Shown in pieces: positions 1-64,000 of a DNA stretch of 64,000 nt. This stretch comes from Streptomyces sp. SID8374. Lineage in GTDB: Bacteria; Actinomycetota; Actinomycetes; Streptomycetales; Streptomycetaceae. Both the position numbers and the translations under genes were made by a program. The notes below the pieces were generated by a model. That model was given only the letters and a program-made list of their open reading frames with translations. It had not been told where the DNA came from and made no database searches. The stretch is from NCBI RefSeq assembly GCF_009865135.1, contig NZ_WWGH01000002.1:2046001-2110000 (forward strand). The letters are read 5' to 3'. The first letter of the stretch is position 1. Every line of letters begins with the position of its first letter.

Positions 1-3000
1 CATCACCTCGGAGGTGGTGTGGCGGGCCGCCGCGTCGGGCCACACGCCCTCCCGGCGCAGGACGTCGACCATGCGGCGCAGCGCCGCGTCGTCGAGTACG
101 GCCGCGAACTCCACGACCTTCGCCACATCCACCCCGGCGCGGATCTCATCGGCCGACGCGAGGACTTCGGGCCGCAGGGTGGCGTCCACTGCGTGGTCGG
201 CCGGGTCGGCCTGCGCCGGGGAGACGAAGGCGACCAGCCTGCGGTCGTTGCGCTCGCCCTGGGTGGCCACCGCCACCGCGTCCACCTGCGGGTCGGCGGC
301 CAGGGCCGACTCCACCTCGGCCAGTTCGATGCGGTGGCCGCGGATCTTGACCTGCCGGTCGTCGCGGCCGATGAACTCGAGGGCCCCGTCGGGCAGATAG
401 CGGGCGAGGTCGCCGGTGCGGTAGACCCGCTCACCGTCCGGCAGCTCCAGGAAGCTCGCCGCCGTTTTCGCCGGGTCGCCGAGATAGCCCTCGGCCAGGC
501 CCGTACCGGCGATGTAGAGGTCACCGACGACGAGGTCGGGGCTGGGCCGCAGCGAGGCGTCCAGCACATGGAAGCGCTGGTTCTCCAGCGGAGTGCCGTA
601 CGGGATGCTCGGCGCCTCGGGGTCGACCTCGCCGATCGGGTGGACGATCGACCAGATCGCCGCCTCGGTGGCGCCGCCCAGGCTGAACAGCTCCACCCGG
701 GGCAGGCGGGCGCGGACGGCGTCGGGGAGCGTCACGGGGATCCAGTCGCCGGACATCATGCCGAGCCGGATCCCGGTGAACTCGCGCCCCTCGCCGCGCA
801 GATACTCCTCCAGCAGCATCATCTGGGCGGGCACCGTGTTCAGCACGGTCACCCCGTGCCCGGCGATCAGCTCACCCCAGTGCGAGGGGTCGGTACGGCG
901 CTCCGGGGCGGGGAGCACCAGGGTGCCGCCCCGGCCGAGAACGCCGAAGATGTCGAAGACCGAGAGGTCGAAGCCGAGGCTGGAGAGCCCCAGCGCGACA
1001 TCGTCCTCGCCGATCCCGAAGCGGCGGCAGACGTCGTCGAGGGTGTTCACCGCCGCCCGGTGGCTGATCTCCACCCCCTTCGGCTCGCCGGTGGAGCCCG
1101 AGGTGAAGATGACGTACGCCGAGTCCCCGGGGGCGACCCGCACCGCCTCGGGCCCGGTGGCGGGCGTCCCGGGCAGCCGGTCCACATCGATGCGCCCGAC
1201 CCCGGTGGGCAGTTGGGCCCCGACCGTGCTGTGACCGACCACCAGGCCGATCCCGGCGGACTCGATGATCCTGTTGCGCCGGGCATCGGGCTGGGCGGCC
1301 TCGATCGGTACGTAGGTGCCCCCGGCCAGCAGCACCCCGAGCGCCCCGGCGATCTGCTCCCAGCCCTTCTCCAGCACCACCGCGACGCGCTGGTGCGGCT
1401 TGTGGCCGTGCTCGGCGAGCGCCGCGGCCACGGCAGCGGCCCGGCCGGTCAGGGTGGCGTAGTCGACGCTCCCGCCGTGACCGGTCACGGCCGTCGCCTC
1501 CGGGCGGCGGCGCGCCTGGTCCATCAGCGCCTGGTGGAGGAGGGCGTCACCGACCGGGCGGGCGGTGTCGTTGACCGCCGCCCGGCGCCGCGCCTGGTGG
1601 GCGGGGAGCGTCAGCGGGTCGCTGTCCCAGGCGCCGTCCTCGTCGGCGAGCCGGTGCAGCAGGGTGCGGAACGCGGCGAACATGTCGTCCAGCACCGGGG
1701 CGGGCACGGTGTCCTCCCGCACGTCCCAGTTGACGAGCAGGGAGCCCCCGGACTCCATGGCCTGGCAGTCCACCCAGACCTGCGGCGTCTGGCTGATGCC
1801 GTTGCGGATCTCCGACCGCATCAGCCCCTGCGGGGCCAGGCCGTCGGAGAGCCCGATGGCGCTGGTGAACACCACGGGCATCAACGACCCCTGCTGTCCC
1901 CGGCGTCGCGTCAGCTCGCGCAGCACCTCCACCCCCGAGAACAGCCGGTGGTCCAGGTCCTCGAAGAGCTGCTCCCCGGCCTTCCGGGCGCGCCCGGCGA
2001 ACGTGTCGGCGCAGCCGCCGTCGACGGCCAGCAACTCCACGGAGGTGAAGTCCCCGACGATCGCGCCGACATCGGGGTGCAGGGGCAGCCGGCTGAGCAC
2101 CGTCACATCGAGGGTGAAGCGCGGACTGCGGCTCCAGCGGCCGATGACCTCGGCGTACGCGGCCATCACCGCCGTCGACGCGGAGATCCGGTGCTCCCCG
2201 GCGCGAGCCTTCAGCGCCGACCAGACGGCGGGCTCCAGTCGCAGTTCGCGGCGGACGAAGCTTGCCGTGCCCTGCCGGCTGGGCCGGGCCACCAGCGGCA
2301 GTTCGGGCGCAGGCGGCAGGCTGTCCAGCCGCGCCAGCCAGTAGTCGCGGTCCCGCTCGTAGGCGGGGCCCTGCCGGACCGCGCGCTCCGCCCGCAGATA
2401 GTCGCGGAACGAGATCGCCGGGGCCGGGAGGTCCGCCTCCGGGTCCTCGTAGAAGGTGCCGAACTCGTCCAGCAGCCGGTAGATGCTCACATAGTCGGCG
2501 ATCAGGAAGTCGATCGAGAAGTGCAGGACGGCCCGGTCGGCCAGCTCGGTGACCTCCAGGGTGTACAGCGGGCACGCGGTGACGTCCTTGGACTCCTCGG
2601 AGAGCCGGCCGCGGACCTCGCGCAGCACCTCCTCGCCCGCCGGGCCCGGCAGACCGGTCGCGTCGTGCCAGCCGATGACCGGGGCGGGCGGGTCCTCCAG
2701 GACCCGCTGGTAGCCGTCGTAGTCGATGACCACGCGCAGCATCTCGTGCCGGTCGACCACCCGGCGCCAGGCCCGCAGCAGCCGGTCGCGGTCCAGCCCG
2801 GCGAACTCCAGCTCACCGTAGGCGTGGCAGGGCACCGACCCGTACGCGAAGGCGCCCCGGCGGCCCAGCAGGTACGCCGACTGGACCTCGGTGAGCGGGA
2901 ACGGCTCATGGGCCGACGCGGGGTCCGGCCGCACCTGGCGCGGGCCGCGCTCGCGCAGCTCCCGCAGAACGTCCTCCCGCCGGCCGGCCAGGAGCTTCCG

Positions 3001-3111
3001 GCGCTCGGGGGTCATCGCCCCCTCCGGCCCCCGGAAGCGGAGCTTGCCCCCGTCCTCCCAGAGGTGCAGGCCGACCTGTTCGAGTTCGCTGATGATGTCG
3101 GCGGCGGTCAC
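1..3111 (-). CDS. NRPS, TubC dock-Cy-A with domain inserted in A (partial)
   Basis: The gene runs off the left edge; 1037 residues are visible. It starts GTG at 3111, overlapping the stop of the upstream NRPS gene (GTGA), so the two are translationally coupled. Residues about 1-55 match a TubC-type docking domain. A condensation-type domain follows; at about residues 201-209 it has D-FLIA-D-YV-S, the DxxxxDxxS signature of heterocyclisation (Cy) domains, in place of HHxxxDG. The adenylation domain (about 510-960) has TSGSTGEPKG and the A4 stretch FDLSVFDIF. By-eye specificity residues are D-L-F-N-M-S-L-I-W, close to cysteine codes. After the A8 core (KIRGHRIEL) the chain does not go on to A9/A10. 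It enters a helical linker like those before the methyltransferase or epimerase domains inserted in pyochelin and yersiniabactin A domains. Predicted role: third cysteine heterocyclisation, with possible C-methylation or epimerisation. Confidence 0.9.
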   Translation of the reverse strand, partial: MTAADIISELEQVGLHLWEDGGKLRFRGPEGAMTPERRKLLAGRREDVLRELRERGPRQVRPDPASAHEPFPLTEVQSAYLLGRRGAFAYGSVPCHAYGELEFAGLDRDRLLRAWRRVVDRHEMLRVVIDYDGYQRVLEDPPAPVIGWHDATGLPGPAGEEVLREVRGRLSEESKDVTACPLYTLEVTELADRAVLHFSIDFLIADYVSIYRLLDEFGTFYEDPEADLPAPAISFRDYLRAERAVRQGPAYERDRDYWLARLDSLPPAPELPLVARPSRQGTASFVRRELRLEPAVWSALKARAGEHRISASTAVMAAYAEVIGRWSRSPRFTLDVTVLSRLPLHPDVGAIVGDFTSVELLAVDGGCADTFAGRARKAGEQLFEDLDHRLFSGVEVLRELTRRRGQQGSLMPVVFTSAIGLSDGLAPQGLMRSEIRNGISQTPQVWVDCQAMESGGSLLVNWDVREDTVPAPVLDDMFAAFRTLLHRLADEDGAWDSDPLTLPAHQARRRAAVNDTARPVGDALLHQALMDQARRRPEATAVTGHGGSVDYATLTGRAAAVAAALAEHGHKPHQRVAVVLEKGWEQIAGALGVLLAGGTYVPIEAAQPDARRNRIIESAGIGLVVGHSTVGAQLPTGVGRIDVDRLPGTPATGPEAVRVAPGDSAYVIFTSGSTGEPKGVEISHRAAVNTLDDVCRRFGIGEDDVALGLSSLGFDLSVFDIFGVLGRGGTLVLPAPERRTDPSHWGELIAGHGVTVLNTVPAQMMLLEEYLRGEGREFTGIRLGMMSGDWIPVTLPDAVRARLPRVELFSLGGATEAAIWSIVHPIGEVDPEAPSIPYGTPLENQRFHVLDASLRPSPDLVVGDLYIAGTGLAEGYLGDPAKTAASFLELPDGERVYRTGDLARYLPDGALEFIGRDDRQVKIRGHRIELAEVESALAADPQVDAVAVATQGERNDRRLVAFVSPAQADPADHAVDATLRPEVLASADEIRAGVDVAKVVEFAAVLDDAALRRMVDVLRREGVWPDAAARHTTSEVM

Positions 3112-6100
3112 AGGACACCTTCTTCCAGTCGTACGGACGCTTCGTGCTGGTGGCTGCCGGAGATCTCGCCGTCGACGACGGCGGCGATCGCGGCGACGGT
3201 CGGATGGTTGAAGAGCTGCCGCAGGGAGAGCTCCACGCCGAAGCGCTGCGAGAACTGCTGGATGACCCGGGTGGCGATGAGACTGTCGCCGCCCAGGCCG
3301 AAGAAGTCGGCCGAGCGGCCCACCTCGGGCGCCGCCAGCAGCTTTGCCCACACCTCGGCCACCGCGCGTTCGGTGCCCTCACGCGGCCGGTCGTCGGCGG
3401 GCGGCGCCCCGGCCGTGCGGCGCGGGCCGTACAGGCGGGCGACGGCGGCGCGGTCCACCTTGGCGTTGGCGCTCAGGGGCAGCCGGTCGACCAGGGTGAG
3501 GTGCTCGGGGAGCATGTAGGACGGCAGATGCCCGGCCAGCGCGGCCAGCAGCTCCGCCTCCTCCGGCGCCGGGCCGGTGCCGGGCTCCGGGGTGACGACC
3601 GCGGCCAGGCGGCGTACGCCCGCACCGCTGTCGACCCACGCCACGGCGTTCGCGACACCGTCCAGCTCACGCAGCCGGGTCTCGATCTCCCCGAGTTCGA
3701 TCCGGTGCCCGCGCACCTTCACCTGGTGGTCGCGCCGCCCGAGGAACTCCAGGACGCCCGAGGGGTGGTAGCGGCCCAGGTCGCCGGTCCGGTACCACCT
3801 CTCGCCGCCCGCCTCCACGAAAGCGGCCGCGGTGCGCTCGGGGTCCCCGCGGTAGCCGAGCGCCACCCCATCACCCCCGATCCACAGCTCGCCGGGGACG
3901 AAGTCGGGCCGGTCGCGGCCGTGTTCGTCGACGACGCGGAAGCACTGGTTGGCCAGCGGATATCCGTACGGGATCGACACCCACGCCGGGTCGAGGGCCG
4001 TCACGTCGAAGGCGTTCGACCAGATCGAAGCCTCGGTGGCGCCGCCCATGGCGACCAGGAGCGCGTCGGGGGCGACCGCCCGGAGCCGGTCGGGCAGGTC
4101 CAGCCCCACCCAGTCGCCCGAGACGATCGCCACCCGCAGCCGCGACAGGTCCGGGCCCGACTCGCAGGCCACCAGCAGCATGTCGAGGAGGGTCGGCACC
4201 GTGTTCCAGACGGTGACCCCGTGCTCGGCGGCGAGGCGGGCCCAGACGGCCGCCTCCCGCCAGGTCTCCTCGGTCAGCGTCACCAGCGTGCCGCCCGCCC
4301 CCAGCAGCCCGAACAGGTCGTAGACGGACAGGTCGAAGTCGAGGGCCGAGACCTGCAACGCCACATCGCCCGGCCCCACGCCGTAGCGGGCGTTCACGTC
4401 GTCGATGGTGTTGGCCGCGGCCGCGTGGCTGATCTCCACCCCCTTGGGCTCACCGGTGGAGCCCGAGGTGTAGATGACGTACGCGATCCGCGCCGGGTCG
4501 ACCGGTACGGGCTCCGCCACCAGCTCGGCCCCCGTCGCCTCGGCCACCGGGACCAGCCGCACCGCCCCGTCCCACTCCTCCCCGGCGCCCGGACCCGCTT
4601 CGACCAGGGCCAGACGCGCCCCGGCGGAACGCACGATCCGGTTGCGCCGCCCCGCAGGCTGGCCGACGCCGACCGGTACGTAGCAGCACCCGGCGGCCAG
4701 GACGCCGAGCACCGCGACCACCTGGTCGGGGCCCTTCGGCAGCGAGACGACCACCGGGTCGCCCGGCCGGGCCCCGAGCGCCAGGAGGTGCCCGGCGACC
4801 GCGAGGGTGCGCTCGGCCAGCTCGGCGTAGCTCAGCACGGACCCGGAGGCCGAGCGCACGGCGACGGCGTCGGGGGAGGTGCGGGCGTGGTCCAGGACGG
4901 GCTGGTGCAGCGTACGGGAGGGGCGGGCGACGGCCGTGTCGTTGACCCCGGCGCGGACCTTCGCCTGCGCCTCGGGGAGCCTGATCGGCGGGGCCGGGCG
5001 GGACCAGTCGCTGTCGGCCAGCTCCACCAGGAGGCGGCGCATCGCCTCCAGGGCGGCGGGTACGACCTGGGGGCTGTGGAGGCCCTCGACATGGTCCCAG
5101 TTGACGGCGAGGCCGCCGTCCCGCTCCACCACCTGGCAGTCCAGGGCGACCTGCGGGCTCTGCGAGAGGCCGCGCCGCAGCTCGCCGAAGCCGAACGTCA
5201 GGTCCTTGAAGTCCGCGCTGACCCCGAGGGTGGAGGTGAACACCACCGGCATCAGCATCTGACCGCCCCCGGTGCGGCGGGCCAGCTGCTGGAGCACCCA
5301 GGTGGTCGGGACGTTGTTGTGCTCGATGCCCTCCCAGACCTGCCCCTGGAGCCGTCGCACGGTATCGGCCCAGGAGCTGTCGGGGTCGCTGTGGTGGCCC
5401 AGCAGCAGCAAGGAGGTGAAGTCGCCCACCACCTGGGCCACTTGGGGGTGCACATCGCGCCGGTCGAAAACCGTCAGGTTGAGCGTCAGCGAGGTCTCCG
5501 CGCTCCACGCGGCCAGCACCTCGGCGAAGGCGGCCGCCACGACGGTCGAAGCGGTCAGCCCCGCCTCGGCGGTCCGGCGGCGCAGCCGCGCCCAGGTCTC
5601 CGGGGAGAGCCGGAACTCCTCCCGCACGAAGCGCGGCCGGTCGACGTGTTCCGGGTCGAGGGCCATGGGCAGCGCGGGGGCGGCCGGCAGCTCCTCGATC
5701 GCGGCCAGCCAGAACGCCTCGTCCCGCGCCCTGGCCGCCGGGTCGGTCCGCTCGGCGAGCAGATAGTCGCGGAAGGACAGCTCCAGGGGCGGGAGTTCGC
5801 GGTCGGGGTCGGCGTAGAGCGCGGACAGTTCGGTGAAGATGGTCATGATCGACAGCGCGTCGAGGACGACGTAGTCGAAGCCGACCCCGAACACGGTGTG
5901 CCCGTCGTCCCGCCGCACGGCGCGTACGTCGAACAGCGGCCAGGAGGTCACATCCAGCACCTGTTGCTCCATGGTCCCCAGCTCCTCGACCGCCTTCTCG
6001 TGGTCGGCGGCGGTGGTGCGGGTGACCGCGAAGCGGTAGTGCGGGACCTCGGGCAGGATCCGCTGCCCGCCCTCGCCGTCCAGCACGGCGCGCATCATCT

Positions 6101-9100
6101 CGTGGCGCCGCACCAGCCGGTTCCAGGCGGCCTCCAGCCGGTCGAGGTCGACGTCGTCGCTCTCGAACTCCCAGTACCAGTAGGACGCGACACCGCCGAG
6201 CGCGTAGCCGGGGTCGCGGCCGAGCCAGTAGGCGCGCTGCACATCGGTGAGCGGGAACGGCTCGTGGCGACGGGCCGGATCGGCCGGGACGATGCCGGGC
6301 GCGGCGGCCTCGACGGCTTCCAGGGTCGCGGCGAAACCGCTCACCGTGGGCTGGGTGAACAGGTCGCCGAGCCGCGCCTCGTACCCCTGGCGGCGAAGGG
6401 CGGCGAGCATGCGGGTGGCCTGGAGGCTGTCCCCGCCGACATGGAAGAAGTTGGTGGTCCGGCCGGCCCCCGTACCACCGAGAAGCTCGGCCCAGAGTGC
6501 GGCCACGGTCTGCTCCGCCCGGCCGCGGGGGGCGTCGCCGTCGGACGTCCGCTCACCCAGCGCCTCGGCCAGCAGCCGCCGGACCTCGGCCCGGTCGACC
6601 TTGCCGTTGCGGCTCAGCGGCAGCTGGTCGGTGGCGACGGCACGGGCGGGCACCATGTACTCCGGCACCTGGAGGGCGGCGGTGGCGAGCACCCCCTCGG
6701 TGTCGGCCCCGGCCGGGGTGACCAGCGCGTACAGCGCGCCGCCGTGCTCGGGAACCGGTACGGCGACGACGTCACGTACGCCCGGGTGCCGTCCCAACGC
6801 CCGCTCCACCTCGCCGAGTTCGATCCGGTAGCCGTTCAGCTTGACCTGGAAGTCGGCGCGGCCCAGGAACTCGATCACGGCCCCCGGCCGGTAGCGGGCC
6901 CGGTCGCCGGTGCGGTACCAGCGCCGCCCGTCAGCCTCCACGAACTTCGCCGCCGTCAGATCGGGGGAGCCCACATAGCCCCGCGCCACCCCGGCCCCGC
7001 CGATCCACAGCTCACCGGCCACCCAGTCGGGGCGGTCCCGCCCGTGCTCGTCGACGATCCGGCAGAACTGGTTGGGCAGCGGCACGTTGTAGGGGATCGA
7101 CGTCCAGGAGGGGTCGACCTCCGCGACCTCCTGGACGGTCGAGTGGATCGCGGTCTCGGTGGTCCCGCCCAGCGCGACGAAGACGCCGTCCGGGCGCAGC
7201 GCGTGCACCCTGCCGGGCAGGTCGAGTCCGGCCCAGTCGCCGCCGAGCAGGTGCAGCCGGAACGGCCACTCGCGTAAATCCGTCAGTGACTCCGCCGTCG
7301 TCAGCGCCATGTCCAGCAGCGCGGGTACGCAGTTGAGGACGGTGGCCCGGTTCCCGACCGCCCGGCGCAGCCACACCTCCGGCGAGCGCCGCTCCTCGTC
7401 GCCGACCAGGACCAGGGCGCCACCGCAGGTGAGGGGCGCGAAGATGTCGTAGACGGAGAGGTCGAAGTCGAGTGCCGACAGGCACAGCGTGCGGTCGGCG
7501 GGGCCCACCGCGTAGCGCCGGTTCAGCGCGGCCACGGTGTTGCGGGCCGCCGCATGGGTGAGCTCCACCCCCTTGGGCTCCCCGGTCGACCCGGAGGTGA
7601 AGATCACGTACGCCGGGTCCTCGGGCGAGACGGCGGCCAACCGCTCCAGCAGCGGCACCCCCGGATCGGTGCCGCACCCCACGTCGACGGTCAGGATCCG
7701 GCCGTCGGCATCTCCGCGATCCCGGCCGTCGGTCACCGCGAAACGGGCCCCGGCCCGGGACTCGACCACCCGCCTGCGTGCCTCCGGCTGGTCCGTCCCC
7801 ACCGGCACATAGGCCGCGCCCAGCGCGTGCACCGCCAGCACCGCGACCACCTGGTCGACGCCCTTGGGCAGTGTGATCACGACCCGGTCGCCCGCGGTGA
7901 CGCCCGCCGTCCGCAGGACATGGGCCAACCGCCGTGCGCGCTCGTCGAGTTCGGCGTAGGTCAGTTGCCCGCCGTCGCCCCAGAGTGCCGCCGGTGCGTC
8001 GCCGCTCGCGGCGGCCAGCCGGAAGAACTCCTCGTGCAGGGTGCCGCCGGGCAGCTCGGCACGGGTGTCGTTGGCGTGTCGGCGCGCCTGGATCTGCGGT
8101 GCGGGCGGCCGGATCGGCAGACTCTCCCACCAGGCGCTGGGCTGCGAGGCGAGCAGCCGTACGCGGTTGACGAAGGTATCGAACATCGCCTCGGGGACCC
8201 CGGCCTCGAAGAGGTTCTCGGTGGTCTCCCAGTTGATCAGCATGCCGCCCTCGTGCTCGGTCAGCTGGAGGTCGATCCACACGCCCGACGTCTGCGAACT
8301 CATCCACACCGGGGCGCCCAGCACCGCACGGGTCGCCTCGTCGAAGAGTTCGCCGAGGCTGAGCGCGCTCGTGAACACGACCCCCGCCCGCCGGCCGGCG
8401 CCGGCGGTGGTCCGGGCCAGGTCGCGGAGGACCGATGTGCCCCCGTACGCCGTGTGCGCGGCGTCACGGCGGTACTGCTCCTGCACCGCACGGGCCCGCT
8501 CGGTGAAGGTGCGGCAGGTGTCGGGCGCCACCCTGAGCAGCAGTAGATCCGTGAAGTCCCCGACGAGGGAGCCCACTTCGGGGTGGACCGGGATCCGGTT
8601 CAGCACCGGCAGGTTGAGCAGGAACTCCGGGCCGTCGCTCCAGGCCGCCAGAGTGTCCGCGTAGGCCGTGGCGACCGCCATCGACACCGTCAGCCCGCTG
8701 CTGCGCGCGTGCTGGGTGAACCGCTGGTACGTCTCCGGGGCCAGCCAGGCGTGGCGCCGGACGGTGTGCACCCGGTCGACCCGCTCCGGGGCCACGGCCA
8801 GGGGGAGTTGCGGTGCGCTGGGCAGCTCCTCGGCCCGGTCGCGCCAGTACGAGACATCGGCCGGACGGGGCTCCCGGCCCGATGCGGCGACGAGCCGGAG
8901 GTACTCGGGAAAGGTGAGAGCGGGCTGCGGGGGAGCGGTGTCCGGGTCCCGGTAGTGGCGGGCCAGGTCGCCGATGACGATGCGGAAACTCGACGCGTCG
9001 CAGACGATCATGTCGATGTCGAGGAAGAGCCGGCCCTTCCCGTCCGGCAGCAGCGCCAGCCGCACATCGAGTCCGCCCCCACGGCCGACCGGCAGCGTCT

Positions 9101-9707
9101 GATGGGACAACTCCTCGCGCAGAGCGCCCAGTCGGCGGTCGCGCTCCTCCTGATCGAGGCCGCGCAGGTCGACGACCTCGTCGAGGCCCCGGCACTCCGG
9201 CAGGATCCGCTGGCGGCCGTCGGTGCCGACAGCGGCGCGCAGCATCGGGTGGCGGCGGCGCAGCGCCGCGACCGCTCCGTCCCAGCGCCCGGCGTCGGCG
9301 GTGACGTCGAACTCGAAGTAGAAGTGCGACCCGGTGGCCAGCGGCATTCCGGGCTGCCGCCCCGACCAGTAGGCGTGCTGCATCGGGGCCAGCGGGAACT
9401 CACCGGCCTCGGCGGACGGGTCGCCGTCGGCCGCCGCAGGCCGTACGTCAGCTCCGTCGTCGGCCCCGGACAGGAGCGCGGCCCAGGCCCGCACGGTGGG
9501 CTCCTCCACCAGGTCGCCGAAGGTCACCTCGACACCGTCCGCCTGCCAGGCCGCCGCCAGGGTCATCATCCCCAGGGAGTCCAGGCCGAGGGTGACGAGG
9601 TCCTCCTCGAAACCGATCTCCGCGGCGGGCAGTTCCAGCCGTGCGGCGACGGTGTCGCGGATCTCCTCGGCGGACAGGACGCGTCCGGTGGTCGCCTCAC
9701 TGGTCAT
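3108..9707 (-). CDS. NRPS, ArCP-Cy-A-PCP-Cy-A-PCP
   Basis: This 2199-residue assembly-line protein begins with a carrier domain (GLDSLG, Ser about 44) and no A domain, as expected for an aryl carrier loaded in trans. Two modules follow. Cy1 has D-MIVC-D-AS-S (about 232-240) and Cy2 has D-YVVL-D-AL-S (about 1277-1285), both heterocyclisation signatures. A1 (TSGSTGEPKG near 701) and A2 (near 1744) both read FDLSVYD, with Asn in the A5-proximal position. By-eye codes are D-L-Y-N-L-G-L-I and D-L-Y-N-(I/V)-S-M-I, consistent with cysteine. PCP serines are near 1094 (GGDSLQA) and 2142 (GGDSLIA). The start ATG at 9707 overlaps the stop of the free-standing C-domain gene (ATGA). Predicted product of this protein: an aryl-bis(thiazoline) thioester passed to the TubC-docked protein. 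No thioesterase or reductase is present here, so chain release lies left of the window or in trans. Confidence 0.95.
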   Translation of the reverse strand: MTSEATTGRVLSAEEIRDTVAARLELPAAEIGFEEDLVTLGLDSLGMMTLAAAWQADGVEVTFGDLVEEPTVRAWAALLSGADDGADVRPAAADGDPSAEAGEFPLAPMQHAYWSGRQPGMPLATGSHFYFEFDVTADAGRWDGAVAALRRRHPMLRAAVGTDGRQRILPECRGLDEVVDLRGLDQEERDRRLGALREELSHQTLPVGRGGGLDVRLALLPDGKGRLFLDIDMIVCDASSFRIVIGDLARHYRDPDTAPPQPALTFPEYLRLVAASGREPRPADVSYWRDRAEELPSAPQLPLAVAPERVDRVHTVRRHAWLAPETYQRFTQHARSSGLTVSMAVATAYADTLAAWSDGPEFLLNLPVLNRIPVHPEVGSLVGDFTDLLLLRVAPDTCRTFTERARAVQEQYRRDAAHTAYGGTSVLRDLARTTAGAGRRAGVVFTSALSLGELFDEATRAVLGAPVWMSSQTSGVWIDLQLTEHEGGMLINWETTENLFEAGVPEAMFDTFVNRVRLLASQPSAWWESLPIRPPAPQIQARRHANDTRAELPGGTLHEEFFRLAAASGDAPAALWGDGGQLTYAELDERARRLAHVLRTAGVTAGDRVVITLPKGVDQVVAVLAVHALGAAYVPVGTDQPEARRRVVESRAGARFAVTDGRDRGDADGRILTVDVGCGTDPGVPLLERLAAVSPEDPAYVIFTSGSTGEPKGVELTHAAARNTVAALNRRYAVGPADRTLCLSALDFDLSVYDIFAPLTCGGALVLVGDEERRSPEVWLRRAVGNRATVLNCVPALLDMALTTAESLTDLREWPFRLHLLGGDWAGLDLPGRVHALRPDGVFVALGGTTETAIHSTVQEVAEVDPSWTSIPYNVPLPNQFCRIVDEHGRDRPDWVAGELWIGGAGVARGYVGSPDLTAAKFVEADGRRWYRTGDRARYRPGAVIEFLGRADFQVKLNGYRIELGEVERALGRHPGVRDVVAVPVPEHGGALYALVTPAGADTEGVLATAALQVPEYMVPARAVATDQLPLSRNGKVDRAEVRRLLAEALGERTSDGDAPRGRAEQTVAALWAELLGGTGAGRTTNFFHVGGDSLQATRMLAALRRQGYEARLGDLFTQPTVSGFAATLEAVEAAAPGIVPADPARRHEPFPLTDVQRAYWLGRDPGYALGGVASYWYWEFESDDVDLDRLEAAWNRLVRRHEMMRAVLDGEGGQRILPEVPHYRFAVTRTTAADHEKAVEELGTMEQQVLDVTSWPLFDVRAVRRDDGHTVFGVGFDYVVLDALSIMTIFTELSALYADPDRELPPLELSFRDYLLAERTDPAARARDEAFWLAAIEELPAAPALPMALDPEHVDRPRFVREEFRLSPETWARLRRRTAEAGLTASTVVAAAFAEVLAAWSAETSLTLNLTVFDRRDVHPQVAQVVGDFTSLLLLGHHSDPDSSWADTVRRLQGQVWEGIEHNNVPTTWVLQQLARRTGGGQMLMPVVFTSTLGVSADFKDLTFGFGELRRGLSQSPQVALDCQVVERDGGLAVNWDHVEGLHSPQVVPAALEAMRRLLVELADSDWSRPAPPIRLPEAQAKVRAGVNDTAVARPSRTLHQPVLDHARTSPDAVAVRSASGSVLSYAELAERTLAVAGHLLALGARPGDPVVVSLPKGPDQVVAVLGVLAAGCCYVPVGVGQPAGRRNRIVRSAGARLALVEAGPGAGEEWDGAVRLVPVAEATGAELVAEPVPVDPARIAYVIYTSGSTGEPKGVEISHAAAANTIDDVNARYGVGPGDVALQVSALDFDLSVYDLFGLLGAGGTLVTLTEETWREAAVWARLAAEHGVTVWNTVPTLLDMLLVACESGPDLSRLRVAIVSGDWVGLDLPDRLRAVAPDALLVAMGGATEASIWSNAFDVTALDPAWVSIPYGYPLANQCFRVVDEHGRDRPDFVPGELWIGGDGVALGYRGDPERTAAAFVEAGGERWYRTGDLGRYHPSGVLEFLGRRDHQVKVRGHRIELGEIETRLRELDGVANAVAWVDSGAGVRRLAAVVTPEPGTGPAPEEAELLAALAGHLPSYMLPEHLTLVDRLPLSANAKVDRAAVARLYGPRRTAGAPPADDRPREGTERAVAEVWAKLLAAPEVGRSADFFGLGGDSLIATRVIQQFSQRFGVELSLRQLFNHPTVAAIAAVVDGEISGSHQHEASVRLEEGVL

Positions 9708-11086
9708 CGTGGCCTCCCGTGCGGGACCGGGGCAGCCGCCCCGGCCTGGTCGGAGTGGGGCGCCGCCCCGCGGGCGGCGGCGGTGCAGATGTCGACGTAC
9801 CCGGCGAGCAGGGACTCGGCGAACTCCTTCTCGAAGCGGTCGGGGTTGTAGAAGAGCAGCACCCGCACCGCGTCCCGGTCGGGCACCGCGACCAGCTCCA
9901 GCTCGAAGCGGGTGGCCACGTCGTCGGGGACCAGGACCTCCAGGTCCAGCCCGCCGGCCCGGGTGGAGTACACCGGGTCGGCCATCATCTGGAAGACCAC
10001 GTCGTCCAGCCGCCTGCTCGTACCGCCGAGTCTGATCGGGAGCATCTGGAACGGCAGCGCCTGGTGGACGAACGCCTCCATCACCGTGCTGTGCGTGGCC
10101 CGGAGGTGCTCGGTGAAGTCGTCACCGGCCAGCCGGGTCCGCAGCAGCACCATGTTGGCCAGGAAGCCCACCGTGCGGCGGTGCTCGGCGCCCCGGTTGG
10201 CGAACAGGGTCGCCACCGCCAGGTCTTCGGTGCCGCTGACCGACCGCAGGGCGCGGTAGTACGCGGTGAGCAGGGCCACGAACATCGTGGACCGCTCCCG
10301 TTTGGCCAGGGCGTCGAGTGCGGCGACCGTCGGCGCCTCAAGGACGTGCTGCACCAGCCGGGTGTCACGCGGTGCGCCCGGGGTGGCCTCCCGCATCGGC
10401 AGCGGCGGCAGCGTCACATCCTTGAGGCGCTCGCCCCAGAAGCTGCTCAGCCGCTTGCCCGCGGGCCCGGCCAGAAGTTCGCGCTGCTCCTGGGCGAACC
10501 GGGAGTACGGCGCCGCCTCGGCGGCCGGCTTCCCCTCCAGCGCGGCGCACAGGTCCTCGAAGATCACGTTGCACGACCACGAGTCGGTGACCATGTGGTG
10601 CATGTTGAGGCAGAGCACATGATGGTCCTCGGCCAGCCGCCACAGGGTGATCCGCACGGCGCTCCCGGTCGCGTCGATACGGGTGCCCAGCTCCTCGGCG
10701 ACCGCCCGGTCGGCGGCCGCCTCGGGGTCCGGCTCACCGCTGAGGTCGACCTCGCGGATCTCCGGGTACGCGGCCGGGTGCACCAGCGCCTTGAGCCGGC
10801 GGCCACCCCCGGTGAAGGTGGTGCGCAGCGCCTCGTGCCGGTCGACCACCCGGTCGACCGCCTGCCGGAGTCTGCCGCGGTCGAGACCGCCGCGCACGCG
10901 GCACAGCACCGGGCAGTTGAGCGCGCCCTCCTCGCCGCGGTAGCGGTCGAGGAACCACAGGAGCGTCTGGCCCACGGACGGACGGATCTCGGTGACTGTC
11001 ACGTCCGGCAACGTAACGACGGTCACGGCCCCGGCCGCCGGAACTGAAAGAAAGCTGAGAGGACCTTCACGTTCCTTTCTCGCCAC
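9704..11086 (-). CDS. Free-standing NRPS condensation domain
   Basis: A single condensation (CoA-dependent acyltransferase fold) domain of about 460 residues with no A or PCP partner. The active-site motif reads HHMVTDS (about 163-169), so both His and the Asp are present but the usual Gly of HHxxxDG is Ser. It is the first gene of the NRPS operon, and its stop overlaps the start of the ArCP-Cy NRPS. It could catalyse amide or ester formation in trans, offload the chain, or be structural. The start is uncertain: GTG at 11086 gives the longest frame, but no convincing ribosome binding site precedes it, and an internal GTG at 11026 is possible. It is clearly different in sequence from the three Cy domains downstream. 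Confidence 0.85.
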   Translation of the reverse strand: MARKEREGPLSFLSVPAAGAVTVVTLPDVTVTEIRPSVGQTLLWFLDRYRGEEGALNCPVLCRVRGGLDRGRLRQAVDRVVDRHEALRTTFTGGGRRLKALVHPAAYPEIREVDLSGEPDPEAAADRAVAEELGTRIDATGSAVRITLWRLAEDHHVLCLNMHHMVTDSWSCNVIFEDLCAALEGKPAAEAAPYSRFAQEQRELLAGPAGKRLSSFWGERLKDVTLPPLPMREATPGAPRDTRLVQHVLEAPTVAALDALAKRERSTMFVALLTAYYRALRSVSGTEDLAVATLFANRGAEHRRTVGFLANMVLLRTRLAGDDFTEHLRATHSTVMEAFVHQALPFQMLPIRLGGTSRRLDDVVFQMMADPVYSTRAGGLDLEVLVPDDVATRFELELVAVPDRDAVRVLLFYNPDRFEKEFAESLLAGYVDICTAAARGAAPHSDQAGAAAPVPHGRPR

Positions 11087-11196
11087 CCGGGCCCGCCCGG
11101 TCCCCGGGGTCAGGGTGAGGGCACCTGTGTCGCGTGCGGCGCCCTCGCACGGCGCCCGATCCCGTCCAGCGGCACCGTCACACGGGAGGTAGCTCC
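11087..11196. promoter_or_regulatory. Divergent promoter region of NRPS and MbtH-A-PCP genes
   Basis: These 110 bases separate the leftward NRPS operon from the rightward MbtH-A-PCP gene and must hold both promoters. A GGGAGG ribosome binding site at 11184-11189 fixes the ATG at 11197. I see a direct repeat of CGGCGCCC within about 11135-11156, but no iron box and no copy of the ACGGGGG heptamer. Confidence 0.5.
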
Positions 11197-13140
11197 ATGC
11201 CGGCCAACCCCTTCGAAGAGCCCGACGAGAGCTACCTGGTCCTGTGCAACCCGCTCGGCCAGCGGTCGCTGTGGCCCGCCCGGCTGCCGTCCCCGGCCGG
11301 ATGGCGGGTGGAGCGGCCCGCCACCAGCCGGGCCCTGGCGGGCGCGTACGTCGAACGCGTCTGGCCCGATGTACGCCTGGACGCCTCCGGTGCCGCGCCT
11401 GCGGCGGACACCCTTCCCGCCCTCTTCGAGCGGGTGGCGGCCCGGCACGCGCACCTCCCGGCGGTGGAGAGCGAGAGCGCCTCCGTCGACTACGGCGAAC
11501 TGGCCGACCGGGTGAACCGGCTGGCCCGGCGCCTCCTCGCGGCCGGTCTCGGCCCCGGCGACCTCGTCGGGATCTCGGTCCCCCGGGGCATCGACCAGGT
11601 GGTGGCGGCCCTCGCCGTGGCGACCGGCGGCGCCGGTTACGTACCCCTCGATCCGGGCTATCCCACGGAACTGCTGCGCCACATGGCCACCGACGCGAAG
11701 CTGCGGACCCTGCTGCACACCGGGCCGCCGCCGGTGGACGTCACCGGCATGGAGACGATCGACCTCGCCTCCCCGGACCCCGGCTCCCAGCCCGCCGAAC
11801 CGGTCACCGACGCGGACCGCCGCCGCCCGCTGCGAGCCGAGGACACCGTCTACGTCATCTACACCTCCGGCTCCACCGGGACCCCCAAGGGCGTGGTGAT
11901 CCCGCACGCCGGGCTGGCGGGGCTGGTGGCGGCGCAGCGGCACTGGATCGGCGCCGGGCCCGGGGACCGGGTGCTCCAGTGGGCCTCCTTCAACTTCGAC
12001 GCGGGCTTCTGGGACGTGACCCTCGCCCTGCTGTCGGGGGCCACCCTGGTGCTCACCGACGACCGCGGAGTGCTGCCGGGCGAGGAGCTGCGCCGCACGC
12101 TGATCGACCGGCGGGTCAGCCATGCGGTGCTGCCCCCGGTCGCGCTCACCGCCACCGACCCCGAAGGCGTACTGCCCGGCGGGGTGGTCCTCTCGACCGG
12201 GGACTCCTGCACACAGGCACTGGTGGAGCGGTGGGCGCCGGGGCGGCGCATGTTCAACGGGTACGGGCCCACGGAGATGACCGTGGGGGTGACCATGGCG
12301 GGCCCCGTCCGGCCGGGCGAACCCGTCAGCATCGGCGAGCCGTGGCCCGGCAACGAGGTCCGGGTCCTCGACACCGACCTGAAGCCCTGCCCGCCCGGCG
12401 AGGAGGGCGAGCTCTACCTCGTCGGCGAGGGCGAGGCCCTCGGCTACCTCCACCGGCCCGAACTGACGGCGGAGCGCTTCGTCGCGGACCCGTACGGCCT
12501 GCCCGGCGGCCGCATGTACCGGTCCGGCGACCTCGGCCACCTGGGCGAGGACGGCCTGCTGTACTTCACCGGCCGCGCCGACCGGCAGGTCAAGCTGCGC
12601 GGCTTCCGGGTGGAACTGGGCGAGGTGGAAGCCGCGTTGGAGGCCTGCGAGGGGGTGCGTCTCGGTGCGGTGGTCGTCACCGGTGAGGTCGACTCCGCGC
12701 GCCTGGTCGCCCATGTGGTGCCGGGCGCCGACCCGGCCGGCGACTTCGCGGAGGGGGTGCGGCGACGGCTCGCCGAGCGGTTGCCCGCGCACATGGTGCC
12801 CGCCCGCGTCGAGGTGGCGGCGGCCCTGCCGATGACCAGCAACGGCAAGATCGACCGGCGCGCCCTGGAGCGCCGCGCCGCCGAACCCGCCGCCTCGTCC
12901 GCGTCCGGCCCGGCGGACCGGGCCGACCCGGTGGCCGCCCTCTGCGAACTGGCCGCCCGCGTACTGGAGGTGGACACGGTGGGGCCGGACGACAACTTCT
13001 TCGACCGGGGCGGCCACTCGGTGCTGGCGGTGCGGCTCTCCAAGGCCGTACGCGACGACTGGGGGATGACCCTGCCGGTACGGGCCATCTTCGAGCGGCC
13101 CACCATGGCGGAGCTGGGCGACCTGCTGTCCACGGGCTGA
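11197..13140 (+). CDS. MbtH-A-PCP fusion, predicted tryptophan-loading protein
   Basis: This 647-residue protein has an MbtH domain fused in front of an adenylation and carrier domain. Residues about 1-62 show the MbtH hallmarks NPFEEPD, SLWPA, AGW and the C-terminal Trp-Pro-Asp pattern. The A domain carries TSGSTGTPKG (near 223) and GYGPTE. The carrier Ser lies in GGHSVLA near 608. By-eye specificity residues are D-A-W-V-L-T-G-V-G, which I cannot assign with certainty. This architecture is known for proteins that tether an amino acid for P450 beta-hydroxylation; in thiocoraline and quinomycin pathways the substrate is tryptophan (TioK/Ecm13 type). The neighbouring P450, type II thioesterase and tryptophan dioxygenase support Trp here. 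MbtH may also serve the Cys A domains of the large NRPSs. Confidence 0.93.
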   Translation: MPANPFEEPDESYLVLCNPLGQRSLWPARLPSPAGWRVERPATSRALAGAYVERVWPDVRLDASGAAPAADTLPALFERVAARHAHLPAVESESASVDYGELADRVNRLARRLLAAGLGPGDLVGISVPRGIDQVVAALAVATGGAGYVPLDPGYPTELLRHMATDAKLRTLLHTGPPPVDVTGMETIDLASPDPGSQPAEPVTDADRRRPLRAEDTVYVIYTSGSTGTPKGVVIPHAGLAGLVAAQRHWIGAGPGDRVLQWASFNFDAGFWDVTLALLSGATLVLTDDRGVLPGEELRRTLIDRRVSHAVLPPVALTATDPEGVLPGGVVLSTGDSCTQALVERWAPGRRMFNGYGPTEMTVGVTMAGPVRPGEPVSIGEPWPGNEVRVLDTDLKPCPPGEEGELYLVGEGEALGYLHRPELTAERFVADPYGLPGGRMYRSGDLGHLGEDGLLYFTGRADRQVKLRGFRVELGEVEAALEACEGVRLGAVVVTGEVDSARLVAHVVPGADPAGDFAEGVRRRLAERLPAHMVPARVEVAAALPMTSNGKIDRRALERRAAEPAASSASGPADRADPVAALCELAARVLEVDTVGPDDNFFDRGGHSVLAVRLSKAVRDDWGMTLPVRAIFERPTMAELGDLLSTG

Positions 13141-13151
13141 AGCCGCGTCGG

Positions 13152-13175
13152 CCCCGCCGGGCGCCCCCGGCGGGG
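13152..13175. terminator. Hairpin between convergent genes
   Basis: A 10-bp GC-only perfect stem (13152-13161 with 13166-13175) and a 4-base loop lie in the 40-bp gap between the converging MbtH-A-PCP gene and the P450 gene. It can serve as a bidirectional terminator. There is no T tract, which is usual in this type of genome. Confidence 0.6.
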
Positions 13176-13180
13176 GCGGC

Positions 13181-14422
13181 TCAGTCCAGCCGCATCCGCA
13201 GCGCGCTGTGCCCGAAGAGGAAGTTGGAGTAGACCCGGGGCGGCTCCTCCAGGATCTCGATCCGCTCCACCCGGCGGATCAGGGAGTCCAGTACGGCGGA
13301 GAGCTCCAGCCGGCCGAGGAAGGCCCCGAGGCAGAAGTGCGGGCCGTGGCCGAGGGACAGGTGCGGGTTGTGGTGCCTTGCGACATCGAAGCGGCGGGGC
13401 TCCGCGAAGACGTCCGGATCGTTGTTGGCCGAGATGTTCCACAGGGTGACGATGTCGCCCGCTGCCACCTCCGCCGGGCCGATCCGCAGATCCGTGGTGG
13501 CCGTGCGGGCGAAGTGCATGGCCGGGGTCACCCAGCGGAGGACCTCCTCCACCGCGGTCTTCACCGCCACCTCGCCGTCGCGCAGCCGCCGCCACTCCTC
13601 GGCGTACGTCCCCAGCGCGTGCAGCGCACCGATCGTGGACACCCGGGTCGACTCGTCGCCACCGAGGATCAGGCTGTAGCAGTTGAGGGCGAGGTCGTCC
13701 TCGCTCATCGGCCCGCCCCCGACGTCGGCGCGGGCGATCATGCTGATCACGTCCTCGCCGGGGGAGCGGCGGCGCTCACGCACCACGTCCACGAAGTAGG
13801 ACAGAATCTCGTTGCGTGCCTCCAGCGCGTCGAAGAGGTCCTCCTCGACGCTGTCGGAGGAGAGGGCGCGCTTGTTCCAGGCGAGCAGCTGGGGCCGGTC
13901 CGCGACGGGCAGCTCCAGAAGGTCGCACACGGTGTTGAGCGGCAGGTGCTCGGCGATGTCGCGCCCGGCGTCGGCCTCGCCCGCGCCGGCCACGGCGGCG
14001 ACCAGGGCATCGGCCCGCTGCCGTACGGCCTCCTCCACATGACCGAGGACGCGCGGGGAGAAGGAGCGCAGCATCACCTGGCGCAGCTCCCGGTGGCGGG
14101 GGCGGTCCATCACCGCCAGCATCCGGCCACCGGCGGAGTCGCCGCCGCGCAGCAGGACGTCCAGCACCGTGCCCCGGGCCGAGCTCAGCCCGGCGGCGTC
14201 CTTGTAGCAGTCCTGGACATCGCCGTACCTGGCCACCGCCCAGAAGCCCGGCCGGGCGCCCACCGGAGGGTGCCAGCGCACCGGTTCGTCGCGGCGCATC
14301 CGAGCCCAGTAGGCGTGCGGGTCGTTCTTGATGAAGGCGGCCGGATCGGTGAGGTCGAGAGCGCTGCCGGAAGTGTCGTCGTACGGAGTGCCGGAGACGG
14401 CGGCGTTGCCGGAGGAGACCAC
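13181..14422 (-). CDS. Cytochrome P450, predicted aminoacyl-PCP beta-hydroxylase
   Basis: This 413-residue P450 has all core elements. The heme-ligand loop is GHGPHFCLG with Cys near 364, the K-helix motif is EEVLR, and the oxygen-binding I helix is GGDEST. The start is GTG at 14422, with AAAGGAG about 8 bases upstream. It converges on the MbtH-A-PCP gene. In novobiocin-, nikkomycin-, echinomycin- and thiocoraline-type pathways such P450s hydroxylate the beta carbon of an amino acid held on an A-PCP protein. Here the likely substrate is tryptophanyl-S-PCP. Redox partners (ferredoxin, reductase) are not encoded nearby. Confidence 0.93.
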   Translation of the reverse strand: MVSSGNAAVSGTPYDDTSGSALDLTDPAAFIKNDPHAYWARMRRDEPVRWHPPVGARPGFWAVARYGDVQDCYKDAAGLSSARGTVLDVLLRGGDSAGGRMLAVMDRPRHRELRQVMLRSFSPRVLGHVEEAVRQRADALVAAVAGAGEADAGRDIAEHLPLNTVCDLLELPVADRPQLLAWNKRALSSDSVEEDLFDALEARNEILSYFVDVVRERRRSPGEDVISMIARADVGGGPMSEDDLALNCYSLILGGDESTRVSTIGALHALGTYAEEWRRLRDGEVAVKTAVEEVLRWVTPAMHFARTATTDLRIGPAEVAAGDIVTLWNISANNDPDVFAEPRRFDVARHHNPHLSLGHGPHFCLGAFLGRLELSAVLDSLIRRVERIEILEEPPRVYSNFLFGHSALRMRLD

Positions 14423-14596
14423 CGGGAGACTCCTTTCGGCCCGGACGCCGGGCCTGCACGGGGGTGAACTGTCGCCCCGATACTCACCTTTCGCGCCCGC
14501 CGCCGAGGTGGCGCTGAATGAATGATGAAGGATTCGGCGGCGCCCCTCCGCCCCGGTGCGATGCTCAAGTCCGCATCGGCGAACGGGAGGTCGGCC

Positions 14597-15388
14597 ATGG
14601 GTGTGCACCGCGGAGCTGTCCGTACTGTGACGGGCCATCCGCACCCCGAGCTGCGTCTTCTCGCACTGCCGCACTCCGGCGGCCGGGCCGAGGGCTTCAC
14701 CGCCTGGCGCCCCCTGCTGCCCGCCGCGTTCCCCGGCGTCGCGCTCGAACTGTGCGCCGCGCAGTACCCCGGACACGGCGACCGGCTGGCCGAAACGCCG
14801 CTGACGGAGGTCGGCGCGATCGCCGACGAGATCGTCGCCGGACTCACCGGGATGGCACCGGCGGACCTGGTGCTCTTCGGCCACAGCTTCGGATCGGCCG
14901 TCGCCTGCGAGGTGGCCCGCCGCTGCCCCGGAGCCGGCATCGGCGTCGTCCTGCTCGTGGCCTCGTCGGCCTGGGCCCCCGGCGACCCGGCACGGCCCCC
15001 GCGCGACGAGCACCTGCTGCCCGACGAAGAGCTCTGGCAGCGGCTGATCGCGTTGGGCGGCATCGACCCCGGCATCGCCGCCGAGGCCGAGGTGCGCGAT
15101 CTGGTGCTCCCCGCGCTGCGCGCCTCCATCGCCGCCCACGAGCGCTACCTCGCCTGCCCGGACCCCCTCTCGCTCAGCTGCGACGTGCACGCCTGCATGG
15201 CCCGGGGGGACCCGCTCGTGCCGGTCGGGGCCGGGCGCTACTGGTCCCGGGTGACCACGGGGAGAGCGAGCGTCGGCATCAGGGCCGGGGCGCACTTCCA
15301 CGCCTACGACGACCCCGCCCCCCTGCTGGCGGACCTGGCGCGGAGAGTTCCGGCGTACGCGAAAGGAGGTCGTACGACGCATGAGTAG
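14597..15388 (+). CDS. Type II thioesterase
   Basis: This 263-residue alpha/beta hydrolase of the NRPS/PKS type II thioesterase family has the nucleophile elbow GHSFG, an N-terminal LPHSGG stretch, and a late His in GAHFH. The start ATG at 14597 is chosen because GGGAGG sits 6 bases upstream. It opens a tightly packed rightward operon: its last 8 bases overlap the SDR gene. By analogy to the TioQ/Ecm2 step, it should hydrolyse beta-hydroxytryptophan from the carrier protein. General editing of the NRPS line is the alternative. Confidence 0.92.
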   Translation: MGVHRGAVRTVTGHPHPELRLLALPHSGGRAEGFTAWRPLLPAAFPGVALELCAAQYPGHGDRLAETPLTEVGAIADEIVAGLTGMAPADLVLFGHSFGSAVACEVARRCPGAGIGVVLLVASSAWAPGDPARPPRDEHLLPDEELWQRLIALGGIDPGIAAEAEVRDLVLPALRASIAAHERYLACPDPLSLSCDVHACMARGDPLVPVGAGRYWSRVTTGRASVGIRAGAHFHAYDDPAPLLADLARRVPAYAKGGRTTHE

Positions 15389-16139
15389 TCCATGGGACGG
15401 CCTGCGGCTGGTCGTCACCGGCGGCGGATCGGGCATCGGGGCCGCAGTGGTCACCCGCGCGGTCGGCCTGGGTGCCGATGTCCTCGCCGTCGGGCGACGG
15501 GCCGACCGGCTGGAAGAGGTCACGGCGAAGGCGCGGGCCGACGGTACGGGAAGGGCGGTGCCGTACGTCGTGGATGTCACGGCCCCCGGCGCAGCCGCCC
15601 GGATCGCGGACCGCGCACGCGAACTCCTCGGCGGGGTCGACGCGTTGGTCAACAACGCCGGGCACGCCGTCTTCGACCGCCTGGAGGACGCCACCGAGGC
15701 GGACCTGCGGGGGATGCTGGACACCAACCTGGTGGCCCCCGCCCTGCTGACCCGGGCGCTGCTGCCGGAGCTCCGCACCAGCCGGGGCTGCGTGGTCAAC
15801 GTCTCCTCCGTCGGCGGGGTCGTGGCGATGCCGGGCCGGTCCTACTACGGGGCCGGCAAGGCCGCGCTCAACTCCCTGACCAGGTCGCTGGCGGTGGAGC
15901 TGGCGCCCGACGTCCGGGTGAACGCGGTGCTCCCCGGCCCCGTCGACACCGGACTGTGGGACACGGCGGCGGGCGACGGCGCGGACGCCCTGCGCGCGGG
16001 AATCGTCGCCGCGACACCGCTGGGCCGCTTCGGCCTGGCCTCGGAGGTGGCGGCCTGGGTGTGCCACCTCATCGACCCCGAGACCTCGTCCTGGGTCACC
16101 GGATCCCTGGTGTCCGTGGACGGCGGACGAGCGGCGTGA
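15381..16139 (+). CDS. Short-chain dehydrogenase/reductase
   Basis: This 252-residue classical SDR has the nucleotide-binding motif TGGGSGIG near the N terminus, NNAG, the Ser of the catalytic triad in VSSVGG, and YYGAGK as the YxxxK pair. A strong AAAGGAGG site precedes the ATG, which lies inside the end of the thioesterase gene. In the predicted quinaldate route an oxidoreductase is needed either to oxidise a beta-hydroxy group or to reduce a 4-oxo quinoline before dehydration. This enzyme could do either. Its exact step cannot be read from sequence. Confidence 0.9.
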   Translation: MSSPWDGLRLVVTGGGSGIGAAVVTRAVGLGADVLAVGRRADRLEEVTAKARADGTGRAVPYVVDVTAPGAAARIADRARELLGGVDALVNNAGHAVFDRLEDATEADLRGMLDTNLVAPALLTRALLPELRTSRGCVVNVSSVGGVVAMPGRSYYGAGKAALNSLTRSLAVELAPDVRVNAVLPGPVDTGLWDTAAGDGADALRAGIVAATPLGRFGLASEVAAWVCHLIDPETSSWVTGSLVSVDGGRAA

Positions 16140-16203
16140 GCCGGCAGCCAGGAGCACCATCCCGCCGGCCTGTCCCGGCCGGTCCTGCCACCAGCGGAAA
16201 GGC

Positions 16204-17454
16204 ATGAATCAGATGACGCAGACAGCTCCACCGTGGTTCGCCAGGGCCTCGGCGATCCCCTCCTCCTGGCTGTACGAGTCCTTCCGAATCGCCAACGAGC
16301 GCGAACGGGAGCACCCCGGGCTGATCAAGCTGCACGTCGGAGAGCCGGCGTTCGGCCCACCGGAGTCCGTGGCCAAGGAATTCGCCGCCGCGGCCCTGGA
16401 CGGCCGGGCCCGCTACATCGACGTACAGGGGCTCATGGAGCTCCGGGAGCGGCTCGTCGACAAGCTCGCCACCGTCAACGGCATCGACACCGAGCCCTCC
16501 CGCCTCTTCGTCACCCCGGGATCGTGCCAGGGGCTCGTCGCCCTGATGCGCTGCCTCGTCGAACCGGGGGCGGAGATCCTGCTGCCGGAGATCCACTGGC
16601 CCGTCCATCTGCAACAGGCCCTGCTCGCCGGATTCCGCCCGGTGTTCTACCGACTCGACGAGCACTTCGCCCCCGACCCCGAGTCGATCCGGCGGGTGGC
16701 CACCCCGGCGACCCGGCTGCTGCTGCTCAACACCCCGTCGAACCCCGCCGGTGCGGTCGCCGGCCTGCCGCTCCAGCGGGCCCTGTACGACATCGCGGAC
16801 GAGCACGGCTGGCAGATCATCAGCGACGAGGCGTACGAGGACTTCGCCTTCTCCGGCCCGCACCTCTCGATCGCCGCGCTGGAGCGTGGCCGCCCCGCCG
16901 CGGAGCGCCTCGTCAACAGCGTCTTCACCTTCTCCAAGGGGCCGGCGATGACCGGCTACCGGCTCGGTTACGTCGCGGTGTCGCGGCCCGAGATCGCCAC
17001 CACCATGCGGATGGTGCAGGAGGCGAACATCATCGCGCCCTCCGCGCCCGTCCAGTACGCCGGGATCGCCGCCCTGGACGCCTCGGGCGACCTCGCCGGG
17101 AACCACGACTACGTGCGTGGCAACCGCGACGCCGCGCTGTCCTGTCTGGTCGACGAAGGGCTGCTGCCCGCACTGCCCGGCGGCGGCTGGTACGTCATGG
17201 CCGACATCTCCTCCACCGGCATGACCGGCGAGGAGTTCACCGCGGAACTCATGATCCACCACGATGTCGTGGTCGTACCCGGCAGCGGATTCTCCGCACG
17301 GCCGGAATTCGGCCACGACGGCTCAATGCAACCCCTGCGGCCCGGCGGTGTCGCCTCCGGCCTCGTCCGGATCGCGTTCTGCGTGGACCGGGATCAGCTC
17401 ATCACCGGGGTGGAGCGGCTGGTCGGCCTGGTCCGCGAGAAGAGGCAGCAGTGA
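16204..17454 (+). CDS. PLP aminotransferase, kynurenine-type
   Basis: This 416-residue fold-type I (class I/II) aminotransferase shows NTPSNPAG, SDEAYEDF and the Schiff-base lysine context FTFSKGPAMTGYRLGY, with a C-terminal Arg in LVRIAF. AAAGG precedes the ATG at 16204. It lies between the SDR and the tryptophan dioxygenase; the dioxygenase start overlaps its stop. Predicted role: transaminate beta-hydroxykynurenine so that the keto acid cyclises to a hydroxylated kynurenic (4-hydroxyquinaldic) acid, as proposed for TioG in thiocoraline. Substrate choice is inferred from context. Confidence 0.9.
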   Translation: MNQMTQTAPPWFARASAIPSSWLYESFRIANEREREHPGLIKLHVGEPAFGPPESVAKEFAAAALDGRARYIDVQGLMELRERLVDKLATVNGIDTEPSRLFVTPGSCQGLVALMRCLVEPGAEILLPEIHWPVHLQQALLAGFRPVFYRLDEHFAPDPESIRRVATPATRLLLLNTPSNPAGAVAGLPLQRALYDIADEHGWQIISDEAYEDFAFSGPHLSIAALERGRPAAERLVNSVFTFSKGPAMTGYRLGYVAVSRPEIATTMRMVQEANIIAPSAPVQYAGIAALDASGDLAGNHDYVRGNRDAALSCLVDEGLLPALPGGGWYVMADISSTGMTGEEFTAELMIHHDVVVVPGSGFSARPEFGHDGSMQPLRPGGVASGLVRIAFCVDRDQLITGVERLVGLVREKRQQ

Positions 17455-18170
17455 CATCGGCCGAGCTGACCTATGCCGCCTATCTGAAACTCGACGAACT
17501 GCTCCAGCTCCAGGAGCCGCGCACCGCCCAGGACGACACCGACCCCACCAAGGTCCTCTCCGAGCAGTTCTTCATCGTCAGCCACCAGACCTGCGAGCTG
17601 TGGCTGAAACAGATCCTCGGCGATCTGGCCGCCGTCGAGGGCCACTTCCGGACGATGACCACCGCCGACCTGGAGCGGTCGGTCGACCTGCTCTACCGCG
17701 CCGGTGAGCTGCTGCGCCTGCTGCACGAGCAGCTCATGGCGCTCGAACGGCTGCCGCTGGAGGACTTCGCCCACTTCCGGCAGTACCTCGGCTCGGCCAG
17801 CGGCGCCCAGTCCACCCAGTCCCACCGGCTGGAGCGGGTGCTGGGCAACGCCAAGCGCGCGGGCTCGCTGTTCCTGGCCTTCCGCACCGGCCTGGAACGC
17901 ACCGGCGCCGACCTGGAGGAGATCGTCGGAGCCGGGGTCGGGGCCGGCTCCCTCCACCGGGTCATCGAGGGGATGCTGCGCGTCGGCAACGGCTACTTCC
18001 AGTGGAAGCTCGGCCATGTGGGCCTGGTGACGAAGATGATCGGGGAACAGCGGGGCACCGCGGGCACCTCGGGAGCCGGGTATCTGATGGACCGGGCCAC
18101 GATGCCGTTCACCGAACTCCACGAGCTGCGCGGCAAGATGCACGAACGCCGCCAGGAGCAGATCGGCTGA
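17451..18170 (+). CDS. Tryptophan 2,3-dioxygenase family protein
   Basis: This 239-residue heme dioxygenase is shorter than housekeeping TDO (about 270-280 residues). It keeps the diagnostic stretches FIVSHQTCELWLKQIL, the heme-ligand His in WKLGHVGLV, and the glycine-rich loop GTAGTSGAGYL, which in ordinary TDO reads GTGGSSGYHYL. The Tyr-to-Cys change in HQT(Y>C)ELW and the altered loop may reflect a modified substrate such as beta-hydroxytryptophan. Start GTG at 17451 overlaps the aminotransferase stop. Reaction: open the indole ring to (beta-hydroxy-)N-formylkynurenine. No arylformamidase is present in the window, so deformylation is by a host enzyme or an unrecognised gene. Confidence 0.92.
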   Translation: MTSAELTYAAYLKLDELLQLQEPRTAQDDTDPTKVLSEQFFIVSHQTCELWLKQILGDLAAVEGHFRTMTTADLERSVDLLYRAGELLRLLHEQLMALERLPLEDFAHFRQYLGSASGAQSTQSHRLERVLGNAKRAGSLFLAFRTGLERTGADLEEIVGAGVGAGSLHRVIEGMLRVGNGYFQWKLGHVGLVTKMIGEQRGTAGTSGAGYLMDRATMPFTELHELRGKMHERRQEQIG

Positions 18171-18190
18171 CTTTCTCCCGTACGCGGAAG

Positions 18191-18220
18191 TGTCCGGCCC
18201 CTGGTCACAGGGGCCGGACA
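18191..18220. terminator. Bidirectional hairpin terminator
   Basis: A perfect 13-bp stem (18191-18203 with 18208-18220) with a 4-base loop lies between the end of the thioesterase-to-dioxygenase operon and the end of the leftward regulator gene. It probably terminates both. Confidence 0.8.
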
Positions 18221-18243
18221 CCTTCGGTCCGCCGACGGGCGGT

Positions 18244-18759
18244 TCAGGAGGCGGGCTCCAGGATGTAGCCCCTGCCCCACACGGTGCGCAGGCTCAGACG
18301 GACGCCGTCCAGCCGCTGGCGCAGCCGCATGATGTGCAGGTCTATGGCGTTGCTGGTGACCGCCTCGTTGGTGATCCGGCTCAGGGCCTCCTTCAGCCGG
18401 TCCCTGCGGACCAGGTGGCCGAAGTCGGCCAGGAAACATCGCATCATCTCGCTCTGCGCCTCCGACATCGGCACCGAGTGCCCGCCGTAGTAGAGCACCC
18501 CGGTCGGATCCAGCGCGGGCACGAAATCGGTCCCGGTCCGCCGCTGGAGGGTGTGGACACGGGCCGCCAGGTCGAGGCGGGCCACCGGGGGACGTACCCA
18601 GTCCTCGGTGGGAGAGATGTCGCTCGGCGGCGCCGACTGGCCCTCCAGCACCAGCAGGCAGGGCAGTCCGGCCTCACGGAGCCGTTCGCGTTCGCGGCTC
18701 TGTACCGGCCAGCGGAGAAATCTGACTTCTTGTCGGTGAGCGAGCATGGTCGTGGTCAT
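18244..18759 (-). CDS. OmpR-type winged-helix regulator without a normal receiver domain
   Basis: The C-terminal half is a clear OmpR/PhoB winged helix: the stretch around LSEAQSEMMRCFL-like helix 1, recognition region NAIDLHIMRLRQRL, and the wing LRTVWGRGYIL. The N-terminal half is short, begins RFLRWPVQSRERERL, and has no visible phospho-acceptor Asp/Lys set, so it is not an ordinary response regulator. I chose ATG 18759 because GGGGGT lies 7 bases before it; ATG 18786 in the same frame is possible but lacks a binding site. It is convergent with the biosynthetic operon and divergent from the FAD monooxygenase. It is the obvious candidate pathway regulator. Confidence 0.8.
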   Translation of the reverse strand: MTTTMLAHRQEVRFLRWPVQSRERERLREAGLPCLLVLEGQSAPPSDISPTEDWVRPPVARLDLAARVHTLQRRTGTDFVPALDPTGVLYYGGHSVPMSEAQSEMMRCFLADFGHLVRRDRLKEALSRITNEAVTSNAIDLHIMRLRQRLDGVRLSLRTVWGRGYILEPAS

Positions 18760-18786
18760 GGTCGTGACCCCCGTATCGCGTGACAT

Positions 18787-19139
18787 GGAAGCTGGTGCCG
18801 GAGGCCGGTGGCCTCATCGGAGTGCGCTCTCTCCCTGGTTTCGACGTCGACTCCCCAAGTGACTTCGACCCCGGTCCCCGTGCGTCAGATCCTGCCGGAT
18901 CCCGGTTCCAGGTCGGTGCCGGGCGGATTCCGCCCCGGCCGGATTCGATACCGGAGCCGCCACGGCCCCGCGCACCCCGGGAAAGGGTGAAAGAAGCGCG
19001 ACATGGCCGGGCGGCGGGCCTGTTGATCGGCAAGACACCTCAGTACGGGGGATCTACGGGGGACTCACGGGGGCCACGGGGGGTCTACGGGGGTCGACCA
19101 TCTGAAACCGCTGACCACGGTCATGATCAGGAGCACGCG
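18787..19139. promoter_or_regulatory. 353-bp divergent regulatory region with ACGGGGG heptamer array
   Basis: No gene is seen here. At 19045, 19056, 19067, 19076 and 19087 there are five direct copies of ACGGGGG spaced 11, 11, 9 and 11 bases, roughly one helical turn apart. That is the layout used by OmpR-type winged-helix activators. The 10-mer TACGGGGGTC at 19086-19095 recurs exactly, inverted, at 18766-18775, just before the regulator start. CAGGAG at 19128-19133 is the ribosome binding site of the FAD monooxygenase. Confidence 0.6.
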
Positions 19140-20336
19140 ATGAAGAGCGAGAACAGCACACAGCGCCGACGAGCCGCCGTCGTCGGTGCCGGCATCACCG
19201 GGCCTCTCCTGGCCTTCTGCCTGGTGAGGCTGGGCTTCGAGGTGGACCTGTACGAGGCGTACATCCGCCGGGTCCAGGACATCGGCTCATTCCTCAACCT
19301 CGCCCCGAACGGGCGCGCCGTGCTGGAGCGCCTCGGCCTGGCCGACCGGGTGCTGGAACAGGGCACGGTGGCCGGATCCATCACCTTCGCCAACCACAAG
19401 GGCCGGGAGCTCGCGCGGAACCCGGAGAGGACGACCAACATCATGCGCGGCGAACTCAGCGGAGCCCTGCGCGACGCGGCGACCGACGCCGGAGCGAAAC
19501 TGCACTGCGACAAGCGCCTCGTCGCGCTGGACGGGACCGGCGACGACCGCTGGCGGCTCGGCTTCGAGGACGGCACCGGGGCGGAGGCCGACCTCGTGCT
19601 CGGCTGCGACGGGGTGCACTCCACCACACGGGGGCTGCTGATCCCCGACGCGCCTCGGGCCGAGTACACCAAGGTGGTCGGCTCCGGGGGCAGGTCGGAG
19701 ATCGGCACCGGGGAGCTGCCCGTCGACGGCCAGTTCCACATGGTCTTCGGACTGCGCGGCTTCTTCGGCTACCAGGTGGTGGAGCCCGGCGTCGTGTGCT
19801 GGTTCGAGAACCACCAGGACGCCCGCGAGCGCGGCTTCGCCGAACTGGCCGGGATCGACGACGCGGAGTGGGTGGCCGACCTGGCCGAGCGGCACCGCCC
19901 CGACCCCGCGGTGGTCCGGCGCATCCTGACCGCCTCCACAGGGCGGGTCGGCCGGTGGCCGGTCTACGAGGTGCCGCCCCTGGGGACCTGGCACCGCGGC
20001 AGCGCCGCCGTACTGGGCGACGCCGCGCACGCGGTGGCCCCGCACCTGGGGGCGGGCGCCGCCCTCGGCATGGAGGACGCCTACGAACTGGCCCTGGCAC
20101 TGCACGAACACCCCACCGCACCAAGGGCGTTCAGGGCGTTCGAGGAGTCACGCCGCGACCGGATCGCCGCGATGGCGAAGCAGGCCCGGCAGACCGGCGC
20201 GGTGATGACCCCGAGCCACTGGGCCGCCCGGACGGTACGGGACCTGATGCTGCCGATCGCCATCAAGCAGGGCGTACGCAAGGGGACCGAGGCCTACTCC
20301 TACCGCCCCTCGCCATGGCCCGTGCAGGCCGGCTGA
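19140..20336 (+). CDS. FAD-dependent aromatic monooxygenase
   Basis: This 398-residue group A flavoprotein hydroxylase (PHBH fold) has the FAD motif VVGAGITG at the N terminus, the DG motif GCDGVHSTTR, and the GD motif LGDAAHAVAPHLGAGA. CAGGAG sits 6 bases before ATG 19140. Placed at the end of the tryptophan-to-quinaldate gene set and behind its own regulatory region, it probably hydroxylates the kynurenine- or quinoline-derived intermediate. Comparable flavoenzymes occur in quinoxaline/quinaldate clusters. Regiochemistry cannot be told from sequence. Confidence 0.88.
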   Translation: MKSENSTQRRRAAVVGAGITGPLLAFCLVRLGFEVDLYEAYIRRVQDIGSFLNLAPNGRAVLERLGLADRVLEQGTVAGSITFANHKGRELARNPERTTNIMRGELSGALRDAATDAGAKLHCDKRLVALDGTGDDRWRLGFEDGTGAEADLVLGCDGVHSTTRGLLIPDAPRAEYTKVVGSGGRSEIGTGELPVDGQFHMVFGLRGFFGYQVVEPGVVCWFENHQDARERGFAELAGIDDAEWVADLAERHRPDPAVVRRILTASTGRVGRWPVYEVPPLGTWHRGSAAVLGDAAHAVAPHLGAGAALGMEDAYELALALHEHPTAPRAFRAFEESRRDRIAAMAKQARQTGAVMTPSHWAARTVRDLMLPIAIKQGVRKGTEAYSYRPSPWPVQAG

Positions 20337-20375
20337 GACGTGAGGACGTACTCGACCGAGGCGTAGAAACGTAGA

Positions 20376-20426
20376 AGGGCCTCCTGCCGCCGCGAAGGTG
20401 CTCCGCCGGGCGGTGCAGGAGGCCCT
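20376..20426. terminator. Hairpin terminator after FAD monooxygenase
   Basis: A 12-bp perfect stem (20376-20387 with 20415-20426) encloses a 27-base loop with a smaller inner hairpin. It lies between the converging FAD monooxygenase and VOC genes and likely marks the right edge of the biosynthetic cluster. Confidence 0.75.
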
Positions 20427-20466
20427 GTCGGGCTGATGGCGGTCGCCGACCGCCGGGGTCAGCGGG

Positions 20467-20847
20467 TCAGCGCAGCTCGCCGGTGACGATCCACAGGTGG
20501 CCGAAGGGGTCGCGGAGGCGTCCCTCCCGCTTGCCGTACGGGCGGTTCTCGACGGGGACGACCACGGTGCCGCCACCGGCGACCATCCGCTCGGCGACGG
20601 CGTCCTGGTCGGTGAACTCCGCCTCCAGGAGCACCGGAGAGCCGCCCACGTCCTCGGGGGAGAGCCAGCCCCACTCCGTCACCGCCGGGGACAGGGTGAG
20701 CGGGGAGCCGCCGATCTGGAGGACGACGACCATCACCCGGCCGCTGTCGTCCTGCGCGCGGAACACCTCTTCGGCGCCCATGGCCTTCTGGTAGTAGGTC
20801 GAGGCTGTGTCGGGGTCCGGGACGATCAATCGTGGCGTCAGGCTCAT
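20467..20847 (-). CDS. VOC (glyoxalase/PhnB-like) protein
   Basis: This 126-residue vicinal-oxygen-chelate protein of the PhnB/YdcJ-like type has two beta-alpha-beta-beta-beta halves: LIVPDPDTASTYYQKAMGA at the start and RLRDPFGHLWIV at the end. The end motif is typical of the family. Substrate is unknown. It converges on the NRPS-cluster end across a terminator and diverges from the TetR gene, so it is probably unrelated to the cluster. Confidence 0.85.
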   Translation of the reverse strand: MSLTPRLIVPDPDTASTYYQKAMGAEEVFRAQDDSGRVMVVVLQIGGSPLTLSPAVTEWGWLSPEDVGGSPVLLEAEFTDQDAVAERMVAGGGTVVVPVENRPYGKREGRLRDPFGHLWIVTGELR

Positions 20848-20950
20848 GGGCCGACTCTATTACCCCGGTGGCGGCCGCCCGTGGTGATTCGGACAGTTTG
20901 GGTCAGGTGCGGCGGACGCCGGTCCGTGCGCGCCTGCCTATGCTGTGCGG

Positions 20951-21523
20951 ATGACACAGGGAGCGGGACAGGAGAGGGAGCTGAGGGCCGACGCGGCCCG
21001 AAACCGCGCCCGGATCCTCCGGGCCGCCCGCGAACAGCTGGCCGCCGGTGACAACTCGCTCCAGCTGAACGCCATCGCCCGGCTCGTCGGCGTGGGCGTG
21101 GGGACGGTCTACCGGCACTTCCCCAACCGCCACGCCCTGCTGGAGGCGCTCTCGGCGGAGCGCTTCGAGGAGCTGGTCGAGGAGGCGAAGGCCGCCGCCG
21201 TCGCCGAGGACCCGCTCACCGGCCTGCGCCGCCTGCTGCGCTTCGCCCTCGACCGGATGCTGGACGACCCCGACTTCGCGGCCGTGCTGGAGTCCGCGGG
21301 CGAAGGCGGAGCGCGGACGTCGGAGATGAAGGCCCAGCTCGACCGGGCGGTCACCGAGCTGCTGGACGGCGTCCGAACGGCCGGTGCGGTACGGAGCTCC
21401 ATCGAGGCCGACGATGTGCGCCGCCTGCTGTGCGGCGTGGGACACGCGGTGCGCTCCGGGGACAGCGAGGTCAGGGACCTCTACCTCGACATCCTGCTGG
21501 AAGGCCTGCGCCCGCCGCGCTGA
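20951..21523 (+). CDS. TetR-family repressor
   Basis: This 190-residue regulator has an N-terminal TetR helix-turn-helix (AIARLVGVGVGTVYRHFPNR) and a ligand-binding C-terminal half with no recognised signature. ATG 20951 follows TATGCT (20939-20944) by only 6 bases, so the transcript may be leaderless; an in-frame GTG at 20945 is less likely. The adjacent SDR gene carries two palindromes sharing CGGAT-N4-ATCCG, which are the likely operators for this protein. Confidence 0.88.
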   Translation: MTQGAGQERELRADAARNRARILRAAREQLAAGDNSLQLNAIARLVGVGVGTVYRHFPNRHALLEALSAERFEELVEEAKAAAVAEDPLTGLRRLLRFALDRMLDDPDFAAVLESAGEGGARTSEMKAQLDRAVTELLDGVRTAGAVRSSIEADDVRRLLCGVGHAVRSGDSEVRDLYLDILLEGLRPPR

Positions 21524-21580
21524 CGGCGGTACGCCTGCGATCCGGGTGCTCCACGAGGCGCCCCCACCTCCTGCTCTAAG

Positions 21581-21637
21581 CGGATAGCTATCCGTTCGTG
21601 TTAGCGTGCACCCATCGAAACGGATACTCATCCGTTT
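21581..21637. promoter_or_regulatory. Two TetR-type operator palindromes before SDR gene
   Basis: CGGATAGCTATCCG at 21581-21594 is a perfect palindrome. AAACGGAT-ACTC-ATCCGTTT at 21618-21637 is a perfect inverted repeat. Both share CGGAT-N4-ATCCG, with centres about 40 bp apart, flanking the presumed promoter of the SDR gene that starts at 21660. This is the expected arrangement for repression by the TetR protein encoded just upstream. Confidence 0.75.
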
Positions 21638-21659
21638 ATGGAGCGGTGAAGGGGTGGCC

Positions 21660-22547
21660 ATGAACCGACGGGCGATAGTGACGGCAGGTACCGGGGGCAT
21701 CGGACTGGAGACCGCGAAAGGGCTCGCGCGCCACGGCTACGCCGTCACGGTGGTCGGCCGCAACGCCGAACGAGGCGCGAGCGCCGTCGAGGAGATCGCG
21801 GCGGTCGCGAACGGAGAGGCACCGCGATTCATCGCCGCCGACCTGGCCTCCCTCGCCGAAGTCCGTTCGCTGGCATCCCGGTTGGCTTCCGAAGGGCCAC
21901 TCGGGGTGCTGGTGAACAACGTCGGCGCGATGTTCGCCGAACGGCAGCGGAACGCCGACGGCATCGAGGCGTCGTTCGCCGTGAACCACCTCTCGCCTTA
22001 CCTGCTGACCGAGCTGCTCCTCGACCGGCTCAGGGCGGACGCGCCGAGCCGGATCGTCAACGTCTCCTCCGCCGCGATCAAGAGCGCCAAGCGCACCTTC
22101 GACGCGGTGGAACCCCCGGGCGGCTACTACGGCTTCCACTGGTACGGCCGGGCCAAGCTCGCCAACCTCGCCTACACCGTGCACCTGGCCGAACGCCTCC
22201 GTGGCACCGGGGTGACGGTCTTCGCCGCCGACCCCGGGGGCGCGGCCACCGACATGACCAACGGCACCATGACCTCACCGAAGATCGTCTCGCCGCCGCT
22301 GCGCGTGCTGTGGCCGCTGGTCCGCCGCGTTTTCGAACGCAGCACTGCCGGACCTGCCTCCGAGGCCGCCCGGCCGTCCCTCTTCGCCGCCACCGATGCC
22401 TCCCTCGACGGGCGGACCGGCCTGCTCATCGGACCCCAGGCCCGGCCCGTACCCCTCTTCCGTGGCGCCGGCGACCCCCGGACCGTCGAGAACGTACTCC
22501 GGCTCAGCCGGCAGCTGGCGCCCCTCGCTCAGGCGGACGCCCCGTAG
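21660..22547 (+). CDS. Short-chain dehydrogenase/reductase
   Basis: This 295-residue SDR resembles the retinol dehydrogenase/protochlorophyllide reductase-like branch: TAGTGGIG nucleotide motif, NNVGAMF, VNVSSAA, and YGRAKL as YxxxK. The ATG at 21660 follows GGTGAAGGGG. It is downstream of a TetR gene and of two matched operators, so expression is probably induced by the compound it acts on. Its 3' end overlaps the remains of a WYL-type regulator on the other strand by about 19 bases. Confidence 0.88.
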
Positions 22548-23098
22548 CGGGCGGCGATCGCGGTGGCACGGTCGCGCAGTGCGGTACGCAGCCACTGCGG
22601 GGACAGCGCCTCCGCGTCCGCTGCGAGCTTCCACAGCGCCCCTTCGGCGTGTCGCGGGGCCCGGAAGCGCACTTCCAGCCGCAGCCAGCCGTCCTCTTCG
22701 GCCTCTTCTGTGAGGACTGCCAGCGCCGTTCCCGCCAGGCCCGGTCCAGATCGACCCGGTCCGGCCGCTGCGCGGGCTCGGCGAGCTCCTCGGCGGCCAG
22801 GATCCGGGAGAGCCGGTACGTGCGCTCCTCGCCCGACCTGGTGGCCAGCAGGGCGAGGGCCTCGTCGTGGTTGAGCCCGGTGAGCTCGGTCCGGAAGCCG
22901 GGAAGCAGCGCGAAGCCGCCGTACCGGCCGCGTTCGGCGTGGACCGGGACACCGGCCGCGGACAGCGCCTCGATGCCGCGCAGCACCGTACGGGTGGACA
23001 CCTCCAGCTCACGGGCGAGCGCGGTCGCGGAGAGACCGGCCACGCTGCCGCAGCGGCAGAACCAGGGAGACCAGTAGGGAGCGTAAGACAGCAGACGG
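22529..23098 (-). pseudogene. Decayed HTH-WYL (YafY/DeoR-like) regulator
   Basis: Pieces of one regulator lie in different frames. The N-terminal HTH is readable as [19 protein letters not shown] and [15 protein letters not shown] middle piece follows ([19 protein letters not shown]). The C-terminal WCX-like piece ([20 protein letters not shown] to ARYGASA, stop at 22529) is in another frame. A frameshift falls near 22740, at least one more lies near 23050, and the WYL core between LALLATRSG and RTYRLSRIL is missing. I infer internal deletion plus frameshifts; sequencing error cannot account for the missing core. Confidence 0.75.
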
Positions 23099-23105
23099 CA
23101 GACGG

Positions 23106-23513
23106 TCAGATGCTACGGCTCAGCCCCTCGATCGCCGTCTGCGCCCACTCCTGCGCCCCCGCCGCCGTACCGGCCGCCACTCCGGCCGCGACAGGTGCCA
23201 GCACCCCCCTGAGCATGGCCAGCGCGCGGCGGACCCGGCCTTCCTCGGGGGTGTCCGGCCCGCTGATCGTCGCGCGGACCTCGCCGGCGGCCGCCTCCAC
23301 GTCCTCGCGGTCCCGGTCGGCGAGGCCCGCCCCGGGCAGCTGCCGGAGCAGGTCGTCGACCAGTGCGGCGAGCGCTTCGAAGCCCGGCGCCACCGTGCTG
23401 TTGTTCTGCTGGTTCTGGGTGGCGCTCTGGTTGTTCCAGGCGAACTGGGTCCCGGAGACAGCACCGTTGAACACCGGGCCGTCGTAATGGTGCACATTCC
23501 GCGGGTCGTTCAT
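23106..23513 (-). CDS. Small helical protein with N-terminal Asn/Gln-rich motif
   Basis: This 135-residue protein has no recognised family. Its first about 45 residues are rich in Asn and Gln and contain [17 protein letters not shown]. The rest (from about 48) is predicted helical, with an Ala-rich C-terminal segment resembling effector-associated or membrane-active helical bundles. Its ATG overlaps the stop of the beta-helix gene (ATGA). That neighbour ends in the same motif (APVFNDEVHGVQLAWNN). Shared motifs in adjacent genes are typical of bacterial amyloid-signalling pairs, but that function is an inference only. Confidence 0.8.
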
Positions 23514-25219
23514 GAGCGGGTACCGCCCTCTCCGGTCTGCTGTTGGATGGCCGTGGTGTTGTTCCACGCCAGCTGGACGCCGTGGACCTCGTCGTTGAAC
23601 ACCGGCGCGTTGAAGTTGTTGACGATGGTCGGGGGCGGCCCGGTCGGCTCCGTGCTCTCCTCCTCCACCACCGGCAGCGACGTATGGAGGGAGACCAGAT
23701 CCACCAGGCCGTTGTGCCGCACGCCGGTACCCGGCTCTCCCGCCACGGTGCAGTTCACCAGCCGTCCGCCGGCCCGCTCCCGCAGGCTCACCGCCACGGC
23801 CGCGCAGTCGCTGAACTCGCTGTCCGCGACGTCCAGATAGGCAAAATCGCTCCCGCTGAGCCCGATCGTGCCGGACCCGGAGACCGTGAGGTTCCGTGCG
23901 ACGAGTCTCCCCTTGTCGAAGGCGATGGCCCCGCACCTGCTCACCGCCTTGATCTCGCAGTCGCGTACGAGGAGTTGGGCCTCCTCGCCGACACCGAAGC
24001 CCACCGTTCCCCGCTCGGCGGACACGTCTTTCAGCCTCACCCGGGACTGGCCCAGGACCTCGACGGCGCACATGTCGAAGTCCCGGAACACCGCGTCGGT
24101 GATGTCGGCCGTGGTGCCGCCGTTCCCCAGGGTCTCCACCTGTGAGGGGCAGCGTTCGACCCGGACGTGCTCGAACACGGCGGTGCTCCCGTCCCTGACC
24201 CGCAGGGCGACACTCGTCAGGTCCTCGATCACGACGCGGGTGAAACGGCCCCTGCCCGCTTCCATGACGGCCACCCCCACGTTGCCGCCCGAGACGCGGC
24301 AGCCGTGGATCTCCGGGGAGCCGCCCTCGGTGGAGAGCACCGCGGCGTTGCCCGCGTCGGTCACCGTGCACTCCTCGAACCTGCCGCGGCCCGCCGACCG
24401 GACGTTGATACCGGTGTCCCGGCACCGGGCGAAGGCGCATCCGCGCACCACCGGGTCGGAGCCGCTCGTGACCGCGATCCCGTGCTGGGCGTCGGTGACG
24501 CGGGTGCTGTCCACGGAGCCCCTGGACTGCTCGATGAAGCAGATCCCCTCGGCGTGCACGGCGTCGATGGCGCAGCCGGACACGGCCAGCTCCGCCTGCG
24601 CGTCCGCGACGACGGCCGCGAGCCCGGTGCCGGTCAGCTCGCACCCGCTGACCTCGGCCCGGGCACCGCTGACGCGTACGCCGTGGATGCGGCTGCCCTC
24701 GATACGGCTGCCCCGGACCGTGACGTCGGAGCCTTCGATCACGGCGACCGCGTTGTCGGTGGCGTCGGTGAACCGGCACCGCTCCACCAGCCCGCGGGCC
24801 CCGGTGAAGAGGGTCCGGCCGTGCAGCACCACGCTGTCCCGCAGCGTGACGGAGGTGTTGGGCCTGGCGTGCACACCGACCCCGCTGTACGCGCGGATCT
24901 CGACCCGGTCGAGGGTGAGCGTCCCCGCATGGCAGGCGACGGTGTCGGCTTCGCGGCCGGTCAGGACGAGGCCGTCGACACCGACCGCGCCGTAGGCGTC
25001 GAGGGCGGCTCCGCGTGCCTGGCCCACCACCACCGAGCCGGGCCCGCCGGTCGCGACCAGCCGGACCTCTCCCCGTACGGTGAGGGATTCCTCGTACCGC
25101 CCGGGCGCGATCTCGATGAGTGCTGCCCGGCCCCGGCGGGCCGCCGCCAGGAGCGCGGAGGTGATGTCGGGGTGGGCGCCGCGACCGCCGCGCGGTGAGA
25201 CGACATACTTCGCGACCAT
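23510..25219 (-). CDS. Right-handed parallel beta-helix protein with C-terminal NQ motif
   Basis: This 569-residue protein starts at ATG 25219, with GGGAG upstream. After an N-terminal cap (APGRYEESL), about 18-20 short beta-helix coils repeat with a pattern such as VxGCxF/VxDSxF plus GI or GV turns, as in the NosD/pectate-lyase-like fold. There is no signal peptide, so it is probably cytoplasmic. Residues after about 525 are Pro-rich and end in VNNFNAPVFN, VQLAWNN and IQQQTG. This tail is echoed at the N terminus of the next gene, to which it is translationally coupled. Possible roles are a recognition scaffold or amyloid-signalling partner; no enzyme active site is evident. Confidence 0.85.
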   Translation of the reverse strand: MVAKYVVSPRGGRGAHPDITSALLAAARRGRAALIEIAPGRYEESLTVRGEVRLVATGGPGSVVVGQARGAALDAYGAVGVDGLVLTGREADTVACHAGTLTLDRVEIRAYSGVGVHARPNTSVTLRDSVVLHGRTLFTGARGLVERCRFTDATDNAVAVIEGSDVTVRGSRIEGSRIHGVRVSGARAEVSGCELTGTGLAAVVADAQAELAVSGCAIDAVHAEGICFIEQSRGSVDSTRVTDAQHGIAVTSGSDPVVRGCAFARCRDTGINVRSAGRGRFEECTVTDAGNAAVLSTEGGSPEIHGCRVSGGNVGVAVMEAGRGRFTRVVIEDLTSVALRVRDGSTAVFEHVRVERCPSQVETLGNGGTTADITDAVFRDFDMCAVEVLGQSRVRLKDVSAERGTVGFGVGEEAQLLVRDCEIKAVSRCGAIAFDKGRLVARNLTVSGSGTIGLSGSDFAYLDVADSEFSDCAAVAVSLRERAGGRLVNCTVAGEPGTGVRHNGLVDLVSLHTSLPVVEEESTEPTGPPPTIVNNFNAPVFNDEVHGVQLAWNNTTAIQQQTGEGGTRS

Positions 25220-25320
25220 CTCCGCTCCCCCCACGGCGCATGCTTGGCGCGGTCGATGGTACCTGAGCGGTCGTCACCGAGCCTGTTCACAGGGGCCGGT
25301 GGCCGGCGGACCGGTCGTGG

Positions 25321-25377
25321 CCACCGCCGTACGCCCCCGCCCGGGTGGTCGGCCCGGGCGGGGGCGTACGGCGGTGG
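25321..25377. terminator. 25-bp perfect hairpin after DDAH gene
   Basis: A perfect 25-bp stem (25321-25345 with 25353-25377) with a 7-base loop begins one base past the DDAH stop codon. It is by far the longest perfect inverted repeat I saw in the window. It should terminate the leftward iron-box operon before the beta-helix gene. Confidence 0.85.
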
Positions 25378-25378
25378 A

Positions 25379-26191
25379 TCAGCGCGCCGGCCGGAGCTCC
25401 AGCGTGCAGCACTTCACGCTGCCGCCCGCCTTGAGGAGTTCGGACAGGTCCACCCCGACCGGGCGGAAGCCGCGGTCGCGGAGCTGGTCCGCGAGAGCGG
25501 TGGCGTTCTGCGGCAGGACCACGTTCAGCCCGTCCGACGTGGCGTTGAGCCCGAACACCGCCGCGTCCTCGGCCGAGGCGAGCACCGCGTCCGGGAAGAG
25601 GCGTTGCAGGACCGCGAGGCTGCCGGGGGAGAAGGCCCCCGGGTAGTAGGCGATCGTCTTCTCGTCCAGCACGGTGAGGGCGGTGTCCAGGTGGTAGTAG
25701 TCGGGGTCCACCAGGGTCAGCCCGATCACCGGCCGGCCGAAGAACTCCTGGGCCTCGTCGTGGGAGCGGGGATCACTGCGGAACCCGGTCCCGGCGAGCA
25801 GGAGGTCGCCCACCAGCAGATAGTCGCCCTCCCCTTCGTTGACGACGCTCGCGGTGCGCAGGTCCGGGAAGCCGTTGTCGCGCAGCCAGTCGTGGTACGC
25901 GGGCCCCTCGGCGATCCGTTCGGCGTCGCGGAAGCGTGCCACGAGGGCCCGCCCGTCGACGACCGTGGCGCCGTTGGCGGCGAAGACCATGTCGGGGAGA
26001 CCACGGACGGGTTCGATGGTGTCGACGGTGTGCCCGAGGCTCAGGTAGACCTCGCGCAGTCGCTCCCACTGGGCGATGGCCAGCGGAGTGTCGACAGGCT
26101 TCTTAGGGTCCATCCACGGGTTGATGGAGTAGACCACGTCGAAGTAGGTGGGCCGGCACATGAGGTAGTGCCGGGCACGTGCGGTACGCAT
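25379..26191 (-). CDS. Dimethylarginine dimethylaminohydrolase-like amidinohydrolase
   Basis: This 270-residue protein of the guanidino-group-modifying superfamily shows PDMVFAANG, the catalytic His in YYHLDTAL, and the C-terminal Cys in GGSVKCCTLEL, so the catalytic set is complete. DDAH and related enzymes hydrolyse N-methylated arginines to citrulline plus an amine. It is 18 bases downstream of the formyltransferase gene and shares its iron-box promoter, so a link to siderophore or ornithine metabolism is possible but unproven. Confidence 0.9.
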   Translation of the reverse strand: MRTARARHYLMCRPTYFDVVYSINPWMDPKKPVDTPLAIAQWERLREVYLSLGHTVDTIEPVRGLPDMVFAANGATVVDGRALVARFRDAERIAEGPAYHDWLRDNGFPDLRTASVVNEGEGDYLLVGDLLLAGTGFRSDPRSHDEAQEFFGRPVIGLTLVDPDYYHLDTALTVLDEKTIAYYPGAFSPGSLAVLQRLFPDAVLASAEDAAVFGLNATSDGLNVVLPQNATALADQLRDRGFRPVGVDLSELLKAGGSVKCCTLELRPAR

Positions 26192-26209
26192 GGGTGAGGG
26201 TCCCGATCG

Positions 26210-27154
26210 TCAGGGGCGGCCGGTGAGATAGCCGCCCATCGAGGTGAAGTACTCGGTCGCGGGAAGTTCGCGGCCGTCCCCGGTCCGTACGCGGGTGATG
26301 GCCAGACCGTGGTTGCGGCCGGTTCGGGCATCGGCTCCGGCGACGATCACGACGCCGTCGCCCTCGCGGTAGAAGATCCGGCCCGGGGTGCCGCCGTAGC
26401 GGCCCTCGGACACGACAGCGGAGACGACTTCGAGCCGCTGCCCCTTGTGGAAGGTGAAGGCGCTCGGGTAGGGAGCGGACTGGGCGCGGATCAGACGCTC
26501 CAGGTCCTCGGCGGGCCAGTTCCAGTCGATACGGATGTCCTCCTCGGCCCGCTTGTGGAAGAAGCTGGCCTTGGAGCGGTCCTGCGGGGTGAACTCGGTC
26601 TGCCCCGAGGCGATCAGGCCCAGCGCCTCGGTGGTGACCGGGGCGATGAGGTCGACCGTCCGGTGGAAGAGGTCGGTGGCCGTGTCCGTCGGTCCGACGG
26701 TGACCGACCGCTGGACGACGATGTCGCCCGCGTCCAGTTCCTCGTCCATCAGATGGGCGGTGACGCCGACTTCCGGCTCGCCGTTGATGAGCGCCCAGAT
26801 CAGCGGCGAGAAGCCCGCGTAGGCGGGCAGCAGGGAGTCGTGGATGTTCAGCGTGCCGTGGACGGGCAGGTTGTAGATCTCCGGCGGCATCCACGTCCGC
26901 CAGTTGTTGGCGACGATGATGTCCGGGGCCACCTCCTTGAGGCGGTCCACCAGTTCGTCGTCCGGCCGGTTGCGGATGATCACGGGTATCCCGTGCTTCT
27001 CCGCGAGGTCGGCCACCGAGTCGCTCCAGATCTTCTCGTAGGCGTGCTCGCTTCTCGGGTGCGTCACGACCGTCACCACGTCGTGCTCGGAGTCCAGCAG
27101 CGCTTGCAGGGTGCGATGCCCCCAGGTCTGGTAACCGAACATGACGACCCGCAT
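26210..27154 (-). CDS. Methionyl-tRNA formyltransferase-like protein
   Basis: This 314-residue protein combines a formyltransferase domain (LNIHDSLLPAYAGFSPLIWA; catalytic Asn-His-Asp represented by NIH, and the Asp in the LDAGDIVVQ region) with a C-terminal OB-like domain. It is not expected to be the housekeeping Fmt, which lies beside def in a different context. Related enzymes such as CchA formylate N5-hydroxyornithine in siderophore pathways. An iron box 40 bp before the start supports iron-regulated expression with the DDAH-like gene. No ornithine hydroxylase is present in the window. Confidence 0.88.
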   Translation of the reverse strand: MRVVMFGYQTWGHRTLQALLDSEHDVVTVVTHPRSEHAYEKIWSDSVADLAEKHGIPVIIRNRPDDELVDRLKEVAPDIIVANNWRTWMPPEIYNLPVHGTLNIHDSLLPAYAGFSPLIWALINGEPEVGVTAHLMDEELDAGDIVVQRSVTVGPTDTATDLFHRTVDLIAPVTTEALGLIASGQTEFTPQDRSKASFFHKRAEEDIRIDWNWPAEDLERLIRAQSAPYPSAFTFHKGQRLEVVSAVVSEGRYGGTPGRIFYREGDGVVIVAGADARTGRNHGLAITRVRTGDGRELPATEYFTSMGGYLTGRP

Positions 27155-27193
27155 GAAGGTGCCTCCTTGGTAGAGCGATGACCGGCGACTCAG

Positions 27194-27212
27194 TAAAGCA
27201 AGGCTTACCTAA
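27194..27212 (-). promoter_or_regulatory. Iron box (DmdR/IdeR-type)
   Basis: On the minus strand the sequence is TTAGGTAAGCCTTGCTTTA. It agrees with about 13 of 19 positions of the actinobacterial iron-box consensus TTAGGTTAGGCTAACCTAA, including the intact left half TTAGGT. It lies about 40 bp before the formyltransferase start and should mediate repression by Fe2+-loaded DmdR1/IdeR. It is the only such site I found by eye in the window. Confidence 0.7.
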
Positions 27213-27382
27213 GAGCACAACGTCCCATGATTCACAGAGAGGTTGACAGCCCATGTCGGCCGGAACAACACCACGGCGTCGACAGGCCGGGGCGGGCGGG
27301 TTAGGGTCTCTCGTTCGGATCAGGCCTGGCCCGCTCTCCGGCCGTGCGCCGTGGGTCCGACCGCGACGGGGAGGGACCTCCC

Positions 27383-28951
27383 ATGCTCTGTACGAGGCTG
27401 ACGAACGCCCGCGTCCTCACGATGGACCCGCACCACCCGGTCGCCCGCGACCTGGGCATCTGGCGGGGCCGGATCGTCGGCGTGGACGAGGCCGTGACCG
27501 CCCTCCCGGCCCGCGAGGTGGTCGACCTCCAGGGCGCCACCGTGTTGCCCGGCTTCATCGACAGCCATGTCCACCTGGCCTGGGCCGGGTTGAAGGCCCG
27601 TACGCCGAGCATCGCCCCGTGCGAGCGGATCGAGGACATCCTCGCCGTCGTGGACGAGGCCGCCCGCCGCCCCGCACCTGTCGGCGCTTGGCTGGATCTC
27701 GCCGGTTACGACCAGCGGGCCCTGGGCCGCCATCTGACCGCCGCCGAACTGGACCGGGTCAGCCACGGCCGCAAGATCCTCCTGATGCACGACTCCGGAC
27801 ACGCCTGCGTCGTCAACACCGCCGTCCTGGAGCTGCTGCCGCCCGAGGTGGAGCACGAGGAGGGCTTCCTCGCCGAGAGCGCCATGACCGCCGCCCGACG
27901 GCTGCGGCTGCCGTACTCCCAGGAAGAGCTCGCCGACGCCATCGAACACGCCGCCCGGGCCTGCCTCGCCGAGGGCATCACGGCCTGCGCCGAGGCCGGC
28001 ATCGGCGGCGGGCTGCTCGGCCACAGCCCCGTCGAACTCGGCGCCTACCAACTCCTCCGCGACCGGGGCCGACTGCCCCTGCGCGTCCAGCTGATGGCCT
28101 CCGGCGACACCCTGCGTACCCGAGCGGCCCACGCCGACGACGGCTTCACCCAGGCCCTGGACCTCGGGGTGCGCACCGGATTCGGCGACGACTGGCTCTC
28201 CCTGGGCGCCCTGAAGATCTACACCGACGGCGGCATGATGGCGCGCACGGCCGCGCTCACCTCCCCGTACGAGGGAACGGACGACACCGGCCGGCTCCAG
28301 GACGACCCCGACCGCCTCACCCGCCTCATCGTCGACGGCCACCTCGCCGGCTGGCAGCTCGCCGTCCACGCCATCGGCGACCGCGCCGCCGACCTCGCCC
28401 TGGACGCCCTGGAGGAGGCCCAGAAACTGAAGCCCCGGCCCGACGCACGCCACCGCATCGAACACGCCGGACTCATCCGCCCCGACCAGTTGCCCCGCTT
28501 CGCCGCGCTCGGGGTGAGCGCGGTGATCCAGCCCAACTTCCTGCGGTACTTCGGCGACGACTACGCGACGGTGATGGGGGAGGGGCGGGCCGGCTGGATG
28601 TACCGGGGCCGGGGCTTCCTCGACCACGGCGTCACCCTGGTCGGCTCCTCCGACCGGCCGGTCACCGACGGGTCCCCGCTGCGGGCGATCCAGTTCATGG
28701 TCGAACGGGCCTCCGTCTCGGGCCGGATCATCGGCGGGGACGAGGCGATCGCCGTCGCGGAGGCCGTGCGCGCGTACACGGTCGCCGGTGCCCACGCCTG
28801 CCGCTGGGACGGTACGGCGGGCACCCTCTCCCCGGGCAAGCGCGCCGACTTGGTGGTCCTCGGCGACGATCCGCACCGGGTGGACCCCGCGCGGATCGGC
28901 GACATCGAGATCGTGACGACGTATGTGGACGGCCGGGACACCCGGGCCTGA
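27383..28951 (+). CDS. Amidohydrolase family 3 (YtcJ-like) metal-dependent hydrolase
   Basis: This 522-residue enzyme has the metal-binding DSHVHL near residue 60, the middle LKIYTDGGMMART, the VHAIGD and RIEHAG metal ligands, and the C-terminal DGTAGTLSPGKRADLVVL. That is the full amidohydrolase-3 layout. Substrates in this family are varied N-acyl or cyclic amides, and none can be assigned. ATG 27383 is preceded by GGGAGG. It stands alone, followed by a hairpin. Confidence 0.9.
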   Translation: MLCTRLTNARVLTMDPHHPVARDLGIWRGRIVGVDEAVTALPAREVVDLQGATVLPGFIDSHVHLAWAGLKARTPSIAPCERIEDILAVVDEAARRPAPVGAWLDLAGYDQRALGRHLTAAELDRVSHGRKILLMHDSGHACVVNTAVLELLPPEVEHEEGFLAESAMTAARRLRLPYSQEELADAIEHAARACLAEGITACAEAGIGGGLLGHSPVELGAYQLLRDRGRLPLRVQLMASGDTLRTRAAHADDGFTQALDLGVRTGFGDDWLSLGALKIYTDGGMMARTAALTSPYEGTDDTGRLQDDPDRLTRLIVDGHLAGWQLAVHAIGDRAADLALDALEEAQKLKPRPDARHRIEHAGLIRPDQLPRFAALGVSAVIQPNFLRYFGDDYATVMGEGRAGWMYRGRGFLDHGVTLVGSSDRPVTDGSPLRAIQFMVERASVSGRIIGGDEAIAVAEAVRAYTVAGAHACRWDGTAGTLSPGKRADLVVLGDDPHRVDPARIGDIEIVTTYVDGRDTRA

Positions 28952-28960
28952 AGTGCCCGG

Positions 28961-28982
28961 GCGGAGGGGCTCGTCCCTCCGC
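28961..28982 (+). terminator. Hairpin after amidohydrolase
   Basis: An 8-bp perfect stem (28961-28968 with 28975-28982) with a 6-base loop starts 10 bases past the amidohydrolase stop. In the remaining gap to 29195 I see no gene. A T-rich stretch at 29012-29024 may be part of the next promoter. Confidence 0.6.
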
Positions 28983-29195
28983 CCCTCCCGGCCAGGAGTT
29001 CAGGGAATCACCACCTTTTTCGTGTTATTCAGGGTGAATCAGGACATCAGCCCCGTAGGTTGGGGAGAACCGCCACTCGACTGGCGTCCTACGTCACCCC
29101 GACACCGCAACCGGACGAGCGCCGGGCCGCCGCGTTCCACCGGTCGCCCCGGCGCCCCGCGCGCCGCTGTTCACGAACGAGGAAAGGCAGGGCAG

Positions 29196-30386
29196 GTGAA
29201 CGTGCTTGGGATCATCGCCTCCGGTGTGGCCGCGCTGTTCATCACGGTCGTACTCGCCAAGGGCGTCCGCCGTACGGCGCTCCGCTCCGGCACCGGCCGC
29301 GAGCCGGGCGCACGACCCTCGCGCGCCGGGGTGGTGCGCAGGCTGGGCGGCGCCACGGTCGTCCTCGGCACCGGCGCGGCTGCCGCCGCCGGCTCGGCAC
29401 TCGGCGCGGCGGGCGACGGCGGGCGGGCCGTCACCGGGCTGCTGGCCGGGGCCGGGATCGTCGCCGCCCTGGGGCTCGTCCACGACGTACGGCCGCTCGG
29501 GGTGCCCCTGCGGGTGGCGGTCCAGACGGGTGCCGCCGCGCTGGCCGTGTACCTCGCCGGGTTCTCACCGGTGGCGGGCGTCCTGGCCGTGATCTGGATC
29601 GTCCTCGCCACCCAGGCCTTTGCCCTCCTCGACACCTCCGACGGGGTCCTGGCGACCGTCGGCGCCGTCACCGCCGCCGGGCTGCTCGCCTGCGCGGCCG
29701 TCGACGGCAGGGCCGAACTCGCCCTGCTCCCCGCCGTCCTGCTCGCCGGGCTCACCGGCTTCCTGCTCCACAACTGGCACCCCGCGCGCATCCGCCCCGG
29801 CGCGTGCGGCTCGCTCTTCACCGGCTTCGTCCTGGCGTCCTCCAACGCGCTGATCCACGTGGCGGCCCCGTCGGAACGCACAGCCTGGGCCGCGCTGCCC
29901 GTCCTGGCCGCCGTCGCCCTCGCCGACGCCGCCCTCGTCCTGACCTCCCGCCGCCGCGCCTCGCGCCCCCTGCTCCAGGACTGCGGCGACCACATCACGC
30001 ACCGGCTGCGCCGCCTCCGCGTCACCGTGCCCGGCACGGCCGTCCTCCTGGGCCTGTGGGCGGGCGCGTCGGTGGCGATCGGCACGCTGGTGTACGCGGG
30101 CGTGCTGCACCCCGCACTCGCCCTCGTACCGCTAGTGGGCAGCGCCCTGGCCGTCCTCGCCCTGCTCAGGATCCCGGCGTACGTGGCCCCGCCGGGCACC
30201 GCCGTCCGCCGCCCGGCCACCGGCACCGCCGTCCCGCGCACACCGCCCGCCCCGGCCACGCCACCCACGCCGGCCGGTACCGCTCCGACGGGCGCCGAGG
30301 CCGCCAGGACCGCAGGCGGGCGCCCCACCGTGCCCCCGCCGCCCACCGGCCGCCCCGCCGTCGGCCTCACCGCCGACAGAAGCTGA
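29196..30386 (+). CDS. MraY/WecA-type polyprenyl-phosphate sugar transferase homologue
   Basis: This 396-residue polytopic protein has about 10 hydrophobic segments. LLDTSDGVL stands where MraY/WecA have NLIDGxDGL, ARIRPGACGSLFTGF stands for the MGDxGS loop, and GDHITHRLRRL for the HHR loop. The key Asp residues are partly retained, but the second loop has lost its GDSGS acid, so activity may be altered or absent. The C-terminal 70 residues are a Pro/Ala/Thr-rich tail. GTG 29196 follows GGAAAGG at a distance; exact start moderate. It converges with a GT2 gene, leaving 24 bases between. Confidence 0.75.
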   Translation: MNVLGIIASGVAALFITVVLAKGVRRTALRSGTGREPGARPSRAGVVRRLGGATVVLGTGAAAAAGSALGAAGDGGRAVTGLLAGAGIVAALGLVHDVRPLGVPLRVAVQTGAAALAVYLAGFSPVAGVLAVIWIVLATQAFALLDTSDGVLATVGAVTAAGLLACAAVDGRAELALLPAVLLAGLTGFLLHNWHPARIRPGACGSLFTGFVLASSNALIHVAAPSERTAWAALPVLAAVALADAALVLTSRRRASRPLLQDCGDHITHRLRRLRVTVPGTAVLLGLWAGASVAIGTLVYAGVLHPALALVPLVGSALAVLALLRIPAYVAPPGTAVRRPATGTAVPRTPPAPATPPTPAGTAPTGAEAARTAGGRPTVPPPPTGRPAVGLTADRS

Positions 30387-30410
30387 CGCGAAGGCGGCGG
30401 CCGGCCCTCA

Positions 30411-31298
30411 TCACGCCCGCCACCGCCCGAGCGTGGCCCGCGCCGCCGTCCGCGCGTACGGGGACACCATCAGGAACGGCGCCCACGGCCAGGTGTGGCG
30501 CAGGCAGTACACCCACCACTGCCGCGGCGGCAGCTCGGCCACGGAGGTCACCCGCCGCAGCGCCTCCCGCACCCCGATCCCCGGCTCCCTGGAGCCGGGG
30601 GCGTCCGGCCCCCGCGCGCACACGCCGACGGGCGACGGGGCGACGAAGGCGGGCACCCCGGCGCGCCGGGCGCGGAAACCGTGGTCGTAGTCGCCCATCC
30701 GGTGGCGGAACACCTTGTCGAGGTCCCCGACGACTTCGTACGCGGCCCGGGGGAGCAGTACCACCCGCCCGTCGTACGTGTCGCACGGCTCGGGGCGCTC
30801 CCCGCCCGGCTCCACCAGCGTCAGGGACCGGCCGCGCCGCCCCGAGTACACCGTGGAACCGTCCGCGCCCCGGACCGCCCCGACGACGACCGCCCCCGCC
30901 CCGACCTCGTCCGCCGCGCCCAGGAGCCCGGCGAGGGCGTCCGGGAAGAGGTCCACCCCGTCGTCCAGCCACAGCTGGTGCGTCCACCGGTGGCTCGGGC
31001 CGCCCGGCCTGCCGCTGTGCGAGCCCCCGCCGCCTCCGCCGCTGCGGCTGTTGCGGCTGGCGATGCGCAGCGCCTGGTTACGGGGGACGTCCGCGCCCAC
31101 CGACATGACCTCGACGGACGGATGGCGGCGGCGGACGGCCTCCGGAGTACCGTCGGTGGAGCCCGCGTCCACCAGATGCACGCCCAGCGTGGCGTGGGCC
31201 GGAAGGCCCTGCTGGCTCTCCAGGGCGCTCAGCGCCGACAGGGTCCGCTCGCGCCGGTTGTGACTCGTCATCAGCACGGCCAGGTGGACGGAGTGCAC
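30411..31298 (-). CDS. Family 2 glycosyltransferase with Gly-rich insertion
   Basis: This 295-residue GT-A fold protein starts at GTG 31298, which follows GGGAGGAGC. It begins VHLAVLMTSHNRRERTL, has VDAGSTDGT for nucleotide binding, LWLDDGVDLFP for the DxD-like acceptor-side motif, and MGDYDHGFRARRAG for the catalytic acid loop. Between ALRIAS and HQLWLDD there is an unusual insert of about 25 residues containing GGGGGG. It probably transfers a sugar to a cell-envelope or exported glycan, but the acceptor is unknown. Confidence 0.85.
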   Translation of the reverse strand: MHSVHLAVLMTSHNRRERTLSALSALESQQGLPAHATLGVHLVDAGSTDGTPEAVRRRHPSVEVMSVGADVPRNQALRIASRNSRSGGGGGGSHSGRPGGPSHRWTHQLWLDDGVDLFPDALAGLLGAADEVGAGAVVVGAVRGADGSTVYSGRRGRSLTLVEPGGERPEPCDTYDGRVVLLPRAAYEVVGDLDKVFRHRMGDYDHGFRARRAGVPAFVAPSPVGVCARGPDAPGSREPGIGVREALRRVTSVAELPPRQWWVYCLRHTWPWAPFLMVSPYARTAARATLGRWRA

Positions 31299-31368
31299 GG
31301 CGGAGCTCCTCCCTGCACGAATCTCATCATTCATGCATAAAAGCTGATAATCCGCATAGGCTGAGTGA
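31299..31368. promoter_or_regulatory. AT-rich divergent promoter region
   Basis: This 70-bp spacer between the GT2 gene and the PI-PLC-like gene is unusually AT-rich for the window (TTCATGCATAAAAGCTGATA). It has CATAGGCT a few bases before the GTG at 31369, consistent with a leaderless promoter for the rightward gene. Confidence 0.5.
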
Positions 31369-33585
31369 GTGATCGCCGCACCGATGGAGTACCCGTTTCC
31401 CCCGCAGCCCGGCCTCATGCCCCCGGGCCGGGCCCGGCGGGCGGTGCGCGTGGTGGCGTTCGTGCTGGCCGCGCTGAGCGTGATGACGGTGGCGCTCACC
31501 TCGACGGTCCGCGCCACCGTCCTGTCGCCGGGCTACTACCGGTCGGTCCTGGACGAGGAGTCGGCGTACGACCGCCTCTACAGCGAGGTGCTCGTCGACC
31601 CGGCGATCGCCCCCGTCACCCGCGACCTCCTCGCCCACCTGCCCGTCCCCGAGGCGCTGGTGACCTCCAACATCAAGGTCGTCCTGCCCCCGGAGACGGT
31701 CCGCTCCCTGACCGACCAGCAGATCCACGCGCTCACCGACTACCTGCGCGGCGACACCGACGAACTGCGGCTGAACGTGGACATCGACCCGGTGCTGCAG
31801 AACCTGGCCGACCTCGCCCGGATCTACTTCGGGGACCTGGTGGCCAACCTCCAGGACCAGGACGAACCGGACTTCGCCCGGTTCACCGACGACCTCACCA
31901 CCGCGCTCGAAGCCCTCCGGGAAGGCCGCGCGCCCACCCTGCCCGCCCTGCCGCTCACCGACGACCAGGCGGCCCGCGCCACCGACGCCCTGCTGACCCT
32001 GGTGCCCGAGCGGGACCGGACGGAGCTGCGCCCCGATGTGGAGGTGGCCCTGGGCAGGGGCGACGTATCGACCGCCCTGGCGACGACCGCGGCCGCCGCA
32101 CTCGCCGACGGGTCGCGGACCGCCGCCGCCGGCCTGCGCACCACGCTCCAAGGGGGTACGTGGGACCTCACCGCGACCCTGACGGCCGCGGGCAACGACC
32201 TCGACGCCCTGGAGCAGGCGCGCGAGCGGGTCCAGTGGCTGACGTACCTCCAGATCCTCGCCACCGCCCTGGCGCTGACCTCCCTCGCGGTGCTCTGGGC
32301 CACCGGCCCCCGCGCCTTCGCCCGGCGGCTGATGGTGCTGGGGCAGGCGGTCGCCTGCGGCGGGATCCTCGCGGCGGCCGCCGTCCTGCTGACCCGGCTG
32401 GCCACCGGGGGCCGGTTCCTCACCATCCCGGCCTCCTGGCCGCCGAGCGTCACCGCCCTCGTCGAGGACCTCCAGGGCAACGCCGTCGACCAGGCGGTGG
32501 CCACCGGCCTGACCGCCGCCCTCACCGCCCTCGTCGGCGGGGCCCTCCTCACCGCCACCGGCTGGGCCTTCCTGGTCCGCCCGCGCACCCTCCCCACCCC
32601 CACCGCCGTACGGGGCGTGGCCGCGGGCGTCACCTGCGCCGCACTGGCCGGCGCCCTGCTCGTCCCGCCCGTACTCGGCCCGTCCGCGCCCCGCCGCTGC
32701 CAGGGCAGCACCGAACTCTGCGAGCTCCGCTACGACGAAGTCGCCCACCTCACGGCCCACAACGCCATGTCCACCACCGCCGACCGGTTCATCGGCCCCC
32801 TCCAGGACCCCGACATCACCACCCAGCTCAACACCGGTGTCCGGGCGCTCATGCTGGACACGTACCACTGGGAGAGCCCGCAGGACATCGCCGCCCGACT
32901 CGACAACCCCGAGTTCACCCCCGAACAGCGTCGGCTGATCTCCGCCGCGATCGACAAGGCCAACCCGCCGCGCGAGGGCCTCTGGCTCTGCCACAGCGTC
33001 TGCCGGGCCGGCGCGATCGAACTGGGCCCCGCCCTGGAGGACATCGGCGCCTGGCTGCGCGCCCACCCCACCGAGATCGTGACGCTGATCGTCCAGGACG
33101 ACATCGGCGCCGAGGAGACCGCCGAGGCGTTCCGCCGGGCCGGGCTCGGGGAGCTGCTCCACACCCCGTCCGAGGACCCGGAGGAGCCGTGGCCGAAGCT
33201 GGAGGAGATGATCGACAGCGGCCGCCGGCTGGTCGTGTTCGCCGAGAAGGCGGACGGCCCGGCGCCCTGGTACCGCAACTTCTACCGGTACGGCATGGAG
33301 ACCCCGTTCGCCTTCCGCAGCCCCGACGAGATGAGCTGCGAACCGAACCGCGGCGGCACCGGAAAACGCCTCTTCCTGCTCAACCACTTCGTCACCAACG
33401 GCGGCGGCAGCAGGCTGGACGCGGGCCGCATCAACTCCCGCGACTGGCTGCTGGAGCGGGCCCGGGCCTGCGAGGCCGAGCGCGGCAGTCCGGTGAACTT
33501 CGTCGCCGTCGACTACACGACCGTCGGCGACGCGCTCGGCGCGGTGGAGGAGCTGAACAAACACCGTACGCAGAAGGACCGCTGA
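31369..33585 (+). CDS. Membrane protein with PI-PLC X-like C-terminal domain
   Basis: This protein is 738 residues from GTG 31369, or 733 from ATG 31384. It has one N-terminal membrane segment, a long acidic extracytoplasmic region with repeated TDQQIHALTDYL-like helices, and three hydrophobic segments around residues 290-430. The C-terminal phosphatidylinositol-specific phospholipase C X-like domain has a first His in AHLTAHNAMS, LMLDTYHW, and a second His in LWLCHSVC. Both catalytic His positions of the family are present. It probably acts outside the membrane on a phosphodiester lipid or glycan anchor. Confidence 0.82.
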   Translation: MIAAPMEYPFPPQPGLMPPGRARRAVRVVAFVLAALSVMTVALTSTVRATVLSPGYYRSVLDEESAYDRLYSEVLVDPAIAPVTRDLLAHLPVPEALVTSNIKVVLPPETVRSLTDQQIHALTDYLRGDTDELRLNVDIDPVLQNLADLARIYFGDLVANLQDQDEPDFARFTDDLTTALEALREGRAPTLPALPLTDDQAARATDALLTLVPERDRTELRPDVEVALGRGDVSTALATTAAAALADGSRTAAAGLRTTLQGGTWDLTATLTAAGNDLDALEQARERVQWLTYLQILATALALTSLAVLWATGPRAFARRLMVLGQAVACGGILAAAAVLLTRLATGGRFLTIPASWPPSVTALVEDLQGNAVDQAVATGLTAALTALVGGALLTATGWAFLVRPRTLPTPTAVRGVAAGVTCAALAGALLVPPVLGPSAPRRCQGSTELCELRYDEVAHLTAHNAMSTTADRFIGPLQDPDITTQLNTGVRALMLDTYHWESPQDIAARLDNPEFTPEQRRLISAAIDKANPPREGLWLCHSVCRAGAIELGPALEDIGAWLRAHPTEIVTLIVQDDIGAEETAEAFRRAGLGELLHTPSEDPEEPWPKLEEMIDSGRRLVVFAEKADGPAPWYRNFYRYGMETPFAFRSPDEMSCEPNRGGTGKRLFLLNHFVTNGGGSRLDAGRINSRDWLLERARACEAERGSPVNFVAVDYTTVGDALGAVEELNKHRTQKDR

Positions 33586-33727
33586 CCCGGCCTCAGCCCG
33601 GCCGGAACGTGCTCCCGCCCGAACCCTGAGGCGGGTGTCGGAGGCTCATGAGAGGCTGACTCCCCAGCGGCTCCCGACCCTGCGGACGGAGCCCCACGAC
33701 GGCCGACAGAACGGGGAACCAGCGCAC

Positions 33728-34690
33728 ATGACCGCTCCGAGCGATCCCGCACCGCCCAGTGCCCTCTCAGCCGTTCCGTCGCCCGGCGGCGCCCCCGCCC
33801 CACGGGGGGCCGGACGCCTGCTGGCCGTGAGCGACCTCCATGCGGCGGTCTCCGACAACCGGCCCATCGTGGAGTCCCTCCACCCCACGTCCGACGAGGA
33901 CTGGCTCATCGTCGCGGGCGATGTGGCGGAGCGCCCCGACGACATACGGTGGGCGCTGGGCCTCCTCGCGGAACGTTTCGCCCAGGTGATCTGGACCCCC
34001 GGCAACCACGAGCTGTGGACCCTGGACAAGGATCCGGTCCAGCTGCGCGGACAGGCCCGGTACGAACACCTCGTCGCGATCTGCCGCGAGCTGGGCGTGA
34101 TCACCCCCGAGGACCCGTTCCCCCGGTGGCCCGGCCCCGAAGGACCGGTGGCGATCGCGCCGCTGTTCCTCCTGTACGACTACACCTTCCGCGCCCCGGG
34201 CACGCACACGAAGGAGGAGTCGCTGGCCGTCGCCCACGAGTCCGGCATCGTCTGCAACGACGAGTACCTCCTCCACCCCGACCCGTACCCGACCCGAGAC
34301 GACTGGTGCCGGGCCCGGGTCGCGGAGACCGAGCGCAGACTCGCCGAGCACGACCCGGAGATCCCGCTGGTCCTCGCCGGTCACTGGCCGCTCGTACGGG
34401 AACCCACGTCGGTCATGTGGTACCCGGAGTTCGCCCAGTGGTGCGGCACCGAACTCACCGCCGACTGGCACCGCCGCTTCAACGTCACCGCCGTCGTCTA
34501 CGGGCACCTCCACATCCCCCGGACGACCTGGTACGACGGCGTCCGCTTCGAGGAGGTCTCGATCGGCTACCCACGGGAGTGGCGCGAGCGCGGCCACCCG
34601 CGCGGCCTGCTGCGCCAGATCCTCCCGTACGAGCAGGAGTCCGCGCCCCCGGCCCGTACCGGCACCGCTACCTCCGGAGGCTCCCTGTGA
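33728..34690 (+). CDS. Calcineurin-like metallophosphoesterase
   Basis: This 320-residue protein has the metallophosphoesterase motifs in order: SDLHAAV (D-x-H), AGDVAERPDD (GD), GNHELW (GNHE), LAGHWPL (GH) and YGHLHIPR (GHxH). The gene directly overlaps the PPTase start, and this pairing recurs in Streptomyces genomes. The natural substrate is unknown; it may trim phosphopantetheine- or nucleotide-type phosphoesters. Confidence 0.92.
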   Translation: MTAPSDPAPPSALSAVPSPGGAPAPRGAGRLLAVSDLHAAVSDNRPIVESLHPTSDEDWLIVAGDVAERPDDIRWALGLLAERFAQVIWTPGNHELWTLDKDPVQLRGQARYEHLVAICRELGVITPEDPFPRWPGPEGPVAIAPLFLLYDYTFRAPGTHTKEESLAVAHESGIVCNDEYLLHPDPYPTRDDWCRARVAETERRLAEHDPEIPLVLAGHWPLVREPTSVMWYPEFAQWCGTELTADWHRRFNVTAVVYGHLHIPRTTWYDGVRFEEVSIGYPREWRERGHPRGLLRQILPYEQESAPPARTGTATSGGSL

Positions 34691-35370
34691 TCGAGAGACT
34701 GCTGCCCGCGTACGTCTCCTGCGCCGCGACCCGCGAGGAGAGCCTGCCGGAGGGAACCCTCTTCCCCGAGGAGGAGGAGCTGGTCGCCCGGAGCGTGCCC
34801 AAACGCCGCAACGACTTCACGACCGCGCGGGCCTGCGCGCGGCGGGCCATGGGCGGGCTCGGGCTGGAACCCGTCGCCGTACTCCACGGCAAACGCGGGA
34901 TGCCCCTGTGGCCCGACGGGATCGTCGGCAGCCTCACACACTGCGACGGGTACCGGGCGGCGGCGCTGGCGCGCGCGGCGGACGTGCTGTCGCTCGGCGT
35001 CGACGCCGAGCCGCACGCCCCGCTGCCGGAAGGCGTGGGGGAGTTGGTGGTCCGCCCCTCGGAGCGTGCGCGGTTCGCGGTGGGGGCCGGGATCCACTGG
35101 GACCGGCTGGTGTTCAGCGCCAAGGAGAGCGTCTTCAAGACCTGGTACCCGCTCACCCTGACCGAGCTGGACTTCGACGAGGCGGACCTGACCTTCCACC
35201 GGGATGACGACGACCGGGTGGGAGGCACCTTCACAGCCCGGCTGGTGCGCACGGATCCGGCCCTGCCGCCGGTGCTGGACGGCAGGTGGCGAGTCGAGGA
35301 CGGCATCGTGGCCACGGCGGTGCTGCTGCGGCCGGACTGGCGGGAGGCGGGCGGCACTCAGGGTTTCTGA
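34687..35370 (+). CDS. 4'-Phosphopantetheinyl transferase (Sfp/EntD type)
   Basis: This 227-residue PPTase has the family motifs GSLTHCDGYRAAALA, SLGVDAEPH (magnesium Asp and Glu) and FSAKESVFKTWYP (WxxKEA-type). It transfers phosphopantetheine from CoA to the conserved serine of carrier proteins. GTG 34687 overlaps the metallophosphoesterase stop, so the two are translationally coupled. EntD/Sfp-type enzymes serve secondary metabolism, so this is a candidate activator for the carrier domains encoded at 1-13 kb. Other host PPTases may also do so. Confidence 0.93.
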   Translation: MIERLLPAYVSCAATREESLPEGTLFPEEEELVARSVPKRRNDFTTARACARRAMGGLGLEPVAVLHGKRGMPLWPDGIVGSLTHCDGYRAAALARAADVLSLGVDAEPHAPLPEGVGELVVRPSERARFAVGAGIHWDRLVFSAKESVFKTWYPLTLTELDFDEADLTFHRDDDDRVGGTFTARLVRTDPALPPVLDGRWRVEDGIVATAVLLRPDWREAGGTQGF

Positions 35371-35387
35371 GAGGGGCGGCAGAGCAG

Positions 35388-35423
35388 TCAGGGTTCCTGC
35401 GGGGCGGCTCTCAGGAACCCTGA
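35388..35423. terminator. Bidirectional hairpin between PPTase and phosphatase-like gene
   Basis: A perfect 12-bp stem (35388-35399 with 35412-35423) has a 12-base loop. It starts 18 bases after the PPTase stop and overlaps the last codons of the convergent histidine-phosphatase-like gene. Confidence 0.8.
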
Positions 35424-35995
35424 GGCGCGGTGAGCGGGCGCCCCAGCCGGACGTTCCACCGGCCCGACCGACCGCTCAGCTCCGTGAGGACCAGAGGCGC
35501 GACGTCCAGCCGCCAGAACGCCTCCACCGGCAGCGCGAGCGCGTGCACGGCAGCGGCCCGTACGACGGCGGGTTCGGCGACCGCGAGGACGCCCCCGTCC
35601 TCGGCGCCGGGGACTCCGTCCAGCCAGCCGCCCACCCGCTCCACCAACTCCCGCAGCGACTCGCCCCCGTGCGGGGCCGCCGAGGGGTCGCCCATCCAGG
35701 CGGCCACGGCGGCGGGTTCGGCGGCGCCCACCTCGTCGAGGCGCCGACCGCTCCAGCGCCCGAGGTCCCAGCCGGTGAGCGCCGGTTCGGGGCGGGCGGC
35801 GAGACCGAGGGCGGCCGCGGTCCCGAGGCACCGCTCGGACGGGCCGCTGAGAACCGTCCCGGACCTCGGCAGGGCGGGCGCCGCCGCCCTGGCGCTCCGC
35901 TCCCCGGCCGGGTCCAGCGGCGCGTCACCGTCGAAACGGGCCTCCCGGAGCGCCGCGTTCATCGCCGGTGAGACCAACATCACCCGTACTGTCAT
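35411..35995 (-). CDS. Degenerate histidine phosphatase-family protein
   Basis: This 194-residue protein follows the phosphoglycerate-mutase-like fold: LDPAGERSARAAA, LSGPSERCLGTA, WDLGRWSGR and PHGGES are recognisable. The catalytic LVRHGE motif is replaced by LVSPAMN. The second catalytic His, normally in VTHG, is replaced by AVAEPAVVRAA. Both His residues of catalysis are therefore gone. It is divergent from the B12 riboswitch/cbtBA unit. Histidine phosphatases near cobalt genes are often CobC-like, so a non-catalytic relative is likely. Confidence 0.82.
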   Translation of the reverse strand: MTVRVMLVSPAMNAALREARFDGDAPLDPAGERSARAAAPALPRSGTVLSGPSERCLGTAAALGLAARPEPALTGWDLGRWSGRRLDEVGAAEPAAVAAWMGDPSAAPHGGESLRELVERVGGWLDGVPGAEDGGVLAVAEPAVVRAAAVHALALPVEAFWRLDVAPLVLTELSGRSGRWNVRLGRPLTAPQGS

Positions 35996-36097
35996 GTTCC
36001 TGCCTCAAGTCGTTCCGGAAAGGCCCCAACGCCCGTGACCGGCAGGCGATTCGCGGCCCGAAGCTCCGCAGATTGCACCATGGCGGTGCCTGCGTAC

Positions 36098-36212
36098 AGG
36101 CGGTATGGTCACGTCGACCATGACGACGGTGTGACGGAAGCCCGGTGAGAATCCGGCACGGTCGCGCCACTGTGTACCCGTACCTGTGCGGGAAGTCAGA
36201 CCCAGCACCTTC
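36098..36212 (+). ncRNA. Cobalamin riboswitch
   Basis: Hallmarks in order are GGAAGCCCGGTGAGAATCCGG (core split across 36136-36156), the CGGTCGCGCCACTGT B12 box around 36159-36173, and GGAAGTCAGACCC at 36191-36203. Boundaries are approximate. It lies about 50 bp before cbtB, so cobalamin should shut off the cobalt transporter genes. Confidence 0.88.
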
Positions 36213-36260
36213 GTCGGATGTACCACGACAGGGACGCGTGTTCCCACAGGAGGTTCCGCC

Positions 36261-36476
36261 ATGGCGCAGTCCGCCGCTCCCGCAACCGGGGCACCCGCCA
36301 TCACTCCGATCTCCGCGAAGGCCCTTGCCCCCTGGGCGGTCTTCGTCGGCATCCTGGCTCTCGTACTGCTGTACTTCGTCGGCGCCGAACAGGGCGCCAC
36401 CGCCCTCATCTCGGGCGAAGGCGTCCACGAGTGGGTCCACGACGGCCGTCACCTGCTCGGTTTCCCCTGCCACTGA
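36261..36476 (+). CDS. cbtB: CbtB cobalt transporter subunit
   Basis: This 71-residue protein has one transmembrane segment (PWAVFVGILALVLLYFVG) and the C-terminal metal-binding cluster HEWVHDGRHLLGFPCH typical of CbtB. AGGAGG at 36248-36253 precedes the ATG. It sits immediately after a cobalamin riboswitch and before cbtA. It works with CbtA in cobalt uptake for B12 synthesis. Confidence 0.93.
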   Translation: MAQSAAPATGAPAITPISAKALAPWAVFVGILALVLLYFVGAEQGATALISGEGVHEWVHDGRHLLGFPCH

Positions 36477-36529
36477 GCCACCCGCGACATCCGGTTCAGC
36501 GAAGGAACAAGGGAAACAGGGAAAGTCTC

Positions 36530-37294
36530 GTGAACTCCATATCTGTCAGAGCTCTGCTCGTGCGCGGCATGATCGCGGGCGTGATCGCGGGTGCGCTGGC
36601 CCTCGCCGTGGCGTACTTCCTCGGCGAGTCCCAGGTGGACGCCGCCATCGCGCTCGAAGAGGCGCACAGCCACGCCGCCCACGGCGGCGGCGAGGAGGAG
36701 GAACTCGTCAGCCGCACCATGCAGGCGACCGGCGGACTCGCCACCGCACTGCTGGTCTTCGGCGTCGCGGCGGGCGGCATCGCCGCCCTCGTGTTCGCCT
36801 ACGCGCTGGGCCGCATCGGCAAGTTCGGCGCCCGGGCCACCGCCGCACTGGTCGCGGGAGCGGCCCTGCTCACCGTCTACGTCGTGCCGTTCCTGAAGTA
36901 CCCGGCGAACCCGCCGGCCGTCGGCGACCCCGACACCATCGGGAAGCGCACCACCCTGTTCTTCCTGATGGTCGCCCTCAGCGTGCTGCTGGCCGTCGCC
37001 GCCGTGATCATCGGCAAGCGGCTCGCGCCGAGCCTGGGCAACTGGAACGCGTCCATCGCGGCTGCCGCCGGCTTCGTGCTGGTGATCGGTCTCGCCTATG
37101 CCTTCCTGCCCTCGTTCGACGAGGTCGGCAAGGACTTCCCGGCCACCCTGCTGTGGAAGTTCCGGCTCTCCACGCTCGCCGTCCAGACCACGTTCTGGGC
37201 CGGCTTCGGCCTGATCTTCGGCTACCTCACCGAGCGGCTGCTGGCCTCCGGGAACGCTGCCGACGCGCCGCGCGTGGCGACGCCGGTGGGCTGA
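36530..37294 (+). CDS. cbtA: CbtA cobalt transporter
   Basis: This 254-residue membrane protein has about six hydrophobic segments and a His/Glu-rich loop (EEAHSHAAHGGGEEEE) after the first segment. YPANPP in the periplasmic region is characteristic of CbtA. The start is GTG 36530 after GGGAAA. It is co-transcribed with cbtB under the riboswitch and followed by a strong terminator. Confidence 0.92.
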   Translation: MNSISVRALLVRGMIAGVIAGALALAVAYFLGESQVDAAIALEEAHSHAAHGGGEEEELVSRTMQATGGLATALLVFGVAAGGIAALVFAYALGRIGKFGARATAALVAGAALLTVYVVPFLKYPANPPAVGDPDTIGKRTTLFFLMVALSVLLAVAAVIIGKRLAPSLGNWNASIAAAAGFVLVIGLAYAFLPSFDEVGKDFPATLLWKFRLSTLAVQTTFWAGFGLIFGYLTERLLASGNAADAPRVATPVG

Positions 37295-37311
37295 CCGCCC
37301 GCGCTCCGCAC

Positions 37312-37342
37312 AGAACCCGCCGGGGTACACCCGGCGGGTTCT
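37312..37342 (+). terminator. Strong hairpin after cbtA
   Basis: A perfect 13-bp stem (37312-37324 with 37330-37342) with a 5-base loop is followed by TGCTGTT. It ends the riboswitch-controlled unit. Confidence 0.85.
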
Positions 37343-37511
37343 TGCTGTTCGCGGGCGGGTGCGGCGCTGTCCGGGCAGGGACAGCGGTGTTACGGGCGAG
37401 GTCACCCGGAAGAGGTGACGGACGGGGTAGCGGCGCTACGGCTCAACTGTTAACGTTGATGTCGTCGGGTTGCACGGAACCGCCGCGACCCCTGTCGCCA
37501 GGAGCAACGTC

Positions 37512-38279
37512 ATGACCGTCGAACAGTCCGAGGCTGTGTCCACCACCAACGCTCCCCGCCGCGTGGCCGTCGTCACCGGAGGGTCCCGGGGCATCGGCCG
37601 GGAGAGCGCCGAGCGGCTCGCCGCCGACGGCCTCGCGGTCGTCGTCGGCTACGGGGGCAACCAGGCCGAGGCGGAGGCCGCCGTCGCCGCCATCACCGCC
37701 GCGGGCGGCGAGGCGATCGCCCACCGCGCGGATGTGGCCGACGAGACCGCCGTCGCGAGTCTCTTCGACGCCGCGGAGCAGGCGTACGGAGGCGTCGACG
37801 TGGTCGTGCACGCGGCGGGCGTGATGGCGCTCGCCCCACTGGCCGACCTCGACCTCGACGTGCTGGACCGGATACACCGCACCAACATCCGGGGCACCTT
37901 CGTCGTCGACCAGCAGGCCGCACGGCGGGTGCGCGCGGGCGGGGCCGTCATCAACTTCTCCAGCTCCGTGCTGTCGCTCGCCCTGCCCGGCTACACCGCC
38001 TACGCCGCCACCAAGGGGGCCGTCGAGGCGATGACCCTGATCCTCGCCCGTGAGCTGCGCGGGCGGGACATGACGGTCAACGCCGTCGCCCCCGGTCCGA
38101 CCGCCACCGCCCTCTTCCTGGACGGCAAGGACGAGGAGACCGTCGCACGGATGGCCGCCCAGCCCCCGCTGGAGCGGCTCGGCACCCCGCAGGACATAGC
38201 CGAGGTGGTCTCCTTCCTGGCCGGCCCCGCCCGCTGGGTCAACGGCCAGGTCCTGCGGGCCAACGGCGGCATCGTCTGA
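37512..38279 (+). CDS. Short-chain dehydrogenase/reductase
   Basis: This 255-residue classical SDR (FabG-like branch) shows VTGGSRGIGR, HAAGVMA for the NNAG motif, the Ser in NFSSSV, and YTAYAATK as YxxxK. ATG 37512 follows AGGAG. CAAC-N7-GTTG at 37444-37458, around a central GTTAAC, lies in the promoter region and could be an operator. A TetR gene follows 32 bases downstream. Substrate unknown. Confidence 0.9.
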   Translation: MTVEQSEAVSTTNAPRRVAVVTGGSRGIGRESAERLAADGLAVVVGYGGNQAEAEAAVAAITAAGGEAIAHRADVADETAVASLFDAAEQAYGGVDVVVHAAGVMALAPLADLDLDVLDRIHRTNIRGTFVVDQQAARRVRAGGAVINFSSSVLSLALPGYTAYAATKGAVEAMTLILARELRGRDMTVNAVAPGPTATALFLDGKDEETVARMAAQPPLERLGTPQDIAEVVSFLAGPARWVNGQVLRANGGIV

Positions 38280-38311
38280 GCGCCGTGTCCCGGCTTGATA
38301 GCGTCCGTCCG

Positions 38312-39025
38312 ATGAGCACCACCACGAGCACACGGACCCGCATCCTCCAGGTGGCCGCCGAACTGGTCGGCGACTCACCCGACGGTGACATCTCCACGCG
38401 CGCCGTGTGCGAGGCGGCCCAGGTCGGGGCCCCCGCCCTCTACCGCCACTTCGGGGACAAGGAAGGCCTCCTGTCGGCCGTCGTCGACCACGGCTTCGAG
38501 CAATATCTCGCGACGAAACGTGAGCGCGACGAGAGCGCGGACCCCGTGGAGGACCTGCGCCGCGGCTGGGACAGCCACGTCGAATTCGCCGTCCGCAACC
38601 CGAACCTCTACCGCCTGATGAACTCCCCGGCGATGCGGACGCCCCCCGCCGCCGCGCTGGAGTCGCACCGCATCCTGACGCGGGACCTGGAAAGGGCGGC
38701 CGCCCAGGGCCGGATACGGGTCGCGCCGGAGCTGGCCGCCCAGATGGTCATGTCGGCCAATGTGGGGGTGGCGCTGATGCTGGTCGCCCGCCCCGCGACC
38801 TTCGACGACCCCGGCCTGTCCCGCCGGGTGCGCGACGCCGTGCACGCCTCGATCCTCACCCCTGACGCGGCGGCGGGTGCGCCGGAGGAGGCCGAAGTGC
38901 CGTCGGCGGCGGCGCGGTTGAGCGCGTTGCTCCGCGAGGCGCAGGGCTCGGGGCTCAGCACGGCGGAGGCGGCGCTGATGAAGGAGTGGCTCGGCCGGGT
39001 GGCGAACGCGGGCCCGCGGGACTGA
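38312..39025 (+). CDS. TetR-family regulator
   Basis: This 237-residue protein has an N-terminal HTH (ISTRAVCEAAQVGAPALYRHF) with the classic TetR YRHFxxKEGL end. The C-terminal helices include a long Ala/Glu-rich tail. ATG 38312 follows GATAGCGT by about 7 bases, so a leaderless transcript from its own promoter is plausible in addition to read-through from the SDR gene. Likely controls the SDR gene. Confidence 0.88.
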   Translation: MSTTTSTRTRILQVAAELVGDSPDGDISTRAVCEAAQVGAPALYRHFGDKEGLLSAVVDHGFEQYLATKRERDESADPVEDLRRGWDSHVEFAVRNPNLYRLMNSPAMRTPPAAALESHRILTRDLERAAAQGRIRVAPELAAQMVMSANVGVALMLVARPATFDDPGLSRRVRDAVHASILTPDAAAGAPEEAEVPSAAARLSALLREAQGSGLSTAEAALMKEWLGRVANAGPRD

Positions 39026-39057
39026 GCGCCGGGCAGCCCCCCCCCGGGGCAGGGGAA

Positions 39058-39246
39058 GGGCGGCCGGGACGGTGCGGGGGTGGCGTCCGGCGGGGTGCGG
39101 GGTTGCGCGGGGCGGGTGGCGGCGGCTGTGAGGTGCGGCCGGGACGGTGGAGGTCACGGGGCGGTGGTCGTCAGGTGCGGCCGGGATGGTGGCTGTCGGG
39201 CGCGTTTGGGGATGCCGACGGTCAGATGCGGCCGGGGCGGTGGCGG
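39058..39246. repeat. GC-rich degenerate direct repeats
   Basis: This intergenic stretch between the TetR gene and the convergent lipoprotein gene holds four copies of GCGGCCGGGAYGGTG-like sequence, at about 39061, 39135, 39177 and 39227 (irregular spacing of 42-74 bases). It does not code convincingly. It is too degenerate and irregular for a CRISPR array. Confidence 0.55.
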
Positions 39247-39918
39247 TCAGGATGTCGTGCGGACGGGGGAGGGCGCGTCGCCGTCGCGCAGCCCGTCCTC
39301 CACCAGGCGGGCGGTGTTCTCGACGATGCGTCCGAGGTCCTCGCGCACGTCGTGCTCCTTGCTTCCGTACGGACCGTACGCGGTCACCGAGAGCAGGAGG
39401 TCGCCGTTCCACAGGAGGAGGGTGCGGCCGGGGCGCCCCTGGTCGTCGGCCGGTTTCCCGTACGCGGCGTCGTGGACCCGCTCCGGCCCGCGGCCGTGCG
39501 CCCGGTCGAGGTCTTCCTTGATGCGGTACGCGCGACGGGCGGGCCCGGCGTCCTCGTACACGGCGGCGGTCGCGCTGAGCTTCCACGACGCCCCGTCCGC
39601 GCCCGTGAGACCGGCCAGGCAGCCCGCCTGCCGGTAGCGGTGCCGGGTGCCCTTCTCGCCGATGTCCTCCCTGGTGTCCGGATCGGCGGAATCGGTGGTG
39701 GAGCCGACGGTGAACCCCTCGGCGGGCGGCGCGCCCGCGAGCAGTTCGCAGGGGCGGCTCGTCCAGCTGTGCACCCCCGGTGCGCAGGCGGCGGACTTCC
39801 CCTGGCCCTCAGCTCCGTCCTGGCCGCCACCGGAGCAGCCGGACACCGCGAGTGCCGCCGATGCGATGAGCGCGGCCACCCGCGCCCGGCGTAATTCGGC
39901 GTCCCTCGAGCTACACAT
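39247..39918 (-). CDS. Putative lipoprotein (DUF3558-like)
   Basis: This 223-residue protein has an N-terminal signal with lipobox LAVSGC, so it should be lipidated and exposed outside the membrane. The mature part has PCELL and later a conserved-looking KLSATAAVYEDAG strand region resembling DUF3558 lipoproteins of actinobacteria. Function unknown. It is downstream of the TPR gene but separated by a terminator. Confidence 0.75.
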   Translation of the reverse strand: MCSSRDAELRRARVAALIASAALAVSGCSGGGQDGAEGQGKSAACAPGVHSWTSRPCELLAGAPPAEGFTVGSTTDSADPDTREDIGEKGTRHRYRQAGCLAGLTGADGASWKLSATAAVYEDAGPARRAYRIKEDLDRAHGRGPERVHDAAYGKPADDQGRPGRTLLLWNGDLLLSVTAYGPYGSKEHDVREDLGRIVENTARLVEDGLRDGDAPSPVRTTS

Positions 39919-39986
39919 TCCCCCGCCCCCTGCCCCTTCGTCCCGGAAAGCTCATTATCGGGTGCTCGTACCGGCGGGTAAAGGAG

Positions 39987-40019
39987 GACAGGGCCGCACC
40001 GGTTCGATGCGACCCTGTC
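39987..40019 (-). terminator. Hairpin after TPR gene
   Basis: A 12-bp stem with one G-U type position (39987-39998 with 40008-40019) and a 9-base loop lies about 30 bases past the end of the leftward TPR gene. Confidence 0.65.
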
Positions 40020-40048
40020 TCTCCCGTACGGCCCGAAGGCGGATCGAG

Positions 40049-40402
40049 TCAGCTCTCCAGCGACCCGAAGTCGCCCGAGAACGCGGCGGCCATCCGCAGC
40101 TGGGTCGCCGCCTCGACCTGCCGCCCCTGGCGCTCCAGGGTCCGGCCCAGCATGAGGCGCGCGTAACTCTCCACCGGGTCGCGCTCCAGGACCGCCCGCA
40201 GCTCCTCCTCGGCCCGGCCGAGCCGGGCGGAGTGGTAGTAGGAGCGGGCCAGCAGCAGCCGCGGCGCGACCTGCTCCGGCGCCTCCTCGACGAGCCCGCC
40301 CAGGATCCGGGCGGCCGTGACGTACTCCTTGGCCTCGAAGAACATCTGCGCCCGGTCCCACCGGTCGGCGGCCGTGCCGAACTCGTAGTAGGTCTCGTTC
40401 AC
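40049..40402 (-). CDS. Small tetratricopeptide repeat protein
   Basis: This 117-residue protein comprises about three TPR helix pairs (AKEYVTAARILGGLVEEAP, RLGRAEEELRAVLERDP, RQGRQVEAATQLRMAA). GTG 40402 follows GAGGAGG. It is likely a protein-protein adaptor; partner unknown. It diverges from the pirin gene. Confidence 0.85.
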   Translation of the reverse strand: MNETYYEFGTAADRWDRAQMFFEAKEYVTAARILGGLVEEAPEQVAPRLLLARSYYHSARLGRAEEELRAVLERDPVESYARLMLGRTLERQGRQVEAATQLRMAAAFSGDFGSLES

Positions 40403-40564
40403 GCGTCCTCCTCGTCATCGTGCGGGCCCGTACGGTGCCGGCCACCGAACTCCCGTCCCGCCGTGCGTTCAGCCATGACAACACCGCATAATGGTTGAAC
40501 ATTCCACTAAATCTTTGGCGTGGGTACCGACGCGCCCCGCCCGTACGGGAATAGGTTGAGCGCC

Positions 40565-41530
40565 ATGAGCAATCTCGATCGCCAGGCCACTCCCTCCGTC
40601 TGCGGAGGGCGCGGCTTCGTCGTCGCCGAGCCGGTCCGTGAACTCCTCACCCCCCGCCGCGTACCGCTCGGCGAGTCCACCGAGGTACGCCGCCTGTTGC
40701 CCAACCTGGGCCGCCGCATGGTGGGCGCGTGGGCCTTCGTCGACCACTACGGGCCCGATGACATCGCGGACGAGCCCGGTATGCAGGTACCGCCGCACCC
40801 GCACATGGGGCTCCAGACCGTCAGCTGGCTCCACGACGGTGAGGTTCTGCACCGCGACAGCCTGGGCAGCCTACAGACCGTGCGCCCCCGCGAGCTGGGC
40901 CTCATGACCTCCGGCCGCGCCATCAGCCACTCCGAGGAGAGCCCGAAGCCGCACGCCAGGTTTCTCCACGGCGCCCAGCTCTGGGTGGCCCTCCCCGACG
41001 AACACCGCAACGTGGAGCCGCACTTCCAGCACCACACCGACCTCCCCGCCGTCACCGCCCCCGGCCTCACCGCCACCGTGATCCTCGGCGAACTGGACGG
41101 CGCGGCCTCACCCGGCACCGCCTACACCCCGATCGTCGGCGCCGACCTCACCCTGACCGAAGGCGCCGAGGCCCGCCTCCCGCTGGACCCGGACTTCGAG
41201 TACGCGGTCCTGTCGATGTCCGGAGAGACCGAGGTCGACGGCGTCCCCGTACTGCCCGGATCGATGCTCTACCTCGGCTGCGGCCGCACGGAACTGCCCC
41301 TGCGCGCCCTCTCCGACGCGAGCCTGATGCTCCTGGGCGGCGAGCCGTTCGAGGAGGAGATCGTGATGTTCTGGAACTTCATCGGCCGCTCCCACGAGGA
41401 GATCGCCCAGGCCCGCGAGGACTGGATGAGCGGGGCCAGGTTCGGTGAGGTGAAGGGCTACGACGGCTCTCCGCTTCCCGCGCCCGAGCTGCCCGCGACG
41501 CCGCTGAAGGCGCGGGGGAGGGTGCGCTGA
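40565..41530 (+). CDS. Pirin-family bicupin protein
   Basis: This 321-residue pirin has the N-terminal cupin motifs PHPHMGLQTVSW and, further on, HSEESPKPHARFLHG. These supply the three His and one Glu that bind iron in pirins. The C-terminal half holds the second cupin barrel. Some pirins have quercetinase activity and others act as redox sensors. ATG 40565 is preceded by AATAGGTTG, a possible -10 region. Confidence 0.9.
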   Translation: MSNLDRQATPSVCGGRGFVVAEPVRELLTPRRVPLGESTEVRRLLPNLGRRMVGAWAFVDHYGPDDIADEPGMQVPPHPHMGLQTVSWLHDGEVLHRDSLGSLQTVRPRELGLMTSGRAISHSEESPKPHARFLHGAQLWVALPDEHRNVEPHFQHHTDLPAVTAPGLTATVILGELDGAASPGTAYTPIVGADLTLTEGAEARLPLDPDFEYAVLSMSGETEVDGVPVLPGSMLYLGCGRTELPLRALSDASLMLLGGEPFEEEIVMFWNFIGRSHEEIAQAREDWMSGARFGEVKGYDGSPLPAPELPATPLKARGRVR

Positions 41531-41659
41531 CCGGCGTTCCCCGGAAAGGCCCGATCCGGCGGGACCGGCCGGTGAGAGGGCAACCGTGTTCAAGGGAAAA
41601 GGGCATGCACGTCCCTCATCAAGGTGGCGGGGTCGATCGGTGAAGTGGTGGATCGATCC

Positions 41660-42200
41660 CGGGGCGGAACAAGAGCGCCGCTGACGTAGTGTCCGGGGGG
41701 AGCATGTACCCCCGTTCACGTACTCCGGCTACGGTCGCCGTAGGGCAGAGGCCGGGTTCGTTCTCGTACCTGAGGGCCTGTAACCTGCGCCGATGGCGTC
41801 CCGCGCCACGCGTGGTAGGCGTCGGCGATCCTCCGTAGGCCGGCCTCTGTCGGCACGCGCTCGGTCCGGTCGGCCATGGCGCCCGACTGGCGGGCGTCGA
41901 CGAACAGGATCTGGCCGCGTCGGTCGGCTGCCCCTCCGGTGGACAGCACGTGCTGGAGCCATGCGTAGTTCGCGTTGCCCGCCGGTGGCAGGCCCGTACC
42001 TCCGGCGGACATCGTTCCTGCCCCGCGGCCGGTCCCCGACGTTGAACGGCGGGGCGCTCTTCACGAAGTCGGCCTGGAGGCCCGGCTGTCGGTCGCCTGC
42101 GAGGGTGTCGGCCCACCTCGTCGACAGACCGCCGTCGATGCCGTGGAGGGCCTTGAGAAGCGTCGAGGAAAGCATCGAGGTCCAGCGTCGCCTCGGACCC
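41660..42200 (-). pseudogene. hsdM remnant (type I restriction-modification methylase)
   Basis: Three HsdM pieces appear in order but in different frames on the minus strand. The first is LQADFVKSAPPFNVGD, carrying a variant of the NPPF methylase motif IV (here APPF). The second is LPPAGNANYAWLQH followed directly by RRGQILFVDARQSG and RIADAYHAWRG. The third is YENEPGLCPTATVAGVRERGY. The segment between AWLQH and RRGQILF has lost about 60-70 residues compared with the family, and at least two frameshifts are needed. No hsdS or hsdR accompanies it. Confidence 0.8.
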
Positions 42201-42375
42201 CGAGCGGTCGTCGATCGGCGAGACCCTCACGCGTCACCTACAACTCGGGTATCACGAGTGGCTGTTGCGTCATTCCCAGGTGGGAGACAACTGCGGCCCG
42301 CCGAGGGATCCGCAGACGCGGGCCGTTCCTGAATGATCTTCCCTGTCCGAACATGTGACCGGAAGGATCGATATC
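42201..42375. promoter_or_regulatory. Presumed promoter region of peptidase gene
   Basis: No gene is seen. GGAAGG at 42361-42366 is the likely ribosome binding site for GTG 42376. The 41531-41659 stretch on the other side of the hsdM remnant also shows nothing I can assign. Confidence 0.35.
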
Positions 42376-44016
42376 GTGCGCAGACGACGTCTCGCGCCCC
42401 TGTTGGCCGTGACCCTGACGGCAACGCTGGCTCCCGCGCTCGCCACCTCGACCGCCAACGCCGCCCCGGCCGCCGCCCCTTCGGCCGCCTCCCCGTCCGC
42501 CGCCAAGGGTGGCGCGCTGGACCCGTACACGAAGCAGAAGCCGAAGTGGAAGCGGTGCGAAGCCGGCGCGCCGGCGGAGTTCCAGTGCGCCACGATCAAG
42601 GTTCCGCTGGACTACCGGGCCCCCGGGGGCAAGCGGATCGACCTGGCGATATCCCGGATCAAGAGCACCACGCCGGGCAAGCGCCACGGTGTCCTGCTCT
42701 CCAACCCCGGTGGCCCCGGCGGCCAGGGCATCTACATGCCACTGGGACTGCGGGAGGAGCTGCCGAAGTCCGCCCGGCAGAAGTACGACCTCATCGGCTT
42801 CGACCCGCGCGGGGTGGGGCGGAGCAGCCCGGTCACCTGCAACCTGACGCCGGACGAGGAGGACTGGCTGCGGCCGTACAAGAAGGAGACGTTCGCCAAG
42901 GACGTCGCCTGGGCCCGCAAGGTCGCGGACAAGTGCCGTAAGAAGGCGGGCGCCACGCTCCCGCACATCACCACCCGCAACACCGCCCGCGACATCGACG
43001 TGCTCCGGGCGGTCCTCGGCGAGAAGAAGATCTCGTACCTGGGCTACTCGTACGGCACCTACCTCGGCGCCGTCTACACCCAGCTCTTCCCGGGCCGGGC
43101 CGACCGGTTCGTCCTCGACAGCGCGGTCGATCCGGCGCGCGCCTGGCGGGGCATGGTCCAGTGGTGGGCCGAGGGCGCCGAGCCCGCGTACGACCGGTGG
43201 ACCGGGTGGGCCGCCGCGCGTTCGGCGACGTACGGCCTCGGTGACACGCCGAAGAAGGTCGACCGGACCTTCTGGAAGCTGGTCGCGCGCGCCGACAAGA
43301 AGCCCATCGACCTGGACGGGCTGCTGGTCACCGGCGACGACATCCGCAGCGGTATGCGGGGAGCGGTGTTCAGCCCGCAGTCCGCCACCGAGGCGTTCGT
43401 GGAGCTGAAGAAGGCCGCTGACGGGCAGCCCGCCGCCGCCAAGAAGCTCACGGCGTTCACCGGCGCGGCCGGGACCGGGAGCGCGCGCAAGGCCGCCGAG
43501 CCGCCTGCGGACAACATGACGGCGAGCTTCTGGGCCGTGGTGTGCGGCGACAACTCCGCCGCGTGGCCGCGAAACCCCGAGCGCTACCGGAAGGACGCCA
43601 TCGCGGACAAGGCCCGCTACCCGCTCTTCGGCGACTTCGCGTCCAGCATCAAGCCCTGTGCGTTCTGGAACGCGTCCGTGGAACCGGCGACGAAGGTGAA
43701 CAACAAGGTCGGCTCCCTGGTCGTCCAGAACGAGTGGGACTCCCAGACCCCGCTGCCCAGCGCCCAGGCCCTGCACAAGGTCCTCAAGCGCTCCAAGATA
43801 GTCACCGTCCTCGGCGGCGAGGGCCACGGCGTCTACCCGAGCGGCAACGTGTGCACGGACGGCGCGGTCACCGGCTACCTGCTCACCGGAAAGCTTCCGG
43901 CGAAGGACGTGTTCTGCCGGGCGACGACCGGCTCGAACGCGGAGGCGCGGCAGAACCAGAAGCGGGACCAGCTCCCCGGATCTCCGCTCCCGGAGCGCGC
44001 CCCGGACCGGTTCTGA
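42376..44016 (+). CDS. Secreted tripeptidyl aminopeptidase-like hydrolase (S33 family)
   Basis: This 546-residue exported alpha/beta hydrolase has an RRRR-initiated signal peptide with a hydrophobic core, ending about ANAAPA. HGVLLSNPGGPGG supplies the oxyanion strand, GYSYGTYLG the Ser nucleophile, the Asp lies in the NEWDSQTP region, and GEGHGVYPSG holds the catalytic His. That is the typical Streptomyces TAP/SCO-type exopeptidase layout. It releases peptides from the N terminus of extracellular proteins. It is intact although surrounded by decayed genes. Confidence 0.9.
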   Translation: MRRRRLAPLLAVTLTATLAPALATSTANAAPAAAPSAASPSAAKGGALDPYTKQKPKWKRCEAGAPAEFQCATIKVPLDYRAPGGKRIDLAISRIKSTTPGKRHGVLLSNPGGPGGQGIYMPLGLREELPKSARQKYDLIGFDPRGVGRSSPVTCNLTPDEEDWLRPYKKETFAKDVAWARKVADKCRKKAGATLPHITTRNTARDIDVLRAVLGEKKISYLGYSYGTYLGAVYTQLFPGRADRFVLDSAVDPARAWRGMVQWWAEGAEPAYDRWTGWAAARSATYGLGDTPKKVDRTFWKLVARADKKPIDLDGLLVTGDDIRSGMRGAVFSPQSATEAFVELKKAADGQPAAAKKLTAFTGAAGTGSARKAAEPPADNMTASFWAVVCGDNSAAWPRNPERYRKDAIADKARYPLFGDFASSIKPCAFWNASVEPATKVNNKVGSLVVQNEWDSQTPLPSAQALHKVLKRSKIVTVLGGEGHGVYPSGNVCTDGAVTGYLLTGKLPAKDVFCRATTGSNAEARQNQKRDQLPGSPLPERAPDRF

Positions 44017-44058
44017 GTCCGCACCTGAGTCCGCTCGTGCGGCGGCGGTTCTGATTCC

Positions 44059-44096
44059 GGTCGTACGGTGTCGGCTCCGAGGCCGATCGTACGACC
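44059..44096 (+). terminator. Hairpin after peptidase gene
   Basis: The outer stem is 44059-44067 with 44088-44096 (9 bp, perfect) and the inner stem TCGGC/GCCGA surrounds a 6-base loop. It lies 43 bases after the stop codon. Confidence 0.75.
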
Positions 44097-44439
44097 CCGG
44101 GCCGGGCGGGCCGTTGAAGGCGGGGCGGGGCCTCCCGGCGAGGTCCCGCCCCGTCGTACGCCGTCGGCTCAGCGCACCGGGTCGCGCGGCCCCACCGGGT
44201 ACGCGGCGAGACCGGGCGCCGCCACCGGGTCGGCGATCCGCTCCGGTGACGACCGGCCGTCGCCTCCGCCCGGCAGGTACCGGCCCGGGGTGTGGCCGTA
44301 CGCCCGGCGGACGACGTCGATGGGCCCGGTTGGCGTGCACGGTGCCGGCGGGCACCCGGATGGCCCGGTTCCGCCGGTGCAATCCATGTACCGGCCGTGG
44401 TGCGCGGGTCCCATCCCCTCACCGTGGCCGACGTGGCGG
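44097..44439. other. 343 bp with no supportable gene
   Basis: Short frames exist on both strands, but none has a recognisable protein signature apart from a weak minus-strand stretch ending at 44169 that could be the end of a lost gene. I regard the stretch as decayed DNA bordering the mobile-element remnants. Confidence 0.4.
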
Positions 44440-44672
44440 GGCTCATCCCCCTGCCCGGTCCGGCCCTCCATGTATGTGCGGCCCTGACCTCGGCAGGTCT
44501 CCGCGTCCCGGTCTCGTTGCAGGTGACCCTGGCCCAGGACCATCTGCCCGGCCGGGCCGGCACGGCCAGTGGCATCACCCTCGGGCTGACCATCGGCGTC
44601 GGCGGTCTGTTCACCCCGCTGATCGGCAGGCTGGCCGACGCCACCCCCCTGCGGACCGCTCTGATGAACACG
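44440..44672 (+). pseudogene. MFS transporter C-terminal fragment
   Basis: About 60 residues match the tenth to eleventh helices of a drug-exporter-type MFS protein: VPVSLQVTLAQDHLPGRAG, TASGITLGLTIGVGGL and RLADATPLRTAL. The match stops abruptly at the transposase-bearing DNA that begins near 44672, so the gene was probably cut by the insertion. No 5' part remains in the window. Confidence 0.7.
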
Positions 44673-45370
44673 TCGCAGTCGTGTCGTTGATGTGTGCATG
44701 GGCCGGGGTGATCTGGCGGACGCCGAGTGGGAACGGCTGCGACCGTTCCTGCCGGTCAGTAACAGGCGTTGTGGCAGGTGGCGGAATCACCGGTAGGTGA
44801 TCGACGGGATTCCGCACCGGGTGCGGACCGGCGTTCAGTGGTTGGCCTGCCCGAACGGTTCGGGCCGTGGAAGACGGTCTACGAACGTCACCGTCTGTGG
44901 TCGGCCGACGGAACCTGGGAATGCCTGCTCCGGCAGGTTCAGGCCGCGGCCGATGAGGCTGGGGAGATCGACTGGGACATCTCGGTCGACTCCACCGTCG
45001 TGCGGGCCCATCAGCACGCCGGCGGCGCCCGACCGGACCACCACCCGTCTCACAGGGGGACGCGGCGGCAGAACACCGGGACCAGACGGCGTGGCAGAGC
45101 CTCCTCGCCCGACTGGCGGAGGTGGTGCGGGAGGTGAGGGCCTGGGTCGCTCGCGGGGCCGGTTCACCACCAAGCTCCGCCTGAGCGCGGACGGCCGCTG
45201 CCGCCCGCTGTCCCGGATCGTTCCTCCGGGACAGCGGGCGGACTGCACGCAGTTGGAGCCCGTGCTGGAGAGGATTCTCGTACCTCGGACCGGGCCGGGC
45301 AGACCCCGCAAGAAGCGCGACACCGTCGAACGGGCCATCAACCGGCTCAAGCACGCGGTGAGCTGGCGGC
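44673..45370 (+). mobile_element. IS5-family transposase remnant
   Basis: From ATG 44698 the frame begins MGRGDLADAEWERLRPFLP, an IS5-family start. It hits an in-frame TAG at 44794 where relatives have Gln. It resumes at VIDGIPHRVRTGVQW, shifts frame to LPERFGPWKTVYERH and WDISVDSTVVRAHQHA (first DDE Asp), and shifts again to RFTTKLRLSADGRCRPLS. It then jumps from GRPRKK to RDTVERAINRLKHA, losing the segment with the second acidic residue. A nonsense codon, at least two frameshifts and an internal deletion make it inactive. Confidence 0.85.
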
Positions 45371-45374
45371 AGGG

Positions 45375-45690
45375 CAGCAAAGGGCCGATGACCTCACGGT
45401 TCGCGGTCCTGACCTTACGGCCGGCGGGCAAGCAGTCTCTGGCAGGCGCCCAGGCCGCGGGCGGCGGACGCAACCAGTGGGACGGTGCCCTGCCCACCTC
45501 CATCGTCCTCGTGGAAGGGCCCACCGGGGTGGAGGCGCCGACGAGCTATCGGATATCGAACCTGCCGCCCGGAACACCGGCCGCCGAGTTGGTGCGGTGG
45601 GCGAAGACGCGCTGGCGCATCGAACACGACTACCCAGAGCTCAAGCACGGCCTCGGGCTGGACCACTTCGAGGGCCGCACCCAGTTCCTA
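45375..45690 (+). mobile_element. Second, unrelated DDE transposase fragment (IS701/IS4-like)
   Basis: The protein pieces GPMTSRFAVLTLRPAGK, YRISNLPPGTPAAELVRW and WRIEHDYPELKHGLGLDHF match the C-terminal third of the IS701/IS4-type transposases common in Streptomyces (the YREL-type catalytic region reads YPEL). The fragment ends at EGRT, directly before the cupin gene stop. It appears fused to the IS5 remnant by deletion. Confidence 0.8.
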
Positions 45691-46203
45691 CTAGTGGCCC
45701 TCGTCCGCCGGAAGGGCGTACAGGCGGGGGAGGTTGACCACGATCGCCTCCTGGGTGGAGCGCGCGATGACGACCACCGCCTCTTCGGACGGGTCGGGGT
45801 TCTCCTCCCGGTGCGGCACGAACGGGGGGACGAAGATGTAGTCGCCCGGCGAGGTGCGCAGCCGTACCTCCTGCGGCTCCTCGCCCGAGTCGTCGAGGAA
45901 CACGAACTCCGGGTGTCCGCTGACCACATGGATGGCCGTCTCGGAGGCGCCGTGGTGGTGGTCGGAGGAGGAGGTGGACGGCGCCACATGGGTCTGGCCC
46001 ATCCACAGCTTCTCGGAGCCGGTCGTCCGCCCGCTGATGGCCGCGAACCGGCGCATCCCGCCGGTCTGGGCCGTGTCGCCGTCCAGCGCGTCGGCGCGGA
46101 TGTGGTGCAGGCGGGTGTGCAGCGGAGCCGTGGGGCGGTCTCCCGGGGTGGCGTGGAGGTGCGGGTGGAAACCTTCGCCTGCGGTGGTCAGGGGCTCGCT
46201 CAT
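45691..46203 (-). CDS. Cupin-domain protein
   Basis: This 170-residue single-barrel cupin has DHHHGASETAIHVVSG and GDYIFVPPFVPHREEN supplying the His/Glu/His metal ligands. It may be a small dioxygenase or regulator-binding cupin. Its stop codon lies at the border of a transposase fragment, so the C terminus might be slightly altered. It diverges from the Rrf2 gene. Its promoter carries TTGACATCC, which recurs before the leader peptide at 47919. Confidence 0.85.
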   Translation of the reverse strand: MSEPLTTAGEGFHPHLHATPGDRPTAPLHTRLHHIRADALDGDTAQTGGMRRFAAISGRTTGSEKLWMGQTHVAPSTSSSDHHHGASETAIHVVSGHPEFVFLDDSGEEPQEVRLRTSPGDYIFVPPFVPHREENPDPSEEAVVVIARSTQEAIVVNLPRLYALPADEGH

Positions 46204-46343
46204 GGCGGGGACGCTAAAGCGGCACGGAAAAGGATGTCAAGAGGTGTCCTTTGCGGTTCATCTGCGGCAATGTTGCTGACATGTAGGAGTTCAATCGTGC
46301 GGAGGCCGGGCCTCCGCACGGCCCTTCGGGCATGATGAGCGCC
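46204..46343. promoter_or_regulatory. Cupin/Rrf2 divergent control region
   Basis: On the minus strand TTGACA (within TTGACATCC, about 46234-46242) and TAGCGT are 18 bases apart, a good promoter for the cupin gene. An 11-bp perfect inverted repeat (46296-46306 with 46310-46320) lies 23 bases before the Rrf2 start and may be its operator. Confidence 0.55.
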
Positions 46344-46790
46344 ATGCATATCTCCGCGAAAGCGGACTACGCCACGCGGGCCCTCCTGGAGCTCGCCCGT
46401 GAACCTGGCCGTCCGCTCACCTGCGAAGCCATCGCCTCCTCGCAGGAGATTCCCTTCCGTTTCCTGAAGTCCGTGGTGGGCGAGTTGCGCAGAGCCGGGC
46501 TCGTACGCAGCCAGCGCGGCTGCGAGGGCGGCTACTGGCTCGGCAGACCCGCCGACGAGGTCACCCTCCTCGACGTGGTGCGCGCCATCGACGGCGATGT
46601 CCTCACTCTGCGTGGCGAACCGCTGGACGGGCTCGGCTACCCCGGTCCCGCCGCGCCCCTGCCGGGTGTGTGGCGGCAGATCGAGGCGGGCGCGGCGGCG
46701 GTCCTCGGCGGGCTGACCCTGGCCTCACTGCTGCCTGCCGGGCTCTCCGCCGGTGCCCGGGAACAGCACTCCGAGGTCGGCGCCGCATGA
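46344..46790 (+). CDS. Rrf2-family transcription regulator
   Basis: This 148-residue protein starts with the family signature MHISAKADYATRALLELA and has the HTH IASSQEIPFRFLKSVVGELRRAGLVRSQRG. The [Fe-S]-type three-Cys cluster of IscR is absent, as in CymR-type cysteine regulators. ATG 46344 was chosen over 46332 because family members begin at MHI. It is translationally coupled (ATGA) to the DsbA-like gene. Sulfur-starvation control of the following locus is plausible. Confidence 0.88.
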   Translation: MHISAKADYATRALLELAREPGRPLTCEAIASSQEIPFRFLKSVVGELRRAGLVRSQRGCEGGYWLGRPADEVTLLDVVRAIDGDVLTLRGEPLDGLGYPGPAAPLPGVWRQIEAGAAAVLGGLTLASLLPAGLSAGAREQHSEVGAA

Positions 46791-47815
46791 CCGTCACACC
46801 GGAGCCGGAGGGCCCGCCCACACCCGCCTCGGAAGGCCCGCCCCTGCTTGAGGTCGCACCCGCCTCGGAAGGCCTGCCCTCGCCGGAGGCCACACCCGAC
46901 TCGGCGGAGGCCACACTCGCCTCGGACGGCCCGCCCCCGCTGGAGGTGGTGGAGTACACCGATCCGCTCTGCCCCTGGGCCTGGGGTTCCGAGCCCGCCT
47001 TCCGCCGGCTCCGGGCGGCACTGCCCGGCCGGGTCCACTGGCGGCGCGCGTACGCCATCCTCTTCGACGACGACGAGGACGATCCGCCCCCCGACCCTGC
47101 CGCCGAAACCTCCTGGTACGCAAGCCACTTGGCGGAGATCGGCACGCACACGCTGGCCCCCCGCGCGCACCGGCTGACCCGGGTGGCGGCCAGTTCCTGG
47201 CCCTCCTCGCTCGTCGCCAGGGCCGCCGAGGCCCAAGGGCCCGAGATCGCCGAACGGGTGCTGCGCCGGCTGCGCGAGAGCGTCTTCGTGCTCGGTGAGC
47301 CCGCGGACACCGAGGCGCTCGCACTCCGGTCCGTACGCGGGGTGCCGGGCCTGGATCCCGACCGGCTGGCGCGTGACGCCGCCTCCGCCGACGTACGCGA
47401 AAGTGTGCGCGCCGACCGGGCCGAGGCGCGCCGTCCGGTCCCCGAGGTGTTCTCCGTACACGAGGAGTCGCCGCACCCCGGGGCGGCGAAGGAGACGCCC
47501 GGCGGTGACGTGCGGTACGCGCTGCCGACGCTGCTGTTCCGGACCCCGGCCGCGTACCGCGTGGTGCCCGGCTGGCGGCCGTACGAGGCGTACGCGGCCG
47601 CCGTCGACGCGCTGAGCCCGGGGCTGCGCCGGGAGGCCGCCCCGCTCGCCCCCGCCATGGCCCTGGAGCGCTACCGGAGCCTGACCGGGCCGGAGCGGCT
47701 GGTGCTGACCCAGGGCGCCTGGCCGCCGCCGCACGCGGTGCGGGTGGACACCGCGCAGGGGCCCGTGTGGCTGCACCCCGACGACGCCCAACACCACCCC
47801 GCCGTACGGGAGTAG
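46787..47815 (+). CDS. DsbA/FrnE-like thioredoxin-fold protein
   Basis: This 342-residue protein has, after about 45 low-complexity Pro/Glu/Ser residues, VVEYTDPLCPWAWGSEPAF with the CPWA active-site position (one Cys only). It then follows the helical FrnE-type insertion and ends with LPTLLFRTPAAYRVVPGWR, containing the cis-Pro strand and the YEAY helix. It may be a thiol-transfer or glutathione/mycothiol-type isomerase. Its start overlaps the Rrf2 stop. Confidence 0.85.
   Translation: MTVTPEPEGPPTPASEGPPLLEVAPASEGLPSPEATPDSAEATLASDGPPPLEVVEYTDPLCPWAWGSEPAFRRLRAALPGRVHWRRAYAILFDDDEDDPPPDPAAETSWYASHLAEIGTHTLAPRAHRLTRVAASSWPSSLVARAAEAQGPEIAERVLRRLRESVFVLGEPADTEALALRSVRGVPGLDPDRLARDAASADVRESVRADRAEARRPVPEVFSVHEESPHPGAAKETPGGDVRYALPTLLFRTPAAYRVVPGWRPYEAYAAAVDALSPGLRREAAPLAPAMALERYRSLTGPERLVLTQGAWPPPHAVRVDTAQGPVWLHPDDAQHHPAVRE
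46821..46943 (+). repeat. Degenerate tandem repeats in DsbA-like gene
   Basis: CACCCGCCTCGGAAGGCC at 46821 recurs at 46857 (36 bases on), and CACTCGCCTCGGACGGCC at 46914. The repeats encode the low-complexity ASEGPP/ASEGLP/ASDGPP N terminus and may vary in copy number between strains. Confidence 0.6.
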
Positions 47816-47863
47816 GGCCCCGCAACGCCCTGAGCTGCGGCCCAGTGTCGTTCCACCGGATGA

Positions 47864-47893
47864 GACACCAAAAGGTGTCCATTGACATCCGGG
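47864..47893 (+). promoter_or_regulatory. Promoter/operator of leader peptide and sulfur operon
   Basis: GACACC-AAAA-GGTGTC at 47864-47879 is a perfect 6-bp inverted repeat, and it directly precedes TTGACATCC (47882-47890), whose TTGACA is a consensus -35. The 9-mer TTGACATCC, preceded by an AAAGG stretch, also occurs in the cupin promoter. A shared regulator such as the nearby Rrf2 protein is an inference. Confidence 0.6.
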
Positions 47894-47918
47894 GGCGTGC
47901 GGCACCAGGATGTGCCGC

Positions 47919-47993
47919 ATGCTCACGACGCACCCCGGCGTGATGTGCCGCTACGTGGACCTGCGGCGCACCTCCAGCGCTCTCTGTCGCTGA
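47919..47993 (+). CDS. Cys-containing leader peptide
   Basis: A 24-codon frame from ATG 47919 to TGA 47993 has AGGA 8 bases upstream. It includes RYVDLRRTSSALCR, the pattern of actinobacterial leader peptides found before sulfur-assimilation genes. Two Cys codons (residues 10 and 23) can sense Cys-tRNA supply. It precedes the ABC importer by 335 bases. Cysteine-dependent attenuation is known for similar leaders; here it is inferred. Confidence 0.8.
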   Translation: MLTTHPGVMCRYVDLRRTSSALCR

Positions 47994-48328
47994 CCGACCG
48001 CCACTTCGGCCCACAGGCGTTCCCCGATCGCCGACGGCAGCCCCGCTGACCGTCGTCACACCGATCGGCCCCTGTCTCCTCCGCGTCCCTCCCCGCGCAT
48101 CCCCGCGCACCTTCAACGGCCCTCGCCGTGCGCCCCGTTCGTGACCCCGTCGCCGTCACTGCCGCCGTCGACCGTCCCGGACCGCGCTCGCACCGAGGCG
48201 TGCCGCGGCTCCCACCGCCCTGCCCGGACGCCCGTGCGTCCGGTTTCCGGCGCGGGTGCCGGCCGCCCCCGGTTCCGCTCCGTCCGCCCCGTACCGCGGC
48301 CGGCGCCCATCACAGAGAGAACACCGAG
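47994..48328 (+). promoter_or_regulatory. 335-bp leader region between uORF and importer
   Basis: No gene is supportable here. The stretch is C-rich on the plus strand in its first half. I see no long perfect hairpin, so a C-rich, Rho-type or translational attenuation mechanism would fit better than an intrinsic terminator. GAGAGAA and CCGAG precede ATG 48329. Confidence 0.4.
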
Positions 48329-49903
48329 ATGTCCGCACGACTGACGAACCTCCGCCCAGGACTCCGCGTCCGGTCCGCCCGGCGGGCCGGGGGCCTGCGG
48401 GCCGCCGCGCTCGGGACGGCCCTCGCCACCCTGCTCGTCCCGGCCCTGAGCGCCTGCGGGGGAGACGCCTCCTCCGCGAGCGGCAACGCCACGCTGAAGT
48501 GGGCCTCCTCCTACTTCCCGGCCCACTGGGACCCGGTCGTGTCGGGCAGCGGCGCCCAGTTCCGTCAACTCGCCCTCGTCTACGCCTCCTTGACCCGCAC
48601 CGACGAGGAGGGCAAGGCCGTCCCGGACCTCGCCGAGAGCTGGGAGTACAACGACAAGGGCGACCGGATCACCTTCAAGCTGCGCCCGAACCAGAAGTTC
48701 AGCGACGGCGAACCGATCGACGCCACCGCCGTGAAGGCCGCCATCGAACGCGCCCAGAAGCAGAAGAACTCCGCCCTCTTCGGTGACCTGACCTCGATCG
48801 GAAAGGTCGAGGCCAAGGGGCTCGAAGCGACCCTGAACCTCACTCAGGTCGACTACCAGATACCGCAGTTGCTCGGACAGCGCGTGCTCCAGATCGCCAG
48901 CCCCAAGGCGGCGAAGGACCCCGGGAAGCTGGACCAGAACCCGGTCGGCGCAGGACCCTTCGTGGTCCAGCAGCTGATCCCCGGCACCAAGGCGGTGCTC
49001 AAGAAGAACCCGGACTACTGGGACGCGGAGAACATCCACATCGACAACGTGGAGCTGGTATCCGCCCCCGACGCCTCGACGGTCGTCTCCGGACTGCGGA
49101 CCGGTGTCTACAACTTCGCCGACATCGACCCCAGTCAGGCGGACGCGGCGAAGAAGGCCGGACTCGACGTCTTCGTCCAGCCCGGCTTCAACGCAGCCAA
49201 CCTCAGCCTCAACGTCAACAAGGCGCCCTTCGACAACGACAAGGTCGTCGACGCCGTCCGGCACGCGGTCAACCGCGAGGAGTTCGTGCGGAAGCTGACC
49301 TTCGGCTACGGCGAGGCGACCGACCAGCCGTTCCCGAAGGGTTACGTGGCCTACGACCCGAAGTCCGAGAACGCCTATCCCTACGACCCCGAGAAGGCGA
49401 AGAAGCTCCTCGCCGAGGCGGGCCACAAGCCCGGCGACCTCAAGCTCAACCTGGTCATCCCGTCCGAGGACCCGCAGGCCGAGATCGTCCAGTCGCAGCT
49501 GGCCGCCGTCGGCATCAAGGTCACCATCAAGATCGACAAGAACTGGTCCACCCCGTTCTTCGCCAAGGACCTGACGTTCTCGCTGTACGGGACCACCGGC
49601 CGCGACTCCGCCGTACAGACCCTCACCGCGCACTTCGGCCCCAACGGCCCGCTCAACCTCTCCACCCCGTACGAGCCGGCCGGGTTCAAGGAGGCCGTGG
49701 CCAAGGTCCGCCAGACCCCGCTGGACTCGCCCGACTACGCCGCCACCCTCCAGGCCGCGACCCGGGCCGGGCTGGAGAGCAAGGCGCTGGTGTTCACGTA
49801 CGCCTCACCGAACCTCTTCGCCAAGACGAAGTCGATCTCCGCACTCCCGAAGAACCCCGGGCACATCGACTGGACCGGCGTGAAGGTCACCGGCGCCAGC
49901 TGA
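48329..49903 (+). CDS. ABC importer substrate-binding lipoprotein (SBP_bac_5)
   Basis: This 524-residue lipoprotein has a signal peptide ending in lipobox LSAC, then the family-5 (peptide/nickel/DppA) fold: YASLTRTDEEGKAVPDLAESW, FSDGEPIDATAVKAAIE, NPVGAGPFVV, YWDAENIHIDNVE and AVNREEFV. It is first in a five-gene importer operon and followed by desulfurising-type monooxygenases, so its ligand is probably a sulfur-containing organic compound rather than a peptide. Confidence 0.92.
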   Translation: MSARLTNLRPGLRVRSARRAGGLRAAALGTALATLLVPALSACGGDASSASGNATLKWASSYFPAHWDPVVSGSGAQFRQLALVYASLTRTDEEGKAVPDLAESWEYNDKGDRITFKLRPNQKFSDGEPIDATAVKAAIERAQKQKNSALFGDLTSIGKVEAKGLEATLNLTQVDYQIPQLLGQRVLQIASPKAAKDPGKLDQNPVGAGPFVVQQLIPGTKAVLKKNPDYWDAENIHIDNVELVSAPDASTVVSGLRTGVYNFADIDPSQADAAKKAGLDVFVQPGFNAANLSLNVNKAPFDNDKVVDAVRHAVNREEFVRKLTFGYGEATDQPFPKGYVAYDPKSENAYPYDPEKAKKLLAEAGHKPGDLKLNLVIPSEDPQAEIVQSQLAAVGIKVTIKIDKNWSTPFFAKDLTFSLYGTTGRDSAVQTLTAHFGPNGPLNLSTPYEPAGFKEAVAKVRQTPLDSPDYAATLQAATRAGLESKALVFTYASPNLFAKTKSISALPKNPGHIDWTGVKVTGAS

Positions 49904-49981
49904 CCCTCCCGCACCACCGATCACTCCTTCCAGCACCGCCCATCCGCCCATCCGCCCATCGCACAGAGAGGGGGCAGCCCC

Positions 49982-51010
49982 ATGACGACGACCGAGCCAC
50001 AGGTCACCTCTGCCCGCCGTCGCGGGGTCGCCGTGGCCAGGACACGGCACGCGAGCGCCCGTGTCCTGGCCGTCCTCGCCCGGTCGGTCGCCATCTTCGT
50101 ACCGGTCTTCCTGGTCGCGACCTTCGTCACCTTCGCACTCCGCTCACTCAGCGGACTCAGCCCGGCCCGCATCCAGTTGGGGGAGGACGCCACACCCGAG
50201 GCCATCGCCCGCATCGAGGCCCAGTGGGGGCTGGACAAGCCCTTCCTCACCCAGTACTGGGACTGGTTCAGCGGCGTCCTGCACGGTGAGCTCGGCAGCA
50301 GCTGGGTCAACGGCGCCGACATCTCCACCCTCATCGGCCTCGGCCTCGGGGTGAGCCTCTCGGTCGCCACGTTCGCCCTGGTCATCGGGGTGGTCGTCGG
50401 CTTCGTCCTCGGTACGGTCGCGGCGCTCCGGCGGACCACCGCGATCGACCGGGCGATCACCGGGTTCGTCACCGTGATCTCGGTGATGCCCGCCTTCGTC
50501 GTCGGCATCGTGCTCGTCGCGATCCTCGCCGTCGGGTTCGGGCTCTTCCCCTCCGCCGGGTACATCCCGGCGGAACAGGGCGTCGGCCCCTGGCTCGCCC
50601 ACATCACCCTGCCCGCCCTGGCGCTCAGCTTCGACGTCATCGCCGACGTGGCACGCCAGCTGCGCTCCAGCCTCATCGGCGCCTACCAGGAGAACTACGT
50701 GACCGGCGCGGTGGTTCGGGGGCTGAGCCCGCGCCGGATCTTCTTCGGGCACGTCCTGCGCAACGGCCTCGGGCCGACGCTCGCCACGCTCGGGCAGAAG
50801 TTCCCCGCCCTGGTCGGTGCCTCCGTCGTCACCGAGTGGATCTTCGGCCTCCAGGGGTTCGGCCGGTTCGCCAACGACTCCGCCCAGGCCGGCGACGTAC
50901 CCGCCGTACAAGGCGTCCTGGTGGTCTCCATCGCCCTGGTCGTCTCCTTCAACCTCATCATCAACCTGGTGCTGGCCCGTGTGATGCCGGCCTCCCAGCG
51001 GGGGGTGTGA
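49982..51010 (+). CDS. ABC importer permease (DppB type)
   Basis: This 342-residue protein has six hydrophobic segments and the N-terminal-type long extracytoplasmic region of DppB permeases. The EAA loop carries GAVVRGLSPRRIFFGHVLRNG. AGAGGGGG precedes the ATG. It forms the transmembrane pore with the next gene product. Confidence 0.92.
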   Translation: MTTTEPQVTSARRRGVAVARTRHASARVLAVLARSVAIFVPVFLVATFVTFALRSLSGLSPARIQLGEDATPEAIARIEAQWGLDKPFLTQYWDWFSGVLHGELGSSWVNGADISTLIGLGLGVSLSVATFALVIGVVVGFVLGTVAALRRTTAIDRAITGFVTVISVMPAFVVGIVLVAILAVGFGLFPSAGYIPAEQGVGPWLAHITLPALALSFDVIADVARQLRSSLIGAYQENYVTGAVVRGLSPRRIFFGHVLRNGLGPTLATLGQKFPALVGASVVTEWIFGLQGFGRFANDSAQAGDVPAVQGVLVVSIALVVSFNLIINLVLARVMPASQRGV

Positions 51011-51012
51011 CC

Positions 51013-51906
51013 ATGGTGCGCCGCGTTCTCGCACTCACGTCCGGACGGATCGCCGTCACCATCCTCGCCCTGATCGCGCTCCTTGCGATCCTCGGCCCCT
51101 GGCTCGCCCCGCAGAACCCCCTGGCCACCAGCGACAACGCGCTCGCGGCCACCTCCGGCGCCCACTGGCTGGGCACGGACTACCTCGGCCGCGACGTACT
51201 CAGCCGCCTGCTGGACGGCTCCCGCATCAGCGTCCTCGGCTCGCTGGAGGTCGCCCTGGTGGCCCTCGTCGTCGGCGCGATACCCGGCATCCTCTCGGTC
51301 TACCTCGGCCGGGCCTTCGAGTGGTTCACGCTCCGCATCGCGGACACGCTGGTCGCCCTGCCGTTCCTGCTCTTCGCCATCGCGGTGATCGCCCTGCTCG
51401 GCAACGGCATCACCCAGGCCATGCTCGTCACCGGGGCCCTGGTCTCCCCGCTCTTCTACCGGGTCTCCCGCGCCGCCACCCTGGCCGTCGCCCGCTCCCC
51501 GTACGTGGAGGCCGCGATCGTCTCCGGCGCCTCCATCGGCTGGATCGTCCGCCGCCACGTCTGGACCAAGGTGCTCCCGCCGATCGCCGTCGCGCTCGCC
51601 CAGACCATCGGCGTCGGCTTCGTGATCGTCTCCAGCCTCACCTTCCTCGGCATCGGCGTCCAGCCGCCCGAGCCCACCTGGGGCGGGCTCCTCGCCTCCG
51701 ACCTGGGCTACCTCAGCCACCGCCCTTGGGCCCCGGTCGCACCCGCACTGCTGATCATGGTCACCGTCTGGGCCTGCAACCTTCTGGCCGACGCGATCCG
51801 CGACGTCTCCGGTGAGGCGGGCCGGGCGCTGGCCAACGACCGCAAGGCCCGCGCCAACCGCCGCGAGGCGGCGGCCGAACCCCACCCCGCCGGAGGTTCC
51901 CGATGA
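51013..51906 (+). CDS. ABC importer permease (DppC type)
   Basis: This 297-residue protein begins with the DppC-like N-terminal membrane helix, then HWLGTDYLGRDVLSRLLDGSRISV, diagnostic of this permease class. The EAA loop AAIVSGASIGWIVRRHVW follows, and LGIGVQPPEPTWGGLL near the end. It starts 2 bases after the DppB-type stop and ends overlapping the first ATPase gene. Confidence 0.92.
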   Translation: MVRRVLALTSGRIAVTILALIALLAILGPWLAPQNPLATSDNALAATSGAHWLGTDYLGRDVLSRLLDGSRISVLGSLEVALVALVVGAIPGILSVYLGRAFEWFTLRIADTLVALPFLLFAIAVIALLGNGITQAMLVTGALVSPLFYRVSRAATLAVARSPYVEAAIVSGASIGWIVRRHVWTKVLPPIAVALAQTIGVGFVIVSSLTFLGIGVQPPEPTWGGLLASDLGYLSHRPWAPVAPALLIMVTVWACNLLADAIRDVSGEAGRALANDRKARANRREAAAEPHPAGGSR

Positions 51907-52802
51907 GCCCGCTGACCCACGACACCCTCACCTCCCGCCCGGCCGACACCGCCGAGAAGACCTTCGACGCCCCGGACGTCCCGGCAGCCGCGCCGGTCCT
52001 CGCACTCCACGACGTACGCATCACCGACCGCGTCACCGACCGGGAGATCGTCCACGGCGTCACCTTCCAACTCACGCCCGGCAAGGCGGTCGGCATCGTC
52101 GGGGAGTCCGGCAGCGGCAAGACCCTCACCTGCCGGGCCGCGCTCGGCATCCTGCCCCCGCACTTCGAGATCACGGCCGGCCGCATCGACCTCGCGGGCA
52201 CCGACATCGCGAACCTGACGCCCCGCCAGTGGACGGACCTGCGCGGCGCCACCATCAGCGCCGTCTTCCAGGACCCCGCCTCCTACCTCAACCCCGCCAT
52301 CAAGGTCGGCGCCCAGATCGCCGAGGTCATCCGGGTCAAGCAGGGCCTCAAGCGGCGGGCCGCCCGCCGCCGGGCCGTCGAACTGCTCACGGCCGTACGG
52401 CTGCGCGACCCGGAGCTCGTCTACGGGCAGTACCCCTACGAGCTCTCCGGCGGCATGCTCCAACGCGTCCTGATCGCCGCCGCCATCGCCGTCGAACCCC
52501 GGGCCCTCATCGCCGACGAGGCCACCACCGCCCTCGACGTCACCGTCCAGGCCGAGATCCTCGACCTTCTCGCCGAGCTGCGCGAACGCACCGGCCTCGC
52601 CCTCGTCGTCGTCTCCCACGACCTCGCCGTCGTCGCCCACCTCTGCGACGAGGTCCTGGTCATGCGGCAGGGCGAGGTGGTGGAGCAGGGCGAGACCCGC
52701 GTGGTGCTCCACGACCCGCAGCACGACTACACCCGCCTGCTCATCGCCGAGCACGACAGCTACGGCCTGGACAAGTTCCTCGCGCCGAAGGAGGCGTCAT
52801 GA
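51903..52802 (+). CDS. ABC importer ATPase 1 (DppD type)
   Basis: This 299-residue ATPase has Walker A GESGSGKT, Q-loop VFQDPASYLNP, signature LSGGM, Walker B ALIADEATTALD and H-loop VSHDLA. ATG overlaps the permease stop (ATGA). The usual DppD C-terminal Cys-rich cluster region is short here. Confidence 0.92.
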   Translation: MSPLTHDTLTSRPADTAEKTFDAPDVPAAAPVLALHDVRITDRVTDREIVHGVTFQLTPGKAVGIVGESGSGKTLTCRAALGILPPHFEITAGRIDLAGTDIANLTPRQWTDLRGATISAVFQDPASYLNPAIKVGAQIAEVIRVKQGLKRRAARRRAVELLTAVRLRDPELVYGQYPYELSGGMLQRVLIAAAIAVEPRALIADEATTALDVTVQAEILDLLAELRERTGLALVVVSHDLAVVAHLCDEVLVMRQGEVVEQGETRVVLHDPQHDYTRLLIAEHDSYGLDKFLAPKEAS

Positions 52803-53668
52803 CCACCACGGCACCGGAGGCGAAGGACGCCGTACGCGAGGACGGGACGGGCCCGGTCCTGGAGGTGTCCGGCCTCGACGTGCACTACGGCCGGGGGCGC
52901 AAGCGCCGACGCGCCCTGCACGGCGTCACCCTGGACATCGCGCCCGGCGAGGCCGTCGGCGTCATCGGTGAGACGGGCTCCGGCAAGTCCACCCTGGCCC
53001 GCACGGTCCTCGGCCTCGTCCCCGCTTCGGCCGGATCGATCCGCATCGCCGGGGAGGACGTGAGCGGTTACGGGCCCCGCCAGTGGCGCGACCTGCGGCG
53101 GCGCGGCGTGATCCAGTACGTCTTCCAGGACCCGCTGCGCAGTCTCGACCCGGACCTCACCATCGAGGACTCCCTGATCGAACCCCTCCTCATCCAGGGC
53201 GTCCGGCGCCAGGAAGCCGCGCTCCGGGCCCGCTCCTTCCTCGACCGGGTCCACCTCACGACGGATCTGCTCGGCAGGCTGCCCGGCGAACTCTCCGGCG
53301 GCCAGCGCCAACGTGTCTCCGTCGCCCGGGCCCTGGTCACCGAACCCCGCCTCGTCATCCTCGACGAACCGGTCAGCGCCCTCGACTCCGCCAACCGCGT
53401 CCAGGTTTTGGAGATCCTCAAGGAACTGCGCGCCGCCGGGGTCGCCCTCGTCTTCATCTCCCACGACCTCGGCTCCGTCGCCGGGACCGCCGACCGCATC
53501 ACCGTCCTCTACCAGGGCGAACTGGTCGAGACCGGCACCGCCCACGAGGTCGTCAACCAGCCGCAGCACCCCTACACCCGCCTGCTGCTCGGCTCCGCGC
53601 CCACCCTGCGGGGAAAGCCCGCCGGCCGCGCCGAACGCGAGGCGCTGCGGGCCCTGTTGAGCGCGTGA
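52799..53668 (+). CDS. ABC importer ATPase 2 (DppF type)
   Basis: This 289-residue ATPase has Walker A GETGSGKS, Q-loop VFQDPLRSLDP, signature LSGGQRQR, Walker B LVILDEPVSALD and H-loop ISHDLG. It overlaps the first ATPase by ATGA and pairs with it to energise the importer. Confidence 0.92.
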   Translation: MTTTAPEAKDAVREDGTGPVLEVSGLDVHYGRGRKRRRALHGVTLDIAPGEAVGVIGETGSGKSTLARTVLGLVPASAGSIRIAGEDVSGYGPRQWRDLRRRGVIQYVFQDPLRSLDPDLTIEDSLIEPLLIQGVRRQEAALRARSFLDRVHLTTDLLGRLPGELSGGQRQRVSVARALVTEPRLVILDEPVSALDSANRVQVLEILKELRAAGVALVFISHDLGSVAGTADRITVLYQGELVETGTAHEVVNQPQHPYTRLLLGSAPTLRGKPAGRAEREALRALLSA

Positions 53669-53705
53669 ACACACCCCCGTAACCAGCCCCACGGAAGGAC
53701 CAGCC

Positions 53706-55046
53706 ATGTCCCGCAGAATCCACCTCGCCCTGCACCCCTACGGTGTCGGCGGCCCCGGCCAGCACGGTCTCTGGAAGGACCCGCGCGTCGCCAAGAACGC
53801 CAGCATCGACATCAACTACTACATCCAGCAGGCGCAGGCGGCCGAACACGCTCTCTTCGACGCCCTGTTCATCGTCGACAGCCAGTTCATCAACTCCACC
53901 TACCCCGCCCACTACCTCAACCGCCTGGAGCCGCTGACCCTGTTGTCGGCGGTCGCCACCCACACCCGCCACATCGGCCTGGTCGCCACGGCCAGTTCGA
54001 CGTACAACTCACCGTTCAACCTCGCCCGCCGCTTCGCCTCACTGGACCTCATCAGCGGCGGCCGTGCGGGCTGGAACGTGGTGACCAGCTTCGACACCGG
54101 CACCTCGAAGAACTTCGGCCTCGACGAACACCTCGACTACGCCACCCGCTACGGCCGCGCCCTGGAGTTCGTCCAGGTCGCCCGCGGCCTGTGGGACTCC
54201 TACGAGGACGACGCCTTCCCCGCCGACGTGGACAGCAACCTCTTCCTCGACCCCGAGCGGCTGCACACCCTCGACCATGTGGGGGAACACTTCAAGGTCG
54301 CCGGACCCCTCAACATCTCCCGCTCCCCGCAGGGCCAGCCCGTCATCTTCCAGGCCGGGGTCTCCGCCGAGGGCCGCGACCTCGCCGCCCGGGTCGCCGA
54401 GGGCATCTACGCACCTGGCGGCACACTGGAGCAGGCGCAGGAGTATTACGCGGACATCAAGAAGCGCACCGCCGCCCACGGCCGCGACCCCGACCACATC
54501 AAGGTCTTCATCCACGGCGGCCCGGTCGTCGGCTCCACCGACGAGGAGGCCCGCCGCCGCGAGCGGGAGATATTCGAGGAGGACAACGACTTCGAGCGCA
54601 ACCTCGCGCTGCTCGGCCGGTCCTTCGGCGCGTACGACTTCAGCGTCCACGACCTGGACGCCCCCTTCCCCGACGTCGCCCACCTCGCCGAGAAGGGCGG
54701 CCGCACCGGAGCCGCGAGGATCATCGAACGCGCCCGGGAGCAGAAGCTGACTCTGCGTCAAGTCGCCCAGGAGGCCAACGCGTTCCGGCAGTCTCCGTTC
54801 GTCGGCGCCCCGGACACCGTCGCCGACACCATCGAGAAGTGGTACGACGCGGGCACCCTCGACGGCATCAACCTCGCCTTCCGGAACAACGACGACCTCA
54901 ACCTCTTCGTCGACGGTGTGGTGCCGCTGCTCCAGAAGCGCGGACTGTTCCGCACCGAGTACGAGGCCGACACCCTGCGCGGCAACCTCGGCCTGCCCAT
55001 CCCCGCCAACCGCCACACCCGCGAGCGCGAACTCGCGGGCGGCTGA
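53706..55046 (+). CDS. LLM-class flavin monooxygenase (NtaA/SnaA/DszA type)
   Basis: This 446-residue luciferase-fold monooxygenase of the NtaA/SnaA/SoxA group has the N-terminal HLALHPYG, the VATHTRHIGLVATASSTYNS strand, SGGRAGWNVVTSFDTGTSKNFG, and the PVIFQAGVSAEGRDLAA block. Such enzymes use FMNH2 from a separate reductase to cleave C-S or C-N bonds (for example dibenzothiophene sulfone, alkanesulfonates, EDTA). Position between a cysteine-leader-linked importer and an SsuE-like reductase favours a desulfurising role. Confidence 0.92.
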   Translation: MSRRIHLALHPYGVGGPGQHGLWKDPRVAKNASIDINYYIQQAQAAEHALFDALFIVDSQFINSTYPAHYLNRLEPLTLLSAVATHTRHIGLVATASSTYNSPFNLARRFASLDLISGGRAGWNVVTSFDTGTSKNFGLDEHLDYATRYGRALEFVQVARGLWDSYEDDAFPADVDSNLFLDPERLHTLDHVGEHFKVAGPLNISRSPQGQPVIFQAGVSAEGRDLAARVAEGIYAPGGTLEQAQEYYADIKKRTAAHGRDPDHIKVFIHGGPVVGSTDEEARRREREIFEEDNDFERNLALLGRSFGAYDFSVHDLDAPFPDVAHLAEKGGRTGAARIIERAREQKLTLRQVAQEANAFRQSPFVGAPDTVADTIEKWYDAGTLDGINLAFRNNDDLNLFVDGVVPLLQKRGLFRTEYEADTLRGNLGLPIPANRHTRERELAGG

Positions 55047-55055
55047 GGCCCCGCC

Positions 55056-56846
55056 ATGCCCCAACTCCCCGCGACGGGCGGCCGTGACGTCCACACCGTC
55101 CGCTTCCCCGTCGGCAGACCCCCGGCCACCGTCGACGTCCTCATCGTCGGCGCGGGCCCGGTCGGCCTCGCCGCCGCGACCGAACTGACCGCCCGGGGCA
55201 TCAGGGTCGCCGTCGTCGACCGCGCCCGCACCGCGACCCTGGTGCGGGCCGGTGCGATGGGCCACACCCCCCGCGTGGTCGAACACTTCCGCCGCTGGGG
55301 CCTGCTCCAGCGCATCCGCGAGGCCTGGACCTACCCCCCGGAGTGGAACCGGGGCACCCGCCTGGTCACCTCACTCGCCGGCCACGAACTCGTGCCCGTA
55401 CCCCGCCCGTCGTTCCGTGGTTCGGGTGCCCCCGAGCACGCGGCGGACGAGGCGCTGCGCCGGCCCCAGACCGTCCTCCAGCAGGTCTTCCTCGACCACC
55501 TCGCCGAACACGGCGTGAGCGTCGCCGGAGGATGGGAGCTCCAGGAGCTGGCCGAGGACGCCGAAGGGGTCCGCGCCGGGGTGGTGGACGTCGACTCGGG
55601 GGAGCGGCGCACGGTCCGGGCGGCGTACGTCCTCGGCACCGACGGCGGCTCCAGCACCACGCGACGACTGGCCGGGATCGACCGGGAAGGGGACCACGCG
55701 ACCGAGAAGCGGCTGCGCCTGATCGTCCGCACCGGCGACATCTCCGACCGGGTCGGCGCGGCCCCGAGCGCCACCAACATCGTCTTCAACCACCGGGCGT
55801 CCGGCTTCCTCGCGGCCGTCAGCACCCGCGAGTGGCGGGTGTACGCGGGGCCGTATCCGCTCACGTACGAGCCCACCGAGGACGAGCTGCTGGAGATCGG
55901 GCGGGCCGCGTTCGGCTTCGGCCTCGACCTCGAACTGGTCTCGGCCACGACCTTCTACCACGCCACCCGGATAGCCACCACGTTCCGCAAGGGCCGGGTC
56001 CTGCTCGCCGGGGACGCCGCCCACGTCCGTACCCCCGGCGGCAACCTCGGCGAAGGCATCGGGGACGTCGCCAACCTCGGCTGGAAACTGGCCGCCGTGC
56101 TCGCCGGCCACGCTCCCGACGCGCTCCTCGACTCCTACGACCAGGAGCGCCGGCCGCACAACTGGCGTGTCGCCGATCACTCGTTGGAGCGGTCACGCCG
56201 TTCGCAGGCCGCCCTCGCCGAGATTCGTGCGGGCGGCATCCCGGACGACGCCGACCTCGGTGAGGAGGCCGTACGGCGGCGGGCCGAGATCGGCGAGCGG
56301 CTGCGCCGGGACCACACCGGGGGAGCGGGCGCCACCTTCGACGAGCGGTACGACGCGTCGGACGTGATCTGGTACGAGGAGGGGCAGCTCGCCTCCGAAC
56401 CGGGCTGGCGGGCCGACGTGTACGAGGACGACCCCCGGCCGGGCCACCGCGCCCCCGACGGCCGGATCGACCCGCACGGCTCCACGCTCCACGACCGGAT
56501 CGGCACCTCCTTCGCGCTGCTGGTACTCACCGAGGACCTTGCAGACGGCCTCGGCGGGCGCCTCCCCGAGGACCCCGCCAAGCACCGGGCCGTCGTGGAC
56601 GCCTTCACCCAGGAGGCGGCCTCCCGGTCGCTGCCCCTGACCGTGATCCACCTGACCGACCCCGACGCCCGCGCCGTCTACGGCACCGCCCACATCCTGA
56701 TCCGCCCCGACCAGCACGTCGCCTGGCGCGGCTCCGTGCTGCCCGACGGCGGCGCCCGCGCGGTCCTCGACCGGGTGCTGGGCCGGGCCCCGTCCGGCAC
56801 CGCCGCGCAGGCACTCGGATCCGCCCCCGCCCAACGTGTCCTTTGA
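55056..56846 (+). CDS. FAD-binding aromatic hydroxylase (PheA/TfdB-like)
   Basis: This 596-residue flavoprotein has VLIVGAGPVGLAAATEL at about residue 30 (FAD), the DG motif LGTDGGSSTTRRL, and the GD motif LLAGDAAHVRTPGGNLG with GIGDVANLGWKL. The C-terminal thioredoxin-like domain is typical of phenol-hydroxylase-type enzymes (about 500-590). It suggests the imported sulfur compound is aromatic or heteroaromatic. It follows the LLM gene by 9 bases. Confidence 0.9.
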   Translation: MPQLPATGGRDVHTVRFPVGRPPATVDVLIVGAGPVGLAAATELTARGIRVAVVDRARTATLVRAGAMGHTPRVVEHFRRWGLLQRIREAWTYPPEWNRGTRLVTSLAGHELVPVPRPSFRGSGAPEHAADEALRRPQTVLQQVFLDHLAEHGVSVAGGWELQELAEDAEGVRAGVVDVDSGERRTVRAAYVLGTDGGSSTTRRLAGIDREGDHATEKRLRLIVRTGDISDRVGAAPSATNIVFNHRASGFLAAVSTREWRVYAGPYPLTYEPTEDELLEIGRAAFGFGLDLELVSATTFYHATRIATTFRKGRVLLAGDAAHVRTPGGNLGEGIGDVANLGWKLAAVLAGHAPDALLDSYDQERRPHNWRVADHSLERSRRSQAALAEIRAGGIPDDADLGEEAVRRRAEIGERLRRDHTGGAGATFDERYDASDVIWYEEGQLASEPGWRADVYEDDPRPGHRAPDGRIDPHGSTLHDRIGTSFALLVLTEDLADGLGGRLPEDPAKHRAVVDAFTQEAASRSLPLTVIHLTDPDARAVYGTAHILIRPDQHVAWRGSVLPDGGARAVLDRVLGRAPSGTAAQALGSAPAQRVL

Positions 56847-56872
56847 TCCCCCCACCGAGCCAGGAGCCCCAG

Positions 56873-57634
56873 ATGACCGAGCACGCCGAGTACACCGACC
56901 ACCACGGCCCCGAAGGGCCCGCCATCCGCGGCACGGTCGTCGTGGTGCCCGGCAGGGGTGAGACCCGGGAGACCTACACCCGGCTGGGCCGAAGGCTCGC
57001 CGCCGACGCCTACCGGGTCAGGGTCGTGGACGCGGTCCACCTCGACGCCGACGACCCGGACGGTTCGCTCACCCGGTTCGGCGCCCGCATCGCTGAGGCC
57101 GTCGCGGGCACGGCGGGCCCGGACGGGATCGCCCGCCCGGTGGTACTGGTGGGCGCCGACACCGGGGCGGTCGCGGTGGCGGCGCTCCTGGGGAGCGGGG
57201 AGAGCGCGGCGGACGCCGTCGTCCTCGCCGGGCTTCCGGCGCGTACCGCAGCCTCCGGCGACTGGGACGACGAGCTGAACGTCCGTACGTTCTGTCCCGC
57301 CCACCGGTCCACGCTCACCGGCGACTCCGGATTCCGCCGGGGCGCCCTCGACGAGGCGGTGCCGGATTCCCTGCTCACCGCGGCGTACGAGAGCGAGGCG
57401 GACGTCCCGGCGCTGATCCTGACCGGGGACGCCGATCCGCTGGCGGACCGCGACGCCCTCACCCGTACGGCCAAATCCCTTCCCCGGGCCCGCCTTTCGG
57501 TCGTGCGCGACGCCCACCACGACGTCCTCAACGACATGCAGCACCGCTCGGTCGCCGCCGAGATCGTCACGTTCCTGGAGGCGCTGCGCAACGAACTCGT
57601 CCCGCTCGTCACGGTGGAGTCCACCGCCTGGTGA
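56873..57634 (+). CDS. Alpha/beta hydrolase with Asp at the nucleophile elbow
   Basis: This 253-residue alpha/beta hydrolase starts at ATG 56873 with AGGAG 6 bases before. The oxyanion strand is VVVVPGRGETRETY. The elbow reads VGADTGAVA: Asp instead of the usual Ser. LTGDADPLADR supplies the acid and DAHHDVLND the His. An Asp nucleophile is seen in haloalkane dehalogenase- and epoxide hydrolase-like members. It may cleave the ring-opened product of the preceding monooxygenases. Confidence 0.82.
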   Translation: MTEHAEYTDHHGPEGPAIRGTVVVVPGRGETRETYTRLGRRLAADAYRVRVVDAVHLDADDPDGSLTRFGARIAEAVAGTAGPDGIARPVVLVGADTGAVAVAALLGSGESAADAVVLAGLPARTAASGDWDDELNVRTFCPAHRSTLTGDSGFRRGALDEAVPDSLLTAAYESEADVPALILTGDADPLADRDALTRTAKSLPRARLSVVRDAHHDVLNDMQHRSVAAEIVTFLEALRNELVPLVTVESTAW

Positions 57635-57713
57635 GCCCGGCCGAGGGCGCCCGCACCTGAACTGCCGTAACACCCCAGCCGTTTGCGAAGACCGCATCCC
57701 GAAAGGTCACCCC

Positions 57714-58289
57714 ATGGCCACCGTTCTCTCCGTCTCCGGAAGCCCCTCCGCCACCTCCCGCACCGCACGCCTCCTGCTCCACCTCGATGACCGGCTGCGG
57801 GACCAGGGCCACGACGTGGTCTCCCTGGACGTGCGCACCCTGCCCGCCGACGCCCTGCTCGGCGCCGACTTCGCGCACCCGGCCATCGTCGAGGCCACGG
57901 CGCTGTTCGAGCGGGTGGACGGGGTGGTGATCGGTACCCCGATCTACAAGGCCGCCTACTCGGGGCTGCTCAAGTCGCTGCTGGACCTGCTCCCGCAGTA
58001 CGCGCTCTCCGGCAAGACCGTCCTGCCGCTCGCCACCGGCGGCAGCACGGCCCATGTCCTCGCCATCGACTACGCGTTGCGCCCGGTGCTGACCTCGATG
58101 GGCGCCGCCCATGTCGTACCGGGCTGGTTCACCCTGGACAAGGACATCACCGTCCGCGCCGACGGCACGGTCGCTCTCGCGGCGCCCACGGCCGAGGCCC
58201 TGGGCGAGGTCACGGACCGGTTCTCCGCCGTGCTCCGGGAGCGTACGGCGCTCCGGGAGCGTACGGCGGTGCTGGAGGCCAGCGTCTGA
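57714..58289 (+). CDS. NAD(P)H:FMN reductase (SsuE-like)
   Basis: This 191-residue flavodoxin-fold reductase has VLSVSGSPSATSRT (FMN phosphate loop), VVIGTPIYKAAYSGLLKSLLDLLP and LPLATGGS, the SsuE signature blocks. It would supply reduced FMN to the LLM monooxygenase upstream. ATG 57714 follows GAAAGG. The C terminus carries a perfect 18-bp tandem duplication. Confidence 0.93.
   Translation: MATVLSVSGSPSATSRTARLLLHLDDRLRDQGHDVVSLDVRTLPADALLGADFAHPAIVEATALFERVDGVVIGTPIYKAAYSGLLKSLLDLLPQYALSGKTVLPLATGGSTAHVLAIDYALRPVLTSMGAAHVVPGWFTLDKDITVRADGTVALAAPTAEALGEVTDRFSAVLRERTALRERTAVLEASV
58233..58268 (+). repeat. Perfect 18-bp tandem duplication
   Basis: CTCCGGGAGCGTACGGCG occurs twice in a row (58233-58250 and 58251-58268), giving RERTALRERTAVL near the C terminus of the flavin reductase. 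It keeps the frame and looks like a recent slippage event. Confidence 0.9.
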
Positions 58290-58401
58290 ACGAGCCGGTA
58301 CCGCAGGGGAGTCACGGCTTCCCCACTCGAACGAGTGGATCTTGCTCCTGATCCATGCGGTTCGGGCGGGGAAGCGGGCCCGGCGACGCGATCATTCGGC
58401 A

Positions 58402-60018
58402 GTGATCAACTCGATTCGGACGGCACACCGTCCCAAGTCCCTGGTCCCGGCCGGGATCGGCGCCCTCGCCCTCCTCACCCTGCTCCCCACGGTCCCGGCC
58501 GCCGCCGCGCCCGCGCAGGACCCGGCCGCCACCTCGGCCGTCCAGCCCCGGCACCGCCCCACCACCCCGGCCGAGCGCCGGACCGCCGCCCACCTCGACG
58601 CCCTCCAGGCCCACCCGGGACGGCTGAAGGCCTTCTTCGCCGCGCTGCCCAAGGGCGGCGACCTCCACAACCACCTGTCGGGTGCGGTCACCACCGAGTA
58701 CCTCATCCAGCTCGCGGGCGAGAACGGGCTCTGCATCGACGCCACGGACACCGCCGTACGTCCGCCCTGCGGACCGGGTACGCGACCGGCCGCCGACGCC
58801 CGCACCGACGCCGAGTTCCGGCAGCGCATCGTCCGCGCCTGGTCGATGCAGGACTTCCCCGCCGACCAGTCCGGCCACGACCACTTCTTCGACACGTTCG
58901 GCAAGTTCGGCGAGGCGACGCGCGATCGCGGGAAGCTGCTCGCCAACGTCGCCAACACCGTCGTGGAGCAGAACCAGTTCTATCTGGAGACCCTGGTCAC
59001 CCCCGCCTCCGACAGCGCCCGGAAGCTCGCCGAGTCCGTCGGCTACGACGCCGACCTCGCCGCCTTCCACCGCAAGCTGGTCGCCGGCGGAAAGCTGGAC
59101 AAGGTCGTCACCGAGGCCGTCCGTGAAGCCGATGCCGCCGACGCCCAGTTCCGCGAGGCCGCGCACTGCGACACCCGCCGCCCCGACCCGGGCTGCCGGC
59201 TCCCCGTACGGTGGATCTCCCAGGTCTCCCGGGGCAGTTCGAACGAGCGCGTGTTCACCCAGATGGCCGTCGGCCTGCGGCTCGCCGAGCGCGACCCGCG
59301 GTTCGTCGCGGTCAACCTCGTCCAGCCGGAGGACGGCGAGAGCGCGCTGCGCAACTACAGCCTCCAGATGCGGATGCTCCAGTACCTGCGCACCCAGTAC
59401 CCGGACGTCCGCCTCACCCTGCACGCCGGTGAGCTGACCCCCGGCCTGGTCAAGCCCGAGGACCTCACCTTCCACATCCGCGAGGCCGTGCTCGTCGCCG
59501 GAGCCGAACGCATCGGCCACGGCGTCGACCTGGTCCACGAGGACGACTGGCGCGGCCTCGCCCGGACGATGGCCCGGCGCGATGTCGCCGTCGAGGTGCC
59601 GTTCAGCAGCAACAAGCAGATCCTGGGCGTGGCGGGCGACGACCACCCGTTCAACGCCTACCGGCACTACGGCGTCCCGGTGGTCCTGGCCACCGACGAC
59701 CCCGGTGTCTCGCGCATCGACATCAGCCACGAGTACCAGTACGCCCGTGAGACCTACGGCCTGAGCTACCCCGAGCTGAAGGACCTGGCCCGCGCCTCGC
59801 TGGAGTACGCGTTCCTCGACGGCGACGGCCTGTGGGCCACCGGCTCCGCCCGCTCCGGCTACCGCCCGGTGCGCGCCTGCGCCGGAGCCCGGCCGGGCAT
59901 CGTCCAGCCCGCCCCGGAGTGTGTCCGCCACCTGGAGGGCAACCCGAAGGCCGCGGCCCAGTGGCGCCAGGAGGCGGCGTTCGCCGGATTCGAACGGCGG
60001 TACGGCGGATCGCGCTGA
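58402..60018 (+). CDS. Secreted adenosine deaminase-like enzyme
   Basis: This 538-residue protein begins with a signal peptide (hydrophobic core GIGALALLTLLPTVPAAAAPA) followed by a deaminase barrel. It shows LPKGGDLHNHLSGAV (metal His pair), LHAGEL (His and Glu), ERIGHGVDL, and VLATDDPGVSR (metal Asp), all standard for adenosine/AMP deaminases. It resembles the ADGF-type extracellular enzymes and should act on nucleosides outside the cell. The GTG start at 58402 lacks a clear ribosome binding site, so the N terminus is uncertain. Nothing else is seen in 58290-58401. Confidence 0.88.
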   Translation: MINSIRTAHRPKSLVPAGIGALALLTLLPTVPAAAAPAQDPAATSAVQPRHRPTTPAERRTAAHLDALQAHPGRLKAFFAALPKGGDLHNHLSGAVTTEYLIQLAGENGLCIDATDTAVRPPCGPGTRPAADARTDAEFRQRIVRAWSMQDFPADQSGHDHFFDTFGKFGEATRDRGKLLANVANTVVEQNQFYLETLVTPASDSARKLAESVGYDADLAAFHRKLVAGGKLDKVVTEAVREADAADAQFREAAHCDTRRPDPGCRLPVRWISQVSRGSSNERVFTQMAVGLRLAERDPRFVAVNLVQPEDGESALRNYSLQMRMLQYLRTQYPDVRLTLHAGELTPGLVKPEDLTFHIREAVLVAGAERIGHGVDLVHEDDWRGLARTMARRDVAVEVPFSSNKQILGVAGDDHPFNAYRHYGVPVVLATDDPGVSRIDISHEYQYARETYGLSYPELKDLARASLEYAFLDGDGLWATGSARSGYRPVRACAGARPGIVQPAPECVRHLEGNPKAAAQWRQEAAFAGFERRYGGSR

Positions 60019-60100
60019 TGCCGCGCCGCCGCTGAGCCAGGGGGGCGGGGGCCGCAGGCCATGAACTGCGGCGCCCGCCCCCCACGGCTACGCTCGAAAA

Positions 60101-60532
60101 ATGGCAGACAGCCAAGACCGGCGCGAGCCGCCCCCGGACACCCCCGACGACGCGACGCACGCGCTGCTCGCCTCGGCGGTGGACGCATGGGCCGCCGCGA
60201 TCGTCGCGAACGACGCCGAGCGGATCGCCGCCTTCATGGCGGACGAGTGGGTCATCGTCTCCGAGTCCGGCATCACCGACCGCGACACCTTCCTGGCCTT
60301 CGTCACATCCGGTGACCTGACCCACTCGGCGATGCGGGCCATCACCCCGCCGAGGATCCGCGTCCACGGGGACACCGCCGTCGTCACCGCACGGATCACG
60401 AACACCGCCCACTACAGGGGCGACCGCTTCGACGCCGACGAATGGACCACGGACGTCTTCGTACGCCGCGACGGCGCCTGGCGGTGCGTGCTCAGCCACA
60501 TCACCCCCGCCGCGCCACCCGAGGGTTCATGA
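60101..60532 (+). CDS. SnoaL/NTF2-like protein
   Basis: This 143-residue cone-fold protein has the SnoaL-type pattern: DAWAAAIVANDAERIAAFMA at the first helix, then ISPPR-like strand RITPPRIRVHGDTAVVTARI as read with changes (AITPPRIRVHG), and a final WRCVLSHIT strand. TACGCT lies 7 bases before ATG, suggesting a leaderless transcript. It overlaps the MFS gene by ATGA. Function not assignable. Confidence 0.82.
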   Translation: MADSQDRREPPPDTPDDATHALLASAVDAWAAAIVANDAERIAAFMADEWVIVSESGITDRDTFLAFVTSGDLTHSAMRAITPPRIRVHGDTAVVTARITNTAHYRGDRFDADEWTTDVFVRRDGAWRCVLSHITPAAPPEGS

Positions 60533-61701
60533 CCCGCCTCGGCTATCCGGCGGCCGCCGCCGTCTTCGCGATCGGCATGGCGGGCACCACCCTGCCCACC
60601 CCGCTGTACGGGCTCTACCGGGAGGAGCTGGGCTTCTCCGAGCTGATGGTGACGGTCGTCTTCGCCGTCTACGCGCTCGGTGTCATCGCCACCCTGCTCC
60701 TCGCCGGGAACGTCTCCGACGAGACGGGGCGGCGGCCCGTCCTCCTGGCCGCCCTGGGCTTCTCGGCGGCCAGCGCCCTCTGCTTCCTCTTCGAGGGCGG
60801 GCTCCCCGCACTCTTCGCGGGCCGTCTGCTGTCGGGGTTCGCCGCCGGGCTGCTCAGCGGTGCCGCGACCGTCACGGTGATGGAACTTGCGCCACCGGGG
60901 CGGGCGGCGAGAGCCGGTCTCGCCGCGACCGCCGCGAACATGGGCGGCCTCGGGTGCGGCCCGCTCCTGGCGGGGCTGCTCGCCGAGTACGCCCCCTCGC
61001 CCCTGCGGCTCCCCTTCGTGGTGCACCTGGCGCTGATCGCCGTGGCTGCCGTGCTGACCTGGCTGCTGCCCGAGACGGTCACCTCTCCCGTACGGCGTTT
61101 CCGGCTGCACCCGCAAGGGCTCGCGGTCCCGCCCCAGGTGCGCGGTGTGTTCGCCCCCTCGGCGCTGGCCGCCTTCGCCGGGTTCTCCCTGCTGGGCCTC
61201 TTCACGGCGGTGGCCCCGGCGTTCGTGGCCGAGACACTCGACGTGCACAACCTCGCCCTCGCCGGACTCGTCGTCTTCTCCGTGTTCCTCGCCTCGACGG
61301 CCGGGCAGGCGCTCATGGGGCGCGTGGGGGAGCGGCGGGCGCTGCCGGGCGGGTGCTTCGTCCTGGTCGCCGGGCTCGTGCTGGTGGCGGCCTCGTTGCT
61401 GTTCGCCTCGCTGCCCCTGCTCGTGGCCGGGGCGCTCTGCGGGGGTCTGGGGCAGGGGCTCGCGTTCCGGGGCGCGGTGACGGCGATCAGCGGAGCGGCA
61501 CCGGCCGAGCACCGGGCGGCGACGGTGTCCACGTTCTTCGTGGTCGCCTACCTGGGCATCTCGCTGCCGGTGGTGGGCGTGGGCGCCCTGACCCTCTGGA
61601 TCGGGCTCAGGAACGCGGGGCTGACGTTCGCCGGATGTGTGCTGGTCCTGGCTTTGGGCGTCGGCCTGCACCTGGCCCGGAGACCCGCCGCCCGCGCCTG
61701 A
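60529..61701 (+). CDS. MFS transporter
   Basis: This 390-residue protein has 12 predicted membrane segments, with the loop 2-3 motif GNVSDETGRRPVLL, a variant of the MFS GxLaDrxGrR signature. TPLYGLYREELGF lies after helix 1. It is probably an exporter of small molecules or drugs. Translationally coupled to the SnoaL-like gene. Confidence 0.88.
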   Translation: MTRLGYPAAAAVFAIGMAGTTLPTPLYGLYREELGFSELMVTVVFAVYALGVIATLLLAGNVSDETGRRPVLLAALGFSAASALCFLFEGGLPALFAGRLLSGFAAGLLSGAATVTVMELAPPGRAARAGLAATAANMGGLGCGPLLAGLLAEYAPSPLRLPFVVHLALIAVAAVLTWLLPETVTSPVRRFRLHPQGLAVPPQVRGVFAPSALAAFAGFSLLGLFTAVAPAFVAETLDVHNLALAGLVVFSVFLASTAGQALMGRVGERRALPGGCFVLVAGLVLVAASLLFASLPLLVAGALCGGLGQGLAFRGAVTAISGAAPAEHRAATVSTFFVVAYLGISLPVVGVGALTLWIGLRNAGLTFAGCVLVLALGVGLHLARRPAARA

Positions 61702-61716
61702 CGGTGGCGGACCCCC

Positions 61717-62742
61717 TCAGCGCGCGGAGAGGCTGGAGCGCCGCACCACCAGCTCCGGCTGGAGCACCACCCGCCGGTGCTCGTGCGCCGCCGGGTCCCC
61801 TCCGGCGCCGGTCTCCTCCAGGAGCAGCCCGGCCGCCAGCGCCCCCATCGCCGCCGCGGGCTGCCGTACGGAGGTGAGCGGTACGGCGGCGGCCGCCGCG
61901 AACTCGATGTCGTCGTACCCCACCAGGGCCAGATCACCGGGGACGGAGACCCCGGCCGCGAAGAGCGCCTGTAGTACGCCCAGCGCCAGCAGGTCGTTGG
62001 CGCAGAAGACGGCGGTGGGCCGGTCGGCGAGGCCGAGCAGCCGGGCCCCCGCGTCCCGCCCCGCCGCCACATCGAGACGTTCCGTGGGCAGCTCCCGCAG
62101 GGCCTCCGGGCCCAGGCCCGCCTCGGCGAGCGCGGCGAGCGCCCCCGTACGGCGGTCCCGGACCTGGTTGAAACCGGGCGGCCCGCTGACGTACGCGATG
62201 GAGCGGTGCCCGGCCTCGACGAGGTGCCGTACGGCGAGTGCGCCGCCCGCCACGTCGTCCACCGACACCGAGCACTCCGTCGTCCCCTCGGCGACCCGGT
62301 CGACGAGGACGAACGGGATGCCGTGGCGCCGGAAAGCGTCGATGTTGCGCCCGGTGGCGTCGGCCGGGGTGAGCAGCACCCCGCGCACCCGCTGCTCGGC
62401 GAAGAGCGACAGATACTCGGCCTCCTCGCCGGGGCTCTGCGCGCTGTTGCAGACCATGACGCCGAGCCCCGCCTCCCGCGCGGCCCGCTCGGCACCACGG
62501 GCGACGTCCACGAAGAACGGGTTGCCCATGTCGAGGACGAGCAGCCCCATGATCCGGCTGCGCCCCGCCCTCAGCTGCCGCGCCGACTCGCTGCGGACGT
62601 AGCCGAGCCGGTCGATCGCCGACAGGACGCGGGCCCGGGTGTCGGGGCCGACCGTGTCCGGGCGGTTGATGACGTTCGAGACCGTGCCCACCGATACTCC
62701 GGCGACCCGGGCCACGTCCTTGATACCCACCGACTGGGCCAT
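61717..62742 (-). CDS. LacI-family repressor
   Basis: This 341-residue regulator has the N-terminal LacI HTH (IKDVARVAGVSVGTVSNVIN) with hinge ARQLRAGRSRIMGLLV. The periplasmic-binding-protein-like sensor includes DMGNPFFVDVARGAE and ANDLLALGVLQAL. It lies downstream of and in the same direction as the sugar ABC genes at the right edge. It therefore likely represses that operon in the absence of rhamnose or a related sugar. Confidence 0.92.
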   Translation of the reverse strand: MAQSVGIKDVARVAGVSVGTVSNVINRPDTVGPDTRARVLSAIDRLGYVRSESARQLRAGRSRIMGLLVLDMGNPFFVDVARGAERAAREAGLGVMVCNSAQSPGEEAEYLSLFAEQRVRGVLLTPADATGRNIDAFRRHGIPFVLVDRVAEGTTECSVSVDDVAGGALAVRHLVEAGHRSIAYVSGPPGFNQVRDRRTGALAALAEAGLGPEALRELPTERLDVAAGRDAGARLLGLADRPTAVFCANDLLALGVLQALFAAGVSVPGDLALVGYDDIEFAAAAAVPLTSVRQPAAAMGALAAGLLLEETGAGGDPAAHEHRRVVLQPELVVRRSSLSAR

Positions 62743-62794
62743 CAGACGGAGTCCTCCACAAGGGCTAGGGGTGCCCTCAGCCTACCCGCGCGCA

Positions 62795-63877
62795 TCAGAA
62801 GTCGAAGTCGTCGATGTTGTCCTGGTCGAACACCGTCGGCTTGCCCAGGCTGATGACGCCGTCCTTCCCGATCGTGTACGTGCCCAGGTCGCCCGCCTCG
62901 AAGGTCTGGCCCTCCTCACCGCTGATCTGCCCCGAGGCCAGCGCGATCGACGCATGGCCGGCCAGGGCACCGAGTTTGGCCGGGTCCCACAGTTCGAACG
63001 CCTCGACCGTGCCGTTCTTGACGTACTTGCGGAGGTCGTTGGGGGTGCCGAGGCCCGAGAGCTTCACCTTCCCCTTGTACTTCGAGCCGGACAGGTACTG
63101 GGCCGCCGCCTTGATCCCCACCGTCGTCGGCGAGACGATCCCGGCCAGCTTCGGGTACTCCTGGAGCAGGCCCTGCGTCTGCTGGAACGACTGCTGGGCG
63201 TCGTCGTTGCCGTACGCGACCTTGACCAGCTTGACGTCCTTGTACTTCGGGTCCTTCAACTCGTCCTTCATGTAGTCGATCCAGAGGTTCTGGTTCGTCG
63301 CGGTCTGCGCGGCGGACAGGATCGCGATCTCGCCCTTGAACCCGATCTGCTCGGCGAGCAGCTGGACTTGGGTGCGGCCGAGGTCCTCCGCCCCCGCCTG
63401 CGAGATGAACACGTTGCGGCAGCTGGGCGTGGTGTCGGAGTCGTACGTGACGACCTTGACGCCGTTCTTCATGGCCTGTTTGAGCGCGGTGCACAGGGCG
63501 CCCGGGTCCTGCGCGGAGACCGCGATGGCGTCGACCTGCTGCTGGGTGAGGGTGTTGACGTAGGAGACCTGGCCCGCAGTGTCGGTGGCGCTGGTCGGGC
63601 CGACCTCCTTGAAGGTGGAGCCCAGGGACTCGACGGCCTTCTGTCCGCCCTTGTCGGCGGTGGTGAAGTAGGGGTTGTTGACCTGCTTGGGCAGGAAGCC
63701 CACGGTCAGCCCCTTCTTGGTGGGCGCGTCCGGGTCGGCCTCACCGGCCGGGGCGGCGGCGCCGCTCTCCTTCTTCACATCGCTCTTGGTGGTGCCGCCG
63801 CAGGCCGTGACGGCGAGGGCGAAAGAGGTGACGGCGGCGACGGCCGCACCGGTGCGGCGGAGCGTTGACCTACGCAT
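62795..63877 (-). CDS. rhaS: Rhamnose-type ABC substrate-binding lipoprotein
   Basis: This 360-residue lipoprotein (lipobox LAVTAC) has the type I periplasmic-binding fold: VGFLPKQVNNPYFTTADKGG, AVSAQDPGALCTALKQAM, VVTYDSDT and a C-terminal GKPTVFDQDNIDDFDF. These match the RhaS group of actinobacterial rhamnose importers; the AI-2 binding LsrB is a close relative and an alternative. AAAGGAC precedes the ATG. It follows a permease gene at the window edge and precedes the LacI gene. Confidence 0.85.
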   Translation of the reverse strand: MRRSTLRRTGAAVAAVTSFALAVTACGGTTKSDVKKESGAAAPAGEADPDAPTKKGLTVGFLPKQVNNPYFTTADKGGQKAVESLGSTFKEVGPTSATDTAGQVSYVNTLTQQQVDAIAVSAQDPGALCTALKQAMKNGVKVVTYDSDTTPSCRNVFISQAGAEDLGRTQVQLLAEQIGFKGEIAILSAAQTATNQNLWIDYMKDELKDPKYKDVKLVKVAYGNDDAQQSFQQTQGLLQEYPKLAGIVSPTTVGIKAAAQYLSGSKYKGKVKLSGLGTPNDLRKYVKNGTVEAFELWDPAKLGALAGHASIALASGQISGEEGQTFEAGDLGTYTIGKDGVISLGKPTVFDQDNIDDFDF

Positions 63878-63909
63878 GGCAAGGGTCCTTTACGGGGGAG
63901 GGAGAAGGG

Positions 63910-64000
63910 TTACGGCGCCGGGGTCGGCGCGGACGCGGCTCGCCGCCCGGCCTTCGCGACGGAGAGCTGCCGTGTGACCCGGGGGCCGAGCACGGAGACG
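63910..64000 (-). CDS. ABC permease, C-terminal end only (partial)
   Basis: Only the last 29 codons are in the window, ending TAA at 63910; the last residues read KAGRRAASAPTPAP. The start lies beyond the right edge. Position 33 bases before the RhaS-type gene indicates the membrane component of the same sugar importer. The residues visible are too few to identify it by sequence alone. Confidence 0.5.
   Translation of the reverse strand, partial: VSVLGPRVTRQLSVAKAGRRAASAPTPAP

Follow-up and report, generated by a model that had tools for sequence, protein, structure and literature searches.

A coelibactin-type heterocyclisation line with a probable 3-hydroxyquinaldate start in Streptomyces sp. 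SID8374

In a stretch of 64,000 nucleotides from Streptomyces sp. SID8374 (the window), a pyochelin-type peptide synthetase (NRPS) line lies beside genes of the kind that turn tryptophan into 3-hydroxyquinaldate (3HQA). This raises the question of which acid starts the line, and whether the product is a metallophore, as a preliminary description had it. We judge it likely that the locus is a coelibactin/sorangibactin-type heterocyclisation (Cy) line in which a 3HQA cassette of the kind found in thiocoraline-type bisintercalators, antitumour peptides that bind DNA, has taken the place of the salicylate starter module, the whole forming a single cluster of ~44 kb. The cluster begins 23 kb to the left of the window and ends ~20.8 kb inside it (negative coordinates below lie left of the window), and the interval first given for it was therefore too short by the ~23 kb on the left.

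The domain calls for the assembly line come from Pfam searches and from motifs taken from the sequence by eye. The NRPS operon runs from g026 to g020 with overlapping starts and stops. It opens with g026 (9704..11026, minus strand), a stand-alone condensation (C) domain of the HHxxxD type; a reading of g026 as a fourth Cy domain is ruled out by its motif HHMVTDS, and in the PDB it matches Txo2, Txo1 and other synthetases best, with no Cy entries among them. The next protein, g025 (3108..9707, minus strand, 2199 aa), has the order ArCP-Cy-A1-PCP-Cy-A2-PCP, and g024 (1..3111 and on leftwards to -2291, minus strand, 1800 aa) the order TubC_N-Cy-A-MT-PCP-TE. Its methyltransferase is embedded, as in the last module of PchF, and the motifs read by eye are DFLIAD (Cy), GAGVG (MT) and AHSGG (TE), with a Cys-like A domain. 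The three heterocyclisation domains recognised earlier are thus confirmed, two in g025 (DMIVCD and DYVVLD) and one in g024. Saccharopine-dehydrogenase-like and thiazolinyl reductase genes belong to the same operon; the reductase g022 scores 348.6 bits against a cut-off of 188.8.

The A-domain codes, also read by eye, are DLYN followed by L, G, L, I, H for A1, DLYN followed by I, S, M, I, W for A2, and DLFN followed by M, S, L, I, W for A3; in the A-domain alignment, both G395 rows are one and the same protein and were left out. By these codes A2 and A3 read as cysteine-like. The code of A1 is an atypical variant, whose substrate could be Cys or Ser, so that the earlier statement of three cysteine-like A domains holds for A2 and A3 but not for A1. 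PchE is the best single-domain PDB match for A2 (433.8 bits) and among the best for A1. In the coelibactin-like sorangibactin line, the first A domain is predicted to take Cys but is inferred by the authors to take Ser (available passages of PMC10127202).

The starter genes lie at 11197-20336. They begin with g027 (11197..13140, plus strand, 647 aa), a fusion of MbtH, A and PCP by Pfam, for which Trp loading is predicted; this substrate is taken from the family, and no tie between the A-domain code and Trp was found in these data. The P450 g028 (13181..14422, minus strand; Pfam) would beta-hydroxylate PCP-bound Trp, its closest PDB match being 4l0e at 1e-131 (the second at 1.9e-80). The thioesterase g029 (14522..15388, plus strand; Pfam), starting at 14522 or 14627, would release beta-hydroxy-Trp. 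There follow on the plus strand the SDR oxidoreductase g030 (15381..16139, start from the ORF list, 15447 by the gene caller), with a TioH/Swb2-like place in the pathway, the class I/II aminotransferase g031 (16204..17454), with a TioG/Swb1-like role, and the small tryptophan 2,3-dioxygenase (TDO) g032 (17451..18170, 239 aa), whose two His-bearing regions both align with PDB dioxygenases. The TDO scores above the Pfam cut-off (119.6 vs 34.9) and below the NCBIfam equivalog cut-off (108.4 vs 390.7), as expected for a divergent, short TDO. A dedicated formamidase was not recognised.

Beyond the TDO lie two cluster-conserved genes on the minus strand, g033 (18244..18786), a winged-helix regulator of 180 aa (Trans_reg_C), and g035 (20467..20847), a protein of the glyoxalase/bleomycin-resistance fold. 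Between them stands g034 (19140..20336, plus strand), a FAD monooxygenase by Pfam; a further "FAD enzyme", g015 left of the window, carries that label on its N-terminal sequence. The preliminary description had counted g034 in the starter set. All members of that set are present, but the published 3HQA route, as given in the available passages of PMC4052310, has no FAD monooxygenase step, and g034 looks like an extra tailoring gene.

With the AMP ligase described below, the cluster holds MbtH, A-PCP, P450, TE, TDO, aminotransferase and oxidoreductase, the set common to the thiocoraline and SW-163 3HQA pathways. The 3HQA and coelibactin class assignments are drawn from gene sets in published passages, from co-occurrence and from trees of relatives. 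In thiocoraline and SW-163 the pathway feeds a depsipeptide line, whereas here it would feed a Cy (thiazoline) line, and MbtH is here fused to A-PCP, unlike in those systems. Instead of the C-domain depsipeptide NRPS and UvrA-like gene of bisintercalator chromodepsipeptide clusters we find Cy lines, and no UvrA-like resistance gene among the cluster genes scanned.

The starter ligase bears on which acid enters the line. The N-terminal ArCP had been called loader-less; this is not so, since a stand-alone aryl-AMP ligase lies at -17731..-16124 (minus strand), 16-18 kb away from the window. Its 12 best matches, its own sequence included, share 72-100% identity and the next 10 share 54-59%; all 22 come from TDO-containing genomes, and in 18 of these ligase and TDO share a contig at most ~35 kb apart. 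Against the DHB-AMP-ligase profile it scores 538.9 bits, under the cut-off of 723.55. In a tree of 38 ligases, the 22 and one other (23) split with 100/100 support from 15 that are salicylate-type, DHB-type or unassigned. Two pocket positions, which we take to be 236 and 329 in DhbE numbering, follow the same division. At the equivalent of DhbE Y236 the ligases of TDO genomes have Ala (21/22) or Ser (1/22) and the others Phe (15/16), and at 329 Trp replaces Val in 21 of the 22. The clade is not strictly diagnostic of TDO clusters, because one of its members in G016 (contig 20) is on a different contig from the TDO of that genome. On these features the cluster ligase appears to belong to the quinaldate class and not to the salicylate/DHB class.

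A salicylate or DHB start would call for chorismate enzymes. Genome-wide, nothing scores over the cut-off of the salicylate synthase model TIGR03494, and tblastn queries made up of DhbC, TrpE and four salicylate synthases taken from relatives give no match at 1e-3 in the 52-kb cluster region, in agreement with the absence reported earlier. Such queries also give no match at 1e-3 in eight TDO-type regions and L046-L055; they match seven of ten salicylate-type loci. The salicylate synthase and salicyl-AMP ligase of a coelibactin/sorangibactin-type start are thus not found in the cluster. Contig C1 has a DHB locus of its own, with a DhbC-like isochorismate synthase (500.2 bits vs a cut-off of 486) and a ligase that groups with the DHB types. 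We reject a salicylate/DHB start on ligase class and on the lack of a salicylate synthase over cut-off, the contig C1 genes being a separate locus. Of the salicylate/DHB synthase and matching ligase that might have lain left of the window and overturned the first reading, only a ligase is there, of quinaldate class, with no salicylate synthase over cut-off.

It could be argued that two pathways merely adjoin, the Cy line being an ordinary salicylate/DHB metallophore fed from elsewhere and the quinaldate genes separate. The DHB pathway on contig C1 would allow this, and lines with salicylate genes located elsewhere are described in available passages of PMC12971057. The ligase class, the DHB locus having its own ligase, and the genome-wide absence of any salicylate synthase over cut-off make it highly improbable, as does gene order. 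The block NRPS-C-MbtHAPCP-P450-TE-SDR-AT-TDO keeps one order in 10/10 relatives (L046-L055), in two genera, which rules out chance, and in L054 and L055 the layout differs from our cluster, with the ligase, P450s and FAAL immediately adjoining the TDO. Two unrelated neighbouring clusters are rejected on this conservation and rearrangement. The same arrangement is present in 12 genomes belonging to two genera, which marks one cluster and not two neighbours. The earlier proposal, in which a quinaldate-type starter pathway is coupled to a pyochelin-type line with three Cy domains, is therefore upheld by a single conserved cluster, a quinaldate-class ligase and no salicylate synthase over cut-off.

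The identity of the bicyclic acid can be narrowed further. The ligase carries the motif HNAALGC. Of four other TDO clusters read that contain an aminotransferase, three have this motif in their ligase (G040, G304, G399) and the fourth, G346, has HNSALGC; in five ligases that were assigned to quinoxaline-type clusters it reads HQAALAC. G400 and G285, the two clusters of quinoxaline type that were read, contain isopropylmalate-dehydrogenase-like and FAD-oxidoreductase-like genes, to which none of our cluster proteins tested shows a match at 1e-10. The echinomycin/triostin quinoxaline pathway resembles ours in its early Trp steps, small wHTH regulator and ligase clade, but differs in the ligase pocket motif. 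3HQA is favoured over quinoxaline by the aminotransferase and SDR and by HNAALGC, and a quinoxaline start is rejected on gene content and motif. The line is the same, and the ligase of the same class, in the sister clusters of G040 and G304, which contain no MbtH-A-PCP, P450_28 or TE29; the quinoline acid loaded there may be another one. Own-type clusters and G040/G304 form one clade in the saccharopine-dehydrogenase tree (6 rows, 100/99) and in the reductase tree (7 rows, 100/100). G017 was dropped from the sister lines because three of its genes, for ligase, TDO and reductase, lie on different small contigs and its fragmentary reductase row groups with the salicylate side; its ligase was kept among the 22.

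These sisters bear on a further alternative, that the starter is another bicyclic acid, namely a quinaldate with additional hydroxylation or methylation, an acid of the kynurenate type or quinoxaline-2-carboxylate. Most own-type clusters read contain FMO34, and OMT20 is found in our cluster, G227, G148, G040 and G304. G040 and G304 have no beta-hydroxylation genes but retain TDO, aminotransferase, SDR and ligase; two further proteins are present in them, one a methyltransferase and the other, in G040, AurF-like by Pfam. We nevertheless regard another acid as unlikely, given the whole 3HQA set in the window cluster, whose tested proteins do not match the quinoxaline-type genes and whose ligase does not have HQAALAC.

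With 3HQA as the starter, we infer the following chemistry, its starter steps from the published 3HQA route and its line steps from domain order. MbtH-A-PCP would load Trp, the P450 would hydroxylate it at the beta position and the TE would release it; the TDO would open the indole ring, the formyl group would be lost, the aminotransferase would bring about ring closure and the SDR would carry out the reduction that yields 3HQA. The ligase left of the window would adenylate 3HQA and load the N-terminal ArCP of g025, and the three Cy modules would incorporate first Cys (or Ser) and then two further Cys residues. Conversion of the last ring to an N-methylthiazolidine would fall to the reductase g022 and the embedded MT, and the TE would release a hydroxyquinolyl-azoline-thiazoline-thiazolidine acid with a predicted core of C20H20N4O3S3 (460.070 Da), or C20H20N4O4S2 if Ser comes first. 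The lone C domain, a FAAL-like enzyme, an ACP-like protein, two P450s, FAD enzymes and methyltransferases probably decorate the product, which an ABC-2 pump would export. These steps point to an undescribed hydroxyquinoline-thiazoline scaffold; a search of open-licence PMC literature found no quinaldate-started thiazoline line or compound, which is weak evidence of absence.

Quinaldate might instead be a cap, attached through the stand-alone C domain or FAAL-ACP, with something else on the ArCP. Conservation across the clusters does extend to the lone HHxxxD C domain and to the FAAL-like and ACP-like genes, with no separate place listed for them in the ten salicylate-type loci. However, the FAAL-like enzyme is distinct from the aryl ligase, the one aryl ligase that the cluster was found to contain belongs to the quinaldate class, and a Cy line that begins with an ArCP requires an aryl acid, for which no other source was recognised in the cluster; we hold a cap to be very unlikely.

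Compared with known thiazoline lines, our cluster shares its NRPS line, saccharopine-dehydrogenase-like protein and P450 with the available descriptions of coelibactin and sorangibactin. Ten related salicylate-type loci, some cut by contig ends, all have the same core line and share modular order, reductase and TEII with ours; gene content and Zur-like sites suggest that they are coelibactin kin. G152 was counted among them though it also has a 3HQA cassette on another contig, with no TDO match in the stretch read, and its second reductase (contig 677) is outside the ten counted. Coelibactin of S. coelicolor (a predicted structure) and sorangibactin start with salicylate, whereas our cluster has the 3HQA ligase and cassette and no salicylate synthase. 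It also has extra FAAL-like, ACP-like, C and FAD genes and ABC-2 export, and its TE has Ser, by eye, where that of sorangibactin/coelibactin is said to use Cys (PMC10127202, in part). Pyochelin and yersiniabactin lines resemble ours in Cy-A domains and reductase, but differ in starter and tailoring, and our three Cy modules are spread across an ArCP-led and a second protein. The quinolobactin-type siderophore (8-hydroxy-4-methoxyquinaldate) is made by a kynurenine-3-monooxygenase route with the QbsL ligase. In a predicted karamomycin-like line started with 1,4-dihydroxy-2-naphthoate, salicylate is likewise replaced by another pathway (PMC12971057, in part), there menaquinone-derived and here Trp-derived.

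While the quinoline start is well supported, the metallophore reading is less sure. Scanned with what we take to be the Zur-box consensus, the window shows no IdeR- or Zur-like site at ≤3 mismatches, and the cluster no IdeR site at ≤5. The divergent promoter region (11027..11196, unstranded) holds TGAAAGAAA at 11045-11053, conserved in 11/11 aligned clusters. Zur-like sites at ≤3 mismatches are found in 0/8 TDO-type clusters and none of L046-L055, against 8/10 salicylate-type loci. Matches with 4 mismatches occur in our cluster, G148, G397, G304 and L053, and shuffled copies (one per region) give 0-2 matches at loose limits. Coelibactin, by comparison, is Zur-controlled (PMC3430247 and PMC8000910, in part). 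The window cluster carries DrrA-like/ABC-2 export genes and a BTAD regulator; its scanned ABC genes are of ABC-2 type, with no fused ABC_membrane transporter, and three fused ABC_membrane-ABC_tran proteins were confirmed, from two salicylate-type loci. Antibiotic-like export and control fit this picture better, and the metallophore assignment, as first stated, is not supported.

It is possible, though we rather doubt it, that the product is still a true metallophore for iron, copper or zinc, taken up again by the producer and controlled by another regulator. The 3-hydroxyquinolyl-thiazoline motif is well suited to chelation, homology links the core line to lines resembling the zincophore coelibactin type, and the weak 4-mismatch matches in our cluster, G148, G397 and G304 would be in keeping with this; the distribution of the closer Zur-like sites and the type of export genes speak against it.

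As a tentative reading, held at somewhat less than even confidence, exchange of the start may have turned a zincophore-type line into an antibiotic line in Streptomyces and Actinopolyspora. The line would have lost zinc control and gained 3HQA, a quinoline of DNA-intercalator type, together with an ABC-2 exporter, regulators of the antibiotic type and acyl/oxidative tailoring. We infer the direction of this exchange; the product would be an undescribed hydroxyquinolyl-oligothiazoline, possibly a metal-dependent intercalator. The available passages of PMC12971057 do not name the quinaldate pathway in the chelator list of their metallophore rules, and the ligase-pocket signature (Ala for Phe/Tyr, Trp for Val) could aid genome-mining tools. 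The hydroxyquinoline-thiazoline scaffold is predicted in at least 12 genomes. The cluster appears to be a natural swap of a complete starter-acid pathway, with its ligase, within an NRPS metallophore family, and because there are relatives to either side of it, namely lines started by salicylate and a sister branch that has no beta-hydroxylation genes, the exchange and its functional consequence are directly testable.

Domain searches confirm the core of the preliminary description, an NRPS pair with three heterocyclization (Cy) domains beside a quinaldate gene set on contig 2 of the 7.78 Mb genome, of which the window spans bases 2,046,001-2,110,000. Gene calls for the window and the 30 kb to its left come from a simple caller based on codon composition, and their start codons are therefore approximate. 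The NRPS g025 (3108-9707, minus strand) is organized as ArCP-Cy-A-PCP-Cy-A-PCP, and g024 (3111 to -2291, minus strand, negative coordinates lying left of the window) as TubC docking-Cy-A-MT-PCP-TE, with DMIVCD, DYVVLD and DFLIAD as the Cy motifs of the line. The genes g026-g025-g024-g023-g022-g021-g020 are co-directional with a start/stop overlap at every joint, and encode a condensation (C) domain, the two NRPSs, a saccharopine-dehydrogenase-like protein, a thiazolinyl reductase (TIGR01761, 348.6 bits versus a cut-off of 188.8), a type II TE and an O-methyltransferase. The separate C domain g026 (9704-11026), which heads this operon, carries the motif HHMVTDS of the ordinary C type; this stand-alone HHxxxD domain is conserved in the quinaldate clusters.

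A 170-bp divergent promoter separates the NRPS operon from genes for a fused MbtH-A-PCP (647 aa), a P450, a TE, an SDR, an aminotransferase and a 239-aa tryptophan 2,3-dioxygenase (TDO), followed by a wHTH regulator, a FAD monooxygenase and a glyoxalase-fold protein. Among PDB entries, the P450 matches 4l0e best (1e-131; runner-up 1.9e-80), the structure of P450sky, a hydroxylase of PCP-bound amino acids. In alignment with PDB dioxygenases, the TDO keeps both histidine-bearing regions, and it scores above the Pfam cut-off and below the NCBIfam equivalog cut-off. According to two published accounts (PMC4052310, PMC3578932), the 3-hydroxyquinaldate (3HQA) route comprises A-PCP with MbtH, P450, TE, TDO, aminotransferase, oxidoreductase and AMP ligase, whereas the quinoxaline route has TrsO/Ecm4/Qui12 and a dehydrogenase instead.

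The N-terminal ArCP had been described as loader-less, which is not borne out, as the region left of the window encodes a DhbE/salicylate-ligase-like protein (-17731 to -16124). It falls under the DHB-AMP-ligase cut-off (538.9 versus 723.55 bits). A PPTase adjoins it, and its surroundings hold two P450s, a FAAL-like enzyme scoring below its family cut-offs, an ACP-like protein that gave no match in a Pfam search, an ABC-2 type exporter, a BBE oxidase, a FAD protein (judged from its N-terminus), methyltransferases and a BTAD regulator. Could the FAAL-ACP pair possibly be the partner of the stand-alone C domain?

When the ligase was queried against 28 genomes, the 12 top matches (72-100%) belonged to clusters of the window's own type and the next 10 (54-59%) to other genomes with a close TDO. 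Ligase and TDO share one contig within ~35 kb in 18 of these 22 genomes, the contigs of G392 and G394 having been identified by length and content. The remaining four (G221, G393, G395, G017) are draft assemblies in which the two genes sit on separate contigs. In a tree of 38 ligases, 23 rows, the 22 plus one from G016, separate (100/100) from the other 15, which are salicylate-type, DHB-type or unassigned. At the position equivalent to DhbE Y236, Ala occurs in 21 of the 22 ligases and Ser in one; of the other 16, 15 have Phe and the G016 row has Ala. This G016 ligase of the bicyclic-acid clade (L085, contig 20; motif HAAALAC) sits on another contig than the TDO of that genome. The motif of the window's own ligase is HNAALGC, and the aminotransferase-containing TDO clusters that were read through display HNAALGC (G040, G304, G399) or HNSALGC (G346); the G017 ligase, with an aminotransferase on its contig, likewise has HNAALGC. 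HQAALAC is found in five ligases assigned to quinoxaline-type clusters. The two of these clusters that were read (G400, G285) have genes whose length and order match those tabulated in PMC3578932 for an isopropylmalate dehydrogenase, an FAD oxidoreductase and a UvrA-like protein.

The block from g025 and g026 through MbtH-A-PCP, P450, TE, SDR and aminotransferase to TDO is intact and in the same order in 10 of 10 relative loci (L046-L055). G005 was read on either side of a 3-kb stretch where P450 and TE would be expected, and holds the reductase-to-MbtH-A-PCP and SDR-to-FAD-monooxygenase parts at 93-98%. Together with these loci and the window's genome, this makes 12 genomes with the cluster. 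L054 and L055 are divergent and have the ligase, the two P450s, PPTase, FAAL and ACP right next to the TDO, indicating that the two cluster halves travel together though permuted. Six of the 10 loci have a full-length FAD monooxygenase (g034); it lies elsewhere in the cluster in G397 and G395, and was not found in the G396 contig. In L047 (Streptomyces sp. ST2-7A, 11797-12043) two short fragments are all that is left of it, although the other genes of the block read there are kept, and hence the core product may not require it. At ≥82% identity, the TDO occurs in 6 of 392 same-genus genomes, its own included; 14 named records with TDO comprise 12 Streptomyces, 1 Actinopolyspora and 1 Lentzea (~50% identity).

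A sister branch in G040 and G304 (L120-L125) has the same line, ligase, SDR, aminotransferase, TDO, FAD monooxygenase, FAAL, ACP and exporter at 41-64% identity. The Trp beta-hydroxylation genes (MbtH-A-PCP, P450 g028, TE g029) are absent from both clusters. In their place are a methyltransferase of 306/309 aa and a second protein of 329/324 aa; the G040 version of the latter (329 aa), the one scanned, matches AurF in Pfam and so looks like an AurF-like diiron protein. Outside the cluster, a homologue of the P450 reaches 52% in G304, and the best in G040 33%. The sister branch probably makes a different quinoline acid as starter. Further 3HQA cassettes lie on broken contigs at L163 (G152 contig 458) and L166/L167 (G017), in genomes that also have thiazolinyl reductases.

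A search of 199 same-genus genomes at 1e-40 found the reductase in 15, and ten salicylate-type loci with related lines were fetched, one further G152 locus being left out. All ten have the core of NRPS, saccharopine dehydrogenase and reductase, as far as contig ends permit. A chorismate-enzyme homologue lies near the line in seven, and all four scanned of those pass the salicylate-synthase cut-off; queries of the same kind (1e-3) gave no match in eight TDO-type regions or L046-L055. TDO and aminotransferase had no listed match in the ten salicylate-type loci, nor had the aminotransferase a match at 1e-80 in 9 of the 10 genomes; the tenth, G152, carries a 3HQA cassette on a contig other than that of its line. 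A listing for these ten loci, from which places overlapping NRPS matches had been filtered, showed no separate place for the lone C domain, FAAL or ACP. In the saccharopine dehydrogenase tree, six rows, own-type and G040/G304 together, form one clade (100/99) versus nine salicylate-type rows; in the reductase tree, seven such rows form one clade (100/100), the fragmentary G017 row falling on the salicylate side. These comparisons, which cover the loci fetched here, fit a starter exchange in a putatively coelibactin-type line; the trees being unrooted, its direction is inferred. Such a replacement has precedent in the naphthoate starter predicted for a thiazoline line in PMC12971057. The window's genome also has a separate 2,3-DHB locus (L012, C1:187000-204000) near NRPS condensation domains, with a DhbA-like SDR, a DhbC-like isochorismate synthase and a DHB-type ligase.

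Three cysteine-like A domains had been proposed, of which A2 (DLYN...) and A3 (DLFN...) indeed look cysteine-specific and A1 is less clear. The A1 code, DLYN-L-G-L-I-H, has identical letters in the five own-type and sister proteins in which it was readable (own, G227, G148, G040, G304). For sorangibactin, the authors infer Ser for a first A domain predicted as Cys (PMC10127202). The untailored core would be a 3HQA-azoline-thiazoline-N-methylthiazolidine acid of ~460.07 Da by arithmetic. Searches of the open-licence literature found no quinaldate-started thiazoline line.

A scan with a Zur-type consensus, allowing ≤3 mismatches, finds a site in 8 of 10 salicylate-type loci. Four of these have gene calls (G007, G136, G113, G190), which place the site either in the divergent promoter between ligase and NRPS or ahead of the salicylate synthase gene. 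With the same consensus and threshold, none was found in 8 of 8 TDO-type clusters or L046-L055, and a shuffle control of the window gave 0 expected sites at 3 mismatches. Matches with 4 mismatches occur in the window's own cluster, G148, G397 and G304 (4 of 8 TDO-type) and in L053, which holds the main promoter that the other G395 region scanned lacks. An IdeR-type search found no site in the window's own cluster, one 5-mismatch match outside the cluster in G040, and a 3-mismatch match in the salicylate-type G007. Coelibactin is Zur-regulated according to PMC3430247 and PMC8000910.

All 11 aligned clusters have TGAAAGAAA in the divergent promoter (window 11045-11053), where one of the cluster's regulators (BTAD or g033) might bind. 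TGAAAGAA is also present upstream of the FAD monooxygenase (window 18988) and in the G040/G304 clusters. Outside the cluster, at window 48329-57634, genes resembling those of a peptide-type ABC transporter precede others that resemble flavin enzymes, as judged only from N-terminal sequences. Fused ABC_membrane-ABC_tran transporters are found in salicylate-type loci (three proteins from two loci confirmed), and the transport genes of the window's cluster are DrrA-like and ABC-2. We read these differences in regulation and transport as a putative shift from metal acquisition to export, for which the absence of the Zur motif is indirect evidence.
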